A stretch of DNA of 64,000 bases from Candidatus Didemnitutus mandela (GTDB lineage: Bacteria > Verrucomicrobiota > Verrucomicrobiia > Opitutales > Opitutaceae): NCBI GenBank assembly GCA_002591725.1, contig NJAL01000007.1:1-64000 (forward strand), read 5' to 3'. This document shows, piece by piece, positions 1 to 64,000 of this stretch (the first letter of the stretch is position 1; each line of letters starts with the position of its first letter). Under the pieces are notes generated by a model that was given only the letters and a program-made list of their open reading frames with translations, did no database searches and was not told the DNA's origin. The translations under genes were made by a program, and so were the position numbers.

Positions 1-1690
1 GCGCGAAAAGGGGCAAAGATGAGTCCATCTAGAAGGTTCTTTACCTGAACGACAAGACTGAGACCGGGAAAGTACAGCAGTATTTTTTCGCCAACTTGCT
101 CTCTGCGCGATATCATCCGGAGGCGTTTCAGCCAAACGAGCAATTCTTGGGAAAACTTTACGGATAAGGCTGTCATTCAACTCAATGACACGCGCCTGGC
201 GGTCACGGTTGCCGAACGCATGTTCACCTTGTTAGGCGAGCATGCCCAGAGTTTTGACGCGGCCTTGTCACTAACAACAAAGATATTTTCCTACACGAAC
301 CATATATCCTGATGCCCGAGGGACTGGAGCGTTGGAGTGTTCCGTTGCTTCAATGCGTACTGCCGCGCCACCTTACAATTATCTATGCGCTCAACGAGCG
401 CTTGATGGGCATCTGTTAATCGAAATGGCCCGGCGACGACGCAAAGAAGCGCACCGTCTCGCTCATCGATGAGTCCGGCTCCCAATATGTGCGCGATGGC
501 GAATCTCGCCATCGCTGGATCTCTTTGTGTAAACGGCATCGCCATGCTGCACACGCGCTTGTTTCGGCAAGACTTATTCCCAGAGCTAGATGCCCTTTGT
601 CCGGGAAAATTCAACAATAAGGTCAACGGCATGACATCGCGCTGCTGTTTACGCGCGTGCAACCCAAAACTCTCCGCGCTTATCACGAAGAGCATCGGCG
701 ACGGCTGGTTGCGCGAACCTCGACCGGCTGCGCCAGTTGGAGAAGTTTGTCGACGACGAAAAGTCTCAACGGGAATTCGTGACGATCAAATGCAAAAAAA
801 GTACTTCTTGCTGGCATCATTTGCTGCGAGTGCGGTGTCGAGGCTTTTCCGGATGCGCTTTTCGACATTCATATCAAGCATCTCCACGAATACAAGCGCC
901 AAGCATCTGAGCCTGCTCCACATTCTCTGGCTTTATCGTCGGATTCTACAAAATCCTTCGATAGACGTTGTCCCGCGCGTGTTTGTTTTCTCCGCAAAAG
1001 CTGCGCCTGGGCTACGACTTGGCAAAGGCCATCATCAAGTCGATCAATGCGGTCGCTAACCTCGTGAACAACGATCTGCGCATCGATGGCAAGCTGAAGG
1101 TCGTTTTTTCTGCCGAACTTCCGCGTATTGCTCGCGGCGCGCATCATCCCAGCCGCCGACGTTTCCGAACAGATTTCCATTGCTGACAAGGAGACGTCCA
1201 GTGCGGGCAACATGAAGCTTGCGTTCAACGGAACTGTGATACTGGGCACGCTTGACGGCGCGAATGTCGAAATTCAGCAAGAGGTCGGTGAGGATAATAT
1301 TTTTATCTTTGGCCTCACGGTCGAATAAGCGAACGAGTTGTTCGCTTGCTGCTACCGTCCTTGGAATTGTTGTGAGCACGACGAAAAGTTGCTCGCCGTG
1401 CTCGACTCGCTGGGTTCTGACTACTTCGTCAAAGGCGAGGAGCAAAATTTTCCGGCTATGGTGCGTGTAAGCCTGCTCGAGGGTGGCGACTCGTGTTTCG
1501 TGCTCGCGGGTTTTTGTGCCTATTGCGATGCGCAGGAAAAGACCAACACAGAGCGTGGTGGTAAGGTAAGTTCTCTAGTGATCGCACAATTCGGGAATAC
1601 GCAAAGAGGCATCTGGAAGCTACTACCCATGAGCGTCCTTGACCAGGCTATCCTACATCATTTTAATTTTTCCGACTTCTTTATGCGATT
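1..1690 (+). pseudogene. glgP: glycogen/starch phosphorylase (glgP) pseudogene, 5' end outside window
   Basis: Family role: PLP-dependent release of glucose-1-phosphate from glycogen or maltodextrin. Conserved blocks occur in collinear order but in shifting frames: a KVLYLNDKTETGK block near 30-80, IQLNDT near 175-190, a TNH...PEGLERW block near 297-335, KFNNKVNG near 607-630, [13 protein letters not shown] near 950-990, [12 protein letters not shown] near 1141-1177, then the PLP-lysine region [12 protein letters not shown] near 1200-1235 and [15 protein letters not shown] near 1245-1287. Frameshifts lie between almost every block, and an in-frame TAA follows at 1326. The C-terminal SLLEGGD block (near 1470) and terminal IWKL (near 1610) are also visible. 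No single frame covers more than about a quarter of the enzyme, so it cannot make an active protein. Gene identity is firm; exact ends are approximate. Confidence 0.9.
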
Positions 1691-1779
1691 TTAAACTGCG
1701 GTGATCGTTTAAAAAACGGGGTTGATGCCCCTCTCACTGTTACTAACTGGTGTAACGAATAATCTATTTTCCCCGAGAA

Positions 1780-2960
1780 TCATGCGTCTATCAGCCGTTT
1801 TTATCCGTTAACTTGCTATCCCTTCCTTCTTGCCGACTGCGCTATGTTGGTGTTGGCATCCTTACTGGTGCTCACGCGCTGGCGTTTGGCTAAAGTTGCG
1901 GTATCGACTGGATTGGAAACGGTCTGGGCTCGGGACGTCCATCTTTCTATCTTTATGGTGCGAGCTGATCTGTGTGGTTTGATATGAAGGATGTCGACTT
2001 TCGTTTCCACACGCAGCCATTCTCAACCGCGAAAATGGTCTTCCTGTAGAGGCATTGTTGGGCGAGCGAGTGCACATCGAAAATGCGCGTGTACAAATCG
2101 GCTTGAATTATCCGCGAAAGTTGGTTTGACTCTTGTGGATTTTGGTCCATTTGCATAAAAAGTGGACAGTTGCTTTTGTCCCGGCTGAGCTTTTGACTGA
2201 AAAACTTAGCTTTTATATTATAGTCAACCTGTAATCTGGGCTATGGCCATGGAAGAAGAACTCCTTACGGCAGCCTTTAACGACTTGGATAAAGTGAAAA
2301 AAGCGAGCAGTCGGGAGAGCGCTGCACGCTAGCATACCGTGGTGTGACATTGCGAAGACGCGCGACCTACAGTGTGTCTTGAAGAATGGTGTCGACTGTG
2401 ATCATATAAAACCTTTCGATAGACGCATGTGCGTGGCAGTACTTTGTGGCCCAAATCAAGTTATTGCTGGCTGGGGTGGACAATTGAAGGGCAGCTTCAG
2501 ACTGATATTTCGGAAAACATGGAGAACAACAGTTTGCGTTTCACTAAAAAATGAATATGTAGAACGGAAACTTCCACAACAAAGAGCGAAAGGAAAAGGA
2601 AAGGGGAAAGATCGCATCGCTCTGAAAGGTACTGATCCCGGGCTTCGGGCTTAACCTCCCGACAACTTGAAAAAATCTGCTCTCAACTCAACTCGGCGAG
2701 GCTACCGTGGCTCAGCTGAGCGCGAGCAATTTTCTGGCTCAGGATTTGTTGGTGACGGTGGCGTTTGTGGATCATTGATTGCAAATATCAGCCTTGCTAG
2801 ATGCGTCATGATTTGCGATGGTGTGTCAAAAAAACTCCAATGGATTTCCGTTAGAGGACAGTATACATATGTTTTTTTCCAAATAACTTATCCTGACTTT
2901 AGCCTGCCAAAACGCAGAAACGATCGCTAATTTTAGCGATGAGTGCCTTGTGTATCTGTT
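1780..2960 (+). other. unrecognised decayed coding remnant, possibly AsmA-like membrane-anchored protein
   Basis: From an ATG near 1782 the plus strand shows short hydrophobic then beta-type stretches in changing frames (MRLSAVFIR, then LVLASLLVLTRW, then FDMKDVDFRF near 1978). Near 2697-2790 there is an open piece reading ATVAQLSASNFLAQDLLV. This resembles the membrane-anchor-plus-beta layout of AsmA/DUF748-like proteins, but no diagnostic motif is present. I could not find an intact gene on either strand. The possible identity is a guess from layout only. Confidence 0.2.
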
Positions 2961-2990
2961 ATTGCTAAAATGGCCGCAGTATTGAGGGCT

Positions 2991-3130
2991 CACTTAAATT
3001 CGGCCATGCGATGACAGGAAAAATAAAGATCATTTTCGCGCTGTTTTGCTTCGGTGACATCTTGGGCGATACCGAAAATCGTGCGCGGGTAGTGTGCAGC
3101 TTTCGATCTTAGGGTCCCTATCAACGCATT
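2991..3130 (-). pseudogene. PAS/PAC sensor-domain fragment
   Basis: On the minus strand, 3080 down to 2991 reads RTIFGIAQDVTEAKQREND, the classic end of a PAC motif in sensor kinases and GGDEF proteins, preceded by a degenerate GTLRSKAAHYP in the same relative position as the usual Gly-x-x-x-aspartate segment. It stops at TGA 2991. No kinase or cyclase catalytic domain is visible next to it. It could be the C-terminal sensor part of the response regulator remnant upstream on the same strand (4.6-5.2 kb), or a separate gene. The intervening 3.2-4.6 kb shows nothing I recognise. Confidence 0.6.
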
Positions 3131-4649
3131 TTGTCGGCGGGCCGGTGTACTCCAACGGTATCGCAGCATCGAGACTCGTTTACCGGCTTCAACTTAAGCC
3201 ATCGCGGCCAGTAGGACAATCCTAATGGCTCGCCGGAACAAAGGGTGCGAGGTCATGGAGAGATTCGGATGTAACGGAAACTCCGAGAACTTACTGGGTC
3301 TCAAGTGACCAGTTGATCCGTCCTCCTTTGAATGCTCCATGCCCAAACATCCATGTGAGCTGCCTTTGGAGCGGTTTCCAAACGTTCCTTCCGAATCTAC
3401 CAATCCGATCAATACACTCCAGCAATTTCGCTGCGCTGGCTTTCCAGTTGGCTGGGAGGGGGCGCTGAATTTCCTTGCTAATTCCGCTGGCTAAAATTCC
3501 AACGCCAACAAGAAGCCAGCCACTAGACTAGATCGGTATAGGAATCTAAAGAGAGTTAATCCCGGCGGGTAATAAAAAAATCTGCACCCGATGGCTCCGG
3601 TCAAAGCGACCAATAATGCCAGATCCGCCGTCCCGACAACCGGGCGAGGGCGACGGCGCAAGCCGAAACTGGAACAATAAAAATCAAAAGAGATTCGTTC
3701 CCAATGCTGTTTCCCATTCACGCTTTTAACCAACCCTAGAAGAATAAACGGGAGGGTTAACGGCTAGCCTGAGCTGCTACAAGGCCATCGATTGCCATAC
3801 ATGTCCAAGATGTTTTACGATTATCCAGGGTTAAAGGCATCAACCCAAAGTCCGCTATCCTTTGTTTTTATTAAAATAAGTCCAAGCAGGGGATGCGTTG
3901 GATAACCTGCTAATATTTTTGCTATAATAACTTGAAAATAAAAGTTTTTCTCTGGATCTAATGCTGACCAAACAAATTATCAATAGAGTAAAAAACAAGT
4001 CGCCTCTTGTTTTTAAGCTAGGACGCGTGCCATATGGCCATATGCAATGGATTGAGTTTTTACTGTCATTATACTATTATTATTACATTTATATTGGTCT
4101 CGCTGGTCCGGATGGTATAGCTTGCTTTAGGTCAATTTTTCTGTAAAATAAAAAACGGTTGTTGCAATCGCGGATTGCTGATTACCCCGATCGTTTATCT
4201 CTTATCTCATAACTTGTACGATGCGTTTGGGAATCGCTAACTCCCAGGCTTACCACGCTGCTGTGCTTGCGAACCAGGGAACTGTCCGCTTGGGAGAAAG
4301 AGCGAAATAGACACACTTACTGACTCGGTTCAATCTCGAAGCTAGTATCTTTTTGACACTAAAACGAATGTCCAGATGTCCACTCGGCTGTTAATCGGGG
4401 AAAGTCGAGAAATTTTCCCGAGAATGCTAATGATAGTTCCGACGCATACCTGCACGGTCTCGGCCATTCCTTTTTGCGCGGGACCGAGGAGCTGAGCTGA
4501 ACAACAGGTTGGCCATGTCAAAAAAATCTTCATTGACGTTATTATGACCAACTATCGCAAAAGATTCACTTTGGGTCTGGCTGGCAATCTCGGCCGCATT
4601 TTGTGCCAGCAGCGCGGCTGCTGGGCTTGGATGTGCTGTTCTACAATCT

Positions 4650-5175
4650 ATTCTAGCTCCATGACGAAAGTTCTTCTCGCGCCGGTTTTTACATTTTCGG
4701 TCAAAGCGAAAACGGTTTTGTAGTACATCGAAGTTGTCGAAAAGTTTTTTTTAAAAAAAGCAATCGATCCGATCGTCCGAGCTGCTTGACAATTTCGGTC
4801 AACGCAATAAGTGGAGTAGGGATATTACAGGTGACTATCTGTAGTTCCAGAGAGACTTTTCAAGGCCGTTCAGTTGATTTTAATGTCCCTCCCATCCCGT
4901 TGGCATACATGCGCAGACAAATGCTATCTGTATCTTTTAGGTAGGGTGCAGCTTGTTTCGCAGCACAACGTTCCCTTTTCCCCTGATAGGCGGGGATGGA
5001 CGACGAAGTTAAAAATCGGACGCAGGGCCGTAAACTGGGTCGAACAGCCTGGATTCGTTACGCTCAAAATTTTGCGTCGAAATTTGCTCGCGTTTAAAAA
5101 TTTTTTCGATAATCGAAATAGATATCCCGGCCATCGTCGATGGCAAGAGCGGGGACGGGTTTCCCTAGGAGAAGA
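4650..5175 (-). pseudogene. response-regulator receiver-domain pseudogene
   Basis: Read on the minus strand, the receiver acidic pair is visible as ALAIDDGRDIYFDYRKNF near 5145-5095, then a stop. Further on come a degenerate FNFVVHPRLSG segment and, near 4790-4740, EIVKQLGRSDRLLFLKK followed by a shifted FDNFDVLQ segment. The Lys-Lys after the hydrophobic strand fits the conserved receiver lysine. This resembles regulators with a long linker that follow PAS-type histidine kinases. It sits directly downstream of a kinase remnant on the same strand, so the pair was probably one two-component operon. Multiple frameshifts and stops make it non-functional. What followed the receiver domain is unclear. 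Confidence 0.65.
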
Positions 5176-5179
5176 TATG

Positions 5180-6110
5180 GCGTCAGGTGGCATCAAGAAA
5201 GCTGAAGGGGAATGTTGCACCGCAGCCAAGTATATCGCTTGGCTGCTTGGAGTTGCTTGGAGTTGCTTGGAGTTGCTTGGAGTGAGTCATTTAGCTTTCG
5301 GGTGGCCACCGGTCCGCCGTAGGGACACGAAGCTGTAGCCGCACTTTTTGATGGTAATCCCATGGGTAAAAACGTGCGAGAGATTTTTTCGATAAAATAT
5401 CGATATCATTATAGACCAAATAAATAAACGTCTAGATTTATAGCCTGCTAAGTTCGTAGAATAGTTTATTCGCTCGAATTTTCGCTACAATCGCAGATGT
5501 ATTTCGCGCTGCGGATAAGGTTGACCAGAATTTTTAGTTACCATGTGCTTTTCGATATTCAGCATCGGAGCCGCCCGATAATTGCGAGTTATCTCGAACT
5601 GGCTGGCGCTGCAAAATACCCCAGCCATTCATACGAATGGCATCTTCCATAATTTTCGGTCAGTGGCACAATCTTTGTTAGTTGTTAGTTCGGAAATTTG
5701 CGCGTAGCTTTGCTGCATGGTCGCGGTTCCCGTTTGTATCTTGATCCGCTGGTTTTTTTAATTTTTTGCGAAGAAGAAAAACTGTGTCGCGTGCGAACTC
5801 TGCAGGTGCTTGGTCAGAGTGTTGCTCGTGACATTGACGGTGTTCAGCACGTTGTTGACGTTGCGCAACATGCTTGTGGCGACTTCTGCTATACAGGGCT
5901 GATGTGGAGTACTCCACAATTCCTTGTGAATGACCTCCATTTCCTGCTCGGTCTTTTCCGGCGCCGAAATATCCTGAACGGCGCAAAGAATCTGAATAAT
6001 TTCTATATTATCGGTGAGAAAGGGTACTGAAAAACTGACAGGCACAAGAACCCCCCGAGCATTTGAAATACTTCGCCTCAATCTCTGTGACGTTGCCGTG
6101 AGCACAGGCC
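5180..6110 (-). pseudogene. PAS-type sensor histidine kinase pseudogene
   Basis: The minus strand reads DNIEIIQILCAVQDIS near 6000 (PAC end), then AEVATSMLRNVNNVLN near 5880-5835. In the kinase family I recall with this layout the latter segment is usually AEVATGVLHNVGNVLN, so the phospho-acceptor histidine appears replaced by arginine. An ATMQQSYAQ segment follows near 5720. Near 5385-5340, in another frame, KNLSHVFTHGITIKKCGY corresponds to the ATP-lid part of the HATPase domain. A GATF segment at 5220 gives the expected C-terminal end. Frameshifts separate the blocks. A 10-bp, four-copy tandem repeat (5244-5283) interrupts the catalytic domain. The sensor part probably lay above 6110 but is unrecognisable. 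Confidence 0.75.
5244..5283 (+). repeat. tandem repeat, 4 x 10 bp (TGCTTGGAGT)
   Basis: Four perfect head-to-tail copies of TGCTTGGAGT. The array lies inside the ATPase domain of the dead histidine kinase. Because three extra 10-bp copies add 30 bp, the array is frame-neutral relative to a single copy, yet it inserts sequence absent from the family. Slippage is the likely origin. Confidence 0.95.
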
Positions 6111-8540
6111 GTGGTTGGCCGCATCGCTGCGATAGCTTACGAGCGCATCGCAATTTTCGCCTAACAGCTTTCCCTCTTCAACCTCGAAGAGAAGGGGGAT
6201 ACGGGAGCGCGTTCGCGAAGACAAAAAGTCTGCCAGATTCGAGTACGAGGATAGTGTGCAGCATGGACCTCAAAGCATGTTTAACGTATTTTTTCGAAAT
6301 GATGGTGCCCTCGACGTGTTCTGCCAACTTGTTCAAAGCTTTTGCCAACAGGGGAAACTTGTCCTCTGTCCACAACTGGACATATGTGTATTAGTAAGCT
6401 TGTCTTGGCAATTTCTTGAGTACTACTGGAAAGTCATAGCAGGGAAGCCCTTACCGAGTTGATTAGCCAGAAGCTCGAGCCAAAAGCGATTAGACACAGG
6501 AGGTTCCTTACGACGACAATGCCTCCGGGATAAGTGGAATCAAATTTCTTTCTACATGGCCTCGATCTGTACGGTAATGCGCGTGCCCAATTCCTTGGCG
6601 TAGTGTCGGCGAAACGCTCGATGGTGTCACTGATCTTCTCCGGGATAGCCGCTTGTTTGCGAAGGAGCTGCTGATCTAGCAGACTGCCTGCATATCATGA
6701 AGGGTCGATACCGGTCCTCCGTGCAAAATTTGCGATGGTTGTCAAACCTACGAAGACTGACGCTATCCTTGTTCTGATAAACCAAAGTTTTCCCGATTTC
6801 CAATTTATTTGCCCATTTGGTGGCAGAGTTTTGGGCTTGCAGGACTAGAATTTTCCAAGTTGGGCTAGAAAAAAACGTGCAATTTTTCATCCATTGCTAG
6901 GTTCTCTCTAAAAAGCAAGTATTCGGTCGAATACCCTATACTGGATCGCTTCGAACATGTGGTTTGTTTCAATTTTATCGGCTTCCACGAGATCTGCGAG
7001 ACTCTGTGGACAACCTTCAGGATACGATCATATGCTTGAGCTAAAAGATACAGCTGCTCCCCCCATGGCCGCCTGCAGCATATTTGCCCAAGGCTGGCGT
7101 AAGCGCACAGTGCCGGCCGATTTTTCCTGGACATCCTCGCGTTCGAGGATATTCTAGTTTTTCGAAGCTGCATGCGTTGTTGATTCTCGTGTATCGCTCG
7201 ATACGCTCACATATTCTGGCCGAGGTTTCATCCCGGTTGCTTCGACATGCAAGTAAAGTGTGGGCTAGAAGCAGGCTACTCATTCGGTTGTGGCATTTCT
7301 GGATTTGCGTTGGATAACAACGGTATTGGTGTTTAAAGTAATGTTGCTTAGGTAGTTGCACTGAAAAAAAAGGGGTTCGTTGCCGTTACCAGCATAAAGT
7401 TACACAGCAAGGTGATTTTGTCAGCGTTGCTTGAGATCGTAGCTCGAAGGGCTGGCGAAAACCCTCGAGCGCCGAACGCTTGAACACAGATAGTTTGTTG
7501 GGGAAAAGGACGCCATTATGGACGAGCGAAATCCCGACCAGGCGCGCTGAATTGCACCGCCACCGGAGCAGTCCAATGTTCAAAATTTTATGATTGGGCG
7601 TTCGAAATAACGCTCGCTGATGAGCGCTTTTCCCGGCGGCCGAACTAATGCGGAGGATTTCGAGGTGTTCGTTGAACTCTGGTGGCGACACGACCGAAGG
7701 GATGCATTTCGAGATCATGGATTTGGGCATCCAGTGGCTCGATCATCAAGTTATGGTCTGCCTGAACCAGCTGTTTCAACGACGCGCTGCTGCCGGATAG
7801 GGTAAGTGCGGATTCGCAGCTCAAGAAGGGGCTATCTGATCCAAGAAGTCGATTGGGAAGACCTCAACCCGTTCGCTAGCCCATTTCCTTAGCCGTTACT
7901 CGCGGTAGGAATACTCGCGGTTTTTCACTTTTTCGTGCCAGCGCTGCGATAGCGAAACTGTCTTTGACTGGCTGTGTTGTACTGGATAGGCTGAACTCGC
8001 CTACGATCAGATAGTCGCCTTGGGTTTTTAACCTATAGCTGGTCTGTCGCGACGAGCAGCGGGAGCGCAATGGCTATACCGTAAGGCGGTCCTTTCTTTC
8101 ACAAATTGTCGAGTGCGAGATTTATTGTTATCCTGGTGCATGACTGTAAACGTCAGGGTTGGGTTGCTTAGCGCTAAGGAGATCCAATCCTACTTTTTCA
8201 AGGCAGCGTCTAACAGTTTGACAAGAAAGAGCTAGGGCTTAGCCGGTGTTTACCTCGATTTGGACAAGAACGGTTTTAATCCTGACCAAAATAAAATAGC
8301 CTGGCAGAAAGTGGCGAGACATACAGGTAGACGGAATTTTTCGGGTTGCTCCGATCCGAACAAACCTCCTTCCCAACATCAAGGGTAAATAGGAATTGAC
8401 AGTGCGAAGTTGAAAAATGATGTTATCTATGTCGGAGTATTTATGTGCGATTTCGCACCGACAGTGTTGAGCAAACTTTGCGCAGAACCTACGGCCTCTT
8501 ACCACTGTCCCGGGTAGCGAAATAGAGGTTGCCCCGGAGC
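6110..8540. other. 2.4-kb degenerate region, no intact gene recognised
   Basis: Only short open stretches exist on both strands. On the minus strand a segment around 6370-6250 (KFPLLAKALNKLAEHVEG) looks like real helical protein and may be the sensor part of the kinase remnant downstream. Near 7660-7790 the plus strand reads TEGMHFEIMDLGIQWLDHQV, and near 8250-8330 a frame contains LDLDKNGFNPDQNKIAWQKV; both look like former coding sequence of unknown family. I see no RNA gene or mobile element here. Confidence 0.5.
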
Positions 8541-8562
8541 CTTAAGTCGGTTGCCTGGAATA

Positions 8563-9159
8563 ATGGGCAAAGGAGACAGTCTGTTTGTCGGGCTTACTGG
8601 TGGTATGGGGTGCGGAAAGTCGACGGTGGGAAAACTCTTTGCTGAGCGCGAATTCCTGCGCCTTGATGCCGACGAAACCGTGCGAGAGGAAATTTTGAAC
8701 AAGCCCGCAGTGGTTTCCGCTCTGCGTGACCGTTTCGGCGATGGAGCTGTAACGCCGATAGGAACGGTAGACCGAAAAGCTTTGGCCGGAATCGTTTTTC
8801 GGGATGACGAAGCGCTCTCTTGGCTGGAAAAGCTGATTCATCCCCAACTCTGGGAAAGATGGAAAGAGCTCTTTGACTCGGCAACCGATCAACGCTTCAT
8901 CTGCGAAGTGCCTTTGCTCTTCGAGAAGCAGATGGAGAATTGGTTTGACTCCACGGTGTGTGTCACCACAGGTTCCGCTTTGCAGCTACAACGGCTGGAA
9001 CAACGCGAAATTCCGCCAGAGCTCGCTTATAAGCGTATTGCTAAGCAATTGCCTTTGGCCAGAAAATGCGAATTGGCAGACTTTGTAATTCTGAACGATG
9101 GTTCCCTTGAATTTCTGCGCGAACAAGTAGACGCGCTGGCTCAATGTCTCTCTCCCTAA
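8563..9159 (+). CDS. coaE: dephospho-CoA kinase
   Basis: Catalyses the last step of CoA synthesis, ATP-dependent phosphorylation of the dephospho-CoA ribose 3'-OH, in the cytoplasm. The P-loop GLTGGMGCGKST lies at about residues 10-21, followed by the LDAD substrate-site motif (LRLDADETVRE). The LIHPQLWERW and VPLLFEKQMENWFD segments are typical of CoaE, as is the C-terminal LADFVILNDGS. About 198 residues is normal for the family. ATG 8563 is chosen; an in-frame TTG at 8551 is the alternative, and neither has a Shine-Dalgarno sequence at a suitable distance. An AAAGGAGA stretch lies just inside the frame (8568-8575), so the original start may have been slightly downstream. rho begins 26 bp after the stop, suggesting co-transcription. 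Confidence 0.95.
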   Translation: MGKGDSLFVGLTGGMGCGKSTVGKLFAEREFLRLDADETVREEILNKPAVVSALRDRFGDGAVTPIGTVDRKALAGIVFRDDEALSWLEKLIHPQLWERWKELFDSATDQRFICEVPLLFEKQMENWFDSTVCVTTGSALQLQRLEQREIPPELAYKRIAKQLPLARKCELADFVILNDGSLEFLREQVDALAQCLSP

Positions 9160-9185
9160 ACCCTGTCTGAAACAGACTATCTCTC

Positions 9186-11051
9186 ATGGAAGTGCCTCCA
9201 AATGAACCCGAGGAAAAATCCAGCCTCGCCTCCGCTACCGAAGGTGAAGCTCCCAAGAAACACCCACGCACCAGCTCCCGGCTGGTGCACGGAAAATCTT
9301 CGCGCAAAACAGCGGCTTCAGAAGAAACGCTGTCGGCCGAACCCCAATTGGAGTTGGCTCCAGCTTCGGAACCGCCGTCTCCGGCGTCTAAATCTGAAGC
9401 AAAACGCGAACTCATTCGCGAGTGTAAACCGGAATCGCTTGTACCCGCCGTGGCTGCTTCCGAGGAGTCGGCGAATGGCGGGGGCTACGACCAGCGAGCC
9501 AGTTTAGCAACAGAAACCAAGGAATCTTCCGCGCCGGAAGCGACTTGCAGTGCTAACCACCACCACCAACAACAAGGGCAGGGTGGCGTGAAGTTCAACC
9601 GCTGGCGCGACAAGAGGTTTCGCGGCGGCGGAGGCAAATGGAGTAATCATCAGAATCAGAGCGGCCCTAGGCATCGGTTGGAGCCTCCACCGCCAAAGGG
9701 CGAGGCCTATCCCAGCGAGTTGCCTGACCCGGCTCGCTTTGCTGATCTCGCAGCGCTCGACCAGGTTGCCGATGATATTGCAGCGAAGAAGGCCGACCCG
9801 ATATGGCTTTTCGAACTCTATTCCTTAAGTCATGCCGAACTCCTTTCCAAGGCCCAGAGTCTTGGCGCAAAATTTGAAGCTATCCCCAGTCGCCGCCAAT
9901 TGCTTAATATAGTTTTTACAGCTGCCGCCGAGCAAAAGATCCCGCTGCTGGATCGCGGCTGGATCGACCTCACCGATTGTGGTTACGGCTTCGTCGTGCA
10001 TGAAAGCGTTAACTATCAGCTCTATCCCGAGAACGCGTTTCTAGCCGAGGGCTTCATTAAAAAATACGGCTTGAAGCCCGGCCATCTCGTCGAGGTGCAA
10101 GTCCAGGCCCCCAGCCCGAACGGTCGCTGCCCGAGTGTTGTGCGCTTGTTCCAGGTGATGGGCAGAAGACCCGATGAAATTTCCAAACTAAAGCCTTTCG
10201 AGGAGCTTACGCCGTATTATCCACTCCAACGCATCTGGCTAGAAACACCCGGTTCCAAGGGAATCTCGATGCGAATGGTCGATATCCTCACACCTTTCGG
10301 CTTTGGCCAGCGCGGCCTGATCGTTGCTCCGCCGCGCACAGGTAAGACGGCGCTTTTGCAAAACATCGCCAACTCCGTTGCTGAAAACTTCCCCGAGACA
10401 AAACTTATTATTCTGCTGGTCGACGAACGTCCCGAGGAAGTCACGGACTTCCGCCGGCATTGCAAAGGCGAGGTGGTCAGTTCGACGTTTGACGAAACGC
10501 CGGAAAGCCACGTGCACTGTGCTGAGATGGTGATCGAGAAATCCCGTCGTCTGGTCGAACAAGGCGAACACGTTATCATTTTGCTCGACTCCATCACGCG
10601 TCTCGCGCGCGCTTGCAACGCCCTCGCATCAAACTCCGGCAAGATCATGTCTGGCGGCATCGAAGCCACAGCCCTTCAAAAAGCCAAGCGTTTTTTCGGT
10701 TCCGCACGCAATATCGAAGGCAGTGGCAGCCTGACCATCCTTGCCACGGCTCTGATCGATACTGGTTCGCGTATGGACGAGGTCATTTTCGAGGAATTCA
10801 AGGGCACTGGTAATATGGAGCTCCATCTCGATCGCGACCTTTCCAATAGGCGTATTTTCCCTGCCATCAACGTTGACAAGAGTGGCACGCGCAAGGAGGA
10901 GCTCATCTACCATCCGGACGAATTGGCTCGCATCTACGGCCTCCGTCGTGCGATGCAGGGCGTTCCAGCGGCTGACTCGGTCGAAATGCTCGTTCAGCGT
11001 CTCAAAAAGACCAAGACCAATGCGGAATTCTTGATGGGCTTGAACCGCTAG
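9186..11051 (+). CDS. rho: transcription termination factor Rho, long N-terminal extension
   Basis: Hexameric RNA-dependent ATPase/translocase that ends transcription. Roughly the first 190 of 621 residues are low-complexity: Glu/Pro/Ser/Ala-rich, then an [11 protein letters not shown] run and a basic Gly-rich patch ([14 protein letters not shown]). A SAP-like Rho N-domain follows (about 205-245), then the RNA-binding cold-shock-like domain (about 255-330, GYGFVVHES). The Walker A motif [12 protein letters not shown] is near residue 381 and Walker [16 protein letters not shown] near 460-475. The Q-loop segment and the R-loop ([16 protein letters not shown]) at the C-terminus are complete. Such disordered inserts are known in Rho of several phyla. 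Start ATG 9186 lacks a Shine-Dalgarno sequence. Intact, no odd residues seen in the ATPase core. A second rho lies at 18840-20012. Confidence 0.97.
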
Positions 11052-11192
11052 ACTTGCCCGCTGTTTTAGCTTGTGTGATCGTGCCCGGTGACTATGTAAT
11101 CCATCTCGTTCCCTGGAGTTTGTCGGACAGGCTGCTTTATGTGGCGAGCTGGTCTGTTCCGCTCGCGCTGTTGGCGTCTGGAAAAATGTGGA

Positions 11193-11217
11193 ACCCCCAT
11201 TGCACGGCAATGGGGGT
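11193..11217 (+). terminator. perfect 11-bp hairpin downstream of rho (possible terminator without U-tract)
   Basis: ACCCCCATTGC and GCAATGGGGGT flank a 3-base ACG loop, giving an uninterrupted 11-bp stem with seven G-C pairs, 142 bp after the rho stop. No T-run follows, so it is not a standard intrinsic terminator. It could be a decayed one, an RNA 3'-end stabiliser, or chance. Its perfection stands out in otherwise eroded sequence. Confidence 0.4.
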
Positions 11218-11284
11218 ATCGCCGATGGAGTGAGAGAGAGTTTACTCGCCGGCATCGATCAACCGGCGGCTGAAGTCTCGTCTC

Positions 11285-12060
11285 GATACCGCCTGCCTCC
11301 GGGAACCGAGACAGCGGCTGAAGCCGACCCTCCGGTAATTTGCATGGGACACTGCATCATTCTCGAAGTCGTTCGCCGTCGCAGCCGCCGATATCCATTT
11401 CGAGTCTTTGGAATGCCGTTTTTGCGTGCGCTACCTCGTCGATGGCGTGCTCACTGAGGTCGATTTCTCGCCAAAATACCTGCAGCTCGCGATCATTTCC
11501 CGGCTGAAGATTACCACGAACATCACATCGCTTGAAAGCGGGTGCTGCAGGTCGGACGGAATTCAAGTCAGCTTTGGCGAAAACCCGCGCGTGTCCTCTG
11601 CTCTCCTACCGTGCGCGGTGAAAGCATCGTGATGCGCATTCTGGACAAGGAAGGGCTGTAACTCGGTTTGTTGGAAGTTGGCTTTCCGGTGACGACAAGC
11701 TGTGTTTCAAAAACCTTGTCGCCTTCGTCCTACGGAATCGTTTTTCGTTACAGGGGTAACCGGATCAGAAAAACGACGAAACACTCTACGGTTGTCTGCA
11801 TTTCCTCAGCCAACCGGGTTGGCAAGATCATTACCGACGACGATCCCGTTTAATACTAGCTTGCGAACATCAACCAGGCGCCCGTAAGCGCGGACATTGG
11901 CATGATTTTCGTCTCTGCGGTGCAAGCGATGCTGCGTCAGACGTCGAGTATCGTCATGGTTGGCGAAGCTTGCGTCCGCTAGACCACAAAAATCTTCATT
12001 AACATCTTGCTGATCAGCTGCCTTGTGTTCAGTAATTCAACAAGCTGTGCACCAACGACG
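11285..12060 (+). pseudogene. GspE/PilB-type secretion or pilus ATPase pseudogene (first of two)
   Basis: Family role: hexameric ATPase powering type II secretion or type IV pilus assembly. Visible blocks: DIHFESLE in one frame near 11390, then CVRYLVDGVLTEVDFSPK (11420-11480) and LQLAIISRLKI (11483-11515). An RGESIVMRILDKEGL block follows near 11620-11660 and a YGIVFVTG Walker A region near 11733 with the P-loop lysine region scrambled. Next are VSADIGMIF near 11885 and AMLRQTSSIVMVGEA near 11927-11970, the Walker B/His-box region. The sequence then runs straight into the N-terminal part of a second ATPase, with the C-terminal third missing. Several frameshifts; not functional. Whether it served secretion or pili cannot be told. 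Confidence 0.85.
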
Positions 12061-13400
12061 CGTCGAGCGCTGGCGTTCACCTCGCCACATCGGCGCCGAG
12101 GCCGCTTCGATCGAACAGCTCCTTACTGAGCTTACGCGCTAGGTGGAGACATCTGAAGACCACGGATTTTAACAAACCCGACATCGAGCAGATGGCGGGG
12201 GCAGATACCGATTATTCGCTTCGCAAACCTTGTCTTCGGGAAGACTATTCGCGACCAAACTTCCGACATGCACTTCGAGCACGAACCAATGATTCGCTGC
12301 CGCATTATGGAGCGCCATTACAAGATTACAAGATGGGGCCTCTTCCGCTGACGCTTGCGCTACCAATCACCTACCTACATCAAGGTACTTACAGGTTTTG
12401 AATATCGCGTAAAAACGCATATCAAAGCATGGGTGGATCAAACGGAATTTCTGCTGGGGTGCTGTGGATTTGTGCGTTTTAGTTTTTCCGGCGCAATTCG
12501 GGGAAAGCGTACTTATGAACAACCTTCGGCCCAGCTCGACATTCGCCAGCTCTGTATGCCATCGAGCGGACAAAGAGGATGCATATAACATTAATATGCT
12601 GGCCGAACGGCATCTTCAATTGTTACCTAGCCTAACGGCTCCGGTAAGGCTAAGATCCTTTATAGCGGTCTAACGGCCTGTGGTTGTTTAATTTGCCCGA
12701 CGTAAAGATTCTTACTTTCGAAGATCCCGTAGGATATGAAATCCATGGCATCATACAGGTATCGGTAAAATATGCTGCGGCTCTCTTCTTAGCTTGGGCG
12801 CTGACTCTTTTGTCCGGCAGGATCCCGACATCATAATGGCCGGAGAAATCCACGATCTCGAGACTATCCAGAACGCGATCCAGGTATCGTTTACCGGCCA
12901 TCTGGTGCTTAACAACCTTGCACAAGGGCAAAATGTGGGCCCGGGGGGCTGCCCACCCGGTTTGTCAGGAGCCAAGCGACTTTTGCTCGCGTCCACGGTA
13001 GAGGCTGTGTTGGTGAAGCGGCTTGTACGATGAGCCATCCCATTATACCCCCCTTTACGCTCTGTTGTCAGCAGCTTTTCAGTAGCTCGAGATTACACTG
13101 GAGCAGGTAGGCGACCGACCACTCTATGTTGGGCGTTTGCTGCCCAGCTTGTTACAGATACCAGCTATCGGAGCCAGCATGGTATTTTCGAATTACTCTT
13201 TGCTCAACGCTGCTTTTTGCGAGCTTATAGTCCAAAGTGCATCGCTGGTGTAGTTGCGACGGAAAGCAATTAATTCCGGTGTGACTTCCCTACATAAAAC
13301 TGGACTGTGGACGATTTTCGATGGGCATCCACTCTGGAGGAGATAGCCCAAAATACACCTAATGCCGTGCTTTGCCACCACTATTAGCCATTGCCGTGCT
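12061..13400 (+). pseudogene. second GspE/PilB-type ATPase pseudogene
   Basis: Blocks in order across frames: IEQMAGADT...IIRFANLVFGK (12185-12240), ASDMHFEHEPMIRCRI (12262-12310), FPAQFGESVL (12490-12520), [19 protein letters not shown] (12705-12762), [19 protein letters not shown] (12817-12873) and [11 protein letters not shown] (12891-12925), then [17 protein letters not shown] (12979-13029). A C-terminal segment reading ELIVQSASLV...LRRKAINSGVTSLHKTGL follows near 13220-13310. The P-loop region between 12600 and 12700 is destroyed. The order matches a single GspE/PilB protein and is collinear with the first ATPase remnant upstream. No intact reading frame exceeds about 80 codons. Confidence 0.88.
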
Positions 13401-13439
13401 GAACAAGCAGGCAACCTGCAGCCGGCTGTCTGCCGATTA

Positions 13440-14690
13440 AGTAATCTCCGACTTAAAAATACGTAGTTTATTTCCCATTGGCGTGTCTAGCGGCGGAGTG
13501 TTGTTGCCCAGGCTATCGTCCCGAAGAGATCGTTTGTTCCAAAAACTTGTGTTTCGGTGTTGTTCCCAGCTGAAGAATCGGGTTCGGAACGCAAGTCGGT
13601 CGCGAAACCCTGAACTTACTGGACTTAGGGTCCTGTTCATGGCTCCCATCAGCGCGAAGGAGCTGAGCGCATTCACCTAGCAGCTTGCTACACTGTGTTG
13701 GCATGCTGTTGTTTGGCCTGGGAATGTTCGAAAAGTAGAAACGCAACAACGCGTTCGGAAAAACTATCAGCACCATTGCTGAAGATGTTCGTTCCCGTTC
13801 CGGTGGCACACTGTCGGAAACGGTGTTGTGTTATCTGCGCACGTCCGAACGGCTTTACTCCAACATGGTCAAGGCCGGAGAATTTGTTGACGACGTTCTC
13901 AATCAGCTGATGACGTTTTGCGAAAAGAGCCTAAAACTGTGCGGGAGGGTAAAATTCGACGATGTTTTGCTCAGCCGTCGTTATGGGTGTTACCGTGTTC
14001 ATTCTTGCTGCGTTGATTGTTTTTGTTGCCCCAAAAATCAAACAAGTTTTTCCGGTCTGCTGAAAAGAGAGCTCAGTTCCCTTGGCCTGGCTCTCCTGGT
14101 CAGCCAAGCGGAGCAGCAACATTACGGCATCGTTTTGTTGCTGCTCGTGGCTCCGCTATTATACTAGGTCGGACAGCTGTTCGAACGGCCTCAAGACGTC
14201 GCGTCAGTGTCAGTGGCCGGACGTTGCTTAGGCTCTTTGTCTTTGGCGATTTCTTTTCCAAATCGTTTGTGACGCGTTTTCCCCAGACTTGTTTAGTTCC
14301 CTACTCGAGAACGGTGCGCCAGATCCTTTAGGCGCTTGGCATCACGCACCACACCTATGGCAAACATCTACATTGCCAATGCGATCGACTTCGTACATAC
14401 TTACATTATGAGGACCATCTGGTTACACAAATTCCTCGAAACCACTCAAGTAGCTTTACCGATAATGGCGAGCATGATCAAGGTGGATGAATAGGCCGGA
14501 TAACTGTCCGGAATGCTCGTAAAAATCGTCGATACTTTCGACAACGAAGTGAGACAACGCGGTCGGGGCCTTAAGCTCCCTGGTTGAAGTCGATTCTAAT
14601 CATCTTTCTCTCCGGCGTGGTCGGGTAATTGACCGTGATAACGCTTTTTCCCGATTATCTGCATTATTCAGCCCATGGGAATGGGGCAGC
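13440..14690 (+). pseudogene. GspF/PilC inner-membrane platform protein pseudogene
   Basis: Family role: inner-membrane platform of type II secretion or type IV pili. Visible are ISAKELSAFT (13650-13679, then a stop) and QLATL (13681). A shifted FGKTISTIAEDVRS block lies near 13750-13795, NMVKAGEFVDDVLNQLMTF near 13862-13919 and EKSLKLCGRVKFDD near 13922-13963. The hydrophobic segment around 14000-14050 ends VPKIKQVF in another frame. In the second half come VANAIDFVHT (14375-14402), MASMIKVDE (14465-14493) and MLVKIVDTFDNEV (14514-14552). It follows the two ATPase remnants in the usual E-E-F order, so this was one secretion/pilus operon, all lost. Ends are approximate. Confidence 0.85.
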
Positions 14691-14727
14691 CTTCCTCACC
14701 ACCGCCCACGTTGTGCGAGGTAAGCAC

Positions 14728-15717
14728 CTATGCGGACGGCTTTGCCAACAAGAGTTGGGTATTGAGGCCGGCGTGCCGGGCGGAAAATTCTGACCCCTCG
14801 AGTGCTTGGCGCAACAAGCGTTGAACCATCCCCATTTTCGCGTCGAGATCGTCGACTTTGGCCACAAACACTGCTTCAGGCGTGGAGGCGATCACGGCCG
14901 CGCCCCACTCGAGTTCTCCTTGGTGACTCAGCACGATGTGCTCAAGTCGCTCGAGTAAATCATTCGCAAGTTTCGCTTTGAGGCCTGCTTTGCGAACAAG
15001 CTGGTAGCCGAGCACCACGTGCCCCTGCAAAATGCCGCGGCGGCTTTTTGCGGCGACAAATTCGCTCTCGTACTCTAGAGCTTTACCAACGTCGTGAGTT
15101 AGTACGCCTGCGAGAGCAAGGTCGCCGTGCGTTTCCGGATACAGCGGAAGCAAAACCTGCGTTGCGCGTGCTATGTGCACTGTGTGTTCGAGCAATCCGT
15201 GTCGATAAGCATGGTGCATAGAAACAGCGGCTGGAGCGATCCGGAAAGCCTCGCCGACATCGTCAAATACGCCTTGCACGGTTGCGCGCAGCTCGGGCTG
15301 TTGAATTGCCTCGATGTGCTCTTGCAGCTCAACCCAGAGCGCGCCGGCGTCCTCAGGAGCTATTTCGATCAAACTGGAGAGCAGTGGCGAACCACTGAAC
15401 TGATTGAGCGTTATCGTTTCCGCACGCAGGAGGTGGGGGGACAGTTGATCCTGGTAGTATTTGACTTTTGCTTCGATCCGCAGAATCCTACCTTCCTTCA
15501 AGTTCGTGAGCGCTTCGAAGTTCGGGTGATCGCCAAACACGTTTAGGTTGAAGCTCCCTGTCTTGTCACCAAGCTCGAGCGAAAGGAAGAGATTCCCGTT
15601 TTTAGCCGCCTTGCTGGTGGAGCGCCGCAACAACAGTATGGCCGCAAAGGTGTCTCCTCCATCGCGCGTGAGCAATTTGATTTCACGGACGGAAAGAGGG
15701 TTGGGGAAGTTAGTCAT
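14728..15717 (-). CDS. OB-fold/HD-domain 3'-5' exoribonuclease-like protein (YhaM type)
   Basis: 329 residues, close to the 310-330 of the YhaM family, whose Bacillus member is a 3'-5' exoribonuclease. Residues about 15-105 form an OB-type nucleic-acid-binding domain (SLELGDKTGSFNLNVFG, then KEGRILRIEAKVKYYQDQL). The HD domain follows: metal-ligand His in GLLEHTVHIARA (about 177), His-Asp in GVLTHDVGKALEYE (about 207-208), and later His residues in LQGHVVLGYQL and HIVLSHQGELEWG. All expected HD ligands are present, so it is probably active. Start ATG 15717 has no Shine-Dalgarno sequence. It is separated from the dead pilus genes and reads on the opposite strand. Substrate is not evident from sequence. 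Confidence 0.85.
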   Translation of the reverse strand: MTNFPNPLSVREIKLLTRDGGDTFAAILLLRRSTSKAAKNGNLFLSLELGDKTGSFNLNVFGDHPNFEALTNLKEGRILRIEAKVKYYQDQLSPHLLRAETITLNQFSGSPLLSSLIEIAPEDAGALWVELQEHIEAIQQPELRATVQGVFDDVGEAFRIAPAAVSMHHAYRHGLLEHTVHIARATQVLLPLYPETHGDLALAGVLTHDVGKALEYESEFVAAKSRRGILQGHVVLGYQLVRKAGLKAKLANDLLERLEHIVLSHQGELEWGAAVIASTPEAVFVAKVDDLDAKMGMVQRLLRQALEGSEFSARHAGLNTQLLLAKPSA

Positions 15718-16381
15718 GTTTTTTGACGAGAGCAGAGGTGTAGGCGAGGAAGAATAGACGCTTTGTATTTTTTAACAACGCAATAAAAACCGTTTCCGAA
15801 TGGCAGTAGATGGTAACTGGCCTTATCGAGGGCCTGGAGCCAGCTGGAGGTAGCGTCATAATCGCGCAGACGCCTATGACGTCCGTGAAGATTGTTGCCT
15901 GATATTGACTGCAGAACGTGGCAATTGCAGCTTTTTAAGTGCAAATAAGCGCTTCGATAACATAGATTAGCAGGTACTTGGTGCTGATTTCCTGGAGATG
16001 TCCTATGACATGCTTATCGCCGAAGGCAGAAAAAGCCTCTTTCCCGTATGTATCAGCCTGCCGGGATCGGGCTCAGGAGGTCGGTGGCGGTGTCGCCGAA
16101 TTTATTTGGAAATTGTTGGTTTAAAAAATGAATAAATAAGTCCGTGCATAGTCTCGATGGCGAAGGCGGAATGCTGCTGGATCCAGGCAGCATGGGAAAT
16201 TGCTTGGAGAAAAGCCGGCTGCAGTTGTCGATGCACAGCAGCAATGTATCTTTACCTATTGGAGGTGGAGGTGTGCTCATACACCCAGTCGGTTTCTCGG
16301 TGACGTGCTCTCCTCAACTAGTTTTTCTAAGGGCTGAGATTTTGGCTAGCAAAGCTGGCCTGGCGGATTAATGAGAACCGG
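15718..16381. other. intergenic region, no recognisable gene
   Basis: No open frame with convincing coding character. A minus-strand stretch around 15870-15750 (RDYDATSSWLQALDKASYHL) looks like former protein but I cannot place it. Nothing resembling an RNA gene is evident. The promoter for the minus-strand nuclease gene should lie at its low-coordinate end. Confidence 0.4.
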
Positions 16382-16927
16382 ATGCAGCTGACGCTTCAAC
16401 CACTCGCGACCGCTTGCTGTGTGTCCGGTCGGCCATTTGCCGAGCACGATCGCGTGGTCTGTTATCTCGTGCGCGAAGTCAATGGCCTGACCGTTAGGCG
16501 GGACGTGCTGGCAACCGAAGACAGAAATCTACCCAAGCCGGAGGAGACTTACTGCCGCTGGATCATTTTCTACAACCCACGCTTGGCTAACGGAAACAAC
16601 GAGCGCAACCTGAAAGTGGCCGGGGAAAACCTCTTCCTCACGCTCGCTGACCCCGACAATCCCGAATCGGAAGCAAACACGCAGCTACTCCAGTTTCTTG
16701 CTTTGATGCTAGAGCGAAAGCGGCTCTTGAAGCCGCGCGGATTGACCGCAGACCGCGCCCGCCAAATTCTGGAGCATGTGCCGAGCCATCAGCTTTACGA
16801 AATCCCAGTTGGCAATCTGGATCAGAAATTCTTCCTCAAAATCCAAGATCAGCTGGGTTCGCTCGGCCTCGCGCCAAAAAATAAGCTGAAGCCCACAGCT
16901 GCCGAGACGTTAGCCGTCAACAGCTGA
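16382..16927 (+). CDS. conserved-looking protein of unknown function, 181 aa
   Basis: I do not recognise a named family. The protein is soluble (no signal peptide or membrane segment), with paired Cys residues near the N-terminus (ATACCVSGRPF, residues about 9-19) and another in EETYCRWIIFYNP, which might form a small metal or structural site. A helical middle follows (TQLLQFLALMLERKRLLKPR) and a C-terminal segment (YEIPVGNLDQKFFLKIQDQL). It is uninterrupted and of normal codon character while its surroundings are broken, which argues it is under selection. ATG 16382 is used; no Shine-Dalgarno sequence precedes it. It ends 58 bp before the end of the convergent 587-aa gene. Confidence 0.75.
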   Translation: MQLTLQPLATACCVSGRPFAEHDRVVCYLVREVNGLTVRRDVLATEDRNLPKPEETYCRWIIFYNPRLANGNNERNLKVAGENLFLTLADPDNPESEANTQLLQFLALMLERKRLLKPRGLTADRARQILEHVPSHQLYEIPVGNLDQKFFLKIQDQLGSLGLAPKNKLKPTAAETLAVNS

Positions 16928-16985
16928 TTGAACAATCCGCCAAAAAGAAGACCCCTACGAAAAGTTTGGCTTTCCCTTGGAAGAT

Positions 16986-18749
16986 TCAGTCTTCCAGGAA
17001 CGCTAGATCTGGATCAAATCTAAAGGATAGGCGATAGATCTGGCTGGGGAGCATGGTCAACGGGTGGGGGCGCGTGAAATTTTGCACGTAGTGCAATTTG
17101 CCGTAGTTCGTGCGATAAGCGGGATCGTTGGTGACAACCTTCGTTTCCTGCCAGTTGGCATGAAAATCATTTTTGAGCACCGAGCAGCGATGGCCGTTTT
17201 TGCCGAGGACGATCGAACTGCTGACCCGGTATTTCGAGTGCGGCGTGCCGACTACGAGCGAGAAACGAAATTTATCGAGCTGCACTTGGCTTTTTACCTT
17301 ATAGGCGAATTCAGCGTTCACCTTGTTGCCAGCGAAGACCCATTGCACTCTTACGCTGCCGATGTGGCGAACGAGTTGTTCCTTAGTGTTGATGAGCTCG
17401 GGCTGCTCATAACGGAAGTAAAAGGAGTTCTTCGGCCCCAATCCGGTAACGCAGCCCTGGCCATAAAAAGCTGGTACGGTTACTTGGTCGCCAAACGTGA
17501 GTTCGGGAAGCATCACAGGTAGGTAAACGCTGTTTGGCCAATCGAAGATGCCCGGTGAGTGGGGAAAAGCCAAATTGTCGGAGGTGCATTGGTCGCCGGA
17601 GCTGACCAACGGGAACTGCACCTGTAGGCCGGATTCGGCATCGTGATAAAGAAACAGACCCTGTTCCTTGCGATTCGATTTGTCGAAAATTACGAAACGG
17701 CCGGTCGTCCGCACCGGATCGGCCTTGGTTGCCCCAAGGGGAACATTGGCGGCCTTCGCGAGGTGAGACCACTGGCAGAGGTAACAGGCGGCGTCGAAAT
17801 TGGCGATCCTCGTAGTGTGCATGGCGCAGGCTGTGCGTTCCTCGTCGCGCACGTTGAGTGCGCCATGCTCCTGGTCGATATGTGTCTGAAAGAAGAAGTA
17901 GAACAGACGGCGCAGCAGGTCGAAGTACTTCGGCTTTTTGTCGTCGGGGATCAAGGCATCGCACATGGCTTGGAGGATGATGCTGATGCAGTGCATCTGG
18001 CCGTAGACCCCGGCCGCCTTGCCATAGGCCCAGCCGAGGCCGTCTGCACGGACAAGGCTCGACATGAGCTTGATGTATTTCTCGGTGCAGGTGTTCAGCG
18101 TGGGAAACTTCCGCTCACGGATGGCCGAATTTATGTGGAGCTGGAGCGCCGAGCGGGTGAACACGAGCGTCATCACGCCATGCAGGTTGAAATGACCACC
18201 GATGCCGCCTTTAGTAATATCGTCAAAGAAACCAGTGGAGCTTGTTTGGTTAATACGGTCAACCATGCGCTCAATGAAGAACGAGGTTTCATCTTTCTTC
18301 GAAAAACCGAGTGAGAAGTGGCAGACTGCCTTCGCGATGTTGAACACCTGCCAGTAGTTTTCATAGTCCCTTCGGTACAGCAGCTGCTTGTCGAGGCGTT
18401 GGCGGGTTTCGTCGACGAGGCGTTCCCAAACCGGGTTACTCTCTTTCACTGGACCGAAAGTAAGGAGACCGAGCGAGGCATAGGCAAGGCCGTTTTCGGA
18501 GGCGGGCTCCGTAAAAGTCTGGGCGGTTATCGTGCGAGCTGCGAGATCGATGAGGTCATAGCTCTTTAATGTGGTTTCTCCGGTGGCACGATAATATTCG
18601 CCGAGAGCGTAGGCAACGTGGCCGGGCTCATCGGAGTGCGGATTTTCTCCGGGAACAGGAGTGACGGAACCATCGTGATTAATTGCGTCAAGGTTGTGGA
18701 CCAACATCGACACGGCCATGTCGAGACATTGCTCGGAAAAACTATTCAT
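16986..18749 (-). CDS. large conserved-looking protein of unknown function, 587 aa
   Basis: Function not recognised. The N-terminal two thirds are mostly helical with Trp/Tyr/His-rich turns (DEPGHVAYALGEYYRATGE, GGHFNLHGVMTLVFTRSAL, ADGLGWAYGKAAGVYGQMH), a look shared with (alpha/alpha) toroid proteins such as polysaccharide lyases and six-hairpin glycosidases. The C-terminal third looks beta-rich (VQFPLVSSGDQC, YGQGCVTGLGPKNSFYFRY). This architecture would fit a carbohydrate-active enzyme, but no catalytic motif can be named and no signal peptide is visible, so it may act in the cytoplasm. It lies 90 bp downstream of the second rho on the same strand, suggesting an operon. Start ATG 18749 has no Shine-Dalgarno sequence. 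Intact in an eroded genome, so likely important. Confidence 0.8.
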   Translation of the reverse strand: MNSFSEQCLDMAVSMLVHNLDAINHDGSVTPVPGENPHSDEPGHVAYALGEYYRATGETTLKSYDLIDLAARTITAQTFTEPASENGLAYASLGLLTFGPVKESNPVWERLVDETRQRLDKQLLYRRDYENYWQVFNIAKAVCHFSLGFSKKDETSFFIERMVDRINQTSSTGFFDDITKGGIGGHFNLHGVMTLVFTRSALQLHINSAIRERKFPTLNTCTEKYIKLMSSLVRADGLGWAYGKAAGVYGQMHCISIILQAMCDALIPDDKKPKYFDLLRRLFYFFFQTHIDQEHGALNVRDEERTACAMHTTRIANFDAACYLCQWSHLAKAANVPLGATKADPVRTTGRFVIFDKSNRKEQGLFLYHDAESGLQVQFPLVSSGDQCTSDNLAFPHSPGIFDWPNSVYLPVMLPELTFGDQVTVPAFYGQGCVTGLGPKNSFYFRYEQPELINTKEQLVRHIGSVRVQWVFAGNKVNAEFAYKVKSQVQLDKFRFSLVVGTPHSKYRVSSSIVLGKNGHRCSVLKNDFHANWQETKVVTNDPAYRTNYGKLHYVQNFTRPHPLTMLPSQIYRLSFRFDPDLAFLED

Positions 18750-18839
18750 TCAGGAGAAAGTACCTAGCTCGCTTGGCGAAAGTGTCGTTGGGCGAGGATG
18801 CATTTGGATATTTGCTCTCTTCTCTCATGTAAATGTAAA

Positions 18840-20012
18840 TTAATGAATAATGAGTTTTATAAATTCTTCATTGTTATTTGTTTTTGAAATCCGAGCAAGC
18901 ATCGTTTCTGTAATTTCCTCGACTTTCTGCTGCACGAAAGCGCGGCGGAAAAAGTGGATGCCTTCAAGCTTCTTTGCATCGAGCAGGAGCTCTTCCTTGC
19001 GGGTGCCGGAGGCGGACACGTTGATCGCCGGCCAGGTGCGCATCTCAGCGCATTTGCGGTCGAGCACCAGCTCCATGTTTCCGGTCCCCTTGAACTCCTG
19101 GAAAATTACGTCGTCCATGCGCGAACCAGTTTCGACGAGAATCGAGGCAATGATCGTGAGTGAACCGCCGTCCTCCGTATTGCGCGCTGCGGCGAAGAGC
19201 TGGCGCGGTTTTTCAAGGGCGCGAACGTCCAGACCGCCGCTGCCGGTTCGCCCAGAATTGCGTTGGGTGTTATAGGCACGGGAAAGGCGGGTGAGCGAAT
19301 CTACGAAGAGCACCACGTCCTTACCGGCTTCCACCAGGCGTTTGGCGCGTTCGATGCAAAGCTCTGCGATATGAATGTGGTTTTCTACTGTCTCGTCGTT
19401 CGAGGAGGCCCAGACCTCTGCGCGGACACTGCGCTTGAAGTCGGTGACTTCTTCTGGGCGTTCGTCCACTAACAGGATCGCTACGTGACACTCTGGGCGG
19501 TTTTCCAGAACGCCGAGGGCCATGTCGCGCAATATCGTAGTTTTCCCAGTGCGCGGCGGAGCGACGATCAGGCCGCGGGTGCCTTTGCCGATAGGGCAGA
19601 AGAGGTCGACCACGCGAGTGGTCATACGCTCATCCTCCATTTCGAGCTTAATGTGCTCGTTGGGCGTGATCGTGAGGAGATTGGAAAATTCGATGACCTT
19701 GCGCCGGGCATGCAGATCCATGTCGTCGACTTTTTCGATGAAACGAACTTTCGGGTTAGGGAAACGTAGATCGGGGCTGGCGTTGGCCGTGACCATGCTT
19801 CCTTGTTGGAGCTTGAAACGACGGATCAATTCACGGGGTACAAAGGGGGTCGTCGGCCGGCGTTTACCAAAATGTGCTGGATCAATCAGCGCACCATTGT
19901 GATTTTTATCAACGTCAAGGATGCCCTCAACAAGAATAGAGTTCTCCAGCTGCTCCGGAGCTTGAGCGGAAGCCTTCATCAGGGGGGCATCGGGCAATTT
20001 TTCATTATCCAT
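18840..20012 (-). CDS. Rho paralogue lacking the long N-terminal extension
   Basis: 390 residues. It has an RNA-binding-like N-terminal part (ILVEGILDVDKNHNGALID), then a complete Rho ATPase core: Walker [14 protein letters not shown] near residue 150, [14 protein letters not shown], and Walker B VVLFVDSLTRLSRA near 228-242. The Q-loop region GSGGLDVRALEKPRQLFAAA and [13 protein letters not shown] follow, then the R-loop ARISKTNNNEEF near the end. It is shorter than canonical Rho (about 420) and lacks the SAP-like N-domain of the other copy at 9186-11051. The two cores differ widely, so this is an old paralogue rather than a recent duplicate. It could terminate a subset of transcripts or act as an RNA translocase. 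ATG 20012 is the start; no Shine-Dalgarno sequence. Intact. Confidence 0.93.
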   Translation of the reverse strand: MDNEKLPDAPLMKASAQAPEQLENSILVEGILDVDKNHNGALIDPAHFGKRRPTTPFVPRELIRRFKLQQGSMVTANASPDLRFPNPKVRFIEKVDDMDLHARRKVIEFSNLLTITPNEHIKLEMEDERMTTRVVDLFCPIGKGTRGLIVAPPRTGKTTILRDMALGVLENRPECHVAILLVDERPEEVTDFKRSVRAEVWASSNDETVENHIHIAELCIERAKRLVEAGKDVVLFVDSLTRLSRAYNTQRNSGRTGSGGLDVRALEKPRQLFAAARNTEDGGSLTIIASILVETGSRMDDVIFQEFKGTGNMELVLDRKCAEMRTWPAINVSASGTRKEELLLDAKKLEGIHFFRRAFVQQKVEEITETMLARISKTNNNEEFIKLIIH

Positions 20013-20988
20013 ACAAAACGATAAGTGCTAAGTTGTCGAGGCTTGAACATTAAACCCATCGACAGCAATTGTTTGAAACCTTTTCAGTTTAAACCCCTAA
20101 ACAAGAGAATAGTTGATGGATCAAACGGTTACTTTACTGTCTTTAGTGTCCCGGGAGAGCAAAGACTTTCAGCCCTCAGCCGAGTTCATGGAGCCAAGAC
20201 AACCTTGGTATCTACATGATTTACCCTAAACTCTATAAGAAGTCTCTGTCAATGCCCCAAAAAAAATTTTACAAAACAGGGAAATGAGCTACCGGGACAC
20301 CTAGTCCGGGAGCAAGCCTTTCAAAAATTTTTAGACTGGCGTGCTGCCGTACGCTAAATGGTTTGCGTGTGGAAAGCTAAATATCTCCGAAAAATTGCTT
20401 CGATAAACACCTCGTTATGGTTCGCGAAAATAAGTTTGCGGTTGTTTTCGAGGAGCGAGCCCGGAGACGTTCGTACCATCACTTACCGGCAGCTTTATTT
20501 TTACGTCGCCCGTTTCCCGTGCTTGTTGGAAAATTCCGGTATTAAACTGGGCGATCAGGTCGCTACCTGTCATCTACATGCTGATGATTCCCGGGGCCGT
20601 CATCGGCGATGTTTCCTGCGTTGACGTCGTTCATATTGTATTTTTCTGCGGTTTCAGCGCGGAAGCTTTGAGGGATCGCATCAACAACTGCCAATCCAAG
20701 TTCGTTATTACCGCCGGCGGTGGCTGGCGTCGCAAAAAAAACTATCGAGCTCAAGGCCGCGGCAGACAAGGCTGTTGAGGGGTCGACGAGCGTGCAGTCC
20801 GTGCTGGTCATGAAACAGTGTGGCAAACCTGATAACGATGGTCGAAGACTGCGACGTCTGGAATCCTGACGTTTTGGAAGGTATGGCCCAATACGCCACA
20901 CAAAGCCAAAGCGTTTGATTCCGAGCACTCGCTCTTATACTATAATTTCAGGTCCGGTCCGGAAAACCAAAGGGCGTGTGTTGGCGGG

Positions 20989-21051
20989 ATACCTGATACC
21001 TGATACCTGATACCTGATACCTGATACCTGATACCTGATACCTGATACCTG
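20989..21051 (+). repeat. tandem repeat, 9 x 7 bp (ATACCTG)
   Basis: Nine perfect copies of ATACCTG. The array sits immediately after the AMP-binding-loop codons of the acs pseudogene, where the family normally continues with a Gly-Tyr-Leu-Leu-Gly stretch. One copy encodes the native Tyr-Leu, and the other eight (56 bp) are an expansion that shifts the frame. Perfect copies indicate recent, probably ongoing slippage. Confidence 0.98.
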
Positions 21052-21267
21052 CTCGGTGCGAGGGTGAACTCCTATCCTCTTACGTCTTCGATCTTAAGGA
21101 AACCGACTATTATTTCTGATTGGCGGACATCTATTGGATCACGGACCACAGTTACGTCGTTTACGACCTACTCTCCAACGGCTTCACGGTGTTCCTCCAT
21201 GAAGGGCGCACTCAATGAGCAGGACCCGGACCATCTTTGGTAGATGATCGATCGCCATGGCATCACC

Positions 21268-21285
21268 ATTCTATTCATTCTATTC
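21268..21285 (+). repeat. direct duplication, 2 x 9 bp (ATTCTATTC)
   Basis: Two adjacent copies of ATTCTATTC inside the acs pseudogene, where the family normally has a Phe-Tyr-Thr-(Ala/Val)-Pro-Thr segment. The following native codons (YTVPTAICAF) continue in another frame. Confidence 0.85.
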
Positions 21286-22374
21286 TCTACACGGTGCCGA
21301 CTGCCATTTGCGCTTTCATGCGTTGGGGTGATAACTATGCGCTGTGTCACTGGTTCGATTCGCTGTGTTTGTTTCGCCCCATCGGTGAGCCGATCAACCC
21401 TGAAGCCTGATGTCGTATTGTTGGGTGGTCGGCAAAAAGAAGTGCTCGATTGTTGATACATGGTGGCAGACTGAAACTGGTGCTATCATGATTGCCCCGA
21501 TCCCCGGTGTGACTGCGGCAAAACACGGTTCGGCCACGTTGCCATTTTTCGACGTGCTTCCAAAAATCGTCGATTAATCAAGATAATGAAGTCCTGTGCA
21601 ACAGCAGCGAAAAACTCGCTATCATGAAGCCCTGGCCATCGATGCTCCGTGTGCTTTCGGGCGATGACGAGCAATTCAAAAAACCTACTTATCGGAGCTT
21701 CCAGGACGACCTGGCGTCTACTTTACTGGCGATGGTGCGCGTTCAGGACAAGGACAGAGTTACTTCTGGATCGTCGGTTCATGGACCGATGCACTAAATG
21801 TTTCTGGCCACCGCATTGGCACTGCCGAGGTCGAGCGCGCGCTCCTCTCGCATCCAGCCGCTGCTGAAGCCGGATCCCGTCGGGCGGTGGTCTTGGCGCG
21901 CGCAAGGGCCAGTTGCTGGTTGTCTTTGTCATGCTCAAGGCCTGACAAAATCCAACGGATGACTTGAAGGAAACCTTACGTATTCACGTTGGTAAGGAAA
22001 TCGGTTTGCTGGCGAAGCCGGGCCAAGTGTGGTTTAATCGCCGCATTGCCAAAAACCGTTCCGGGGAAATCATGTAGCGTCTCCTGAAGGAGCCGCAACC
22101 AGCGACTCTATAAATTAAATGGAAATACAACAATATTGGAGAATTTCTCTGTTTTCGCTGCGCTGCAAAGCAAAGGCTAAGTCATGCAGCCAATATGCAC
22201 CCGCGTTTCTGGGCCTCGCCGCAAGAACAGGGCTTTTTATTTTTCGGTATTTCCTTCCACTTCGAAAGGGGGAAAATGGAGCCCGTCTTTCACAGCCGTT
22301 TTGCTTCGTGCCCATGCGACTGTCCACGCATGGGCTGAAAAGCTCTTTATCCGCGTTTTGACGGCGATCGCTCG

Positions 22375-22760
22375 ACTTTAACTTTGCTCGAGCTTTTTGC
22401 CGTGGTTACGGTCATCGGCACTCTGACCGCCATCGCTATCGGAGTGATGGCGGCGAGTCAGCAAATTCGGAAAGATTCGCCTGGGCTCGCGCTGAACAAG
22501 CTAACAATGTCGGCGATGCTCGAAACATGCAAGCGCCAGTATTGGCGTCCCACGGGCCGAAGATCGAAGTGATTTCCGACTTCAACCTCCTAGATCTCGC
22601 GCACTTTGCTTCGGAGTTTTCCCAACGTAGCGAGCTAGCGTCGTCGTCGTTTTAATTCGCTGCTCGATCCGTGGGACAGTCGCTACGTTTCATTACTGGA
22701 AAGCTGCAGGTGTGATGGGCTGAAACAATCCAAGCTATGTTCTTTATTCCGTCGGCCTCT
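22375..22760 (+). pseudogene. type IV prepilin / pseudopilin (GspG-PilA-like) pseudogene A
   Basis: The plus strand reads TLLELFAVVTVIGTLTAIAI from 22382, the hydrophobic N-terminal helix of prepilins with the position-5 glutamate, preceded by a degenerate leader with no clear ATG or Gly cleavage residue. A helical NKLTMSAMLETCKRQYW segment follows. Stops occur from 22570 on. Around 22640-22680 a shifted SLLDPWDSRY matches the conserved C-terminal Asp-Pro-Trp segment of GspG-type pseudopilins. Probably a component of the secretion/pilus machine whose ATPases and platform protein lie dead at 11.3-14.7 kb. Confidence 0.7.
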
Positions 22761-22869
22761 ATGTAGGTATAATATATAATATAGGAGGGTTCGTACCGAT
22801 TTCGACAGCGAACACAATATCGCGCCAGCAGAAGATAGCTTTGTTAGCACGAGCATTTGCGGGAAATAC

Positions 22870-23390
22870 CGATAATATTTACACCAATAGACATTTTTCA
22901 CAGTAATAGCCATCATCGGCATTTTCGCGGCCCCTATCCCCACCGTTGGCGTGGCCCGATATTCGGCCAATCGAGCGAGGATGAAGGTGGTAGCTTCCCC
23001 CAATGGTCTGCTGTGATGGAACAACTTAAACAAGAGTATGGCTATTACCCGAAAATTGATAGCGGCTTCGGAAAGATGGCCGTGCATATTTCATTGGGGC
23101 TCTGCAAAAAGCTTACTTCTTTCTATACCTCTTTCTAAAAACGATCCGACTGCCTGGCTACATTGGCGCTGGGTAAAACGCTTTCGACAACACGCAACTC
23201 ACGGTCTATTACGACAAAACGGGCGGCGGTCGTTGCATCACCTCCGAAGACGCTGGGTCCGGTCCAGCACGAGCATGTTCGTAGCAAACCACGGGTGGTT
23301 CCTTTACACCAAGACCTACAGACCTAGACCTCGATACCTTGTTGGGCGCTATCTTCTACTCTGCTAGCTGCGGTAATCTACCGGACGGTA
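22870..23390 (+). pseudogene. prepilin-like pseudogene B
   Basis: A second hydrophobic prepilin-like helix occurs around 22890-22960 (TVIAIIGIFAAPIPTVGVAR), followed by ARYSANRARMKV and, in another frame, FPQWSAVMEQLKQEYGYYPK (22996-23055), the usual helix-plus-Tyr-Gly-Tyr-Tyr-Pro region of pseudopilins. The remainder to about 23390 (for example LTVYYDKTGGGRC near 23191) is degenerate. It sits just downstream of prepilin remnant A. Frameshifted throughout; no start codon. Confidence 0.6.
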
Positions 23391-23399
23391 TCATCTGTA

Positions 23400-26300
23400 C
23401 TTGGGAGTGAGCGTTGTCATCCGATCTCATATTCCACTTATCATCTCTGTGCGCGCTTCGTTCATGGGAAATGCTCGCAACCAGGATGCACTGACCAGCT
23501 AGCATACGACTACCGCTATCGAGACAGGCAGCAATAGCGAGTTTCGCATTTTCTGGGTCGCCGCTTCGACCGACCGCGCTTATTTCACCAAAAGCGAGAA
23601 CCGCTATCCCAGTGTTCGGTTGATTCAGCCCGCCGTTGTTACCCGATGTTGGCCTCTGTTGAAACCAACGGTATCGAACATCATGTCGTTCTATTGCTAA
23701 CCTTTTTCGGCCTCAGTTTTTCGCTGCATAATTGATAGTTCGACGAACAGCTGCGACCAATTTGGTGCGCAGGCGCACATTACTCTGTAGTCCTTTGGAA
23801 TTTCACTATCTAGCGGCTCTTATTTTAGAAGGCCTATCCATTGTCGTGACGTAACTTCCACTTCCTGTAGGAGCAGTGAGCTGAGCTCTCCCGGAACAGG
23901 CGCTCATTCAATCTATCTGAAGGTGTATTTCTGGTATCTGTCAAATCTGTGAAATTTTTGTTGTCTTTTTACTCCAAACGGAAGCGATCTCGACCATTTG
24001 TCGTGGCTACCAAGATGGGTATACGGCTGGTCCGTTGTGGGAAGCACAGGATACCCTGGCATGAACAGATATGTTGCCCACTTTTATCGACGAAACGCGA
24101 CCTCCCTTGAAAACTGAAAGCGGCTTGGTGTGTAATGCAGGAAGCCTCATAAAGCCAGCCTAACACCATACACCATCAATGGTATGCAGCAAGAATCGAC
24201 AATGCACAGCAGATAACGACCAAACTACAACGGCAGAACTTATTCACGCCTCGATGGCGTGAAACGCTTGGCCGTTTCATATCCCTGATATTTAAAAAAT
24301 TTACTACTTACGCAACGACTCAAAACTCTGGTGCTGCCGCGAGCGTTTTCACTTATGCTCTTAGTCTTCAGGAAAACTGAGAAGTTCCGACCGATGAATC
24401 GGCGACGTGGCCGCCAAGCGGCGAGTCGAAACGTATAAGAATTGTCTTAGAAATTGTCTTTCCCCGAAGCTGGGAAAACCGGCTGCATTACAGCGGGTGA
24501 ACAGGAGCCGAACCTCGTATTGATCGTGGCTTTCAATGGAGCAATATTTCGAGCAGCGTCGTATCCCCAACCACTCATCGATCGACACACGAGCAATACT
24601 AACTAGTTACGATAACAATGTGCGATTGTTTGAGTTTGCAAGAGGGCTGGTTTTGCTACTCGGTTTTCTCTTAGCATCTTCATCTTTTTGGTAAATGGCC
24701 ATTTTGGATCGGCAACTCCTGGGGCCTGGGCAAAATCACTGAATAAGTGGTTCGATTAGTATTCCTTCAGTGGCTTGGTTGGCACCACATCATGACACGA
24801 TATAATCAGCTCCTTGCCCAATCCGGCACTTAAAGTTTTAAAACAAAACGTAGCAACCCCCCAGATAGGGGGTTAGTCGTTTCTATCAATCTATTAAACT
24901 TCTCCTGCAGAAGCAACGGTTATCCACTCGAACGTTTCCTAAAAAACGAGATCTTTAATTTAAACGCAACTTCTTCCAAAACATGAGCCGATGTCTTTCG
25001 CGGCAATTAGATTCAGCGACAGCAGAGAGCTTTCGATAGCCGCACAGAGCCCTTGGGCCGGAACAAGCCCAGCGAACGAATCCGATTCAGTGCAGAATTT
25101 AAAAATGCCAGACAAACTCGTTTCGAGAGCCACTGGCTTTCTTAGGTTTGCACAATTCGCCCGAAGAACATTTATAGCGAAAACTGGCTATCTCCAATCA
25201 GATCCCAATGCTGTTGCCAACGTTATTAATACACCACTTTCATGACGAGAAATCGTTTTTTATGCGGTGCTCAATTAACGAAACTTTGCTACCAAAATCG
25301 CAGTTTTCGTGGAGGAAAACAGAAGCTCTCATCCCTTTAGAGTAATGGGAGATTTTATTATCCCCTTTATTTTCCGATTTATCAAGATCACGAACGTTAT
25401 TCTGATTGAAAAAACTATTGACGAATCATATATTAATGTAGCTGAAAAGAGCTGGGCTTAATGACATAAATCCGCCATTAGTTCCCAATACTTGGCGCAA
25501 GATAAAATTATGACTGGTTTGGGCTCGAATTTTTTATGTGATCAGATATATTTGTAATTGGTTGCTACGGAAAAACTATAAATCCAGCGCGGCTGGCGCT
25601 TCTGAAGGAAAGGTATAGTTCGGAGTTGGGGGAATTAAAAGACTTCCCGAGCGCTTTCTGTCTGCTGTTTTTAGCGAGCCCAAACGACGCATAATATCAG
25701 CTTTACGGGGGCATTGGGACGCAGGCTTAAATCCCTCTCGTTCGGATGGCATAAGTGCTTGCGAAACAAAGAGATGCCTTCATTTTTATGGTAATCGCGG
25801 TCATCGCACTGCGGCTACCTGAAGCGAATTATCCGTCACCAGTACTGAACATTGAGTTTAATGTATTTTCTCCTGTGTAAAACGCGGGGATTGAATACAT
25901 AAAAAGTATCGACTTGAAGATCGGTTGAATTTCTTTTTATATTTTGTTGCATGTATCTCTGTAATACAGATATCTTGGGAATAATTCCTTCAAGCTTCAA
26001 GGTACCAATGCATACGAGGTTGTGTTTTTAATTATTCTACCTTGAGAGATATATACCATTGTAGATAATCTTTCCCAAGCATCTTCCCGGATCGATTTTT
26101 TATTTACTATATATCCTTATGATCATTTCCAAACCTATCTATGCAGCTGGCTGGCTTGGCATCATAAACTTTTCAGGTTTGGATATCTCTTTTACTGAAC
26201 TGTTGAACGGAAGAAAGCCCAGTGGAACAGTCGATATTAGGGATCTTTTGAAGTAGGTTGAATAGAAAATTTATAGCTTCGTTCATTATTTCCCGGAGAA

Positions 26301-26560
26301 ATCGGTTAAACAAAAATCGGCAATATTATTGCTAAAACCATTTTACTAGTGAAGCAACGGACGTGCACTTTTGCTTCTTCTGCCCTCATTTTACAATAGG
26401 GGATTCCGAAGCTGAAAAGTTGCATCTTAATTGACAAAATTGCTCCAGAGATTTCCAATAAATTAAAAAAATAATAGATTCTCTAAAGATACTTTTAAGT
26501 AAAGACATAACTGAAATTTTGTGGTCTATTGGGGGGAAATATCCTTTTTTATTCGGTTGT
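23400..26560. other. 3.1-kb AT-rich stretch without recognisable genes
   Basis: Frames are broken on both strands and I recognise no conserved protein block, RNA gene or insertion-sequence end. Composition is clearly more AT-rich than the intact genes, especially 24.6-26.5 kb. A weak 7-bp hairpin (AACCCCC / GGGGGTT, 24855-24874) is present. One 84-codon plus-strand frame (24991-25245) has no recognisable features. The stretch probably represents genes eroded beyond recognition. Confidence 0.5.
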
Positions 26561-26565
26561 CTTTC

Positions 26566-26640
<75 letters not shown>

Positions 26641-26645
26641 ATTTA

Positions 26646-26675
26646 CGCTGCGAATTCCGCAGCGCTTTTATTTTT
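26646..26675 (+). terminator. intrinsic terminator after the tRNA gene
   Basis: CGCTGCG and CGCAGCG form a 7-bp stem around a 5-base AATTC loop, followed by CTTTTATTTTT. It starts 6 bp after the tRNA CCA end, the expected position for a single-gene tRNA unit. Confidence 0.75.
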
Positions 26676-27049
26676 CGCAGATCAAGATCCCGCTAGCTAC
26701 GGGACCCTTTCCCTTGATTCGGGTTCGATAACATAACGGAAGTCTTCAAAATCGGCGTTCCTGCCAGCCAATCCGTAAGTGTAAAGTAAAGGGGCACGCA
26801 GGCCCTCTTTCACTGACCAAACTTCAAAACCACTGGAGCTCCGAATTTCAAAAAATTACAACTATAGAAACTAAAGCGGGCGGTATCGCTCTGATATCTA
26901 GCGTGTTAGATAAACGACCCTCCCAGACACCGCAGCTTCGCTTTGTAGCCCTGATAGAGGTGAGGCTCGGCCGCGCTGTTCTCCATGTGGAGCTGGTTTA
27001 AAAACTTTTCGCGTTCATGAACGCAAGGTCGACTCGTTGCCCTTGTTCC

Positions 27050-28110
27050 GAACGCGGCCACATCGAGCTTAATTATGACGTGGCCGGCGACTCCAAAATT
27101 TTTGCTTCAGGGGGTGTTGGTATTGTGGGCGAAACGGAGGCCGGCGAGCCGAGAGCCAACCAGGACGGCTCCGTAAGCGAACGCTGTTGGTGTACGGGAT
27201 TGTTGATTCCCTTTCAATTGTGGCGAAAGTGTAGCCAAGGGAAAGTCGTCCACTTGCCTGGCATGTAGCAGCGGGGGTGCGGCGGCAATTTTTGGTTTCA
27301 CTACTGTTTCTCAGGGTGATCGCGATCGATAAAATCCGGTCAGTCGTTGGTGCCCTAGGAGACAGGTTCAAAATAAAACACAGGGGCCACAATGCTCCGG
27401 TCGAACGAATCCGATGAACTACGCTTCGCGGTTATTGAGTTCGATCAATCTGCCTTAGTGTGGGCTGCCAATACCTCGCGGTGTTTTTAGGGACCATAAA
27501 AGAAATGGAGTGCGAGTGCAGAACGGATTTCTCTCCCTTATCCACTTCGTTTTCGGAGAGGGAGGTGTAATGTCACGCCGTGGCGTTTGAGGAAGTTGGG
27601 ATCGTGATAAACTTCCACGCTCTTGTTGAACATTTTGTGCCGTCGGCATTCATCTTATGCAGGATGGACAGACTAGCACCGTAACAGCTGTGCATGAAAT
27701 AAGTCTGACCGTCAATGTCAAAGAGGGCAAGAGGTTTTCCCATCTATCGACGGATTTCACGGTCACCGTCGATGACCATGGACCGGCAGTGTTTCTGGCC
27801 ATCCAACAAAAAATTTTCGCGCGGGTGTAATCGTAAGCATAGAAAACCCCGTCGTGATAGCTAGCAATTGGTGTCCAGGTCTCCTGTGCGTAACCGACTA
27901 TCGTACTACAGCTTGGACTTATACCGAATCTGTTGAAAACCTGGCCGGATGATAACGCCAATTTACGAGATCCCATGAGTGCAGGACCCTCATATCGACA
28001 AAATAAAAGTCCGAGGCGGTCAAATAAAAACCGTCACCCATGCGAATGGGGTCCGGATTGAGGGTAGCCGGCAAAGAACACCGGGTTCTGGTAGTTGCCG
28101 CTGCCTCAGT
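27050..28110 (-). pseudogene. glycoside hydrolase family 43-like (xylosidase/arabinosidase) pseudogene
   Basis: Read from about 28110 downwards. An N-terminal YQNPVFFAGYPQSGP segment is followed, in another frame, by PIRMGDGFYLTASDFYF and VDMRVLHSWDLVNW. This is the GH43 opening, where an Asp-Pro-Asp with the catalytic base is expected and is now damaged. Next come WTPIASYHDGVFYAYDYT (27900-27840), ARNTAGPWSSTVTVKSVDRW (27805-27745), and then shifted DIDGQTYFMHSCYGASLSIL (27725-27665), the blade containing the acid region. LHKMNADGT and DGHKMFNKSVEVYHDPNF follow. Below 27500 the sequence is too degraded to assign. GH43 enzymes remove xylose/arabinose from hemicellulose or pectin side chains. 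It is next to a sugar-transporter remnant on the same strand. Confidence 0.8.
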
Positions 28111-28289
28111 TGCAGTTGCTGCAGAAAAACATGCACTTTAGCAAGGACGCAGTGCATGTACCTCTGGCCAAGAAGGCTCGCGAGAAGCCGAAACCGGAAG
28201 CGGCGTATGTCACAGAGAAGCTTGAAAGTGGTCAGGACCGCCGAGCTTGCGCCAATGTTTTCTCACCTGACGAAGTCAGGTCCACGTGA

Positions 28290-29690
28290 GTTTGTACAGC
28301 AGGCCGAGCATGAGGTTGATGAAACAATAGGGACCGAATTCCACGACATCAACGGCCGACAGCGACAACGTGTGATGTCAACCTTTCAGCGAGTCGAGAG
28401 TTCAGTTTGCTAGCGAACTGGTGGTGAGAGCGATAATAAGCAATTGCATAACTGTGTTATGCGCCGGCCAGCTGATTATAACGTTGTGCATAAAATGTTT
28501 CCTAGGCTAGCGCAACTGTGCGGGCATCACCACCCGAAAAGCGACCCCTGTGACCACCGACAAAACGAAGAACGTCTTCGTTCCTACGACCAAAAGAAAC
28601 GAGAGACTGTAGCCGAACGTGATTACCAAGAGTCCGATTTTAGCACGTGTTGTACCCTGGGGGTATCGCTCAAGTGGCCGATCGGGTAGGTAATCACAAA
28701 CTACCCCAGCGAAGGCTGCAGCATTGGCGTGGGGAGCGTCTAGCGGCAGTCCCATACCCGACCAGTATTGTGGGAAGAAGATGATGAAGGTGGAGAGACC
28801 TAGGAGTGTTTTATGCAGGAAAATGGTAACGAAATAGATCCAGAGGATATAATACATTGGATGTGCGTAGGATTCGCTTTATAAATACGCGAATGGCCTG
28901 ATACGTGGCTGTTCGCCCGGCCGGCCGGCCGTGGGGGGAGACGGGATAGATGAAATTAACGTCCGGGAAGTTACCTTCGCGCACGAACCAAGAAATCGCC
29001 GAAAATTCCACGAAATTGAGCAGTGCCACATTGAAGAAAATCGGTTTGCTACGCTTATCGGTATGCCCAAGCAGCTAATAGATAATGATGAAAGTTCCGG
29101 CCGCGCTAAGCCCTAGGGGAAAGGTGAGAAATCGACCTATGCATACTCAGTACCACGCCGCGCAAAGAGGCCAAAAAACGCGGTATCCATTGGCGTTTGC
29201 GCTGTGCGATAGAAGGCTACCACTAGCAGGCCGAAAATAGAACCCTCGGCGCGATAGTCGGGCGTTCATACAATTCGCCAGCCACCCGATGTCTTGGGCG
29301 CGTGCTGCGAGTTCCGAATCAAACGGGGGAAGTGCGAGAAAAGATGATCGCAAACGGTATTGCCCATAACAGGAGCGGAATCCGTTGTCCAAACCGTGTG
29401 TTCAGGTGATCCGAATAGTAATAACCTAGCGGTTGCATAATGGAGAGCTGAAACGCCGTGCTAAAAGAGACCAATGATTACCGCGATTTGTTGGTCCGAA
29501 GCTTTATACTTCTTGGATAAGACGGGTAGCAGCTTCGGTCGATCATGTTGGTGAACTTGAGAACGGCCCTACCGGCTAAGCGGCCAGGCGAACATGTACA
29601 GGAAACAGTGAAAGGTGCCGGCGTGGTAAGGACGCGCTTCCGTGGCGAGGATCAAGTGAGACCAGCGGAAACCGATTTTATTTGGGGAGG
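28290..29690 (-). pseudogene. MFS/GPH-type sugar transporter pseudogene
   Basis: Hydrophobic segments alternate across frames on the minus strand. Near 29440-29350 a segment reads YYYSDHLNTRFGQRIPLLLW, the conserved Asp-x-x-x-(T/N)-R-(F)-G-(R/Q)-R-x-P loop after helix 2 of MFS and GPH sugar symporters. Near 29030-28960 is LLNFVEFSAISWFVREGNFP. Several transmembrane stretches follow (for example YILWIYFVTIFLHKTLLGL near 28850, and AKIGLLVITFGYSLSFLLVV near 28655-28595). VVEFGPYCFINLMLGLLYKL near 28350-28290 is the last. It lies between a GH43 remnant and a regulator remnant, so it probably imported the oligosaccharide that the GH43 enzyme cut. Non-functional. Confidence 0.65.
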
Positions 29691-30170
29691 AAAGCCGCCG
29701 TAGGCGGCGGAGTTAATAATGCGGTTTTCCCGGACTCCGCCAATGCTGGTTTTGTTTTCCGTGAAAAACCGTTTACTACCACCGGAAGACGGGGGATTAT
29801 GGACCCGTCGATCCCGGTATCCTTCGATCATGCTAAAGACCGGGTGTTGGGGCCGTCCCCGATCGTTGTGGTAAAGCTGTCTAGCCAAAATAGCGATCGT
29901 GGTGGCGCCGATTGACGGGAGACTTTGACTGGTGCTCGTTACTTCGTCGACATGTGCGAGGTGTGACTGCTCGAGACCCAGCGATTCAAATGCCACGGCC
30001 GGGTTATTTGATAACCGTAGCGATCGAGCAGAAGAAGCTGTTTGAAATCGGAGCCGATGATCGCATTTGGTCCGGTAGGACTTCATCTAGGATTTGGTGC
30101 GCTTCGAATCGTCCCAGCTGTGACGTGTCAACAGCGGCTTGACCCGAGCAGCGTAAGGGTGTTTTCGCGG
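29690..30170 (-). pseudogene. possible LacI/GalR-type sugar regulator remnant
   Basis: The longest minus-strand frame here reads FESLGLEQSHLAHVDEVTS then IGATTIAILARQLYHNDRGR, PQHPVFSMIEG and, shifted, a Glu-Arg/Ser-rich end. This resembles the C-terminal effector-domain ending of LacI-family repressors (loop, Ile-Gly-x-x-Ala-(I/V)-x-(L/M)-Leu helix, then Pro-x-(L/F)-x-(V/G) strand and Glu-Ser-Thr). No DNA-binding helix-turn-helix can be seen upstream (30.2-30.4 kb). Position at the head of the transporter/GH43 pair supports a regulatory role, but the identification is tentative. Confidence 0.35.
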
Positions 30171-30929
30171 CGAGCCAGATTTAGTTTACCTGCCAGCCTC
30201 CTCTTCTCGTCGATCATGAGAACGATGGTTCGTAGCCGCATTTTGTCAGATCCTCGAACGCCACAAACGCGTTGCGGAAGTGGTGTGTGTGGCTCCAGTG
30301 TATCGCGTGATGATTAAAAACACTACCAACACTACCCAAACCTACGCAAGTGAGGCGTCACCAATCCAGCTAGTCCTCACACAACGAAGTTGGGAATGAA
30401 GAGAATGAATTGCTGTGGATCCTGCGTGCATGCAGTATGCTGCGACAGGCTGCGCCCGCCTGTGCACTACCTTTTTTTCAGCCAAAATGGCTTGACGCGC
30501 ATACCGAAATAGTTTTTTAATCGTTTTTAATGAGAATTGTTTATGATGAGAATTCTCGCGAGAAAGCCGATGATTTCAGGGGTTGTTTTGTATTGTTTGA
30601 GGCAAACCTGACTCATGAAGGACTGATATGAGCCCGTTGGAGCGAATAATCAGAGTTTCTGAAGTCGCTACTTTGTCTTGCCTGAAACGGAGGGATGATT
30701 GGGCAAGCTGAGAGAAACGGTTGTGTGAATGACGTCGGCGCGATGCGTTGGCGGGTCCGGGGGTAAAGAACACGTCCCGCTATTTTATCGATAATTACGG
30801 GCTTCTTGCCGCGGCAGACAGTTTTATTTTACGTGGAAAGCAACTACGCGCCATTTGGCAGAATGTCGGCCCGGGCTCGGCACATCGCTTCTAACGACTA
30901 CTTCGAAGTCCAAGCTGCCCTATTGTTTT

Positions 30930-32898
30930 CTGGTGCGGGAATTTCCAAAACACCATACCCTGTAAAAGCTTCGTCTCTGTTATCGACGGCCAACTTTAGC
31001 TTCCTGCTTCTTCTCCTGCTGGCGGGTGCCATCGCCTTGTCCGTTTACGTTCAATTCCAGAACAGCGAAGCGATCACTCTACCACAGTTCGCCGTTTCAG
31101 ACAACTCCGCCTATCGCTATCACGCGATGGGTGCCATTTCGGTCGTGCGGTGTCCGCGTCCCCGGAACCGACACGCTGAACCCCATTTCCGCCACCACCC
31201 GCGACGTGATGGGCAACCTTGTGCCGACCCGTGTCTTCGATGCGACGAAATATGTCGCTAGCATCAAGTTCCCCAGAGGATTGCATGATTTTCCGTAACT
31301 TCGAAAGCAGCGACTAGTCCAGTGTACCGTCTGATAATTCTTTTCGTTATCGTATGCTGATAACATCGACGAATTCGTCACCAATCGTACCAAGATCGAC
31401 AAAGGACCAAATGCCATTATCTCCATCCGGAGCAACACACGGGGGATTGATCATAATAATGTAATAATAATAATGTAATAATAATGAAAGCTTTGCTCTA
31501 CCAAACGCAGCATTAATTGGCTTGACGGGGCATCTACGATGCACAAAAAATTAGCATCGATGTAATTGGTCCTGTTTTTTCTTGGCAGCAGGCGGCAGTG
31601 TGGTCTACCGGGCCATTGGGTCACTCCATGATCTCCAGTTGCTACTGGGCAAAAGGACCGCCCAGCTGCGGAGGGAGGTGCTTGCGTCCACTGCTTACTC
31701 TACACTGGTGAACCCGCCCAGAGCTGTACAGTGAGGGGGGCCTTGAGCTCGCTCATGATCACTCATACCTCGATCTATTCGCCCTATTTCGGTTCCAACG
31801 CGATTTTACGCGACCCTGACGCCCAGTAGACGGCGGCGAAAGATCGGAAAATGCACAAAGTTGGTCTCACGCCAACTATCACATTGGTTGTGTGAATATC
31901 CAGATGGTCGCAGGAGTCGCTTATTCGTGGCAAACGGACTAAGATCCGTCAATCTATCCAATCCTATCCTAATGTAGTGATGATGCTAGTCTATTCCGAA
32001 ACACTAAGGCACTTTCACCAACAAGCAAAACTACACCAGCGAACAACTCGGGCTCTTCAATAATCAGGGTGTCTCTTCTACCTCAATTGGAGGCGTGCTT
32101 CGCTTCGAGATAACAGGGAAATATCCTGACGAGCAAGACACCGAGAATCTTCGACGATGGTCAAAAACATGACCTCGGTCGGTGCCCCCTGCTAAAGGTC
32201 CAGAAAAGTTATTTCTGGTCTACTACAGTTATTCTACCAATTATTTCCCAATAACAGCCCCCTCTGGTGCAAGGACAAACAGGACGAGCATGATTTTAAG
32301 AGCAAATTTTTCGACTATGGGTAGCGATTAACGGAGCCTACTTCAAAACCGAACAGGCCAATGTTACGATTCCAAGTCCCGATCACCATACTCCTCCTTT
32401 GGCTCCCGAACAACTGATCTCCGGCTACGGCAACCAGGGCTCAGGATTTGAGCTGTGTGACCGGCAGTCTCTCGAAAACTTTTCAGCTATCGCTATGTAA
32501 TCCCATCCGCACATGCGCGACAGCCTCGGTAGATGGGTGCGGGCAGTGGCGGACGAAAACGCTGCCGTGTTGCTCTTCTGGGCGGCGACCTCAAGGCCCC
32601 GCTAAACGTTGGCGTCAACTACACGGAAAACACACTGGCGACATACCAATTCAATTTTACCGCCCTTGGCATTGTCGGTAAAGTAAGCTTTGCCCTGAAA
32701 CCCAGCTACGCTGGCACCGTCGGCATCTCCTACCATCCTCTTTACTGCTGGAACTATTATTTCTTCTGGCTGGTGGTCGACAGTCTGCCCCAATGACCAA
32801 GGGCTACATCTTTTGTAGCGGGCAGCTTCTCTTTCGACGTGAATATCGCAACAGCGCCAGGAATTAGCGCGAAATTCTCCGCGACCTTCGAGTTCTGA
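30930..32898 (+). pseudogene. TonB-dependent outer-membrane receptor pseudogene
   Basis: Family role: TonB-driven import of large ligands through an outer-membrane barrel. A hydrophobic leader-like stretch (FSFLLLLLLAGAIALS) precedes ITLPQFAVSDNSAYRYHAMG and a shifted AISVVR segment. The plug domain continues as GTDTLNPISATTRDVMGNL (31171-31230) and VFDATKYVASI (31232-31264). A shifted DNIDEFVTNRTKIDKGPNAI (31360-31420), matching the conserved ...IEVVKGPNAIL... plug motif, comes next. Barrel segments are degraded, but NVGVNYTENTLATYQFNFTA (32610-32670) and a final strand FSFDVNIATAPGISAKF ending in Phe before TGA 32896 match the usual barrel C-terminus. Neighbours are sugar-use genes, so a glycan SusC-like or xylan/pectin receptor role is plausible. 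Confidence 0.75.
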
Positions 32899-33139
32899 AG
32901 ACGCTAAATTCCACCAAACGCTTTCTGCATGCCATTATCGTCTTCGACTATGCCCGATAAACCAACCGCTGACTATGTTGAAGTATAAGTAATTATAAAG
33001 CAAAGGATTACAGCCCTTCCTGCGACGGGCTTACTCTGGATACTGCAGCCATCAATCGTGTGGTGGCCGTAGCTCATGCGGCTGCCTGAAAGGTCGTATT
33101 TCCGTCCAGTCGATATTTCAGTCACTCCGTGCGTCTGCA

Positions 33140-33970
33140 GAGCCAATGGATTTCCCATCTTGTTGTCGTCGCTATGTTCATCGCTGTAGATCCACAGCCG
33201 GCGGGCGAGCTCGATGGCTACGACGCTCCCAAGGACGAACTGTCAAGTCTTTATCAGGATTTTTGGTAATTTCCGATTTCGCAAAAGCCTCCTTTGTGGC
33301 GAGAATTTGTAGTATGGCTACGTTCTCTAGTCCGGATTTAACTTCTGGTTGAAGGCCTCATTTACTGAAATGGCCGCATAGCGCTTCCGGTTGGCGTTGT
33401 GGCACCGCATCCCGTCGGATCGGCTTCTGGACGTGCTGGAAGCAGATGGCCAAGCGCTGCCTTTGCAGCCCGCACACAAACCTGGTCATTTGGCTGCCAA
33501 TATGTGAATTGATGTGCTTCCTGTTAGCGTCGGCAACAAGGCCATTGTTCTCTGGAATTCCGGTATATCGCCGTACAGGATCTTACATTCTACACGGCGG
33601 CAATTTTGCAATTATGGTGTCCGCTTGCGCCAACGGTTATCTCTCGAATTGTGTGTTTGAGCTTTCCTGCGATCTGACCAGCGAATAGGTCGACGGCGGC
33701 GTACCTCGGGCTGATGCTGCGCGGAAAGTGCCGGAAATGACCGGTGACTATCCAGAACCAGTGTTCTTCGGCGTGTTTCCAAGTTCGGAAATCATTGTGC
33801 TAGAAATGCTTACGGATCACATTTCCTCAAGATCGCGTTCCATCTTTTCTGCAGCTCGATGCGCGTCTTGCGGTTTATCTCGAGAATGTGGTCGATTCCG
33901 TCTTTATTAGCGTTAATCTACCAACCAATTCCTCGACTGTAGAGTGGTTTTTGTGCGATTCGGTGTAAGT
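33140..33970 (+). pseudogene. glycoside hydrolase family 28-like (pectinase) pseudogene
   Basis: Broken frames read GYDAPKDELSSLYQDF near 33215-33265, then LLCGENL near 33295. In successive frames, GNKAIVLWNSG near 33530-33560, VQDLTFYTAAI near 33575-33605, NFAIMVSACANGYLSNCVFE near 33602-33660 and ELSCDLTSE near 33660 follow. VPEMTGDYPEPVFFGVFPS is at 33729-33785, then LDARLAVYLENVVDSVFIS (33860-33916). Order and spacing match the right-handed beta-helix of GH28-type polygalacturonases/rhamnogalacturonases as I know them, including the late Tyr-Pro-Glu-Pro segment and Asp-Ala-Arg-Pro-Ala region of one GH28 subgroup. Catalytic Asp residues cannot be read. It follows the TonB receptor remnant and probably belonged to the same polysaccharide locus. 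Confidence 0.65.
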
Positions 33971-34048
33971 GCGCTTTCGGAAGGACGACGGCTGTAACCT
34001 GGGCACATCGATTTATTGTTTTACGCGCCTTATTCCCCGTGCCATGCT

Positions 34049-34948
34049 TTGTACGTGATTCAACCTGCTTCCTTCGATCTCGTCATTCTTGCCGCTGGCA
34101 TGAGCAGCCGATTTGGCGGGCCAAAACAGGCGCAACCGGTTGGCCCGGCTGGTGAATTGATCATTGAATATTTAGCTTTCGACGCAATGCGCGCTGGCTT
34201 CGACCGAATCGTGTTGGTAATCCGGCGCGACATGGAGAACAGTTTTCAGGCCAGCATAGGACGCCGATTGGAGCAACAAATCGATGTCGCCTATGTTTTC
34301 CAGGAAACCAGCTCTGGCCGCGCCAAGCCGTGGGGCACTGGGCATGCTGTGCTCGCTGTCGCCTACGCCGTGTCACGGCCGTTTGCCGTGGTGAACGCTG
34401 ACGATTTTCATACTGCGAGCGGCTATGCCGCGCTGGCAGCACATTTCCGAGCAACCAAGACGTCATCGCTGCCGCACTACGCGTTCGTTGGCTATTTACT
34501 GCGCCAAACGCTTTCCGAACACGGCAGCGTAAGCCGTGGGCTCTGCACAACTACCGCGGATAGACGGCTCGAAAAAATAACGGAAGTTACCAAAATCGAA
34601 AAGACCGCCTCTGGCGCACGTTATCGCGACACCCAAGGCACCGATCAGATTCTCACAGGCAGCGAAATCGTCTCGATGAATTTTTGGGGGTTGACCCCGA
34701 CGGTTTTCCCCCACCTCGACCGCCAGTTCTCCGAGTTTCAAGCCAGCATTGGTCTCGATCCGAAAGCAGAATTTTATTTACCAACGGCAATCAGCAACCT
34801 AAAAACGAGCGGAGACGTTGATGTAAGCCTCCTCCAAAGCGACGACACCTGGTTCGGTCTGACCTATCGTCAAGATTTGCCCGCGGCTCAGGCTGCAATC
34901 CAGCAGCTGGTGCAAGCTGGCCGTTATCCCGCCCCGCTTTGGGAATAG
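34049..34948 (+). CDS. sugar-phosphate nucleotidyltransferase-like protein
   Basis: The Rossmann-like nucleotidyltransferase signature is clear: FDLVILAAGMSSRFGGPKQ then PVGPAGELIIEYLAFDA, with the Gly-rich loop, Arg and Lys expected for NTP binding, and the metal-binding Asp in AVVNADDFHTASGYAAL. The enzyme would join an NTP to a sugar- or alcohol-phosphate; the substrate cannot be told. Later segments (RLEKITEVTKIEKT, IVSMNFWGLTPTVFP) fit the family's C-terminal half. The start is uncertain: the frame has no ATG upstream of the signature, only TTG 34016, TTG 34049 and GTG 34055; 34049 is used. No Shine-Dalgarno sequence. It stands alone between pseudogenes, uninterrupted for about 300 codons, so it is probably functional. 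Confidence 0.82.
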   Translation: MYVIQPASFDLVILAAGMSSRFGGPKQAQPVGPAGELIIEYLAFDAMRAGFDRIVLVIRRDMENSFQASIGRRLEQQIDVAYVFQETSSGRAKPWGTGHAVLAVAYAVSRPFAVVNADDFHTASGYAALAAHFRATKTSSLPHYAFVGYLLRQTLSEHGSVSRGLCTTTADRRLEKITEVTKIEKTASGARYRDTQGTDQILTGSEIVSMNFWGLTPTVFPHLDRQFSEFQASIGLDPKAEFYLPTAISNLKTSGDVDVSLLQSDDTWFGLTYRQDLPAAQAAIQQLVQAGRYPAPLWE

Positions 34949-35640
34949 CCTAGGTGGAGGAAATTCCGGCGATTGGACGTAAAGCGTGACTCCATCTGTG
35001 CAAAATAACGGTTTTCAGACTCCGCGCTATGTACGTTGAGATCGTTGTGAAGCGGCTGTGGCTGGCCAATGCAGCAGGTGAGGGCGCTGGCGTTCTCCGG
35101 TGGCCCCACCCCCTACTGACCGGCGGAAATCTTGTCCTGGTATTCGTTTTTGACGTTATGCTCCACGGTTATCGCTTCCATCTAATCCCCTCTCCAGCGG
35201 AAGAAAAAGGAGTCCCCATGTGAAATACGACAATCTACGATAATCTTAGTGTGAGCGTTAAGCCGATGCCGTAGCGCTGGCTTAGACCGCGACCTAAAAA
35301 ACGGTGTCGTTTATCTTGTTGAGAATCTTATCCATAATCCAAGTCCCTGACCGCCGATCTGCCTTCCCCTAAAACGAATGGGTTTCTGCGTTGGTGGCTG
35401 CCTGGCTTGCCTCGGTTCCTGCGGTGGGAACTGCGGATACTGTCGGCGACGGTCAAATAGTTGAAGCCGGAAATTAATTCACGAAACGACCTTAATTTTG
35501 CTGCTGCGCGCAAGCCAATGCCGATCAGAGCGAAGAAATGCAATAGCATGGTGCCAAATAACATGACGGACTTTTCTTTAAAGGCAAGGGTAAGCATCGT
35601 TTCCCGGTCGGCACGGGCGATTTTAGTACTGTGGCGTGAA
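34949..35640. other. degenerate region with no recognised gene
   Basis: A minus-strand frame around 35600-35500 (KEKSVMLFGTMLLHFFALIG) encodes one hydrophobic stretch followed by basic residues, and may be the start of a lost membrane protein. A plus-strand frame at 35029-35223 has no recognisable feature. No RNA gene or repeat seen. Confidence 0.4.
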
Positions 35641-37620
35641 TAGGCACGCGAGGAGCCCCCTCGTCCATAGTTTTTGGCGAGCAGGCGCAGGTCGATGATG
35701 AGGATCAGGGCACAATGCTTACTGCTTTGGATCAGCTGGCCGATGCTTTAACGTAAAGCTTCCAGCACATAGGGCAGTATAATTTGTACAAACGCATTTT
35801 CGCTCTTGGGCTCCACCAATTCGGCTTGTGCTTGCATGATCGGATGAGTCGGCGACTTGAACGATAACTATGTGATGGCTGATGGCTGCCTGCGAGAACG
35901 CCGGACTGGGAATGTCGATTTCGGTCCGGAAATTTTCCGCGTCGAATAAGATTCTGTTGCCTGCGGCGCGCAGCTGCTCTGCGAGTGCTGGGTGCGGCGT
36001 GCCATGTTGTTGAATAAAAAGGCCTGCCGGCTGCCCGAAGTGCTGGATCCATTTTCGTCGCATGGCGGTGGATCGCGATAACTCGCGAGGACCGCGAGCC
36101 AGCTGCTGCGGACTTTTAGCGTCTTAAAGCCGATATAATTCGGCGAACGCGTTGAGGCGACGCTTTGGCATATCTTTTGCGACATAGACGCGCATATTTT
36201 GCTCGAAATCGAAGGGTGAGCGCTCTACCAATGTTTATTATATGGTGCCAACATGCAGGTGGAAAAGATCGATATTAGCGCCTATTGCGAGCGTAGCGTT
36301 GGTTAGCACGATCGTCATGCGAGAGCTTTTCCCGCAATTCGGCCGCAATGTCGAGCGGAGTCGAACGCAAAATACACATTCACCGTGTGTTTTGGCCAAT
36401 CGTTCCAGCTAGTAAACATGGTCGCGGTTTTTCTGGTCGAGCTAGGTTGTGACCGTGTTGCGATGATTGTTTACAATGCGATACTTACTTTGAAGTTCAT
36501 CTTTTCCATGGCCGTCGGGGACGGATGTGGTGAGGCGTTCGACCTTTGCTGAGGATGCGGTTCAACGGTGCGTCGAGCATTATCCGGAGAACGTGGGCGG
36601 ACGATGGATTCGCGTTCCAATATCCGACTGAAGAGAAAAGCGAAGAACGTGTGCGCAGCTTCTTCATCATTTTCCACTCCGAGACAAGGCCTGCCTAGCC
36701 TCGTGTTTTACAAAAATGCGGCGCTTGCGTGGGTCGTAGAGCGAATTAAGGAGCTGGATGAACAGTTTTGTGTTTGACTGAGGCGGAGATGTTCGGTTGC
36801 GATCTTCGGAACAGTATGCGCCTTGTCGAGCACGGCGAATCGTCCGCTAACAGCAGCTGGTGCGTGAGCGTCGCATTGGTAGCTCTTCGGACGGCAATGA
36901 ATGTGAAGAGCAGGCTGTGGTTAACGGTGAATAAGTGGGCGGTATCACAAGCGCGCCTTGGCTTTGCGACAAAAGCAACGGCCCCATCGGTGTAGTTTTT
37001 TGGAACAGGCGTCCGATTCGATATCAACGGCGCTCCAAACCCTCATCGCTGATCGCTGGCTGCAATTCCTCCAACAGCCGCGTTTGTGTCTTCTTAGTCC
37101 AGACAGCGAGGCGAACGAACTCCGCCTGCTGTGTGGTTTGGAATAGGTTAGCTTTGTCGCATAGCGCGCGGGCTATGCGATCCGTTCTAAGGTGGTTTCT
37201 CTTACCCAGAGGCCACGGGAACGCCGGCGCTGCTGAACTTGTAGCAATCTGCAAGGTCCGAGACCGCGTCCAACAAGTCCCGGCATTTTTGAAGACCCTT
37301 GTTGCGAATCTGCCCTTGCAAAGCCTTCGTATGAGTTAAAACGACCAGCTGACGTTTTGTACCGACCACGTAACCGATGTTGGACAACAGCCTAAGCGAG
37401 ATTTCTCCCAACGCTCCGTGTCAGCTTCGCAAAGCAGATAGCTGTCGTGCGCCATGACCGCAGCGACAGCTTGGCTTACCCTTGCTCCAGGCGGTGTTTC
37501 AAACCCAACGCTGTGCAAAAGCAGGCCGCCACCGGGAAAATGGCGTAGCCGAGCTAGTTAGCCTGGGAGGTTGGTGTACCGCTGCCTTCGTTTAGACTCG
37601 CCATCGCCTGAGTGAGCGGA
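35640..37620 (-). pseudogene. dinG: DinG/XPD-type ATP-dependent DNA helicase pseudogene
   Basis: Read from 37620 downwards, the N-terminal part reads VSQAVAAVMAHDSYLLCEAD then a damaged Walker A (ERWEKSRLG, in place of Gly-x-Gly-Lys-Ser) with LPNIGYVVGTKRQLVVLTHT (near 37395-37340). A cysteine-rich middle typical of Fe-S helicases follows (IESDACSKK near 37030), then HLFTVNHSLLF near 36940 and a DEAH-like segment (FAVLDKAHTVP near 36840, Glu changed to Lys). The C-terminal half shows a degraded GSFWEGVD-type region near 35940 and AFVQIILPYVLEALR near 35800-35755. SIGQLIQSS and LILIIDLRLLAKNYGRG close motif VI near 35750-35665. Frameshifts throughout. DinG unwinds R-loops and damaged DNA. Confidence 0.85.
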
Positions 37621-37732
37621 GGGAAAACAGATCGCCACAAATTTATTTGCTGCCTACTGCTAGAAATCGCCCGTGCGCTGCCGTGAAACTCAATCCTGAA
37701 TCTACATGTGGTTGCCCGCCCGCATTCCGTCG

Positions 37733-37774
37733 AACAGCTCAGTAACAGATAAAAACAGCTCAGTAACAGATAAA
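37733..37774 (+). repeat. direct duplication, 2 x 21 bp
   Basis: Two adjacent perfect copies with period 21, each beginning AACAGCTCAGTAACAGATAA. They lie in the non-coding stretch between the dinG remnant and asd; 37.6-38.25 kb otherwise shows no recognisable gene. Confidence 0.9.
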
Positions 37775-38253
37775 GATAGTATCGAGGTTGTGTATTTTGC
37801 CGCGAGTCGGCGTGTTTGCCAGGGTGCTGGGTTGCTCCTCGTGACTCGTTCCGTGGATATATGGATATATGCTTAGTGCTTGTAGATATAGGCTCACTTG
37901 GCCATCTGCATTTTCGCCCGCATTCACACCGGTCTCGAGACTGCGCAAAGCCAGGAATGCGCGTGGTGATGAGGCTTTTCTCCTGTTTTCTCTTTGTCTA
38001 GTTCGCAAAAATGTTTTCCCATAACGACCTGAATCGATCCTTTCGATAATGTCTTGCACCCTGAAGGAGTCGCGCGCATTGAGCGACGAACCTCGGGAAG
38101 TTGGGGAATGGGCGCCAAATAGAATAGGATTTCACGAGCTGATCGCTTTAATGATAAGAACACAGCAATTGACGGGAAATAGAAAAATAATATACGTTGT
38201 CGGCTTGAGTTCGAGCGCAAGAGGCTTTCTTTCGGCTTGTCCTAGCGCTTTCC

Positions 38254-39300
38254 GTGAATATTAAATCCTATCTAATCGGAATCGTCGGTGCTACGGGAGC
38301 GGTTGGGCAAGAATTGATCGGTCTGCTCACCTCGCGCCAGTTCCCGGTCGCGGAGCTGCGGCTATTCGCTTCGCCTTGTTCCGCGGGCCGTAGCGTAGAT
38401 ATGGGTGGAAAAAAACTCACGGTGCAAGAAGCCCGGCCGGATGCGTTCTACGGGCTGGACATCGTTTTTTTTGCAGCCGAAGGATCGATTGCCAAGGCGC
38501 TCGCTCCCGAAGCTGTGAAACGTGGCTGTCTCGTCTTGGACAAGAGCTCGGCATTTCGCATGTGCGCTGATGTCCCGCTCGTCGTGCCGGAAATTAATCT
38601 GGAGGCTACGCGCCGCCATCAAGGGATTATCGCGAGCCCAAATTGTTCGACTGCGGTGGCTCTGATGGGCCTTTATCCATTGCATCAACGATTTGGCGTT
38701 AAACGTGCGATTTTCTCAACCTACCAATCGGTGTCTGGCACGGGTCTCGATGCGATCAACGAACTCGAGACCCAGATTCATGCTTATGTTAAAAAGGAGA
38801 CGCTCCAGCGGAAAGTTTATCCCTACCAGATCGCCTTCAATGTGATTCCGCAGGTCGGCTCTTTCGGCGCGGATAACTATACTGACGAGGAGAGAAAAAT
38901 GCGCGAGGAAAGTTGCAAGATTCTCGGTCTGCCAGCACTCAAGATATCGGCTACATGTGTGCGCGTTCCGGTTTTGCGGGCGCACTCCGTTGCGGTCAGC
39001 GCGGAGTTCGGGAAACCCGTCGATCTTACCGAAGCGCGCCGCGTAATCGCGGCCTTCCCTGGCGCCGTGCTGGTGGACGAGCCAGAAAAACTTTCGTACC
39101 CAACCCAGCTCGATTTCAGCCGGGTAGAAAAATGCGGTGTCGGTCGCATGCGCCTCGATACGGCCCTGGATAAAGCATTGTCGTTCTGGGTCAGTGGCGA
39201 CAATCTCTGGAAAGGCGCAGCGATGAACTCGATTCAGATTGCTGAAGCCATGGTTCGGGAAGGCATCCCACTGCGCGCGCCCGAGTTTGTGACGAAATGA
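38254..39300 (+). CDS. asd: aspartate-semialdehyde dehydrogenase
   Basis: Reduces aspartyl-4-phosphate to aspartate semialdehyde with NADPH, the branch point to lysine, diaminopimelate (peptidoglycan), threonine and methionine. The NADP-binding loop GIVGATGAVGQELI is at residues about 9-22. The catalytic cysteine sits in IASPNCSTAV (about residue 131), and TYQSVSGTGLDAINELE and the active-site His segment LRAHSVAV are present. 348 residues is normal. The gene starts with GTG 38254 without a Shine-Dalgarno sequence, and the C-terminal NSIQIAEAMV block is complete. All expected residues are in place. A perfect 14-bp palindrome (39317-39330) lies shortly after the stop and a tRNA-Val gene 69 bp after it. 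Confidence 0.97.
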   Translation: MNIKSYLIGIVGATGAVGQELIGLLTSRQFPVAELRLFASPCSAGRSVDMGGKKLTVQEARPDAFYGLDIVFFAAEGSIAKALAPEAVKRGCLVLDKSSAFRMCADVPLVVPEINLEATRRHQGIIASPNCSTAVALMGLYPLHQRFGVKRAIFSTYQSVSGTGLDAINELETQIHAYVKKETLQRKVYPYQIAFNVIPQVGSFGADNYTDEERKMREESCKILGLPALKISATCVRVPVLRAHSVAVSAEFGKPVDLTEARRVIAAFPGAVLVDEPEKLSYPTQLDFSRVEKCGVGRMRLDTALDKALSFWVSGDNLWKGAAMNSIQIAEAMVREGIPLRAPEFVTK

Positions 39301-39369
39301 CCCTTAGGAGACGCTGCAAGCTGCAGCTTGGGTCTTGCGGGTCTGCAGTGGTTCGTATTTCGTTTTTTT

Positions 39370-39446
39370 GGACGCTTAGCTCAGCTGGTTAGAGTACCTC
39401 GTTTACACCGAGGGGGGCGGGGGTTCGATTCCCTCAGCGTCCACCA
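39370..39446 (+). tRNA. tRNA-Val (TAC)
   Basis: Acceptor GGACGCT pairs with AGCGTCC, followed by an encoded ACCA. The D arm is GCTCAGCTGGTTAGAGT. The anticodon stem-loop is CCTCG-TTTACAC-CGAGG with TAC at 39404-39406. The T arm is GGGGG-TTCGATT-CCCTC (one G-T pair). All stems form. It reads all GTN codons by wobble depending on modification. Confidence 0.96.
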
Positions 39447-39495
39447 GCCTGTCTCTGTCCCTGACTGCTTCTGTTCTCGTTTTCTTTTTCCCATC

Positions 39496-40280
39496 ATGAA
39501 GTTCGTCTTTGCTGCCTGAAAAAATTTCCTCGCGCAAACAGAGGTAGCTGCCGACCGGCTCTGCGAAAATTTTTTGGGCTCCGATTAGAAGTTAATGAAA
39601 ATAGCCGCGACTGACGATCGTTAGGCTCAATGGTCGCTCGTCAATAAAGGCGTCAAGGGACCCTTCACGACTGAGCTGGAGCAAGTGCTTCTGAACCGCG
39701 AGGCCGAAGTCGCCGGCTTTCTTCCGCACAAAACATCCACGATGTCATGGTATTACGCGACGGTGTAACGAAACCTACCACTAGTAGTTCGAGTAGTTCG
39801 CGACGGAAGCTGCAGCTGAAAAAATCCCAAAACCACCTTCACTGAGATTCGCGGCAACGTGGACATACGGTTGTATAAAATCGCCAAAAATAGCCACGAA
39901 CGCGACCGTTCTCACTGTTGCTGGCATGAACCGCTTCGGCGTTACCCCACGGTCCGGCGTGACACTTTTAACTCAGCTTCAATAAAAGCTGGTGGTGGGA
40001 CAGGGCGCTATCGCCGTGCAATGCTGCGAAGAAGATGCCATGCTGTTTGCTCCCATGCTCGATCTGTTTACGTTATAGAGCATGGAGACTTCGACCGCGC
40101 GTTTCAGACCAATGTTGGCGCTGGTTGCTAGCTCACCTTCTATCATCCACACCAACTGTCGACATATTGTATTTTTTTCACAAGAGCACCAGTGTCAGGA
40201 AATGCGTCCCGTTTCCCTGAATTTTTCGCTAGCCGGGAAAACGGCTGTGTGCTTGCTCAAAGAACTGAGTTTCCATGTCT
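39496..40280 (+). pseudogene. hemC: porphobilinogen deaminase (hemC) pseudogene
   Basis: Family role: polymerises four porphobilinogens to hydroxymethylbilane. From ATG 39496 a stop comes after seven codons, then the frame shows AQTEVAADRLCENF and, shifted, LMKIAATDDRQ-like and KGPFTTELEQVLLNREAEVA (39652-39710), the conserved KGLFTKELE region. Next, in new frames, SSSRRKLQLKK (39784-39830), FTEIRGNVDIRLYKIAKN (39838-39892), VAGMNRFGV (39921-39945), and VGQGAIAVQC (39990-40025, the Gly-Gln-Gly motif). The cofactor-cysteine region (near 40120) survives only in part as LALVASSP. Followed immediately by hemD remains in the usual hemC-hemD order. Dead by multiple frameshifts. Confidence 0.88.
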
Positions 40281-41046
40281 GAGAAAAACACCATGACACT
40301 AATCGGCTGCCGAATCGTGATCATCCGCTCGCGTCAGCAAGTTACTGGTTAGACGGAAAGACTGGAGGCACTCGTCGGCGCTTCTATTCTCGAGCTGCCG
40401 TCCTCTGTGTTACGAAGGGATTACGAGAAAACCACGCTGGTCGAGGTGCTCGCCGAACTTGGCAGCTAGGAGTGGATGTATTCATCCAACGCCAATAGGG
40501 TTTTCTTCTTTTTCGAGAAATTTTTCAATGGACTGGACCATATCCGGGCTCTCGGCCTGATGCATCTTGCCCTCGCCGGCGAGGCGACTTCCGGTGTAAT
40601 TCTCGATTTTCACTTACACGTTGATTTAATGCCTACGAAGGCTAATGATAAGTCGCTTGCGGAGGCCCTTGTCGTTACCGGCAACCTTTCGTACGACACC
40701 GTGGTCGATAGCCTGAATAAGATAGATACATGCGGTCGTAGGTCGGCTCTCGATTTAAAAAATCGAAGGAACGAACCTTGGTGGCGATCTCGTGTTGCAG
40801 GTGATTTCCGGCAGCATAAGCGCTGATCCGATCCAACTCGACTAGTCGAGTTGGCCCCGCTAGTCGCTTTTCGATCAGGCCAACCAGTCAAGCTTTCAAA
40901 TGGTACCAATCGCTCGTTCTCGGACAGTATCGGCGTGACAACTACCGCAACAACTAAATAGCTCGGCCTGCCGGTGGACTTTGAGGCGACGGAGGCGAGC
41001 CTGGATTCGCTGATTTTTGTGTTGCTTACAAAACTTACGAAATAGG
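40280..41046 (+). pseudogene. hemD: uroporphyrinogen-III synthase (hemD) pseudogene
   Basis: Family role: closes hydroxymethylbilane to uroporphyrinogen III. The reading starts NTMTLIGCRIVIIRSRQQV (40288-40345), a stop, then TERLEALVGASILELPSS (40356-40408), LVEVLAELGS (40440-40470), and after another stop NANRVFFFFEKFFNGLDHIR (40486-40545), LALAGEAT (40569) and VVTGNLSYDTVVD (40672-40710). A C-terminal segment SIGVTTTATTK near 40929-40960 and LGLPVDFEATEASLDSL (40964-41013) follow, ending at a TAG near 41044. HemD is poorly conserved, but order, length and partner hemC make this secure. A perfect 22-bp palindrome (40833-40854) interrupts it. Confidence 0.82.
40833..40854. repeat. perfect 22-bp palindrome
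   Basis: CCAACTCGACT followed directly by its exact reverse complement AGTCGAGTTGG, no spacer. It lies within the hemD pseudogene at a place where the family normally has coding sequence. It could be an operator-like site or an inverted duplication, for example from template switching. No second copy of it was noticed elsewhere in the window. Confidence 0.85.
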
Positions 41047-41089
41047 CGGCGTGGGCTTCGCCGTTCGGCGAAATCTCTCATGTGTGAGA

Positions 41090-41795
41090 CAACTGATACG
41101 AACGCCTCGGTGCCTACAACAGTGAAAAGTCCGGCCATGACCATGATATGACCATGATTAATCTGGCCCCTGCGAGTCTACCTTCTGACCGAGATCAAGG
41201 GATTTGGACAATCCGACGTCGCTCATCTATGCCTAAAAGCACACTACTCGCGAAAGCAGAGCAAAACGAGACAGATTGCTCGGAAGCAATTCGCTCACGA
41301 CTACGCCAAAAGACGCTCGTTAGCGTGGTCAGGCTGGCGGCCAATTTGGGCAGTCTGCCCAGCTGTTCTGACGCCGCAATGACAAACGGTATGGTTACCA
41401 GACGCGGCAACAAATTGGCGCACAGCTGAGGGATGAAATGAAGTCCCCCCCCAATCTCCATGGTTTTGCGATGGACAGCACACAATCACCGATCATGCTA
41501 ATCGCTAGAAGGAATTAATGGCGGCGAATCAAAGTCTGTTGCCGATGGATGGTCACGCAAAGCTACGATTACGGGTCCGAGAAAACACATGAGCTAATGC
41601 GTGCCGGACAAGCAATCGCGATATGCGTGGGGCGTGCGTTGCCAATAACCAAGCACGCTACAAACGACCCAGGCAACTAACCTAACAATGGCGAAGTCCA
41701 AATAAAAGTAGACTGGCGATTCAGTAATCGAATCAGTAGGTAGGATTCCTAGTGTGACTGTGACCGCTGCTCTCAGTCTTAGTCTTTGGCGATAT
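41090..41795 (-). pseudogene. lrgB: LrgB-like membrane protein pseudogene
   Basis: Read from about 41790 downwards on the minus strand: a YLDFAIVRLVAWVVCSVLGY hydrophobic stretch, then LMCFLGPVIVALRDHP near 41590-41550, corresponding to the conserved His-x-x-LGP-A-(T/V)-VALA-(V)-P motif of LrgB. Then LVTIPFVIAASEQLGRLPKL near 41400-41340, matching the Ser-Val-Thr-(T)-Pro-Ile-Ala motif, and finally VMAGLFTVVGTEAF near 41140-41100. LrgA/LrgB (CidA/CidB) are holin/antiholin-like proteins tied to autolysis and pyruvate or glycolate transport. The order lrgA then lrgB, divergent from a LysR regulator, is the classic arrangement. Non-functional. Confidence 0.7.
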
Positions 41796-41799
41796 GGCG

Positions 41800-42190
41800 A
41801 GAAAGCAAGCGAAATCCAAGGTCAACGAAGGGCGCTATACCCAAATATCATGGCCAAAGTGCCAAAACTATCAACCAGAACTGCGGTAAACAGCTTTAGG
41901 CCGAACAGACTCAAAAATTCCGGATGATTGACGAACGCTAGCATCGCCGGAATAAAAAATATAACACCAGATGCTCGAGCAGACTGTCGATGCCATACTC
42001 TACCCAGGAAACAGGCAACCACTCCCACTTAATCAGCAGGAAAACCACGAACAAGCGCGAAGCGCTGCTGGGCACAAATCAGTAGAAAATGCGTATAAAC
42101 TGGTCGGACGCCGTCCTGACGGATCGGATATCAGACCCATCATCTGCAGCGCACGTTTACCCCGGCAGGGCCGGGAAGGATGCAGATAAA
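41800..42190 (-). pseudogene. lrgA: LrgA/CidA-like holin-family pseudogene
   Basis: The minus strand shows, in two frames, a LLEHL segment, then GVIFFIPAMLAFVNHPEFLS (41965-41905) and LFGLKLFTAVLV (41905-41870), ending LAMIFGYSAL. The Phe-(I/V)-Pro-Ala-x-(L/V) turn followed by a hydrophobic helix is typical of the second half of LrgA. The N-terminal helices are scrambled. It lies directly upstream of lrgB remains, and a LysR remnant diverges from it. Confidence 0.65.
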
Positions 42191-42254
42191 TTGCGGAGGT
42201 CTATCGCGCGACTTTGTCAAGGTTTTAAGACAGTCGCGAAATGAATTGATGGAA

Positions 42255-43195
42255 TAACATTCATCCAATTATAGGATAACGTACTGAGCTGCGATATCTC
42301 GAAGCTTTGATAGAAGTTATGCGACAGTGTGGCTTTCTTGCTTCCGCCCGCTTGTTCGGCACCGCGTAGTCTATAATTAACAAAACCGCGTGCCAGCTGG
42401 AATACGATTGTGGCGCCCCGTTGTTCGAGCGTCTTTAACGGCGGTATACGGGGCTGGCCGACGCGAACGAAATGGTCTGGCAGACGGTGCACGTGGGCTA
42501 TGCTGGCCGGGCGTGGCCACCTCGAGGCCGAATCGGTGGGGTTGCGGGACTGGAACGAGGATGCCTACGACTCGGTTTTTCGTTGTTGGGCGGTAGCGCC
42601 CTGTCTGTACCATTAATGACTGTGTTTCTAAAGCGCTATTCCGACATCGATGTCGGGCTCCACAAACACGGTAGCCGGTGACCTAATGGGGCATTAGAAA
42701 CGGTGAAATTGAAATGGGCGCAGCGCTGGATCTGGCATTAGCTAAATTCGCTTGGTAACTCGTGATCGACGAGCCAATCGTTGGACTATCCCCCGCCGAT
42801 CACGCTTTAGCGGAGAGGAAGGACGTGCGGTTAGCAGAACTTGCGGTGACTCGATTCATCTTCTTTGAAAAGGGATTTTCGCGCTCAACTTCATCGTTGT
42901 CACGGCCTGCCAGAAACGCGGATTGAACCCTCCATAATGCAGCGCGTAGCGGGCAAGCAAGCTTCACCATCGCTTTGATGGCCGCTGGCCTGTGCTTTGC
43001 GCTGCTGCCGTGACTTGAAGCGGCCGTTTCAAAAGCAGCTTTTGGTCGTTACGCGGTGCTACTAAACGAGCCGGATTTGTACTGAAAATTTGAACTGCTT
43101 TGGTGACACGACGCCATTTTTTTCTCCATTGGCCGAGCGATCGCTCGTGCTGGTCAGGGACTCTATCCAGCGGGATAGCCTTGCCGAAATCGAGG
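42255..43195 (+). pseudogene. LysR-family regulator pseudogene
   Basis: The plus strand begins with ELRYLKLYVEVMRQCGFLAS in a mixed frame near 42282-42345 (typical LysR wing-helix start, MELRYLRYFVEV), then a stop, and AIINK-TACQLEYDCGAPLFER (near 42375-42430). The effector domain shows CLRLGFSLLGGSAL (42561-42602) and FLKRYSDIDVGLHKHGSR (42628-42681), a standard LysR RYPxIxxxLxExGS segment, then ADHAL...KDVRLAELAVTRFI (42800-42860), FFEKGF and AAGLC near 42980. Frameshifted. It diverges from lrgAB, which LysR-type CidR/LrgR proteins often control. Confidence 0.8.
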
Positions 43196-43271
43196 GTGAG
43201 ATGGCCTTTTGGAAAGAAAACAAGTTTGGTTCCCCTCCTACGGTTCTTGTCTATATATAACCACTTTACCC

Positions 43272-44286
43272 ATGAAAGTTCCGTTTCTCGATCTAAAAGC
43301 GCAACACCAGGCCATTCGCTCAGAAGTACTGGCTGCACTTTCCGATACTCTCGACAACACCCGTTTCTGTCTTGGAAAGGATGTTGAAGACTTTGAGCGT
43401 AATTTTGCTGCCACGCTCGAATATCCGCGTGTGCTGGGCATGAACAGCGGCACCTCGCCTCGGTCTGCGGAAAGTTCGGCCCGGGTGATGAGATCATCAC
43501 CACGCCCTTTACGTTTGCATCCAGTACGTGGGGCATCAGCTACGTGGGTGCGATGCCGGTGTTCGTGGATATCGATCAGGACACATGGTGCATCAGCCCC
43601 GAAGCCATTGAAGAGGCGGTTACGCCGAAGACAAAAGGCATCGTGGTCGTGCATATTTTGGGCCAGCCGGCGCTCGCTACGCTGGGACACCAGTGGGCCT
43701 GCTCGGGGATGCAGGAACATTCAGCTTTTATCCGACTAAAAATCTCGGCGTCTGCGGCGAGGGTGGAGCTTTCGTTTCGAAACATCCTACCGTGATGGAT
43801 CACGCCCAACTGCTCCGCGTCCACAGCTCGCCCAAACGTTATCTCCATACGGAAGTGGGGTTCAACTTCCGCATGGACGGCTTCCAAGGTGCGGTTCTGA
43901 ACGTCAAATTGAAAAAACTTCCTGATTGGACCACTCGTCGACGTGCCATCGCGGCGAACTACCTCGCGTGGATCAAACTCCCCGGCGTACAACTTCCCGT
44001 TGTGCCCGCTTATGGCGAAAGCGTGTGGCACCAGTTTATGCTGCTACATCCGAAACGCGATGCCTTGCGCGATCATCTCAGAAAAGCTGGTATCGCCACG
44101 GAAATCACCTATCCAGGTCCGATGCATCTGCAGCCCTGCTATGCAGTGCTAGGTTACAGTCCCGGCAGCCTGCCTGTGGCAGAACGTACTAGCCAGGACT
44201 GCTGTCTGAGCCTCCCGGTGTTTCCCGAGATGAGCGACGAACAACGCGACTATGTGATCGCGACCGTAAACGCATTTCCTAGTTAA
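43272..44286 (+). pseudogene. DegT/DnrJ/EryC1-type sugar aminotransferase pseudogene
   Basis: ATG 43272 opens MKVPFLDLKAQHQAIRSE and runs well to LGMNSGTS at about 43456. A frameshift follows, and the next frame gives DEIITTPFTFASSTWG-like sequence then GAMPVFVDIDQDTWCIS and TKGIVVVHILGQPA (to about 43675). At 43675-43695 a second event removes roughly 35 codons, including the segment that normally carries the PLP-binding Asp (Glu-Asp-x-Ala-x-x-x-Gly). Sequence resumes as GLLGDAGTFSFYPTKNLGVC, with the PLP-lysine in YPTKNLG, and continues intact to TAA 44284. These enzymes aminate keto-sugars for surface glycans or natural products. Reading was probably lost recently, since long stretches remain perfect. 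Confidence 0.92.
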
Positions 44287-44319
44287 CGTCATGCTAGCAG
44301 TAGAGCTAAAAGCTCTGCG

Positions 44320-44944
44320 GTTTGGTCTCGGTTGTCGATACCAAGGCCGCAGCTGTTGCAGCTGCGGCTATCTCGTTTTAAAATTAATTATCCCAAGCCG
44401 TCGCACTATCTGTTGCTATCTGATTACGCGAATCCGAAGACCGGTTTTCAGCCGTTCTTGCGCGGCGCGGTGATGGTGGAACCTGTAGTTGCTGAATAAT
44501 GGCAGCCCTAACGCACTTGGAACATCAGTTTTATTCAAATTCACTTAAAGATCGGCGCTTCGGCTGCGCTCTTGCGTGAGTGAAAGTGAGCTCGTCGGCC
44601 CCACAAGCTCTGGCTCATCCCCAAACTGCTACCGCAGCAGGAGCCGCTCTTGATTGGCTGTTGCCCTTGTCAAGCACGTTCATGTTCGACACGTTCTACC
44701 TCGAGAAATCCGGTGGCACTGGGTTGACGGGCGGCTGGCGCAAATTTCGGTGTCGTGGCCAACGATATCTGGAAGTTTGCTAGTTTTTATCCGGCGGCCT
44801 CAAACCCCGGGAATCATTCCGGAAGCCGTCCAGGATTTGGGTACCAGGCTGGTGGACGTTAACAGTGACGCCGAAACCAAGCCAGACGTCAAAGATCACC
44901 CCAAGATTGCTAAGCTGGAAGCAGCACTAAGTTTTATTATCTAA
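44320..44944 (+). pseudogene. trpF: phosphoribosylanthranilate isomerase (trpF) pseudogene
   Basis: Family role: third step from chorismate to tryptophan. The N-terminal half is hard to read but has a TKAAAVAAAAI stretch (44340-44370) where the family has its Ala-rich ADAVGF strand. Then, in changing frames, ELVGPTSSG / KLWLIPKLLPQQE near 44590-44640, TFMFDTFYLEKSGGTGLTG (44677-44733, matching the conserved Asp-(T/S)-Phe...Gly-Gly-(T/S)-Gly loop). A degenerate SGGLKPRE (44790-44812) and IIPEAVQDLGTRLVDVNSD (44815-44870) follow, with KPDVKDHPKIAKLEAA (44880-44928) closing the barrel. Frameshifts at several points. No other trp gene is seen here. Confidence 0.78.
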
Positions 44945-45940
44945 GAAGCTCCGGCGTTTCGCAAGAAGCGAGTGCTGAATACTGACTTAGTGTGGTTAGC
45001 CTAAACTTGCTTATTAAGAGGAGCTAAAAACTTCTCGCACTGCCGTATAGCATGTGAATATGCCTCCTTTTTAGTTTCCGGAAAGCACTTCACTTTTGGC
45101 CAATGGGTGCGGTTGCTGTTTTTGCTCTGAGTTTACTACCAGGATTCGCCTTTGCCAACATTCCTGCGAGCTTTTTATATTTAACTGCCGGGCAAACGCC
45201 GGTGGCGAATCGATAAAATTAAAACAGCTGTCTTGTTTTGCTTACACGCGCTAATCGCCTGGCTGAACTCAAGACCGGGCGGGCGCTTAGAGGGGCGGTG
45301 CCTTGATTACATCCATCGAACGGCAACTGCAAAATTTACGGCGGAAGCTCGGTAACGGTAGCAAGCCCTTTTGATAGGAGGCAGGGGCGACGAAGTTTGT
45401 ATGCTGGAGGTCATCTCGATCAGCTTTCTCCCTCAATCTCAAAGACGTATGTCTACGAGCATCCCAGTCGGATTCGGGCCCGAAAACGCCGGCGATTCGT
45501 CTTCAACCGACGTTGGAAGATGCTGGAACTTCGGGTTCACTCTGGGTCCGGCTCTCCACCAGCACGTAGAAAAACGGCTGGTCGCAAGGCGCGCCGTTCG
45601 AAGTCTTCTAAGCCCACAGCTATCTGGCGAGCAATGAGGAAAATTGGACAGCGGTGAGGTGGTGGAAAAGTTGCCAATACTGTCCGCAGGCCGCATCGAC
45701 GATCCGATCTCGATCGCGAGAAACACTGTGGAGTTTTACAGAAACTCGGCTTATGGTGGCTAGTCGATCCTTGTAAATTATTTGTAAACCAATTATAAAT
45801 ACGTTTACTGCTTGCGCGATATTGTTGAAAGATACCTTGCTCAGACTGTGCGCAACCCCGCAAGCGCGCACGCACCATCGACAACTCTCTGAGACAGCTT
45901 TTTCGTATTTTAGCAACGGTGTTGGCCCGGGACGACGAAT
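44945..45940. other. degenerate region, no recognised gene
   Basis: Short plus-strand stretches look like former protein (ALSLLPGFAFANIPASFLYL near 45126-45182, and a basic RRKTAGRKARRSKSSKPT near 45560-45620), but I cannot place them in a family. No RNA gene noted. Confidence 0.4.
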
Positions 45941-45944
45941 AGCC

Positions 45945-46310
45945 AGGATGACCCAGTTTTGGTGCGCGCTATGGGCATCGCTTTGTTCAATGCTACACCC
46001 GGCTTTCGCACAAGTTCGAATACGGCAATCGAGGCAAATCCAGGTTGCAGCGGAGCTTGGTTTTGTCGACACTCTCAACTCTAGCCTCGGCGTCATTTAC
46101 GACTTTTGCGGCAGGAATCTTATCAATCTCAGAAAAACCCGAAAACATTACGAGTTAGCCGAGACAAACTGCAACGCTTACGGAGCGTATAATCTCAGCA
46201 TGCTTCACTTGCTCGGGTTTGTTGGCGCTTCTCAGAACCTGGAGAAAGCGACCCAGTTGCGCGATGTCAACGGACCCCATCGAACTATCGATTTTTCTAC
46301 CAATCACTGA
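45945..46310 (+). pseudogene. secreted Sel1-like repeat protein pseudogene
   Basis: The frame from ATG 45948 opens MTQFWCALWASLCSMLHPAF, a plausible signal peptide, and continues with TLNSSLGVIYDFCGRNLINL, RKTRKHYELAETNCNAYGAY and NLSMLHLLGFVGASQN. These fit Sel1/TPR-like repeats (Leu-Gly-x-x-Tyr, Ala-x-x-x-Tyr, Ala-x-x-(N)-Leu-Gly-x-(L/M)-(Y/H)). The frame stops early at 46308 and homologous-looking sequence does not continue. Sel1 proteins are scaffolds often used in cell-envelope or host-interaction roles. Repeat period cannot be defined by eye. Confidence 0.45.
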
Positions 46311-48200
46311 TTTCTTCGAGCTCGGCACCAGCGCCAGCATGAAAATTTGGGCTCTGGACAAGCTTGTAGCCCTGCCAGCTCATCCCAGCGAACACAGCCG
46401 ACTCAGTAGACGGTTGCGATTTGACTGTGGATATAGCATAAAAGATTGTGGGACCACTGTTTTGGCAAACGTTACCTGCGAACCGATGTGAGTGCTGTCC
46501 ATCGCGAGTCGAAAAATAGTTAGTTCAATCAAGAGTCGGTCCGAGACGAAGGTTCAGTCACAGTGAGACTTGGGGTAGGGAGCGCCTTTGACTGCTCGCT
46601 ATGTTGACGTCTTGGTACGTGTGCCTTCTCGGTGTGGGAGGAAAGACGGTCAGTCTGATTGCCGATCTACCCATTGCGGTTCGTTGGAATCAATGCGTAC
46701 TTGCCGAGAAGGCATCCCTACTGTCCAACGCGCTTTCCCGAGCATCGAAGCCGATGCTCTTAACCAGCGACTAACTGCTGGGTGCAAGCTGGTGCAAAAA
46801 AATTGCACACGCACAATTATATCACTAATTTCATCAAACTAAATATCATAGGTTCCCGAGAGAAAAAACTATTACGTCGAACACGTTAGCCCCGAACTCA
46901 AACTTAACTTAAGAAGGTTATTGGGATTGGATCATTGGGTGATCTGGATATGGTGCTGTGCTTGAACAGCTATTCGGTTCATGACCGCAATATTTCGCCC
47001 TAGTCTCTGCTACAGACCAGGGAGGTTTTTAAGGTGCTTTCGAGGGAATCCAAGCGGATGTGCAGCTGTAGCCAAAGAATGCCAGCCTTCGTGTTGCGTG
47101 CAGCGAAATCTAGTCAGAGCTGGGGGAAGCCTGCCTCTGTGCTTGCCGACTACAGCTGGATCCTTAAGCTATCTCTGAAAAATGTCGATGCTCTGGGCTC
47201 TGAATGCCCGTGATTGAATTCGGTTTTACTACTGAGAAAAGCTAAAGCTCCGCGATCGCTAACGCGCGCAAAAGACGTCGATCTCGGTCTCGTGCCCCAA
47301 GTCTCACTGTTTGCTTTTTTAGCCCTCTATGGCCGGGATGATTACGAGAAGGTAGCCGACTCGCTCGCTAACAGCTGTCGAGCTGAATCACGCATCTACA
47401 AATTCCGGCCAAATCCGCTTATTTTGCGACAACCGATCCTGGCACGTTTTGAGAAATCAGATGCACGTCTTAAGGAAAGTATAGCTAACTTTAGCGATAT
47501 TCCCTGGACGTAGGCGTTGGCCAGGTTTTTACTTGGCCAGCTGACAGAAGGTAAGCCCGAGACGGTGAACCAGACAACGGACAACGAAAAAAACTGTGGG
47601 ATGTGCGTCTGTGCGATACATTTCTACACAGGTCTAGCCTGACTCCAGCCAGGAGAAAATCGAGTTCGTGTCTTCATTTTCAAGCAGTGATGGCCAGTGA
47701 TCAAAAAGGCTTTGTCAAATATCTACTCAGTCCAAGCTAAATTAAAAAGTTTTTCCCATAAGACAGCTCCGGACTCTCTTGTATTTTTGCTCTTCGCGCT
47801 GATGTTGCCTATCCGCTGGACTGTCTGAAGGCGTGCTTGCGGCTGATCTGATCTTAGCAAGCTGATGCTGGCGATATTTTTGTGTGCGTCGAGGCCGCTG
47901 CCACACTGTTCGGCAGTTCTTGTCAATGAGGTTTTAAAATATTAATTGTCAAATAATTACAAAACTATTAGCATCAACCCGGAAGTGCCAACAGCTCGCA
48001 CAAGGCCGGCCTCTAGTCCTGTTTCTCTACAAAAGATAAAGGGCAGGGATTGCCATCCGGTCGGCTGCGAGACTGCTAAGTGATCGATAAAGGCGGCTAA
48101 GCCGCCAAGAAATCCGCCAGCGAATTGGCTAACGGGCAATCTCAACAGTCTGTCGCAAAAAGCGGAAGAGGGCGGCATGTTGGATTAGCGATATCCTGTG
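46310..48200. other. 1.9-kb degenerate region, no recognised gene
   Basis: Short frames only. A plus-strand stretch around 47295-47340 (GLVPQVSLFAFLALYGRDDY) may be remnant helical-repeat protein related to the Sel1-like pieces on either side, but this is speculative. No RNA gene or mobile-element ends seen. Confidence 0.4.
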
Positions 48201-48369
48201 ATGGTCTACCGTACTGTAGAGATCGAAAGCCTCTCTGACGAGTACACGATCGGAGGCTGGGCGGAACGGAACGAGCGGCTCAAGGAGAGAGCGCCGAAGC
48301 ACAATTCTTCACCGCACAAAACCTATGCGAGTAGAAGCTTTAGCTACACTTGCGATCAAGCCGCGGAGC

Positions 48370-49020
48370 TTGCTGTAGGGTGCAGCGGAACATAAAACAT
48401 CCCGCTAGCGATGAGCCAGTTCGGATAACTTTACACGAAGCTAGAGGACAGTATGGCCCAGAACATCGAAAAAATCTCGCGCTTTTGCGAGCTGCGATTG
48501 AATCGGGCGAGCGTGACGTCGATTTCACTACGGATTTCTGTTTTATTCCACCGGAAAAGATACAGACCTTGTGAACAAGGGTATACAGTTGATTAGCGTG
48601 GCGAAGAAGTGGGGTGATGCGCGGGCCGATGCTTGCTTTTTCGCGAGGAGGAGTCGGGGCACATCAATCTTTCGAATGTTGCGCAACTAAAGTGGGTGCT
48701 CGAACAGGCGACTCGAGGAGATAACAGCTGGGCTAAGGGGCTACATTCGGCTGGCTCTCTATACCGAAGAGAAAATACCGGAGGACGACGAGGCAGCGGT
48801 TTCGTTTTTTCTGGAGGCCTGATGAAGCAAGATGTTGAATGTAAGAAAGTGATCCATTGGCCAATTTACAATTGGCGTCTGTCAGTGCAAAACAACACCG
48901 GTGGCCAGCGTTGGAAATCCAGTATGATTCGACAAACTGAACCGGGATCCGAGTGGCATTGCTACACTGCGGTCTCCATGCCGGACCCAATAATCGGTGC
49001 GAATCGGTCAATGTTTTGAC
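48370..49020 (+). pseudogene. helical-repeat (possibly Sel1-like) pseudogene fragment
   Basis: In changing frames: YGPEHRKNLALLRAAIESGE near 48453-48510, FREEESGHINLSNVAQLKWV near 48637-48695, and, shifted, RLALYTEEKIPEDDEAAVSF followed by FLEA near 48750-48820. The pattern of Ala/Leu-rich amphipathic helices and an Asp-Asp-Glu-Ala-(A)-(V/A)-x-(F/W) motif is like Sel1 repeats. No intact frame. Confidence 0.35.
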
Positions 49021-49369
49021 CAAATTTATGGGTCCGGACGATCCATATGTGACACGAATCCTCGCCAAGAAAATGGTGCCCGATTTAGTGTCTCGTGCTC
49101 TTTAGGATTTATAAAAATAAAAACGAACGGAGAAATTCTAAATACGCACTTGAGTAGGTGAAACAAACCGAAGCGAGATTGCACGACGAGGCAGCTTCAA
49201 AAAACAGCTAGGGAAAATCCGCTATCGAACACATTGACGACATGGAGCGGTCCTTCCGCGACAAAATACTTCGATGCTCTACTTGATCCTGGATTTTTTT
49301 CTGCTTATGAAAGTACCCCTGCTGGCTTTGGATAATCAGTTTCGGCCTCCTATTTCTGACGTGCTGTGG

Positions 49370-50525
49370 TGCTGTGCTAGCTCACATGTCATGTCATCTG
49401 CTAAAGCCGGCGCCTAGAGCCCCGCCGGCCAGCCAGCGTGGCACTGTAACCAGTGTTGATTCTACCTCCTCTATGGACCGCTTGCTGAAGAGCCGGCGAC
49501 CGGTTCCACAACGTCCAAATTCGAATATGGCGGAAGGCTTAAGATTTGACCAAGCGCGGGTATTCTTTGCTACGGATTGCAATTTTCCACCCGAACTGGC
49601 CTAGACCTGCTTATCGGCAAACACAGCAACGGATTAACCTGCGGAAGCGTGTTTGCCAGCATTTAGCGCGGCGAACCAGGTGGGCACACCGAAAAAACTT
49701 CCCTCTGGGCAGCTCGAATTCAGTAAAAATACACAAAAGCACATGGTGATTCCCTTGGCGCAGCGATTAACGGACCGGGACGTATTTTCCCGGCCTCCGC
49801 GAGACTCTGCTTTGTGGAGACAACAGATATTTCATCCCTGTTCGTGCACGGCTGCAACGTTTCTTTTGACGACACTCCGCGGCATACGACGCAGACTACC
49901 TATTATTTGGGTTTTCGCGGTCTTCCGGTATTTTACTGCTGTTCCTCGGAAAGTGCTCTGGCTAGTTACACAACAGACGAAGACAATGTACAATGGAAGC
50001 GAGGCCAACCTGAAGATCTTTCTCCTGGATTACGCTGAGCATTCAGGCTTGCGGGATATTTATCTTATCAGCCCCACTGGATGGAGCGACGGCGCGCTCA
50101 TCAGCGCGATGTGCTTCCTGTTTGCCGAGTATTCAGAATTAAAAGGCTGGTTCAAGGGAGTTATCTTTACGGCGTCGTACATCGATGCCAACATCTTAAA
50201 GAACTACATTGTCCTGATGGTGAATCACCGCCTGCGACAAAGGCTTTTCTCCATAGCGACAAGGAGCTGCTCGCTTAGGAAAATCTACGGCTATTCACAC
50301 GCAGACAAAACCGTTATCTTGTCTGGAGTCGAAGAGTTCGACGCATCCGGATTGGATACGAGTTTTCTCGAGCATTCTTATTTTGCGACCAACTAGCGGA
50401 TGCTAACAGATACTTACAAACTGGCGCTAGATGACTTGCGTGTTGCTGAGCATGGGTTCGATGAGAAGAATGAGAAGAAAACGGGCGTGACCGACTACTG
50501 GAAGTTTAGACTCGTTACTCCCTGA
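49370..50525 (+). pseudogene. DUF900-like alpha/beta-hydrolase (lipoprotein esterase-like) pseudogene
   Basis: The gene begins near 49374 with a hydrophobic lipoprotein-like start and DQARVFFATDCNFPPELA (49546-49605), the Phe-Phe-Ala-Thr-Asp-Arg motif of the family. Then KNTQKHMVIPLAQRLTDRDV (49730-49790), FVHGCNVSFDDTPRHTTQT (49841-49900, corresponding to FVHGYNVSF), TTYYLGFRGLPVFYC, and LKIFLLDYAEHSGL (50010-50055) follow. IYLISPTGWSDGALISA (50058-50110) has the nucleophile Ser region His-Ser-Met-Gly-Asn changed to Pro-Thr-Gly-Trp-Ser. SGVEEFDASGLDTSFLEHSY (50325-50385) has the final His. Frameshifts, and the catalytic elbow is lost, so inactive. Ends TGA about 50523. Confidence 0.85.
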
Positions 50526-50845
50526 GGCTCATCGCCAGTCTCGTTTTCGAAACGAGAATCCGCTTTGGAACCTATAGATTGGGCCAGCAGGAGCACGCTA
50601 TCGATTTCGTAGCCCTGATGATGTATCAGCTCGCAGTTTTTGTCGTCGGCACCGGTCTTGAGGTAAATAAGTCGGCTTTCTGTCTTGATTCGAACGACAG
50701 ATTGAGTTCGTAATTGTGATAGAGCAACCAAGTTTCGAAGTGTTCCTAAAAAGGCCGCAAGCGCTCAGAGAATTGGAGGAACCGATATATCGCAGGGGGT
50801 GTTGCTGAAAACTTGCTGACTTGCTGCCTCCCGCTTGCTAGAATT

Positions 50846-52198
50846 CTAGTAGAATGACATACCGCCCTTGCCGCGCATGGCTTCTATCTGGCGCATCATC
50901 TTCTTCGCACCGCTGCCTTTCATCATCTTCATCAACTTCTGCATCTGCTGGAATTGCTTGATGAGTTGATTTACTTCCAAGATTTTGACGCCGGCACCAT
51001 TGGCGATCCGCATACGGCGACTGCCGTTCAGGGTTTGCACTTTTTTTCGCTCCTCAACCGTCATCGACTGGATGATCGCCTCGGCCCGTTTCATCTGTTT
51101 CTCCGCGTTGTTCGGGAGCTGCACCCCACTCATGCCGGGTATCATTCCCATAATCGACGAGATCGAGCCTATTTTTTTCATCTGCTGCATCTGGGCAAGG
51201 AAATCTTCTAAATTGAAATCAGCCTTGCGCAGTTTTTCCTCCATACGCTCGGCTTCCTTCTGGTCGATCGTTTCCTTCGCTTTCTCAACGAGTGAGACGA
51301 CGTCGCCCATGCCCAGAATACGCGAGGCGAGACGATCCGGGTGAAACACCTCGAAGTCGCCGGTTTTTTCTCCGGTTCCGATAAATTTGATCGGCACACC
51401 AGTGACACTCTTTATTGAAAGTGCCGCGCCGCCGCGTGCGTCGCCGTCGAGTTTCGTCAAGATGAGTCCGGTGAGTTGGATCGCGTCGTGAAACGCCTCC
51501 GCGATGTTGACCGCTTCCTGACCTAGCGCGCCATCGGCAACGAGCAAGACTTCGTCGGGCTTTACTTTTTCGCACAGCTGTTTTACTTCTTCGATAAGCT
51601 CGTGGTTGATCTGGAGCCGGCCAGCGGTGTCGAAAAGAATAATGTCGGCATTCGCCGCCTCGGCTGCGACCAGCGCTTTTGCCCCGATGGCGGGCACATC
51701 CTTCGACTTGCAATCGCAGTAGAAACCCAGTTTCTCCTGCTTTGCCAGAACTTCGAGCTGGTAGGTGGCTGCGGGACGATAAACGTCGCATGCAACGACA
51801 AACGGCCGGCTGCCATGTTTTTTAAGCAGTTTGCCGAGCTTGGCTGTCGATGTCGTCTTGCCGGAGCCGTGCAGACCGACCATCAGAATTTTAAGCGGTC
51901 GGGTCGGCGAAAGCTCAATCGCGCCTTCGCCGAGCAGCTTCGCCAGACCATCGTGGATGATTTTGACGATCTGCTGGCCGGGCGTGATGGTTTTGAATAC
52001 CTCCTGACCGACGCACTGTCGCTGTATCCGTTCGATGAAATCGCGGGCGACTTTGAAATGTACATCTGCGGAGAGCAGGGCGGCGCTCACTTCCTTGAGC
52101 GCTTCTAGCATGTTTTCCTCGGATAATTTACCGACACCGCGCAGGTTGCGCAGTACACTGGTTAGTTTATAGGTTAGGCTTTCGAACATCGGAAGCAT
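50846..52198 (-). CDS. ffh: signal recognition particle GTPase Ffh
   Basis: SRP54-type GTPase that binds signal peptides of nascent membrane proteins via 4.5S RNA and hands them to FtsY. The NG domain has P-loop [18 protein letters not shown] at about residues 108-125 (one His where Gln is usual), [27 protein letters not shown] near 187, and [15 protein letters not shown] near 245. [20 protein letters not shown] follows. The M domain (about 300-450) is Met-rich ([30 protein letters not shown]). Length (450) is normal and all GTPase motifs are present, so it should work. Start ATG 52198, or ATG 52189. No Shine-Dalgarno sequence. The 4.5S RNA is not in this window. Confidence 0.97.
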
Positions 52199-52317
52199 TC
52201 ACTAATGCCACGTCTCGTATGGGATAAACACAATTTTTAGCCCCAAATTGTCCTTTGTCATTAAAGCAGTTTTTTGTGGTTTCCGGGTTGTTCGGTTTGT
52301 TAGCCTGATCGCACCTA

Positions 52318-52806
52318 TGAAATCCTGCTTTCAAGTTGTTGTTCGAAGACGGTCAGCTGACCGATAGTTCAAGTGGCGCCAAGCTGCGAGCACTTGGAAC
52401 AGCTGCAGAAAAGTAAAATCTTCTTCGACTGGGTATCCGGTGCTCGACTTCTCTCGCGAGTCAGCAGCTGTGCGCGCTTATTATCGGGACTAGAATCACT
52501 TCCGAGCACAGCCAAGAGGCTTCAACCGTCTTGACAGGTGCATGGGCCTGGTTGACGAGATCCAGTTGTGCTGATCCAGTTGTGCTACTTGTACTTGATA
52601 TCCGGCGGCTACGATCTATTATTTATTATTGTTTGTTAGCAACTCGTCCTTGTAACGTGTCGCGAATTTCGTTTCAGAAAAATTGTTTACGTTTGAGGGC
52701 GTGCTCTCGACGTCGACCCATTTCATGTAGCGCAGCTACAAAGAGCAGCGCTACTATTCTATCACAGCGACGCGTGAAACATCGCCGTTTGAACCCAAGA
52801 AGCAAC
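52318..52806 (+). pseudogene. Lrp/AsnC-family regulator pseudogene
   Basis: Fragments in shifting frames: LTDSSSGAKLRALGTAAEK near 52355-52410, then a VRAYYRD stretch near 52468-52490, HSQEASTV with GFNRLDR near 52510-52535, LVDEIQLC near 52548, and VANFVSEKLFTFEGVLSTST (52658-52718) followed by HFM-RSYKEQ. The last segment is the hallmark end of the Lrp/AsnC ligand-binding (RAM) domain. The gene ends only about 6 bp before the aminotransferase start, so it once regulated or was co-transcribed with it. A 14-bp direct duplication (52559-52586) falls inside. Non-functional. Confidence 0.72.
52559..52586 (+). repeat. direct duplication, 2 x 14 bp (GATCCAGTTGTGCT)
   Basis: Two adjacent perfect copies within the Lrp/AsnC pseudogene, in the region that corresponds to the ligand-binding domain. 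A 14-bp insertion shifts the frame. Confidence 0.95.
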
Positions 52807-52811
52807 GCATT

Positions 52812-53999
52812 ATGAGCACCGACCCGAAACACTGGGTGGCGGGCCACGTAGCTGTGCTCCCCAAGAGCGGCATTCGCGATTTTTTCGAACTCGTTGCCAA
52901 AATAAGGGGCCAGGACGTCATCTCGCTTGGCGTAGGCGAGCCCCATTTTGTTACCCCTTGGCACATCCGCGAGGCAGCAATCTGTGCTCTCCAAAAAGGT
53001 AAGACCTACTACACGTCAAATCTCGGTTTAATAGAACTGCGCTGCGCCATCGCCAAATATCTCGAACAGCACTTCGGCGTCAGCTACCAGCCCGACGACC
53101 AGATCATCGTGACCGTTGGCGTGAGCGAAGCGCTCGATCTGGCTTGCCGCACCTTCATCAATCCTGGCGACAAGGTAATGTTTCACCAGCCGTGTTACGT
53201 GAGCTATTACCCGAGCATTGCGCTTACCCACGGCCAGAGCATCGAAGTGCCAACCTATGCGGAAAACAACTTTTCCCTAACCGCCGAAGCCCTCCGCGGT
53301 GCGTGGCAGCCCGGCGCGAAGATGTTTATTCTCAATCTGCCGTGCAACCCGACCGGTGGCACATGCACGCGTGAGGAATTAGAAAAAATTGCCGAATTCT
53401 TCTGCGAGAAGGATTTACTCGTGCTGACTGACGAGATCTATTCCGAGCTAACTTTCGATGGTACACACACTTCGATCGCAAGCTTGCCCGGCATGACCGA
53501 ACGCACGATTTTTCTTCACGGTTTTTCGAAGGCCTTCGCAATGACCGGCTGGCGCATCGGCTACGCCTGTGGACCAGCTGCGCTCATCGACGCGATGATG
53601 AAGGTTCATCAATATTCGATGCTCTGTGCCTCGATCGTCGCCCAGGAAGCAGCCCTCGAAGCTCTCACACACGGTTGGGACTCCGTGTTGGAGATGCGCG
53701 ATCAATATCACCGCAATCGCGACCTCGTGGTGCTCCGTTTTAACGAGATCGGACTCAGATGCCACTCGCCCCGTGGCTCCTTCTACGCGTTTCCAGCGGT
53801 CGACCATCTCGGCCTGTGCGAAAAAGATTTCGCTGTTGGTTTGCTGCAGGAGCAAAAGGTGGCTGTTGTGCCTGGGCTCGCTTTCGGCTCCAATGGCAAG
53901 GGCCACGTGCGCGCTTGCTTTGCCACGAGTTACGAGCGACTCGTTGATGCTTGCAACCGGATGGAACGTTTTGTCTCCGCTTACGCAAAAAAAACGTAA
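52812..53999 (+). CDS. class I/II PLP-dependent aminotransferase (aspartate/aromatic type)
   Basis: Fold-type I aminotransferase of 395 residues. Residue markers: YTSNLGLIELRCAIAKYLEQ (family opening), LPCNPTGG (PLP-contact Asn near residue 178), LTDEIYSELTF (PLP-contact Asp and Tyr near 210), and the Schiff-base lysine in HGFSKAFAMTGWRIGYA (near residue 240). The C-terminal Arg that binds the substrate carboxylate is expected in AFGSNGKGHVRACFA. It probably transaminates aspartate, aromatic or branched-chain amino acids with 2-oxoglutarate; specificity cannot be told. ATG 52812 is chosen; no Shine-Dalgarno sequence. Its former regulator (Lrp type) immediately upstream is a pseudogene, so expression may now be constitutive. 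der begins 74 bp after the stop. Confidence 0.93.
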   Translation: MSTDPKHWVAGHVAVLPKSGIRDFFELVAKIRGQDVISLGVGEPHFVTPWHIREAAICALQKGKTYYTSNLGLIELRCAIAKYLEQHFGVSYQPDDQIIVTVGVSEALDLACRTFINPGDKVMFHQPCYVSYYPSIALTHGQSIEVPTYAENNFSLTAEALRGAWQPGAKMFILNLPCNPTGGTCTREELEKIAEFFCEKDLLVLTDEIYSELTFDGTHTSIASLPGMTERTIFLHGFSKAFAMTGWRIGYACGPAALIDAMMKVHQYSMLCASIVAQEAALEALTHGWDSVLEMRDQYHRNRDLVVLRFNEIGLRCHSPRGSFYAFPAVDHLGLCEKDFAVGLLQEQKVAVVPGLAFGSNGKGHVRACFATSYERLVDACNRMERFVSAYAKKT

Positions 54000-54072
54000 A
54001 TATTCCCGATCACCCTCTCGCGGTTTTAATCTGGATCCCAAGTTTAAAGCCACTAGCTTACAGTCTGAAACC

Positions 54073-55536
54073 ATGTCTCGCGTTGTCGCTATCGTCGGCC
54101 GACCCAATGTTGGCAAAAGCCGCCTGTTCAATCGACTGGCGCGCCGCCGCTTTTCCATCGTCCACAATCAAGTAGGCGTTACACGAGATGTCGTCTCTGC
54201 GGAAATCGAAGATGGGTCCTATACATTGCTTGATACCGGCGGTTTCGGACTTTTGGACCCGAACACTCCCCATAAGCTTATTAAGGCTTCGGAGGCTCAA
54301 GTGGAGGTTGCCGTCAATGTTTCCGATCTGATTCTTTTCGTCGTCGACGGCCGCCAGGGCACAACCATGCTCGACGAGCGCGTGGCGCAACTGCTGCGCA
54401 AATCGAAAAAATCTGTCATTTTCGTTGCCAACAAAACCGATTGCGGTGTCGAACACCTATCGAATGAGAGCGAGCTCTACCGTCTCGGCTTCGGCGAACC
54501 GGTCTTTGTTTCTGCCGAACACGGTGGGGGCGAGGCCGATCTGCGCACCGCGATTTTGGAGAAGCTAGGCCCGTTCCATGACATGCCAAAAACAGCCGTC
54601 GACCGGCTGACGATTTGCTTCGTTGGACGTCCCAACGTCGGCAAATCCTCGCTGAGCAATCGCCTCCTCAAAAGCGACCGCTTGATCGTCAGCGATATCC
54701 CCGGCACGACGCGCGATTCGGTAGAAATCGAATTCGACTTCAAGGCGCGCGACGGACGGCTCTGGCCATTTAGGTTGATCGATACCGCCGGTATTCGGCC
54801 GATGCCCAAGTTGTCGTCGTCGGTCGAGTATTTTTCCCGCGTCCGTTCGCTCGATGCTATTCGCAGAGCCGACGTTGTTTTCATGGTGCTCGATGCGATG
54901 GATGGTGCTACGCAGCAGGATAAATCCATCGCCGGCGAAATCATCGAGGCTGCTTGGCCAATTGTCGTTGTCGTCAATAAGTGGGACCTCGTTTGCGCGG
55001 CGATCCGTCGCGGTGAGCTAAAAAAATACAAGAGCGAACGCGATTTTCGCGAGAAGTTCGAAAGCGTGCTGCACGACCAGCTCTTTTTCACGCCAAGCGC
55101 ACCGGTGATGTTCGTCTCGGCATTTACCGACAACGATATCGAGCGCATGCTCAAGACCGCCCGCGGACTGAACGAACGCCTCAATCGTAAGATTTCAACG
55201 GCCAAACTAAACAAAGCCATAATCGAACTGACGGACCGCACGCCGCCGCCTATGGTCGGCGGCGTGCGTTTCCGGGTTTACTATGCTACACAGACCGGCA
55301 ACCGCCCGTTCAGAATCAAGTTTTTCTGCAACCGCGCAGAAAAAATTACGGAGCAATACCGGCGCTACCTCGAGGCGGGCTTAGTAAAGGAGTTCTCCCT
55401 TGATGGCTGCCCAATACACTTCGATCTCGTCGGAAAGAAACGTCAGCCTATCAAGGAACGCCTCGCGTGTTGCTCGGCGCGCTGTAAGAACACCGTCGTA
55501 TCCGCGGAAGAGGAAGCAGAATTCGGTCCGAGTTAG
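54073..55536 (+). CDS. der: ribosome-assembly GTPase Der (EngA)
   Basis: Der has two GTPase domains in tandem and a KH-like domain and helps mature the 50S ribosomal subunit. The first P-loop GRPNVGKSRLFNRL is at about residues 8-21 and the second, GRPNVGKSSLSNRLL, at about 185-199. DTGGFG and DTAGIR G3 motifs, NKTD and NKWD G4 motifs are present, and the KH region follows (about 375 on, RTPPPMVGGVRFRVYYATQT). The frame is open further upstream, but ATG 54073 begins MSRVVAIVGRPNVGKS as expected for the family and is chosen. 487 residues is normal. The C-terminal tail is Cys-rich (ACCSARCKN), unusual for Der and possibly drifted. fmt follows 18 bp after the stop. Confidence 0.97.
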   Translation: MSRVVAIVGRPNVGKSRLFNRLARRRFSIVHNQVGVTRDVVSAEIEDGSYTLLDTGGFGLLDPNTPHKLIKASEAQVEVAVNVSDLILFVVDGRQGTTMLDERVAQLLRKSKKSVIFVANKTDCGVEHLSNESELYRLGFGEPVFVSAEHGGGEADLRTAILEKLGPFHDMPKTAVDRLTICFVGRPNVGKSSLSNRLLKSDRLIVSDIPGTTRDSVEIEFDFKARDGRLWPFRLIDTAGIRPMPKLSSSVEYFSRVRSLDAIRRADVVFMVLDAMDGATQQDKSIAGEIIEAAWPIVVVVNKWDLVCAAIRRGELKKYKSERDFREKFESVLHDQLFFTPSAPVMFVSAFTDNDIERMLKTARGLNERLNRKISTAKLNKAIIELTDRTPPPMVGGVRFRVYYATQTGNRPFRIKFFCNRAEKITEQYRRYLEAGLVKEFSLDGCPIHFDLVGKKRQPIKERLACCSARCKNTVVSAEEEAEFGPS

Positions 55537-55554
55537 CTCAACGACTGAGTCACT

Positions 55555-56556
55555 ATGCTTCGTCTGGTTTTTATGGGCTCCGATGCGATTGCGTTGCCAT
55601 TGCTCAATTGGCTGGCCAGCGAAGGCAGGGGAGTCGCCGAAATCGTCGCCGTCTTCACGCAGCCCGACCGACGATTTGGTCGCGGCCAAAAAATTCAAGC
55701 CAACAAAATCAAACGTTGGGCAGAGAGCCGGGCACTTCCGATATATCAGCCCCAAAAGCTCGACGATTCCGAATTAGCTACACTTCAGACGTACGCGCCG
55801 GACGTCGCACTGGTGATGGCTTACGGGCACATCCTGCGCAATTGCTTTATTCACACGCCGCGGTTCGGCACGTTCAACCTTCACACTTCACTTTTGCCAA
55901 GCTATCGCGGTCCTTCGCCGATCCAGGCGGCTATCACCAATGGAGAAAAGGAGACCGGCGTTACGTTAATGAGTATCGTTACCGAACTCGATGCTGGGCC
56001 CATTGCTGACGTGGAACGTGTGGCGATCGGCTCGCTTGATACTGCGCTCGAAGTCGAGGCCAAACTTGCCGCCGCCTGCGTTCCGCTGCTTGCGCGCACC
56101 CTGCCGAAGCTCGCCACTGCCGAAATTTCCTTCACTACGCAACTTGACAGACGTGCGACCTTTTGCCGGAAACTTGAAAGAGGTGACGGCGTGCTCGACT
56201 TTACCCAACCAGCGTCGGCCATCGCCGCTCGCATCAACGGCCTTTCCCCGTGGCCGGCATGCACGGTCGAAATCGCCGGCCAATTTGTGAAAATCGGCCG
56301 AGCCGACGTTGCGGCATCAACGGTTCCGGCCCGCAGGCTGCCGGCCGGAACCGTGTTCGGCACCAACGCCGAGGGCCTGCTCGTGGCGACAGGGAACGGA
56401 GTCCTGTGTTTGCGTCGCTTGCAACGTCCTGGCGGAAGAATGCTGCCTGCCGCCAATTTCTTACGGGGTTTTCCGATCGCTATCGGCACGAGCCTACCAT
56501 CTCAGCCGATGCCAAGTTTGGTCGCCAACCAGCCGTTTCCATTCCGCAAAATTTAA
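55555..56556 (+). CDS. fmt: methionyl-tRNA formyltransferase
   Basis: Formylates Met-tRNAfMet using 10-formyl-tetrahydrofolate so that translation can start. The N-terminal Rossmann-like domain has MLRLVFMGSDAIALP, FTQPDRRFGRGQKIQANKIK, and the catalytic motif FNLHTSLLPSYRGPSPIQAA (Asn, His near residue 108-110). It also has GVTLMSIVTELDAGPI. The C-terminal OB-like domain begins near 206. The motif is normally followed by Arg-Gly-Ala-Ala-Pro; here it is Arg-Gly-Pro-Ser-Pro, a mild change near the active site. 333 residues is slightly long (usual about 315). ATG 55555; no Shine-Dalgarno sequence. Its end overlaps an intrinsic-terminator-like hairpin. Confidence 0.95.
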   Translation: MLRLVFMGSDAIALPLLNWLASEGRGVAEIVAVFTQPDRRFGRGQKIQANKIKRWAESRALPIYQPQKLDDSELATLQTYAPDVALVMAYGHILRNCFIHTPRFGTFNLHTSLLPSYRGPSPIQAAITNGEKETGVTLMSIVTELDAGPIADVERVAIGSLDTALEVEAKLAAACVPLLARTLPKLATAEISFTTQLDRRATFCRKLERGDGVLDFTQPASAIAARINGLSPWPACTVEIAGQFVKIGRADVAASTVPARRLPAGTVFGTNAEGLLVATGNGVLCLRRLQRPGGRMLPAANFLRGFPIAIGTSLPSQPMPSLVANQPFPFRKI

Positions 56557-56590
56557 GGAAGTTTCGGCTTCTTTTTAAGCTTTTTTAATA
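56555..56590 (+). terminator. possible intrinsic terminator after fmt
   Basis: AAGGAAG and CTTCTTT form a 7-bp stem (one G-T pair) around a 6-base TTTCGG loop, starting at the last bases of the fmt stop codon and running into T-rich sequence (TTTTTAAGCTTTTTT). This would end the der-fmt transcription unit. Stability is modest, as the stem is A/T-rich. Confidence 0.45.
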
Positions 56591-56599
56591 AGCTTCTAT

Positions 56600-57179
56600 G
56601 TGCTACTGTATTCCCATGTTTTTTTCTTCGACTTACCACAGTAGGTTCGCTCACTGCACAGACATCGCAAGGCTCCGGTACCGGATTTGAAACCGCTAAG
56701 ACTAAGGGAGGATGTGCGCATACTGAATCAAAAGCTTGGAGAGCTTTCTCTAACCGTCGAGCAGCTGGCCCCGTTAAAGCAACACTCTCCAGTCTTAAGC
56801 CGACCAAAATTACGCCACAGTAGTGGCAGTTCAATCACGCCGTGACCGATGTAAATCGCATTCTATAATTGGCGCTTTCCGACCAGCGCCGCGATATTCT
56901 CATCCAAATTGTAGCCCAAATAGAATGTTTCGGCAAGCAGACGAACGCTACACTCAATTCGCTTGCGAAAGAACAAGCGAAGAGTCCGGGTGGCGCAAAC
57001 GAGTTTCGGCGACGGTTTCGCCAGAAAAGGCATCAACTACACTGTACAAACCGGCGACACGATTTACTCCGTTGCTGCGAAAAAACTCGCCTATCAAAGG
57101 CATTGTAAGCACCAACAAGATTCCCGATCCTGCCAAAATCATAGTTGGCCAAACGCTCTTTATTCCCCAAGGCAAATAA
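56600..57179 (+). pseudogene. LysM-domain peptidoglycan-binding protein pseudogene
   Basis: Shifting frames give LRLREDVRILNQKLGELSLT (56690-56750), then SDQRRDILIQ / QIECFGKQTNATLNSLAKEQ (56876-56980), AQTSFGDGFARKGINYTVQT (56995-57050) with the LysM start GDTIYSVA, and INTNKI-type IVSTNKIPDPAKIIVGQTLF (57100-57165) with the LysM end IPQGK, TAA 57177. The LysM motif normally binds N-acetylglucosamine-containing peptidoglycan. Two or more frameshifts split the single LysM domain, so it is dead. Its end lies 1 bp before the GTG start of parB. Confidence 0.85.
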
Positions 57180-57180
57180 C

Positions 57181-58077
57181 GTGGTTACTAACAAGTCACG
57201 ACTCGGACGTGGCCTCGGCGCACTCATTGCCAGCGGCACGCCTCTGGAAAAAAATGCCCCGGTCCCCACTGCACCACCGTCCGGCGCGCTTGCCAACTAT
57301 CGCGAAGTGCCGGTAGCTCAGGTCGAGCCCAATCCCTATCAACCGCGCAAAAAGATCAACCCCGAGGTGCTTACCGAACTGGTTCAGAGCATCTGCGCCG
57401 AAGGCCTCCTCCAGCCGATTGTTGTACGGCCCGTTGGCGAAAAATTTCAGCTCATTGCAGGCGAGCGCCGCTGGCGCGCTTTTCAGCAACTCAAACTTAA
57501 GGCCATCCCGGCGCGCGTTATGATATCGAGCGATGCTTCATCGGCTACGCTCGCCATGATCGAAAACCTCCAGCGCGCCGGCCTGAGCTCCCTCGAGGAA
57601 GCGCATGGTTATGCGAGCTTGATTCGCGATTTCGATCTGACACAGGAGGCGGCTGCACAGCGAGTCGGCCGCAGCCGTGCGGCTGTCGCGAATTCGCTGC
57701 GCCTCCTCAGCCTCGAGCCTGAGCTTCAAGGTTACCTGAACAAGGAGTTGCTCAGTGCCGGACACGCCAAGGTCTTGCTTGGGGTCGAAAGCTCTACCGA
57801 ACGCTTGTCGCTCGCCCGGCGCTGTCTAAAAGAGGATCTCAGTGTGCGCGCTCTCGAGGCGCTGGTGGTACAAAAGCGCGGAGGCGCTCCTGGCAAGCGT
57901 CGCAACGTTCCCATGGTAGAAGCCACGGCGATTTCCGACATCGAGCGCAAACTCACCTCCCATCTTGGTGCGCGTTCTTTGCTACGGCACTCGCCGAAAC
58001 GGGGACTCATTACCATCGAATACGCTGGCAACGACGATTTGCAACGCATTCTCTACAAACTAGGTGTCGTGCTGTAA
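57181..58077 (+). CDS. parB: chromosome-partitioning protein ParB
   Basis: ParB is a CTP-dependent DNA clamp that loads at parS sites and drives chromosome segregation with ParA. The N-terminal KSRLGRGLGALIAS (residues about 5-18) is the ParA-contact region. The CTP-binding fold has QVEPNPYQPRKKIN, GLLQPIVVRPV and AGERRWRAFQQL (about residues 92-103). IENLQRAGLSSLEEAHGY (usually Glu-Asn-Leu-Gln-Arg-Glu-Asp-Leu) and the helix-turn-helix TQEAAAQRVGRSRAAVANSL (near 155-175) follow, with a C-terminal dimer domain. GTG 57181 (MVTNKSRLG) is preferred to the upstream TTG 57145, which lies in the LysM pseudogene's final codons; an AAGG sits about 8 bases before it. ParA is not in this window. Confidence 0.95.
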   Translation: MVTNKSRLGRGLGALIASGTPLEKNAPVPTAPPSGALANYREVPVAQVEPNPYQPRKKINPEVLTELVQSICAEGLLQPIVVRPVGEKFQLIAGERRWRAFQQLKLKAIPARVMISSDASSATLAMIENLQRAGLSSLEEAHGYASLIRDFDLTQEAAAQRVGRSRAAVANSLRLLSLEPELQGYLNKELLSAGHAKVLLGVESSTERLSLARRCLKEDLSVRALEALVVQKRGGAPGKRRNVPMVEATAISDIERKLTSHLGARSLLRHSPKRGLITIEYAGNDDLQRILYKLGVVL

Positions 58078-59798
58078 CTACGGCGAGGCTGGTAGAAGGT
58101 ACGGTGCCTTGCAAACGGAATTTGGATTGTCTTTTTACCACAAAGCCAGAGGCCAATTCTGTCTTGGCGACGCGCTGGCAGAGTTCCTTAAAGTTAAAGG
58201 CGCGATCGGCGGTATTCTCCAAAGCGCCCACCTGTTCATAAGTTCCGCAATTCCTCAGTGACTAGTCGTGGCCGGTCAGAAACGCGAAATTGTTGCTTAC
58301 GAGATGAAAAAATGCTCAATTTCCCATATTTGGCGTCTGGACGTGCCTTAGAACGAGAACGTGCATGGGCATGGGCATTATCCATGCCAATCGATTCGCT
58401 ACTCTGTTAACCGGACTGAGCGGAGGTGATGGTCCTGGCTGCTTCTTTGAATTTGAAGCAGCGATAGATAGCTCGTGTTTCTTTTATAGTCAGCATGTTT
58501 GGAAGCCTCGGTCAACTCGTGTTCCCGAAAGCCTTGGCGATATCGTCTTCAAGAAACGGCTGCTACACGGCAGGCAATTTAACTGAATTTTAAAGGTAAG
58601 TCGGCGGCTTTGGAAAACAATGTGACGAACAGCAAAACAGCGACAAAAAAGGTCCTCGATGGTGTGATTTACGAGTTTGATGAAGGGGGCAAGATGGAGC
58701 TCCTCGGCTTTGATCTCGTTGCCCGTGCCATCGGTGTAGAAGGCCGTCACTTTGTCGATGTTGACCTTGGCAAAATGGTGCGTGCATGCGGCGACTTTGG
58801 AGCCCTTGAACCATTTTTGAGCAATTCCTCCATCAGCGTTGCCGGGATGACGTGGGCGTTGTCGGTTTGCCGCTCGGTGGCCTGCTGGAAAGCCTAATGC
58901 TTGGTGTAGCTGAGCGGATTCGTCATGAATACGCTGAGCGTGGACGGGGGCCGAGCTTAGACGCTTTCGTGGCAGGTTACTCGGTTACCGATTATCTCGA
59001 CTAGCTTTCCTTCGATTTCCGCCTTGCTGAGGATACTAACGAACGGGAGCTCGATTGACTTCGCGGTATTTTTGGCGCTCAGCTGGAACTTAACTTATTA
59101 TCCAGTATGCGCTTTAATAAGCAAAGAGGAACACTTGGCGACTTCCTGGGTTAGGCCAAGATCGCACTCGGTTAACTGGCTGTGGTGCCGGGCGACGGAC
59201 CTTCTGTTGAACACCTAGATCGCTCCGATGACGATGTTTGCCTTTAGCGGAACCGTGATGTATTCGAATCCGGTGAGAAAGCCTTTCACCGAACTCATGG
59301 ACGGTTCCTGCGTGACGCTGTTGCGAAAGAAGAGCTGTTCGTTGGCCACGATGACTTTGCTGGCATTGTCCGAAAAGGCTGGCAGTAGCTTTCTCGCGGT
59401 GTCGTGAAGCTGGAGTTTCTTGCTGCGACCGGCGTTCCAAAGTGTGGGCGAATAATAGGCATGCTTGAAATCGATTTCCCACGCTTTGAGAGGTAGAATT
59501 CTATCGATGCGCCTTCGCCTAGAGGAGCTCAACGACCTTTGCTGGCGGCTGACTAGATGGCGGAAGAATCCCCCCTGGTGGCTGGGATCTGGATTGGAAG
59601 TGATTTTGGTCAGTAACAAGCGGCGAAGTGTCCCGGTGAAGGAGCTCGAGGACATTGGGAAAACTGGGCGTCGAACAAAAAACGTTGGGGAAAAGAGTGG
59701 AAAGGCGACTAATGTAATAAAATGAAGTGGCCAAGGGCGAATATCTCAATACTTACATAGCCAAGTCAAGTCTAGCAGCGAATTACACCGACTAAGCG
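58078..59798. other. 1.7-kb degenerate region, possible large minus-strand protein remnant
   Basis: Minus-strand frames share patches that look like real protein across about 1.1 kb: YYSPTLWNAGRSKKLQLHDT near 59445-59390, SMSSVKGFLTGFEYITVPLK near 59300-59245, and KVTAFYTDGTGNEIKAEELH with LAPFIKLVNHTIEDLFC near 58755-58665. They suggest one eroded, beta-rich (perhaps AsmA/YdbH-like) envelope protein, but I recognise no diagnostic motif. 58.08-58.4 kb shows nothing. Confidence 0.3.
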
Positions 59799-60165
59799 AT
59801 GGGTAACTCCGCTGGCACCAAGGGCGAAAACCCCGCGGTAACTTTCTTTACCGGCGCCATAGGTTTCGTGTTGTTACCTAAAATTGGCACAGCTCGCACG
59901 AGCGGCGCGACGAGATCGACATCACGGGCCGCGATGGTGACATGCTAGTATTTGTTGAGGTGAAGGCGCACGGCGCCGACTCGTTTGTGCCCAACTACCA
60001 CATGGTCGACTAGCGGAATAAGCGTGTGCTGCAACGCACGGTGCATGCATATCTCTCGGTGCTCGGAAACCCGCTGCAGACTTTTCTCTTTCGACGTAGC
60101 TGACGTCGATTTGCACGGCAGTATGGCGGCGTGCTCAGTACCTACACTTTGCTAACATGTCGTTT
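59799..60165 (+). pseudogene. YraN/UPF0102 endonuclease-like pseudogene
   Basis: ATG 59799 opens MGNSAGTKGENPAV (usual Gly-x-x-Gly-Glu-x-x-Ala start). After a frameshift, RDEIDITGRDGDMLVFVEVK (59908-59965) carries the active-site-like Asp-Glu-Ile-Asp and Glu-Val-Lys of the nuclease-fold family, followed by AHGADSFVPNYHMVD and a stop at 60012, then NKRVLQRTVHAYLSVLGNPL (60017-60075). Another frame ends with FSFDVADVDLHG, the usual final Phe-Asp-Val strand. UPF0102 proteins are predicted nucleases. At least three lesions; dead. It sits 175 bp upstream of the intact NtrC-type regulator. Confidence 0.85.
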
Positions 60166-60340
60166 CTCCGAAAGGGCTATTGTTGTCCAAAAAACGGATT
60201 GCTGGGAGGTTTTTATCTTAAATTGAAGTAACGGGTTGTGGCGATTTTTGAAGCTAAAAAAATTCACTCGGTGCTCAGCGTTTGTGTCAGTTTGGCGCAA
60301 AACCATTGACTCCGTTAAGTTTTGTGGCCTTCATGAAAAT

Positions 60341-61705
60341 ATGATGCCGAGCGTTTTGATCGTCGATGACGAGAAGCACACTCGCGAGGGCTTGGAGCAG
60401 GCGTTGCAGGACAACTACGACATGTCGGTTGCGGCCAGCGCGGATGAGGGCTTCAACCTGATGGATGCGCAGAAATTCGATGTGATTGTGACCGACTTGC
60501 GGATGCCTGGGAAAAGCGGTCTCAAGGTGATCGATGAGGCACTCACACTTATCAACAAGCCCGCGGTGATTATGATGACCGCTTACGGTAGCATCGATTC
60601 GGCGGTCGAAGCGATGAAGCGCGGTGCCGCGGATTTTCTCACCAAACCGGTCAATATCGAGCGGCTTGAAATTATCATCCAGCGCGCGCTAAAATCGCGC
60701 GCCCTGGAGATCGAAGTGAAACAGCTACAAGAACGACTCCATGACAAATTCAATATCAATGGCTTCGTGGGGCACTCGCAAAAACTGCAGGAAGTGGTCG
60801 AGCGCGTGAAACTCGTGGCGCCGGCGAAAGCCACGGTATTGATCGAAGGCGAGACCGGCACCGGCAAGGAACTCGTGGCGCAGGCTATCCACCAGGCGCG
60901 TTCGCGCGCTTGTGGGCCGTTCGTTGCGGTCCATTGCGCGGCGCTGCCATCGACGTTGCTCGAGAGCGAGCTCTTCGGCCACGAACGCGGCGCGTTTACC
61001 GGTGCGACGGAGCGGCGCGAGGGACGCTTTGAAGTGGCAGATGGCGGCACGGTGTTTCTCGACGAAATTGGCGAGATCGGCTCGGAAATCCAGGTTAAGC
61101 TGCTGCGTTTCCTCGAAACAAAAAGTTTTGAGCGTATCGGCAGCACAAAAACAATCACTGTCGATGTGCGACTCGTTGCCGCGACCAACAAGAATCTCGA
61201 ACAGATGGTGAAGAAAGGAGAGTTTCGCGAAGATCTTTTCTTCCGGCTTAACGTCGTACGCATTGCCACGCCAGCGCTGCGCGAACGACCCGAAGACGTT
61301 CCCTTCTTGCTCGATTATTTCCTTGCGCTCTATGCGAAAGAAAATGGCTTCAAGCCTGTGCAGATTGACCCTGGTGCGTTGAAGACGCTGCAGGCCTACG
61401 CGTGGCCTGGAAACATCCGTGAGCTGCGAAACTTTGCCGAAAGCGTAACAGTGTTGCGACGAGGCGGGCGGTTGACCGAGTTCGAGCTCGAACCGCGTTT
61501 CCGCGGCAAGATGATGTTCGATTCGGCCTCCGTGCAAGACAATGCGTTTTCCGTCGAAGAAAACGAAAAGCGCCTGCTACAGGAAGCTTTGATTAAGGCG
61601 CACGGCAATCGCACCAAGGCGGCTAAGCTGATGGATATCTCACGACGTACGCTGCACCGCAAGCTTTCGCAATGGCCGGAACTCAACATGATCGACCGCG
61701 GATGA
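60341..61705 (+). CDS. NtrC-family sigma-54-dependent response regulator
   Basis: A 454-residue, three-domain activator. The receiver domain (1-120) has VLIVDDEKHT, the phospho-acceptor Asp in DVIVTDLRMPG (about 52), MMTAYGS and the TKPVN lysine. The AAA+ domain (about 140-370) has Walker A EGETGTGKELV near 169, the sigma-54-contact loop GAFTGA near 216, Walker B ADGGTVFLDEIGE near 232-244, and the Arg-finger region FREDLFFRL. A C-terminal helix-turn-helix follows (GNRTKAAKLMDISRRTLHRK). All essential residues are intact, so it should activate sigma-54 promoters when phosphorylated. ATG 60341 is preferred to the upstream in-frame GTG 60236. Its cognate kinase is not recognisable nearby; the only kinase in this window is a pseudogene. 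No sigma-54 gene here. Confidence 0.95.
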   Translation: MMPSVLIVDDEKHTREGLEQALQDNYDMSVAASADEGFNLMDAQKFDVIVTDLRMPGKSGLKVIDEALTLINKPAVIMMTAYGSIDSAVEAMKRGAADFLTKPVNIERLEIIIQRALKSRALEIEVKQLQERLHDKFNINGFVGHSQKLQEVVERVKLVAPAKATVLIEGETGTGKELVAQAIHQARSRACGPFVAVHCAALPSTLLESELFGHERGAFTGATERREGRFEVADGGTVFLDEIGEIGSEIQVKLLRFLETKSFERIGSTKTITVDVRLVAATNKNLEQMVKKGEFREDLFFRLNVVRIATPALRERPEDVPFLLDYFLALYAKENGFKPVQIDPGALKTLQAYAWPGNIRELRNFAESVTVLRRGGRLTEFELEPRFRGKMMFDSASVQDNAFSVEENEKRLLQEALIKAHGNRTKAAKLMDISRRTLHRKLSQWPELNMIDRG

Positions 61706-63400
61706 GCTGCGTGAAAGCGGCCCAGGAGCTCGTCTGCTGGCTAGATTAGAGTACCGGGACGACGTGGATGCTACTTGGTACGCTATTGCTCACTACGGTG
61801 TTTTCGGCGGAAGCTTCACGGGCTTTTTCGGACGAATGGACGATGCAGCAGGTCGACCTGCTGCGCGAAAGTCTTGTTTTGCAAAGGATTGAGGCGCTGG
61901 CAGATTTATCTGCAGGCCTACGCGGTGATGGAAGGCTCATGGCGTCTGTTTTGACGAAGCGAAACGCTATACCAAAACAATACCATATTGCTGCTATACT
62001 TGCTGATGCTGGCAAGTTTCTTTGCGCTTTTTTCAGAAGCGGTTTAGAAGCATATACCTGAGCCGCCAATGGCTGGGCGCCGGACTATGTTGTGTTGGCG
62101 GCGGCTGCAATCACGCTCTGGCAGCAAATGGTCTCGGTGAGCGGCCTCTGCTGCTCCTGGTGGTGCTTGTGGTTGCAGTGCTATTACTTCTGACAGAATA
62201 TTCCGCCGAGCTGGCGGTCGCGCGGAATACTCGCTTTTGATGACCGTGTTCGCCGTCGTGGCTTGGCACGCAGCGTGGTCGTAGCTGGGTATCTGTTGAG
62301 GATGATGTGGAAAATCTGGCCCTCAAGGCTGACGATCTTCGAACGCTGCTAGCCGCACAGCGCGCGATCTTGAGCGCGGGAAATACTGAGCACAAATCTG
62401 AACAAACTTGGCAACAGGGGGAAACTTGCGGGGATTGAGCGGAATTTGTAGAAACGGCTTTGGTTGGATTGGCGGTCTCGTGCTCACGGTTTTTCTCTTT
62501 GCGGAAGAAAATTTTGTATCAATTCCAACAGGGTACAGCCAACCGGATGCGCTGGTTTTGCACTGGTACTGTTCGTGTTGCTGGCAGGGACAGCCGTTTT
62601 TGAATTCCGGCCAGGGGCTCGCGATTTCCGGTATATTATCTCGCGCTGTTGTTGGTCGTCTTTGAAATCGGCTTTTCTTTGTCCTTGGCGATGGCTGGTT
62701 TGCTAGCGTTTTGGCTTGGGCGCGATCTCCTTGAAACCTCACCTGGTGTATTTTTATTTTCCGCTGTATTCTCAGAATCTCTTTCATGGAGCTGTGGCAT
62801 GACATCCAGACGCGTTTCCTCCCGGACCACAGCGTGGCAACGGGAACGGCATGATGTGGCTAGCTGCGCGTTTGGACGAAGCTGGAGCGGATTGTACGGT
62901 TCCTATCGTGACAACTGTCAAAAACATCGGTATTGTTTACTGTTCCTAACTTCCGTAACACTTGACAAGCCGTTCTTCACGGAGCTGACCGCGCAAAAGA
63001 AGGAGGCAATCAAACTCAGCGATGCAGGCGGCTTGGAAGGGCTGATTTATGCTGTGGGTTGGTGATTCGGTGGATGTCGGCAGTTTTCCCTTTGGATTTT
63101 TCGCTGCAGCAGCTGGCGGGAATCATAGCATTGCTGGCCAATCCCGTGGTGTTTACCTGAAGACGCTCCGCCTTTCTTCCTGGCGGATCCTGCATGAATT
63201 TCACGCTTTGTGTGACTGCATTCCTGGCTGGAATCGCGTCGAGCGCGTTTGTGGTCTATGTGCCCATTTCCGACTTAGAGCTAGGCCGGGCGCTGAGCGT
63301 GCATATCGCGCGTTGGCTTTCTCTACGACAGCAACATTTTGGCGCCTCCACAGGAGCGATCGGTAGTCTGGCTTACGGACTTGCACTGTCAATAGTTGGG
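61706..63400. other. degenerate region downstream of the NtrC-type regulator
   Basis: Plus-strand fragments hint at several lost genes. A TPR-like start LLGTLLLTTVFSAEASRAFS (61771-61830) with a signal-peptide-like N-terminus is first. A hydrophobic LLLLVVLVVAVLLLL stretch lies near 62142-62186, and a GTGMMWLAARLDEAGADCTV segment near 62839-62898. No frame is intact and none is assigned. In some organisms kinase or polysaccharide-export genes follow such regulators, but nothing here proves it. Confidence 0.35.
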
Positions 63401-63409
63401 TGTTGACGC

Positions 63410-63997
63410 AGACGTTTTTTGTCAGCTAGCTATAAGCTAGCTTTGGATTACGTCTCGGGCCTCCTGGGCGATAGGCCGTTTGCAAGCGACTCCTTTAACA
63501 GCCGCGTGGCGCATGCGTCCAGCGAAGAGAGCAACGTTGACGCTTCAAGCTTCTACGAGATCAGCAAAAACCAACATTCCCTGCTCAATGGCGTGGCATT
63601 GAAGAATAGATGAATCGTCCCTGGGCAACGAATTCAACGTGTGGTACATCGTTTTCGGTGAGCGGACCGGAGCGATTCTAACGGAGAATTTCTCCGGCTT
63701 CGAAGTGGGGTTTGCGTGGAACCAGCGACTCAAAGCAGTAGGCGAATACCAGTTTCAAAACATTCGTTACGACACGACTGGCAGCGACAAGGATAGCAGT
63801 TCGCATTTTTTCGTTGGCTTCGATTGCTTTGGCGCGGGAGAAGTGGCTAACGAGCGGACGGGTCGGATACAGTTGCATCGTTTGCCGAGCTTAGCTTGCG
63901 TTACGCGTATGTTAAAGGTTCGTTTGTGGCGGGCGGTTCCGGCCTCGATGAAACCAATCTTCATCTTGGTTTGGATTTGATTTTTGATACCGAATAA
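63410..63997 (+). pseudogene. outer-membrane beta-barrel protein pseudogene (3' part)
   Basis: Alternating frames carry amphipathic beta strands: YKLALDYVSGLL (63427-63460), NVDASSFYEISKNQHSLLNG (63534-63593), FSGFEVGFAWNQRLKAVGEY (63693-63750), QFQNIRYDTTGSDKDSSSHF (63753-63812). The end reads SLRYAYVKGSFVAGGSGLDE then TNLHLGLDLIFDTE (63950-63990) with a final Phe-type strand before TAA, as in outer-membrane porin-like barrels. Substrate unknown. Upstream strands are lost in the preceding degenerate region. Frameshifts at several points. Confidence 0.55.
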
Positions 63998-64000
63998 AAA

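What the first reader, a model, noticed from the sequence alone, without database searches (positions are those of the whole stretch)
1..64000. Only about a quarter of the window is intact coding sequence; some 25 to 30 recognisable genes are dead
Around 14 intact protein genes sum to about 16 kb. The remainder is largely collinear gene remains with frame changes between successive conserved blocks. Pseudogenes are at a readable stage and often span the full gene length, so inactivation outran deletion. This suggests recent relaxation of selection, as in a young obligate symbiont, not old reductive evolution.
Basis: partly seen in the sequence, partly recalled or inferred. Interest (0 to 1): 0.7.

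Follow-up and report, generated by a model that had tools for sequence, protein, structure and literature searches.

The report
Old, full-length dead genes in symbiont
This stretch of a sea-squirt symbiont's genome is about one quarter working genes, and its many dead genes were mostly switched off long ago yet have kept nearly their full length, which is unusual because bacteria are expected to delete useless DNA.

Summary
The window has 14 intact protein genes (16.4 kb, 25.6%), two tRNAs, and 22 firm plus 3 weak dead genes; 43% stays unassigned. The genome statistics match "Candidatus Didemnitutus mandela" (Lopera et al. 2017), where low coding density and 226 putative pseudogenes are already published. 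Frameshift-aware alignment to free-living-sized relatives in five regions (224 kb) gave 45 intact genes with one lesion in 16,985 codons and 47 dead genes with 673 in 16,097 (13.9 per kb): not sequencing error. "Recent relaxation" fails: stops and lost identity both fit neutral decay of about 0.2 substitutions per site, and only 4 of 47 dead genes carry under 7 lesions per kb. "Inactivation outran deletion" is right: 38 of 47 align over at least 80% of the reference, net length change -2.7%. Frameshifting indels favour insertion (+1:-1 = 148:54, same direction in all five regions), against the deletion bias expected of bacteria; longer indels favour deletion. The near-identical mnd repeats then look younger than most of the gene death, or homogenised.

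The parts
85..1547 (+). dead glycogen phosphorylase (glgP), remains in three frames
   Evidence: Pfam PF00343 in all three + frames, best E 1.3e-65
6923..8318 (-). dead yifB-type Mg-chelatase-like ATPase gene, 19 frameshifts, 3 stops
   Evidence: reference annotated
8551..9159 (+). intact dephospho-CoA kinase (coaE); conserved start near 8563
9186..11051 (+). intact rho, long form (name recalled from sequence)
11066..12143 (+). dead PilB-like pilus ATPase remnant 1 (11 frameshifts, 5 stops)
12083..13345 (+). dead PilB-like pilus ATPase remnant 2; the best alignment runs 11822-13345 and overlaps remnant 1; the pilT-like gene between the two in relatives (name recalled) has no place of its own here
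13362..14671 (+). dead pilC-like gene (T2SSF)
14728..15717 (-). intact YhaM-like HD-domain gene (below the NCBIfam cut-off)
15716..16250 (-). dead isochorismatase-family gene
16382..16927 (+). intact conserved gene of unknown function
16986..18749 (-). intact conserved gene of unknown function, 587 aa, 76-77% identical in five relatives
18840..20012 (-). intact rho, short form (name recalled from sequence)
20113..22171 (+). dead acetate-CoA ligase gene, 21 frameshifts, 8 stops, full length
22280..22894 (+). dead GspG-like pseudopilin gene
22903..23365 (+). dead second pseudopilin gene
26566..26640 (+). tRNA-Met
34016..34948 (+). intact nucleotidyltransferase-like gene; conserved start near 34055
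   Evidence: all NCBIfam hits below cut-off
34985..35549 (-). dead PP2C-type phosphatase gene
35601..37604 (-). dead DinG-like helicase gene (name recalled from the reference protein), 21 frameshifts, 5 stops
38254..39300 (+). intact asd
39370..39446 (+). tRNA-Val
39496..40273 (+). dead hemC
40275..41036 (+). dead hemD
41309..42093 (-). weak remains of LrgB (41309-41443) and LrgA (41953-42093)
   Evidence: both below Pfam cut-offs
42289..43112 (+). dead LysR-type regulator gene
   Evidence: Pfam PF03466 and PF00126 in two frames
43272..44277 (+). youngest dead gene of the window: DegT/DnrJ-type aminotransferase, 79% identity, 2 frameshifts, no stop, one 25-residue loss
44310..44929 (+). dead trpF
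47085..47731 (+). dead TPR-protein gene, C-terminal half
49503..50513 (+). dead DUF900 alpha/beta-hydrolase gene
50846..52198 (-). intact ffh (name recalled from sequence)
52274..52794 (+). dead Lrp/AsnC-type regulator gene
52812..53999 (+). intact PLP-dependent aminotransferase gene
53944..55536 (+). intact der (name recalled from sequence); conserved start about 54041-54067
55555..56556 (+). intact fmt
56632..57176 (+). dead LysM-protein gene
57145..58077 (+). intact parB; conserved start about 57181-57196
58154..58586 (-). dead gene fragment, relative of a 332-aa gene downstream of parB in G005 (score 108, modest)
59849..60058 (+). dead yraN/UPF0102 remnant with in-frame stops
   Evidence: Pfam E 1.4e-8; stops in its frame and no start-to-stop frame of 40 aa there
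60236..61705 (+). intact sigma-54 response regulator gene (core 60353-61705)

Best explanation
The window is part of the chromosome of 'Candidatus Didemnitutus mandela', a defensive symbiont of a Lissoclinum tunicate. After host restriction most dispensable genes (type IV pilus, heme synthesis, trpF, acetate-CoA ligase, regulators, two helicase-like ATPases) were inactivated, mostly in an old wave, while core genes stayed under purifying selection. The dead genes then decayed without selection to about 0.2 substitutions per site, gaining stops and short indels. They stay in order and nearly full length because short indels are biased toward insertion and long deletions are few, so erosion is close to length-neutral. 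Shown: identity of the genome, two sharp gene classes, lesion load, neutral stop spectrum, collinearity, insertion bias. Inferred: the old wave (rather than steady loss over the same long time), and insertion bias as the reason the DNA persists.
For: Identity. Collinearity: the eight proteins searched lie in the same order in G001 (8 of 8) and G005 (7 of 8); G007 and G012 hold part of the block and G008 holds it in two pieces. Two classes: 45 intact genes with 1 lesion in 16,985 codons, 47 dead with 673 (245 stops, 428 frameshifts) in 16,097. Age: identity 0.477 and 0.0152 stops per codon fit simulated decay of this genome's own intact genes at d about 0.2; identity corrected for each gene's constraint gives mean d 0.21, quartiles 0.16-0.27, 42 of 47 genes usable. 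Neutral: stops TAG 121, TAA 78, TGA 46 match simulation. Length: net -1,400 of 51,318 bp; 38 of 47 cover at least 80% of the reference. Insertion bias: +1:-1 = 148:54, staying 90:41 at the strictest penalties tried; 31 genes for, 6 against, 10 tied; same direction in all five regions. Control simulations return the direction put in.
Against: A mostly old wave is favoured, not proven: ages uniform from zero would put 18-20% of dead genes under 7 lesions per kb against 4 of 47 seen (P 0.056 and 0.028), and lesion density rises little above d about 0.15 in the simulations. Dispersion (chi2/df 1.61) lies between simulated synchrony (0.84) and uniform ages (2.6-2.7). Indels of 10 bp or more are deletion-biased (72:37). 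Some genes are gone or unrecognisable (a P-type ATPase and its neighbour, the pilT-like gene). The genome is smaller than every same-genus relative listed (2.5-5.5 Mb), so large losses occurred somewhere. Block lengths against relatives vary: 1.06 (G001), 0.87 (G008), 0.88 (G005), 1.23 (G007), 1.39 (G012). The constraint correction rests on a weak regression (r 0.53). 42.7% of the window is unassigned.
Confidence: 0.78

Rival explanations
1. Recent relaxation of selection in a young obligate symbiont, as the first reader proposed and as the 2017 paper also leans ('relatively recently').
For: Many pseudogenes are still recognisable and full-length; RecA and MutS domains lie in open frames; one gene of the window (43272-44277) is fresh.
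Against: 13.9 lesions per kb, about 14 per dead gene; d about 0.2 from stops and from identity; only 2 of 47 under 3 lesions per kb; recency-weighted ages would give 28.6% under 7 per kb against 4 of 47 seen (P 0.0008).
Confidence: 0.05
2. Steady gene-by-gene inactivation over the whole long symbiosis, with no distinct wave.
For: Dispersion 1.61 exceeds simulated synchrony (0.84); a few young dead genes exist.
Against: Few young dead genes: 4 of 47 against 18-20% expected, P 0.056 and 0.028. This is only moderate evidence.
Confidence: 0.25
3. Sequencing or assembly errors make intact genes look broken.
For: No raw reads could be examined here.
Against: Source reads are Illumina 2x101; 45 intact genes carry 1 lesion in 16,985 codons in the same assembly; three open frames of 6,379-9,403 codons in mnd (a higher-coverage region by the paper); 245 of 673 lesions are stops, with the stop spectrum of neutral decay; +1 events are not near homopolymers more than random sites.
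Confidence: 0.01
4. DNA persists because deletions reaching into neighbouring essential genes are removed by selection (border-induced selection), and the insertion bias is secondary or an alignment effect.
For: Dead genes lie between intact ones; such a model exists for neutral sequence between conserved borders (PMC9748784, abstract start in a listing and outline seen). Long deletions do outnumber long insertions.
Against: 1-2 bp indels would hardly be filtered that way, yet +1 exceeds -1 in all five regions; simulations with symmetric or deletion-biased input do not produce the excess.
Confidence: 0.2
5. A changed genetic code or programmed recoding makes the 'dead' frames readable.
For: TAG is the commonest in-frame stop (121 of 245).
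Against: TAG is also commonest in most of the neutral simulations; frameshifts outnumber stops (428:245); the 45 intact genes have no internal stop in their aligned parts and end in all three stop codons (TAA 20, TGA 14, TAG 11).
Confidence: 0.003

Closest known systems
'Candidatus Didemnitutus mandela' genome (Lopera et al. 2017, PMC5698493)
   Same: This is that genome by size, contig number, mnd contig and N50. The paper reports low coding density (64.3% of 1x contigs), 226 truncated genes and 1,922 short ORFs without hits.
   Different: Frameshift-aware alignment puts intact coding at 25.6% in the window and strong ORFs at a mean 36.3% in 14 other stretches. An ORF-plus-BLASTP search sees 26 of 47 dead genes, three of them through an ORF longer than the reference, so probably a neighbour's. 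Extrapolating 47 per 224 kb or 22-25 per 64 kb gives about 430-800 dead genes. The decay is old. In the passages and sections read the paper gives no indel spectrum and expects pseudogenes to 'be lost quickly'.
Mycobacterium leprae
   Same: Massive inactivation with pseudogene DNA kept; published ages form one normal distribution read as a single continuous event (PMC3923669, passages).
   Different: Different phylum and lifestyle; its coding density is given as 49.5%, lower here. Its indel spectrum was not looked at.
Sodalis glossinidius and Sodalis pierantonius SOPE
   Same: Large pseudogene fraction soon after host restriction.
   Different: SOPE is described as recent and IS-rich (PMC3914690, passages and one section), S. 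glossinidius as about 30,000 years from a free-living relative (PMC5698493). Here decay is about 0.2 substitutions per site and the 2017 paper reports no transposases annotated.
Serratia symbiotica SCc
   Same: Very low coding density (38.7%; PMC3899985, passages).
   Different: There the spacers show no homology to genes; here many are still readable.

Membership tests
'Candidatus Didemnitutus mandela' assembly Ver_v2 | 2.17 Mbp, 10 contigs, N50 319.6 kbp, 108-kbp mnd contig | tested here: met
   sequence identity to the deposited record was not tested
'Candidatus Didemnitutus mandela' assembly Ver_v2 | large PKS cluster mnd in very long intact frames | tested here: met
   17 of 21 ketosynthase matches lie inside three frames of 6,379-9,403 aa on C1; the trans-AT type itself was not tested
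Young pseudogene-rich symbiont (Sodalis type) | most pseudogenes with few lesions (recalled) | tested here: not met
   2 of 47 under 3 lesions per kb; median 13.5 per kb
Young pseudogene-rich symbiont (Sodalis type) | IS-element proliferation | not tested
   the paper reports no transposases annotated
Old single-wave pseudogene-rich genome (M. leprae type) | pseudogene ages clustered around one old age | tested here: inconclusive
   4 of 47 young against 18-20% for uniform ages and 4% for synchrony; chi2/df 1.61
Old single-wave pseudogene-rich genome (M. leprae type) | pseudogene DNA retained near full length | tested here: met
   38 of 47 cover at least 80%; net -2.7%
Deletion-biased bacterial decay | short deletions outnumber short insertions | tested here: not met
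   +1:-1 148:54, +2:-2 51:31, 3 bp even at 38:39; indels of 10 bp or more do favour deletion, 72:37

The most novel reading that the evidence does not exclude
This symbiont's neutral short-indel spectrum is insertion-biased, so its pseudogenes erode in sequence but not in length, and a bacterial genome stays largely dead long after inactivation. On this clock the sevenfold mnd amplification is far younger than most of the gene death (or its copies are kept identical by recombination, RecA lying in an open frame). That contradicts the published suggestion of duplication prior to genome degradation, or the idea of a recombination-deficient chromosome.
Probability: 0.5. Interest if true: 0.7.

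Novelty: new variant of a known kind. Interest (0 to 1): 0.5.

Why it matters
Why bacteria lose useless DNA is usually explained by a general deletion bias. This genome is a case where hundreds of long-dead genes can be read beside intact ones, so the neutral indel spectrum and the timing of gene death can be measured directly. It also revises the published picture of a well-known drug-producing symbiont: probably more dead genes than counted, an older host restriction, and a biosynthetic amplification that looks later than the decay.

Tried and rejected
Loss of proofreading as cause of the insertion bias: no DnaQ-like RNase_T domain was found in this genome, but none was found in 10 of 11 same-genus relatives searched either; G006 has one, and 4 of 6 other genera of the family have one. 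So it is not symbiont-specific. MutS and RecA domains lie in open frames, so plain absence of either is not the cause.

Homopolymer slippage: +1 sites are not near homopolymers more than random sites (0.16 against 0.19 with runs of 4 or more); -1 sites are somewhat more (0.28).

Pfam in the seven gaps listed, all six frames, stops as X: most frames gave nothing. The 23.4-34.0 kb block gave only a weak GH43 hit and a weak DUF3619 hit. A viral-protein family hit at E 0.04 was discarded as chance.

A first gene caller by hexamers picked wrong strands in the references and was replaced by one using conservation between references. A first reading of an insertion excess from raw frameshift counts was tested with merged indel clusters and simulations before use.

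Borderline rows kept in the counts: two dead calls scored only 97 against a threshold of 95 (C3 G001_022, C6 G008_053), and C6 G001_036 has a single frameshift and may be alive. Rows dropped: reference proteins under 60 aa, matches overlapping a better one, and two 'partial open' matches on the tRNA genes.

Literature: searches aimed at indel bias in bacterial pseudogenes showed, in their listings, no paper reporting a short-insertion bias in them; this covers only the held open-licence library and those terms. One listed paper reports insertion bias of large structural variants in E. coli (PMC10292909, passages).
Full report
WHAT IT IS. The window is contig C8, bases 1-64000, of a genome of 2,171,216 bases in 10 contigs. 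Those numbers, a 108,264-base contig C1 and a 319,645-base contig C5 match the assembly of 'Candidatus Didemnitutus mandela', a Lissoclinum symbiont: 2.17 Mbp, 10 contigs, 108-kbp mnd contig, N50 319.6 kbp, Illumina 2x101 (PMC5698493; passages, sections 6, 7, 10 and 19). C1 carries 17 of 21 ketosynthase matches in three uninterrupted frames of 6,379, 6,619 and 9,403 codons, as expected of the mnd polyketide cluster. That paper already describes low coding density (64.3% of 1x contigs), 226 putative pseudogenes found by ORF truncation, and 1,922 short ORFs without hits, so the phenomenon is in print.

METHOD. Eight intact window proteins located matching blocks in five same-genus relatives: all eight in order in G001, seven of eight in G005, part of the block in G007 and G012, and two separate blocks in G008. 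Reference genes were called by conservation between relatives. Each reference protein was aligned to the window with a frameshift-tolerant aligner written for this. The highest score in 1,806 shuffled-protein alignments was 86; the threshold used was 95. The same was done for four 40-kb stretches on contigs C3, C5, C6 and C9, with G001 and G008 only as references, giving 224 kb in all. Intact/dead counts by region: window 14/18, C3 6/11, C5 14/4, C6 5/12, C9 6/2; parts of each stretch, C5 and C9 above all, found no match.

THE OBSERVATION. In the window 14 genes are intact (16,411 bp, 25.6%). 18 are dead by alignment, with 227 lesions in 5,407 codons. Adding an overlapping second PilB-like remnant and three Pfam finds in broken frames makes 22; three weak ones make 25. 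Dead genes cover 31.6% and unassigned sequence 42.7%. Losses include type IV pilus-type genes, hemC, hemD, trpF, acetate-CoA ligase and regulators. The rest of the genome sampled looks similar but richer on average: strong ORFs fill 27.8% of the window and a mean of 36.3% (17.9-57.4%) of 14 other 20-kb stretches.

NOT AN ARTEFACT. Over five regions, 45 intact genes carry 1 lesion in 16,985 codons and 47 dead genes carry 673 (245 stops, 428 frameshifts) in 16,097. Intact genes were defined by few lesions, but random errors at 13.9 per kb would leave almost no gene whole. Stops (TAG 121, TAA 78, TGA 46) follow the neutral expectation, and intact genes end in all three stop codons, so no code change is needed. 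ORFs of 60 aa or more in the non-intact DNA number 213 against 170 (sd 7) in Markov resamples: mostly chance, with some excess. This probably explains much of the published set of short ORFs without hits.

OLD, NOT YOUNG. Neutral decay was simulated from this genome's own intact genes. Observed identity (0.477) and stops (0.0152 per codon) both fit about 0.2 substitutions per site; by interpolation the stops give 0.14-0.24 over the mutation spectra tried. Correcting each gene for its constraint gives mean 0.21, quartiles 0.16-0.27, over the 42 of 47 dead genes with a second reference; the regression behind it is weak (r 0.53). Frameshift density (0.0266 per codon) was not an independent clock, since the simulated indel rate was chosen. 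At the M. leprae rate quoted in PMC3923669 (6.13e-9 per site per year) 0.2 would be about 33 million years; a rate ten times higher still gives about 3 million. These dates are inference, because the symbiont's rate is unknown. Only 4 of 47 dead genes have under 7 lesions per kb. Simulated ages weighted to the recent give 28.6% (P 0.0008), uniform ages 18.1-20.1% (P 0.056 and 0.028), synchronous ages 4% (P 0.12 for at least 4). Dispersion is 1.61 observed, 0.84 for synchrony, 2.6-2.7 for uniform ages. A young origin is rejected; an old wave is favoured over steady loss only moderately. The youngest dead gene of the window is the aminotransferase gene at 43272-44277.

LENGTH-NEUTRAL EROSION. 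38 of 47 dead genes align over at least 80% of the reference, and net length change is -1,400 of 51,318 bp. Block lengths between intact anchors are 1.06, 0.87, 0.88, 1.23 and 1.39 times those of G001, G008, G005, G007 and G012. Frameshifting indels can hardly have arisen in the working reference genes, so their direction is known. After merging neighbouring events, +1 against -1 is 148:54, +2 against -2 is 51:31, 3 bp is even (38:39), and indels of 10 bp or more are 37 insertions against 72 deletions. The +1 excess survives four penalty settings (90:41 at the strictest), holds in 31 genes against 6 with 10 ties, and has the same direction in all five regions. By reading-frame class alone it is 179:105 (P 1.3e-5). 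Simulations with symmetric, deletion-biased or insertion-biased input return the direction put in; the insertion-biased one gives net -1.9%. Passages read here describe bacterial short indels as deletion-biased (PMC10292909; PMC3899985).

CONSEQUENCES. An ORF-plus-BLASTP search sees 26 of 47 dead genes, three of them through an ORF longer than the reference and so probably a neighbour's. Extrapolating 47 per 224 kb, or 22-25 per 64 kb, to the 2.06 Mb outside C1 gives about 430-800 dead genes against the published 226. The paper suggests mnd duplication prior to genome degradation and reports a small number of SNPs between copies. With dead genes at about 0.2 substitutions per site, copies that old should differ widely at silent sites. 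So amplification is probably later than most gene death, or copies are homogenised (the RecA domain lies in an open frame). I did not see the SNP data.

LIMITS. Detection falls with decay, so very old dead genes are under-counted, whereas young ones should be found easily.

Noticed in passing
window 16986-18749 (-): A 587-aa gene with no Pfam, NCBIfam or PDB sequence match is 76-77% identical in the five relatives aligned and kept intact next to the short rho: a conserved gene of unknown function that survived the decay.
   Followed up: partly
window 9186-11051 (+) and 18840-20012 (-): Two intact rho-like genes, long and short, both with counterparts in relatives; keeping two in a decaying genome is unexpected.
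   Followed up: no
window 23363-34054: A 10.7-kb block with a tRNA-Met and almost no recognisable gene remains; the matching interval is shorter in G001 (anchor spacing 15.1 against 8.3 kb). Only weak GH43 and DUF3619 matches.
   Followed up: partly
genomes G000, G001, G003-G012: No RNase_T (DnaQ-like) domain found in this genome or in 10 of 11 same-genus relatives searched, although 10-11 of 14 control genomes have it: replication proofreading in this genus may use something else.
   Followed up: partly
window 11066-13345: Two PilB-like remnants abut where relatives have a pilB-like, a pilT-like and a second pilB-like gene, suggesting one old deletion of about 2 kb inside the pilus operon.
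   Followed up: partly
G000 C1 (mnd contig) against the dead genes: The near-identical sevenfold mnd repeats conflict with the age of the dead genes, if the published order of events is taken.
   Followed up: partly
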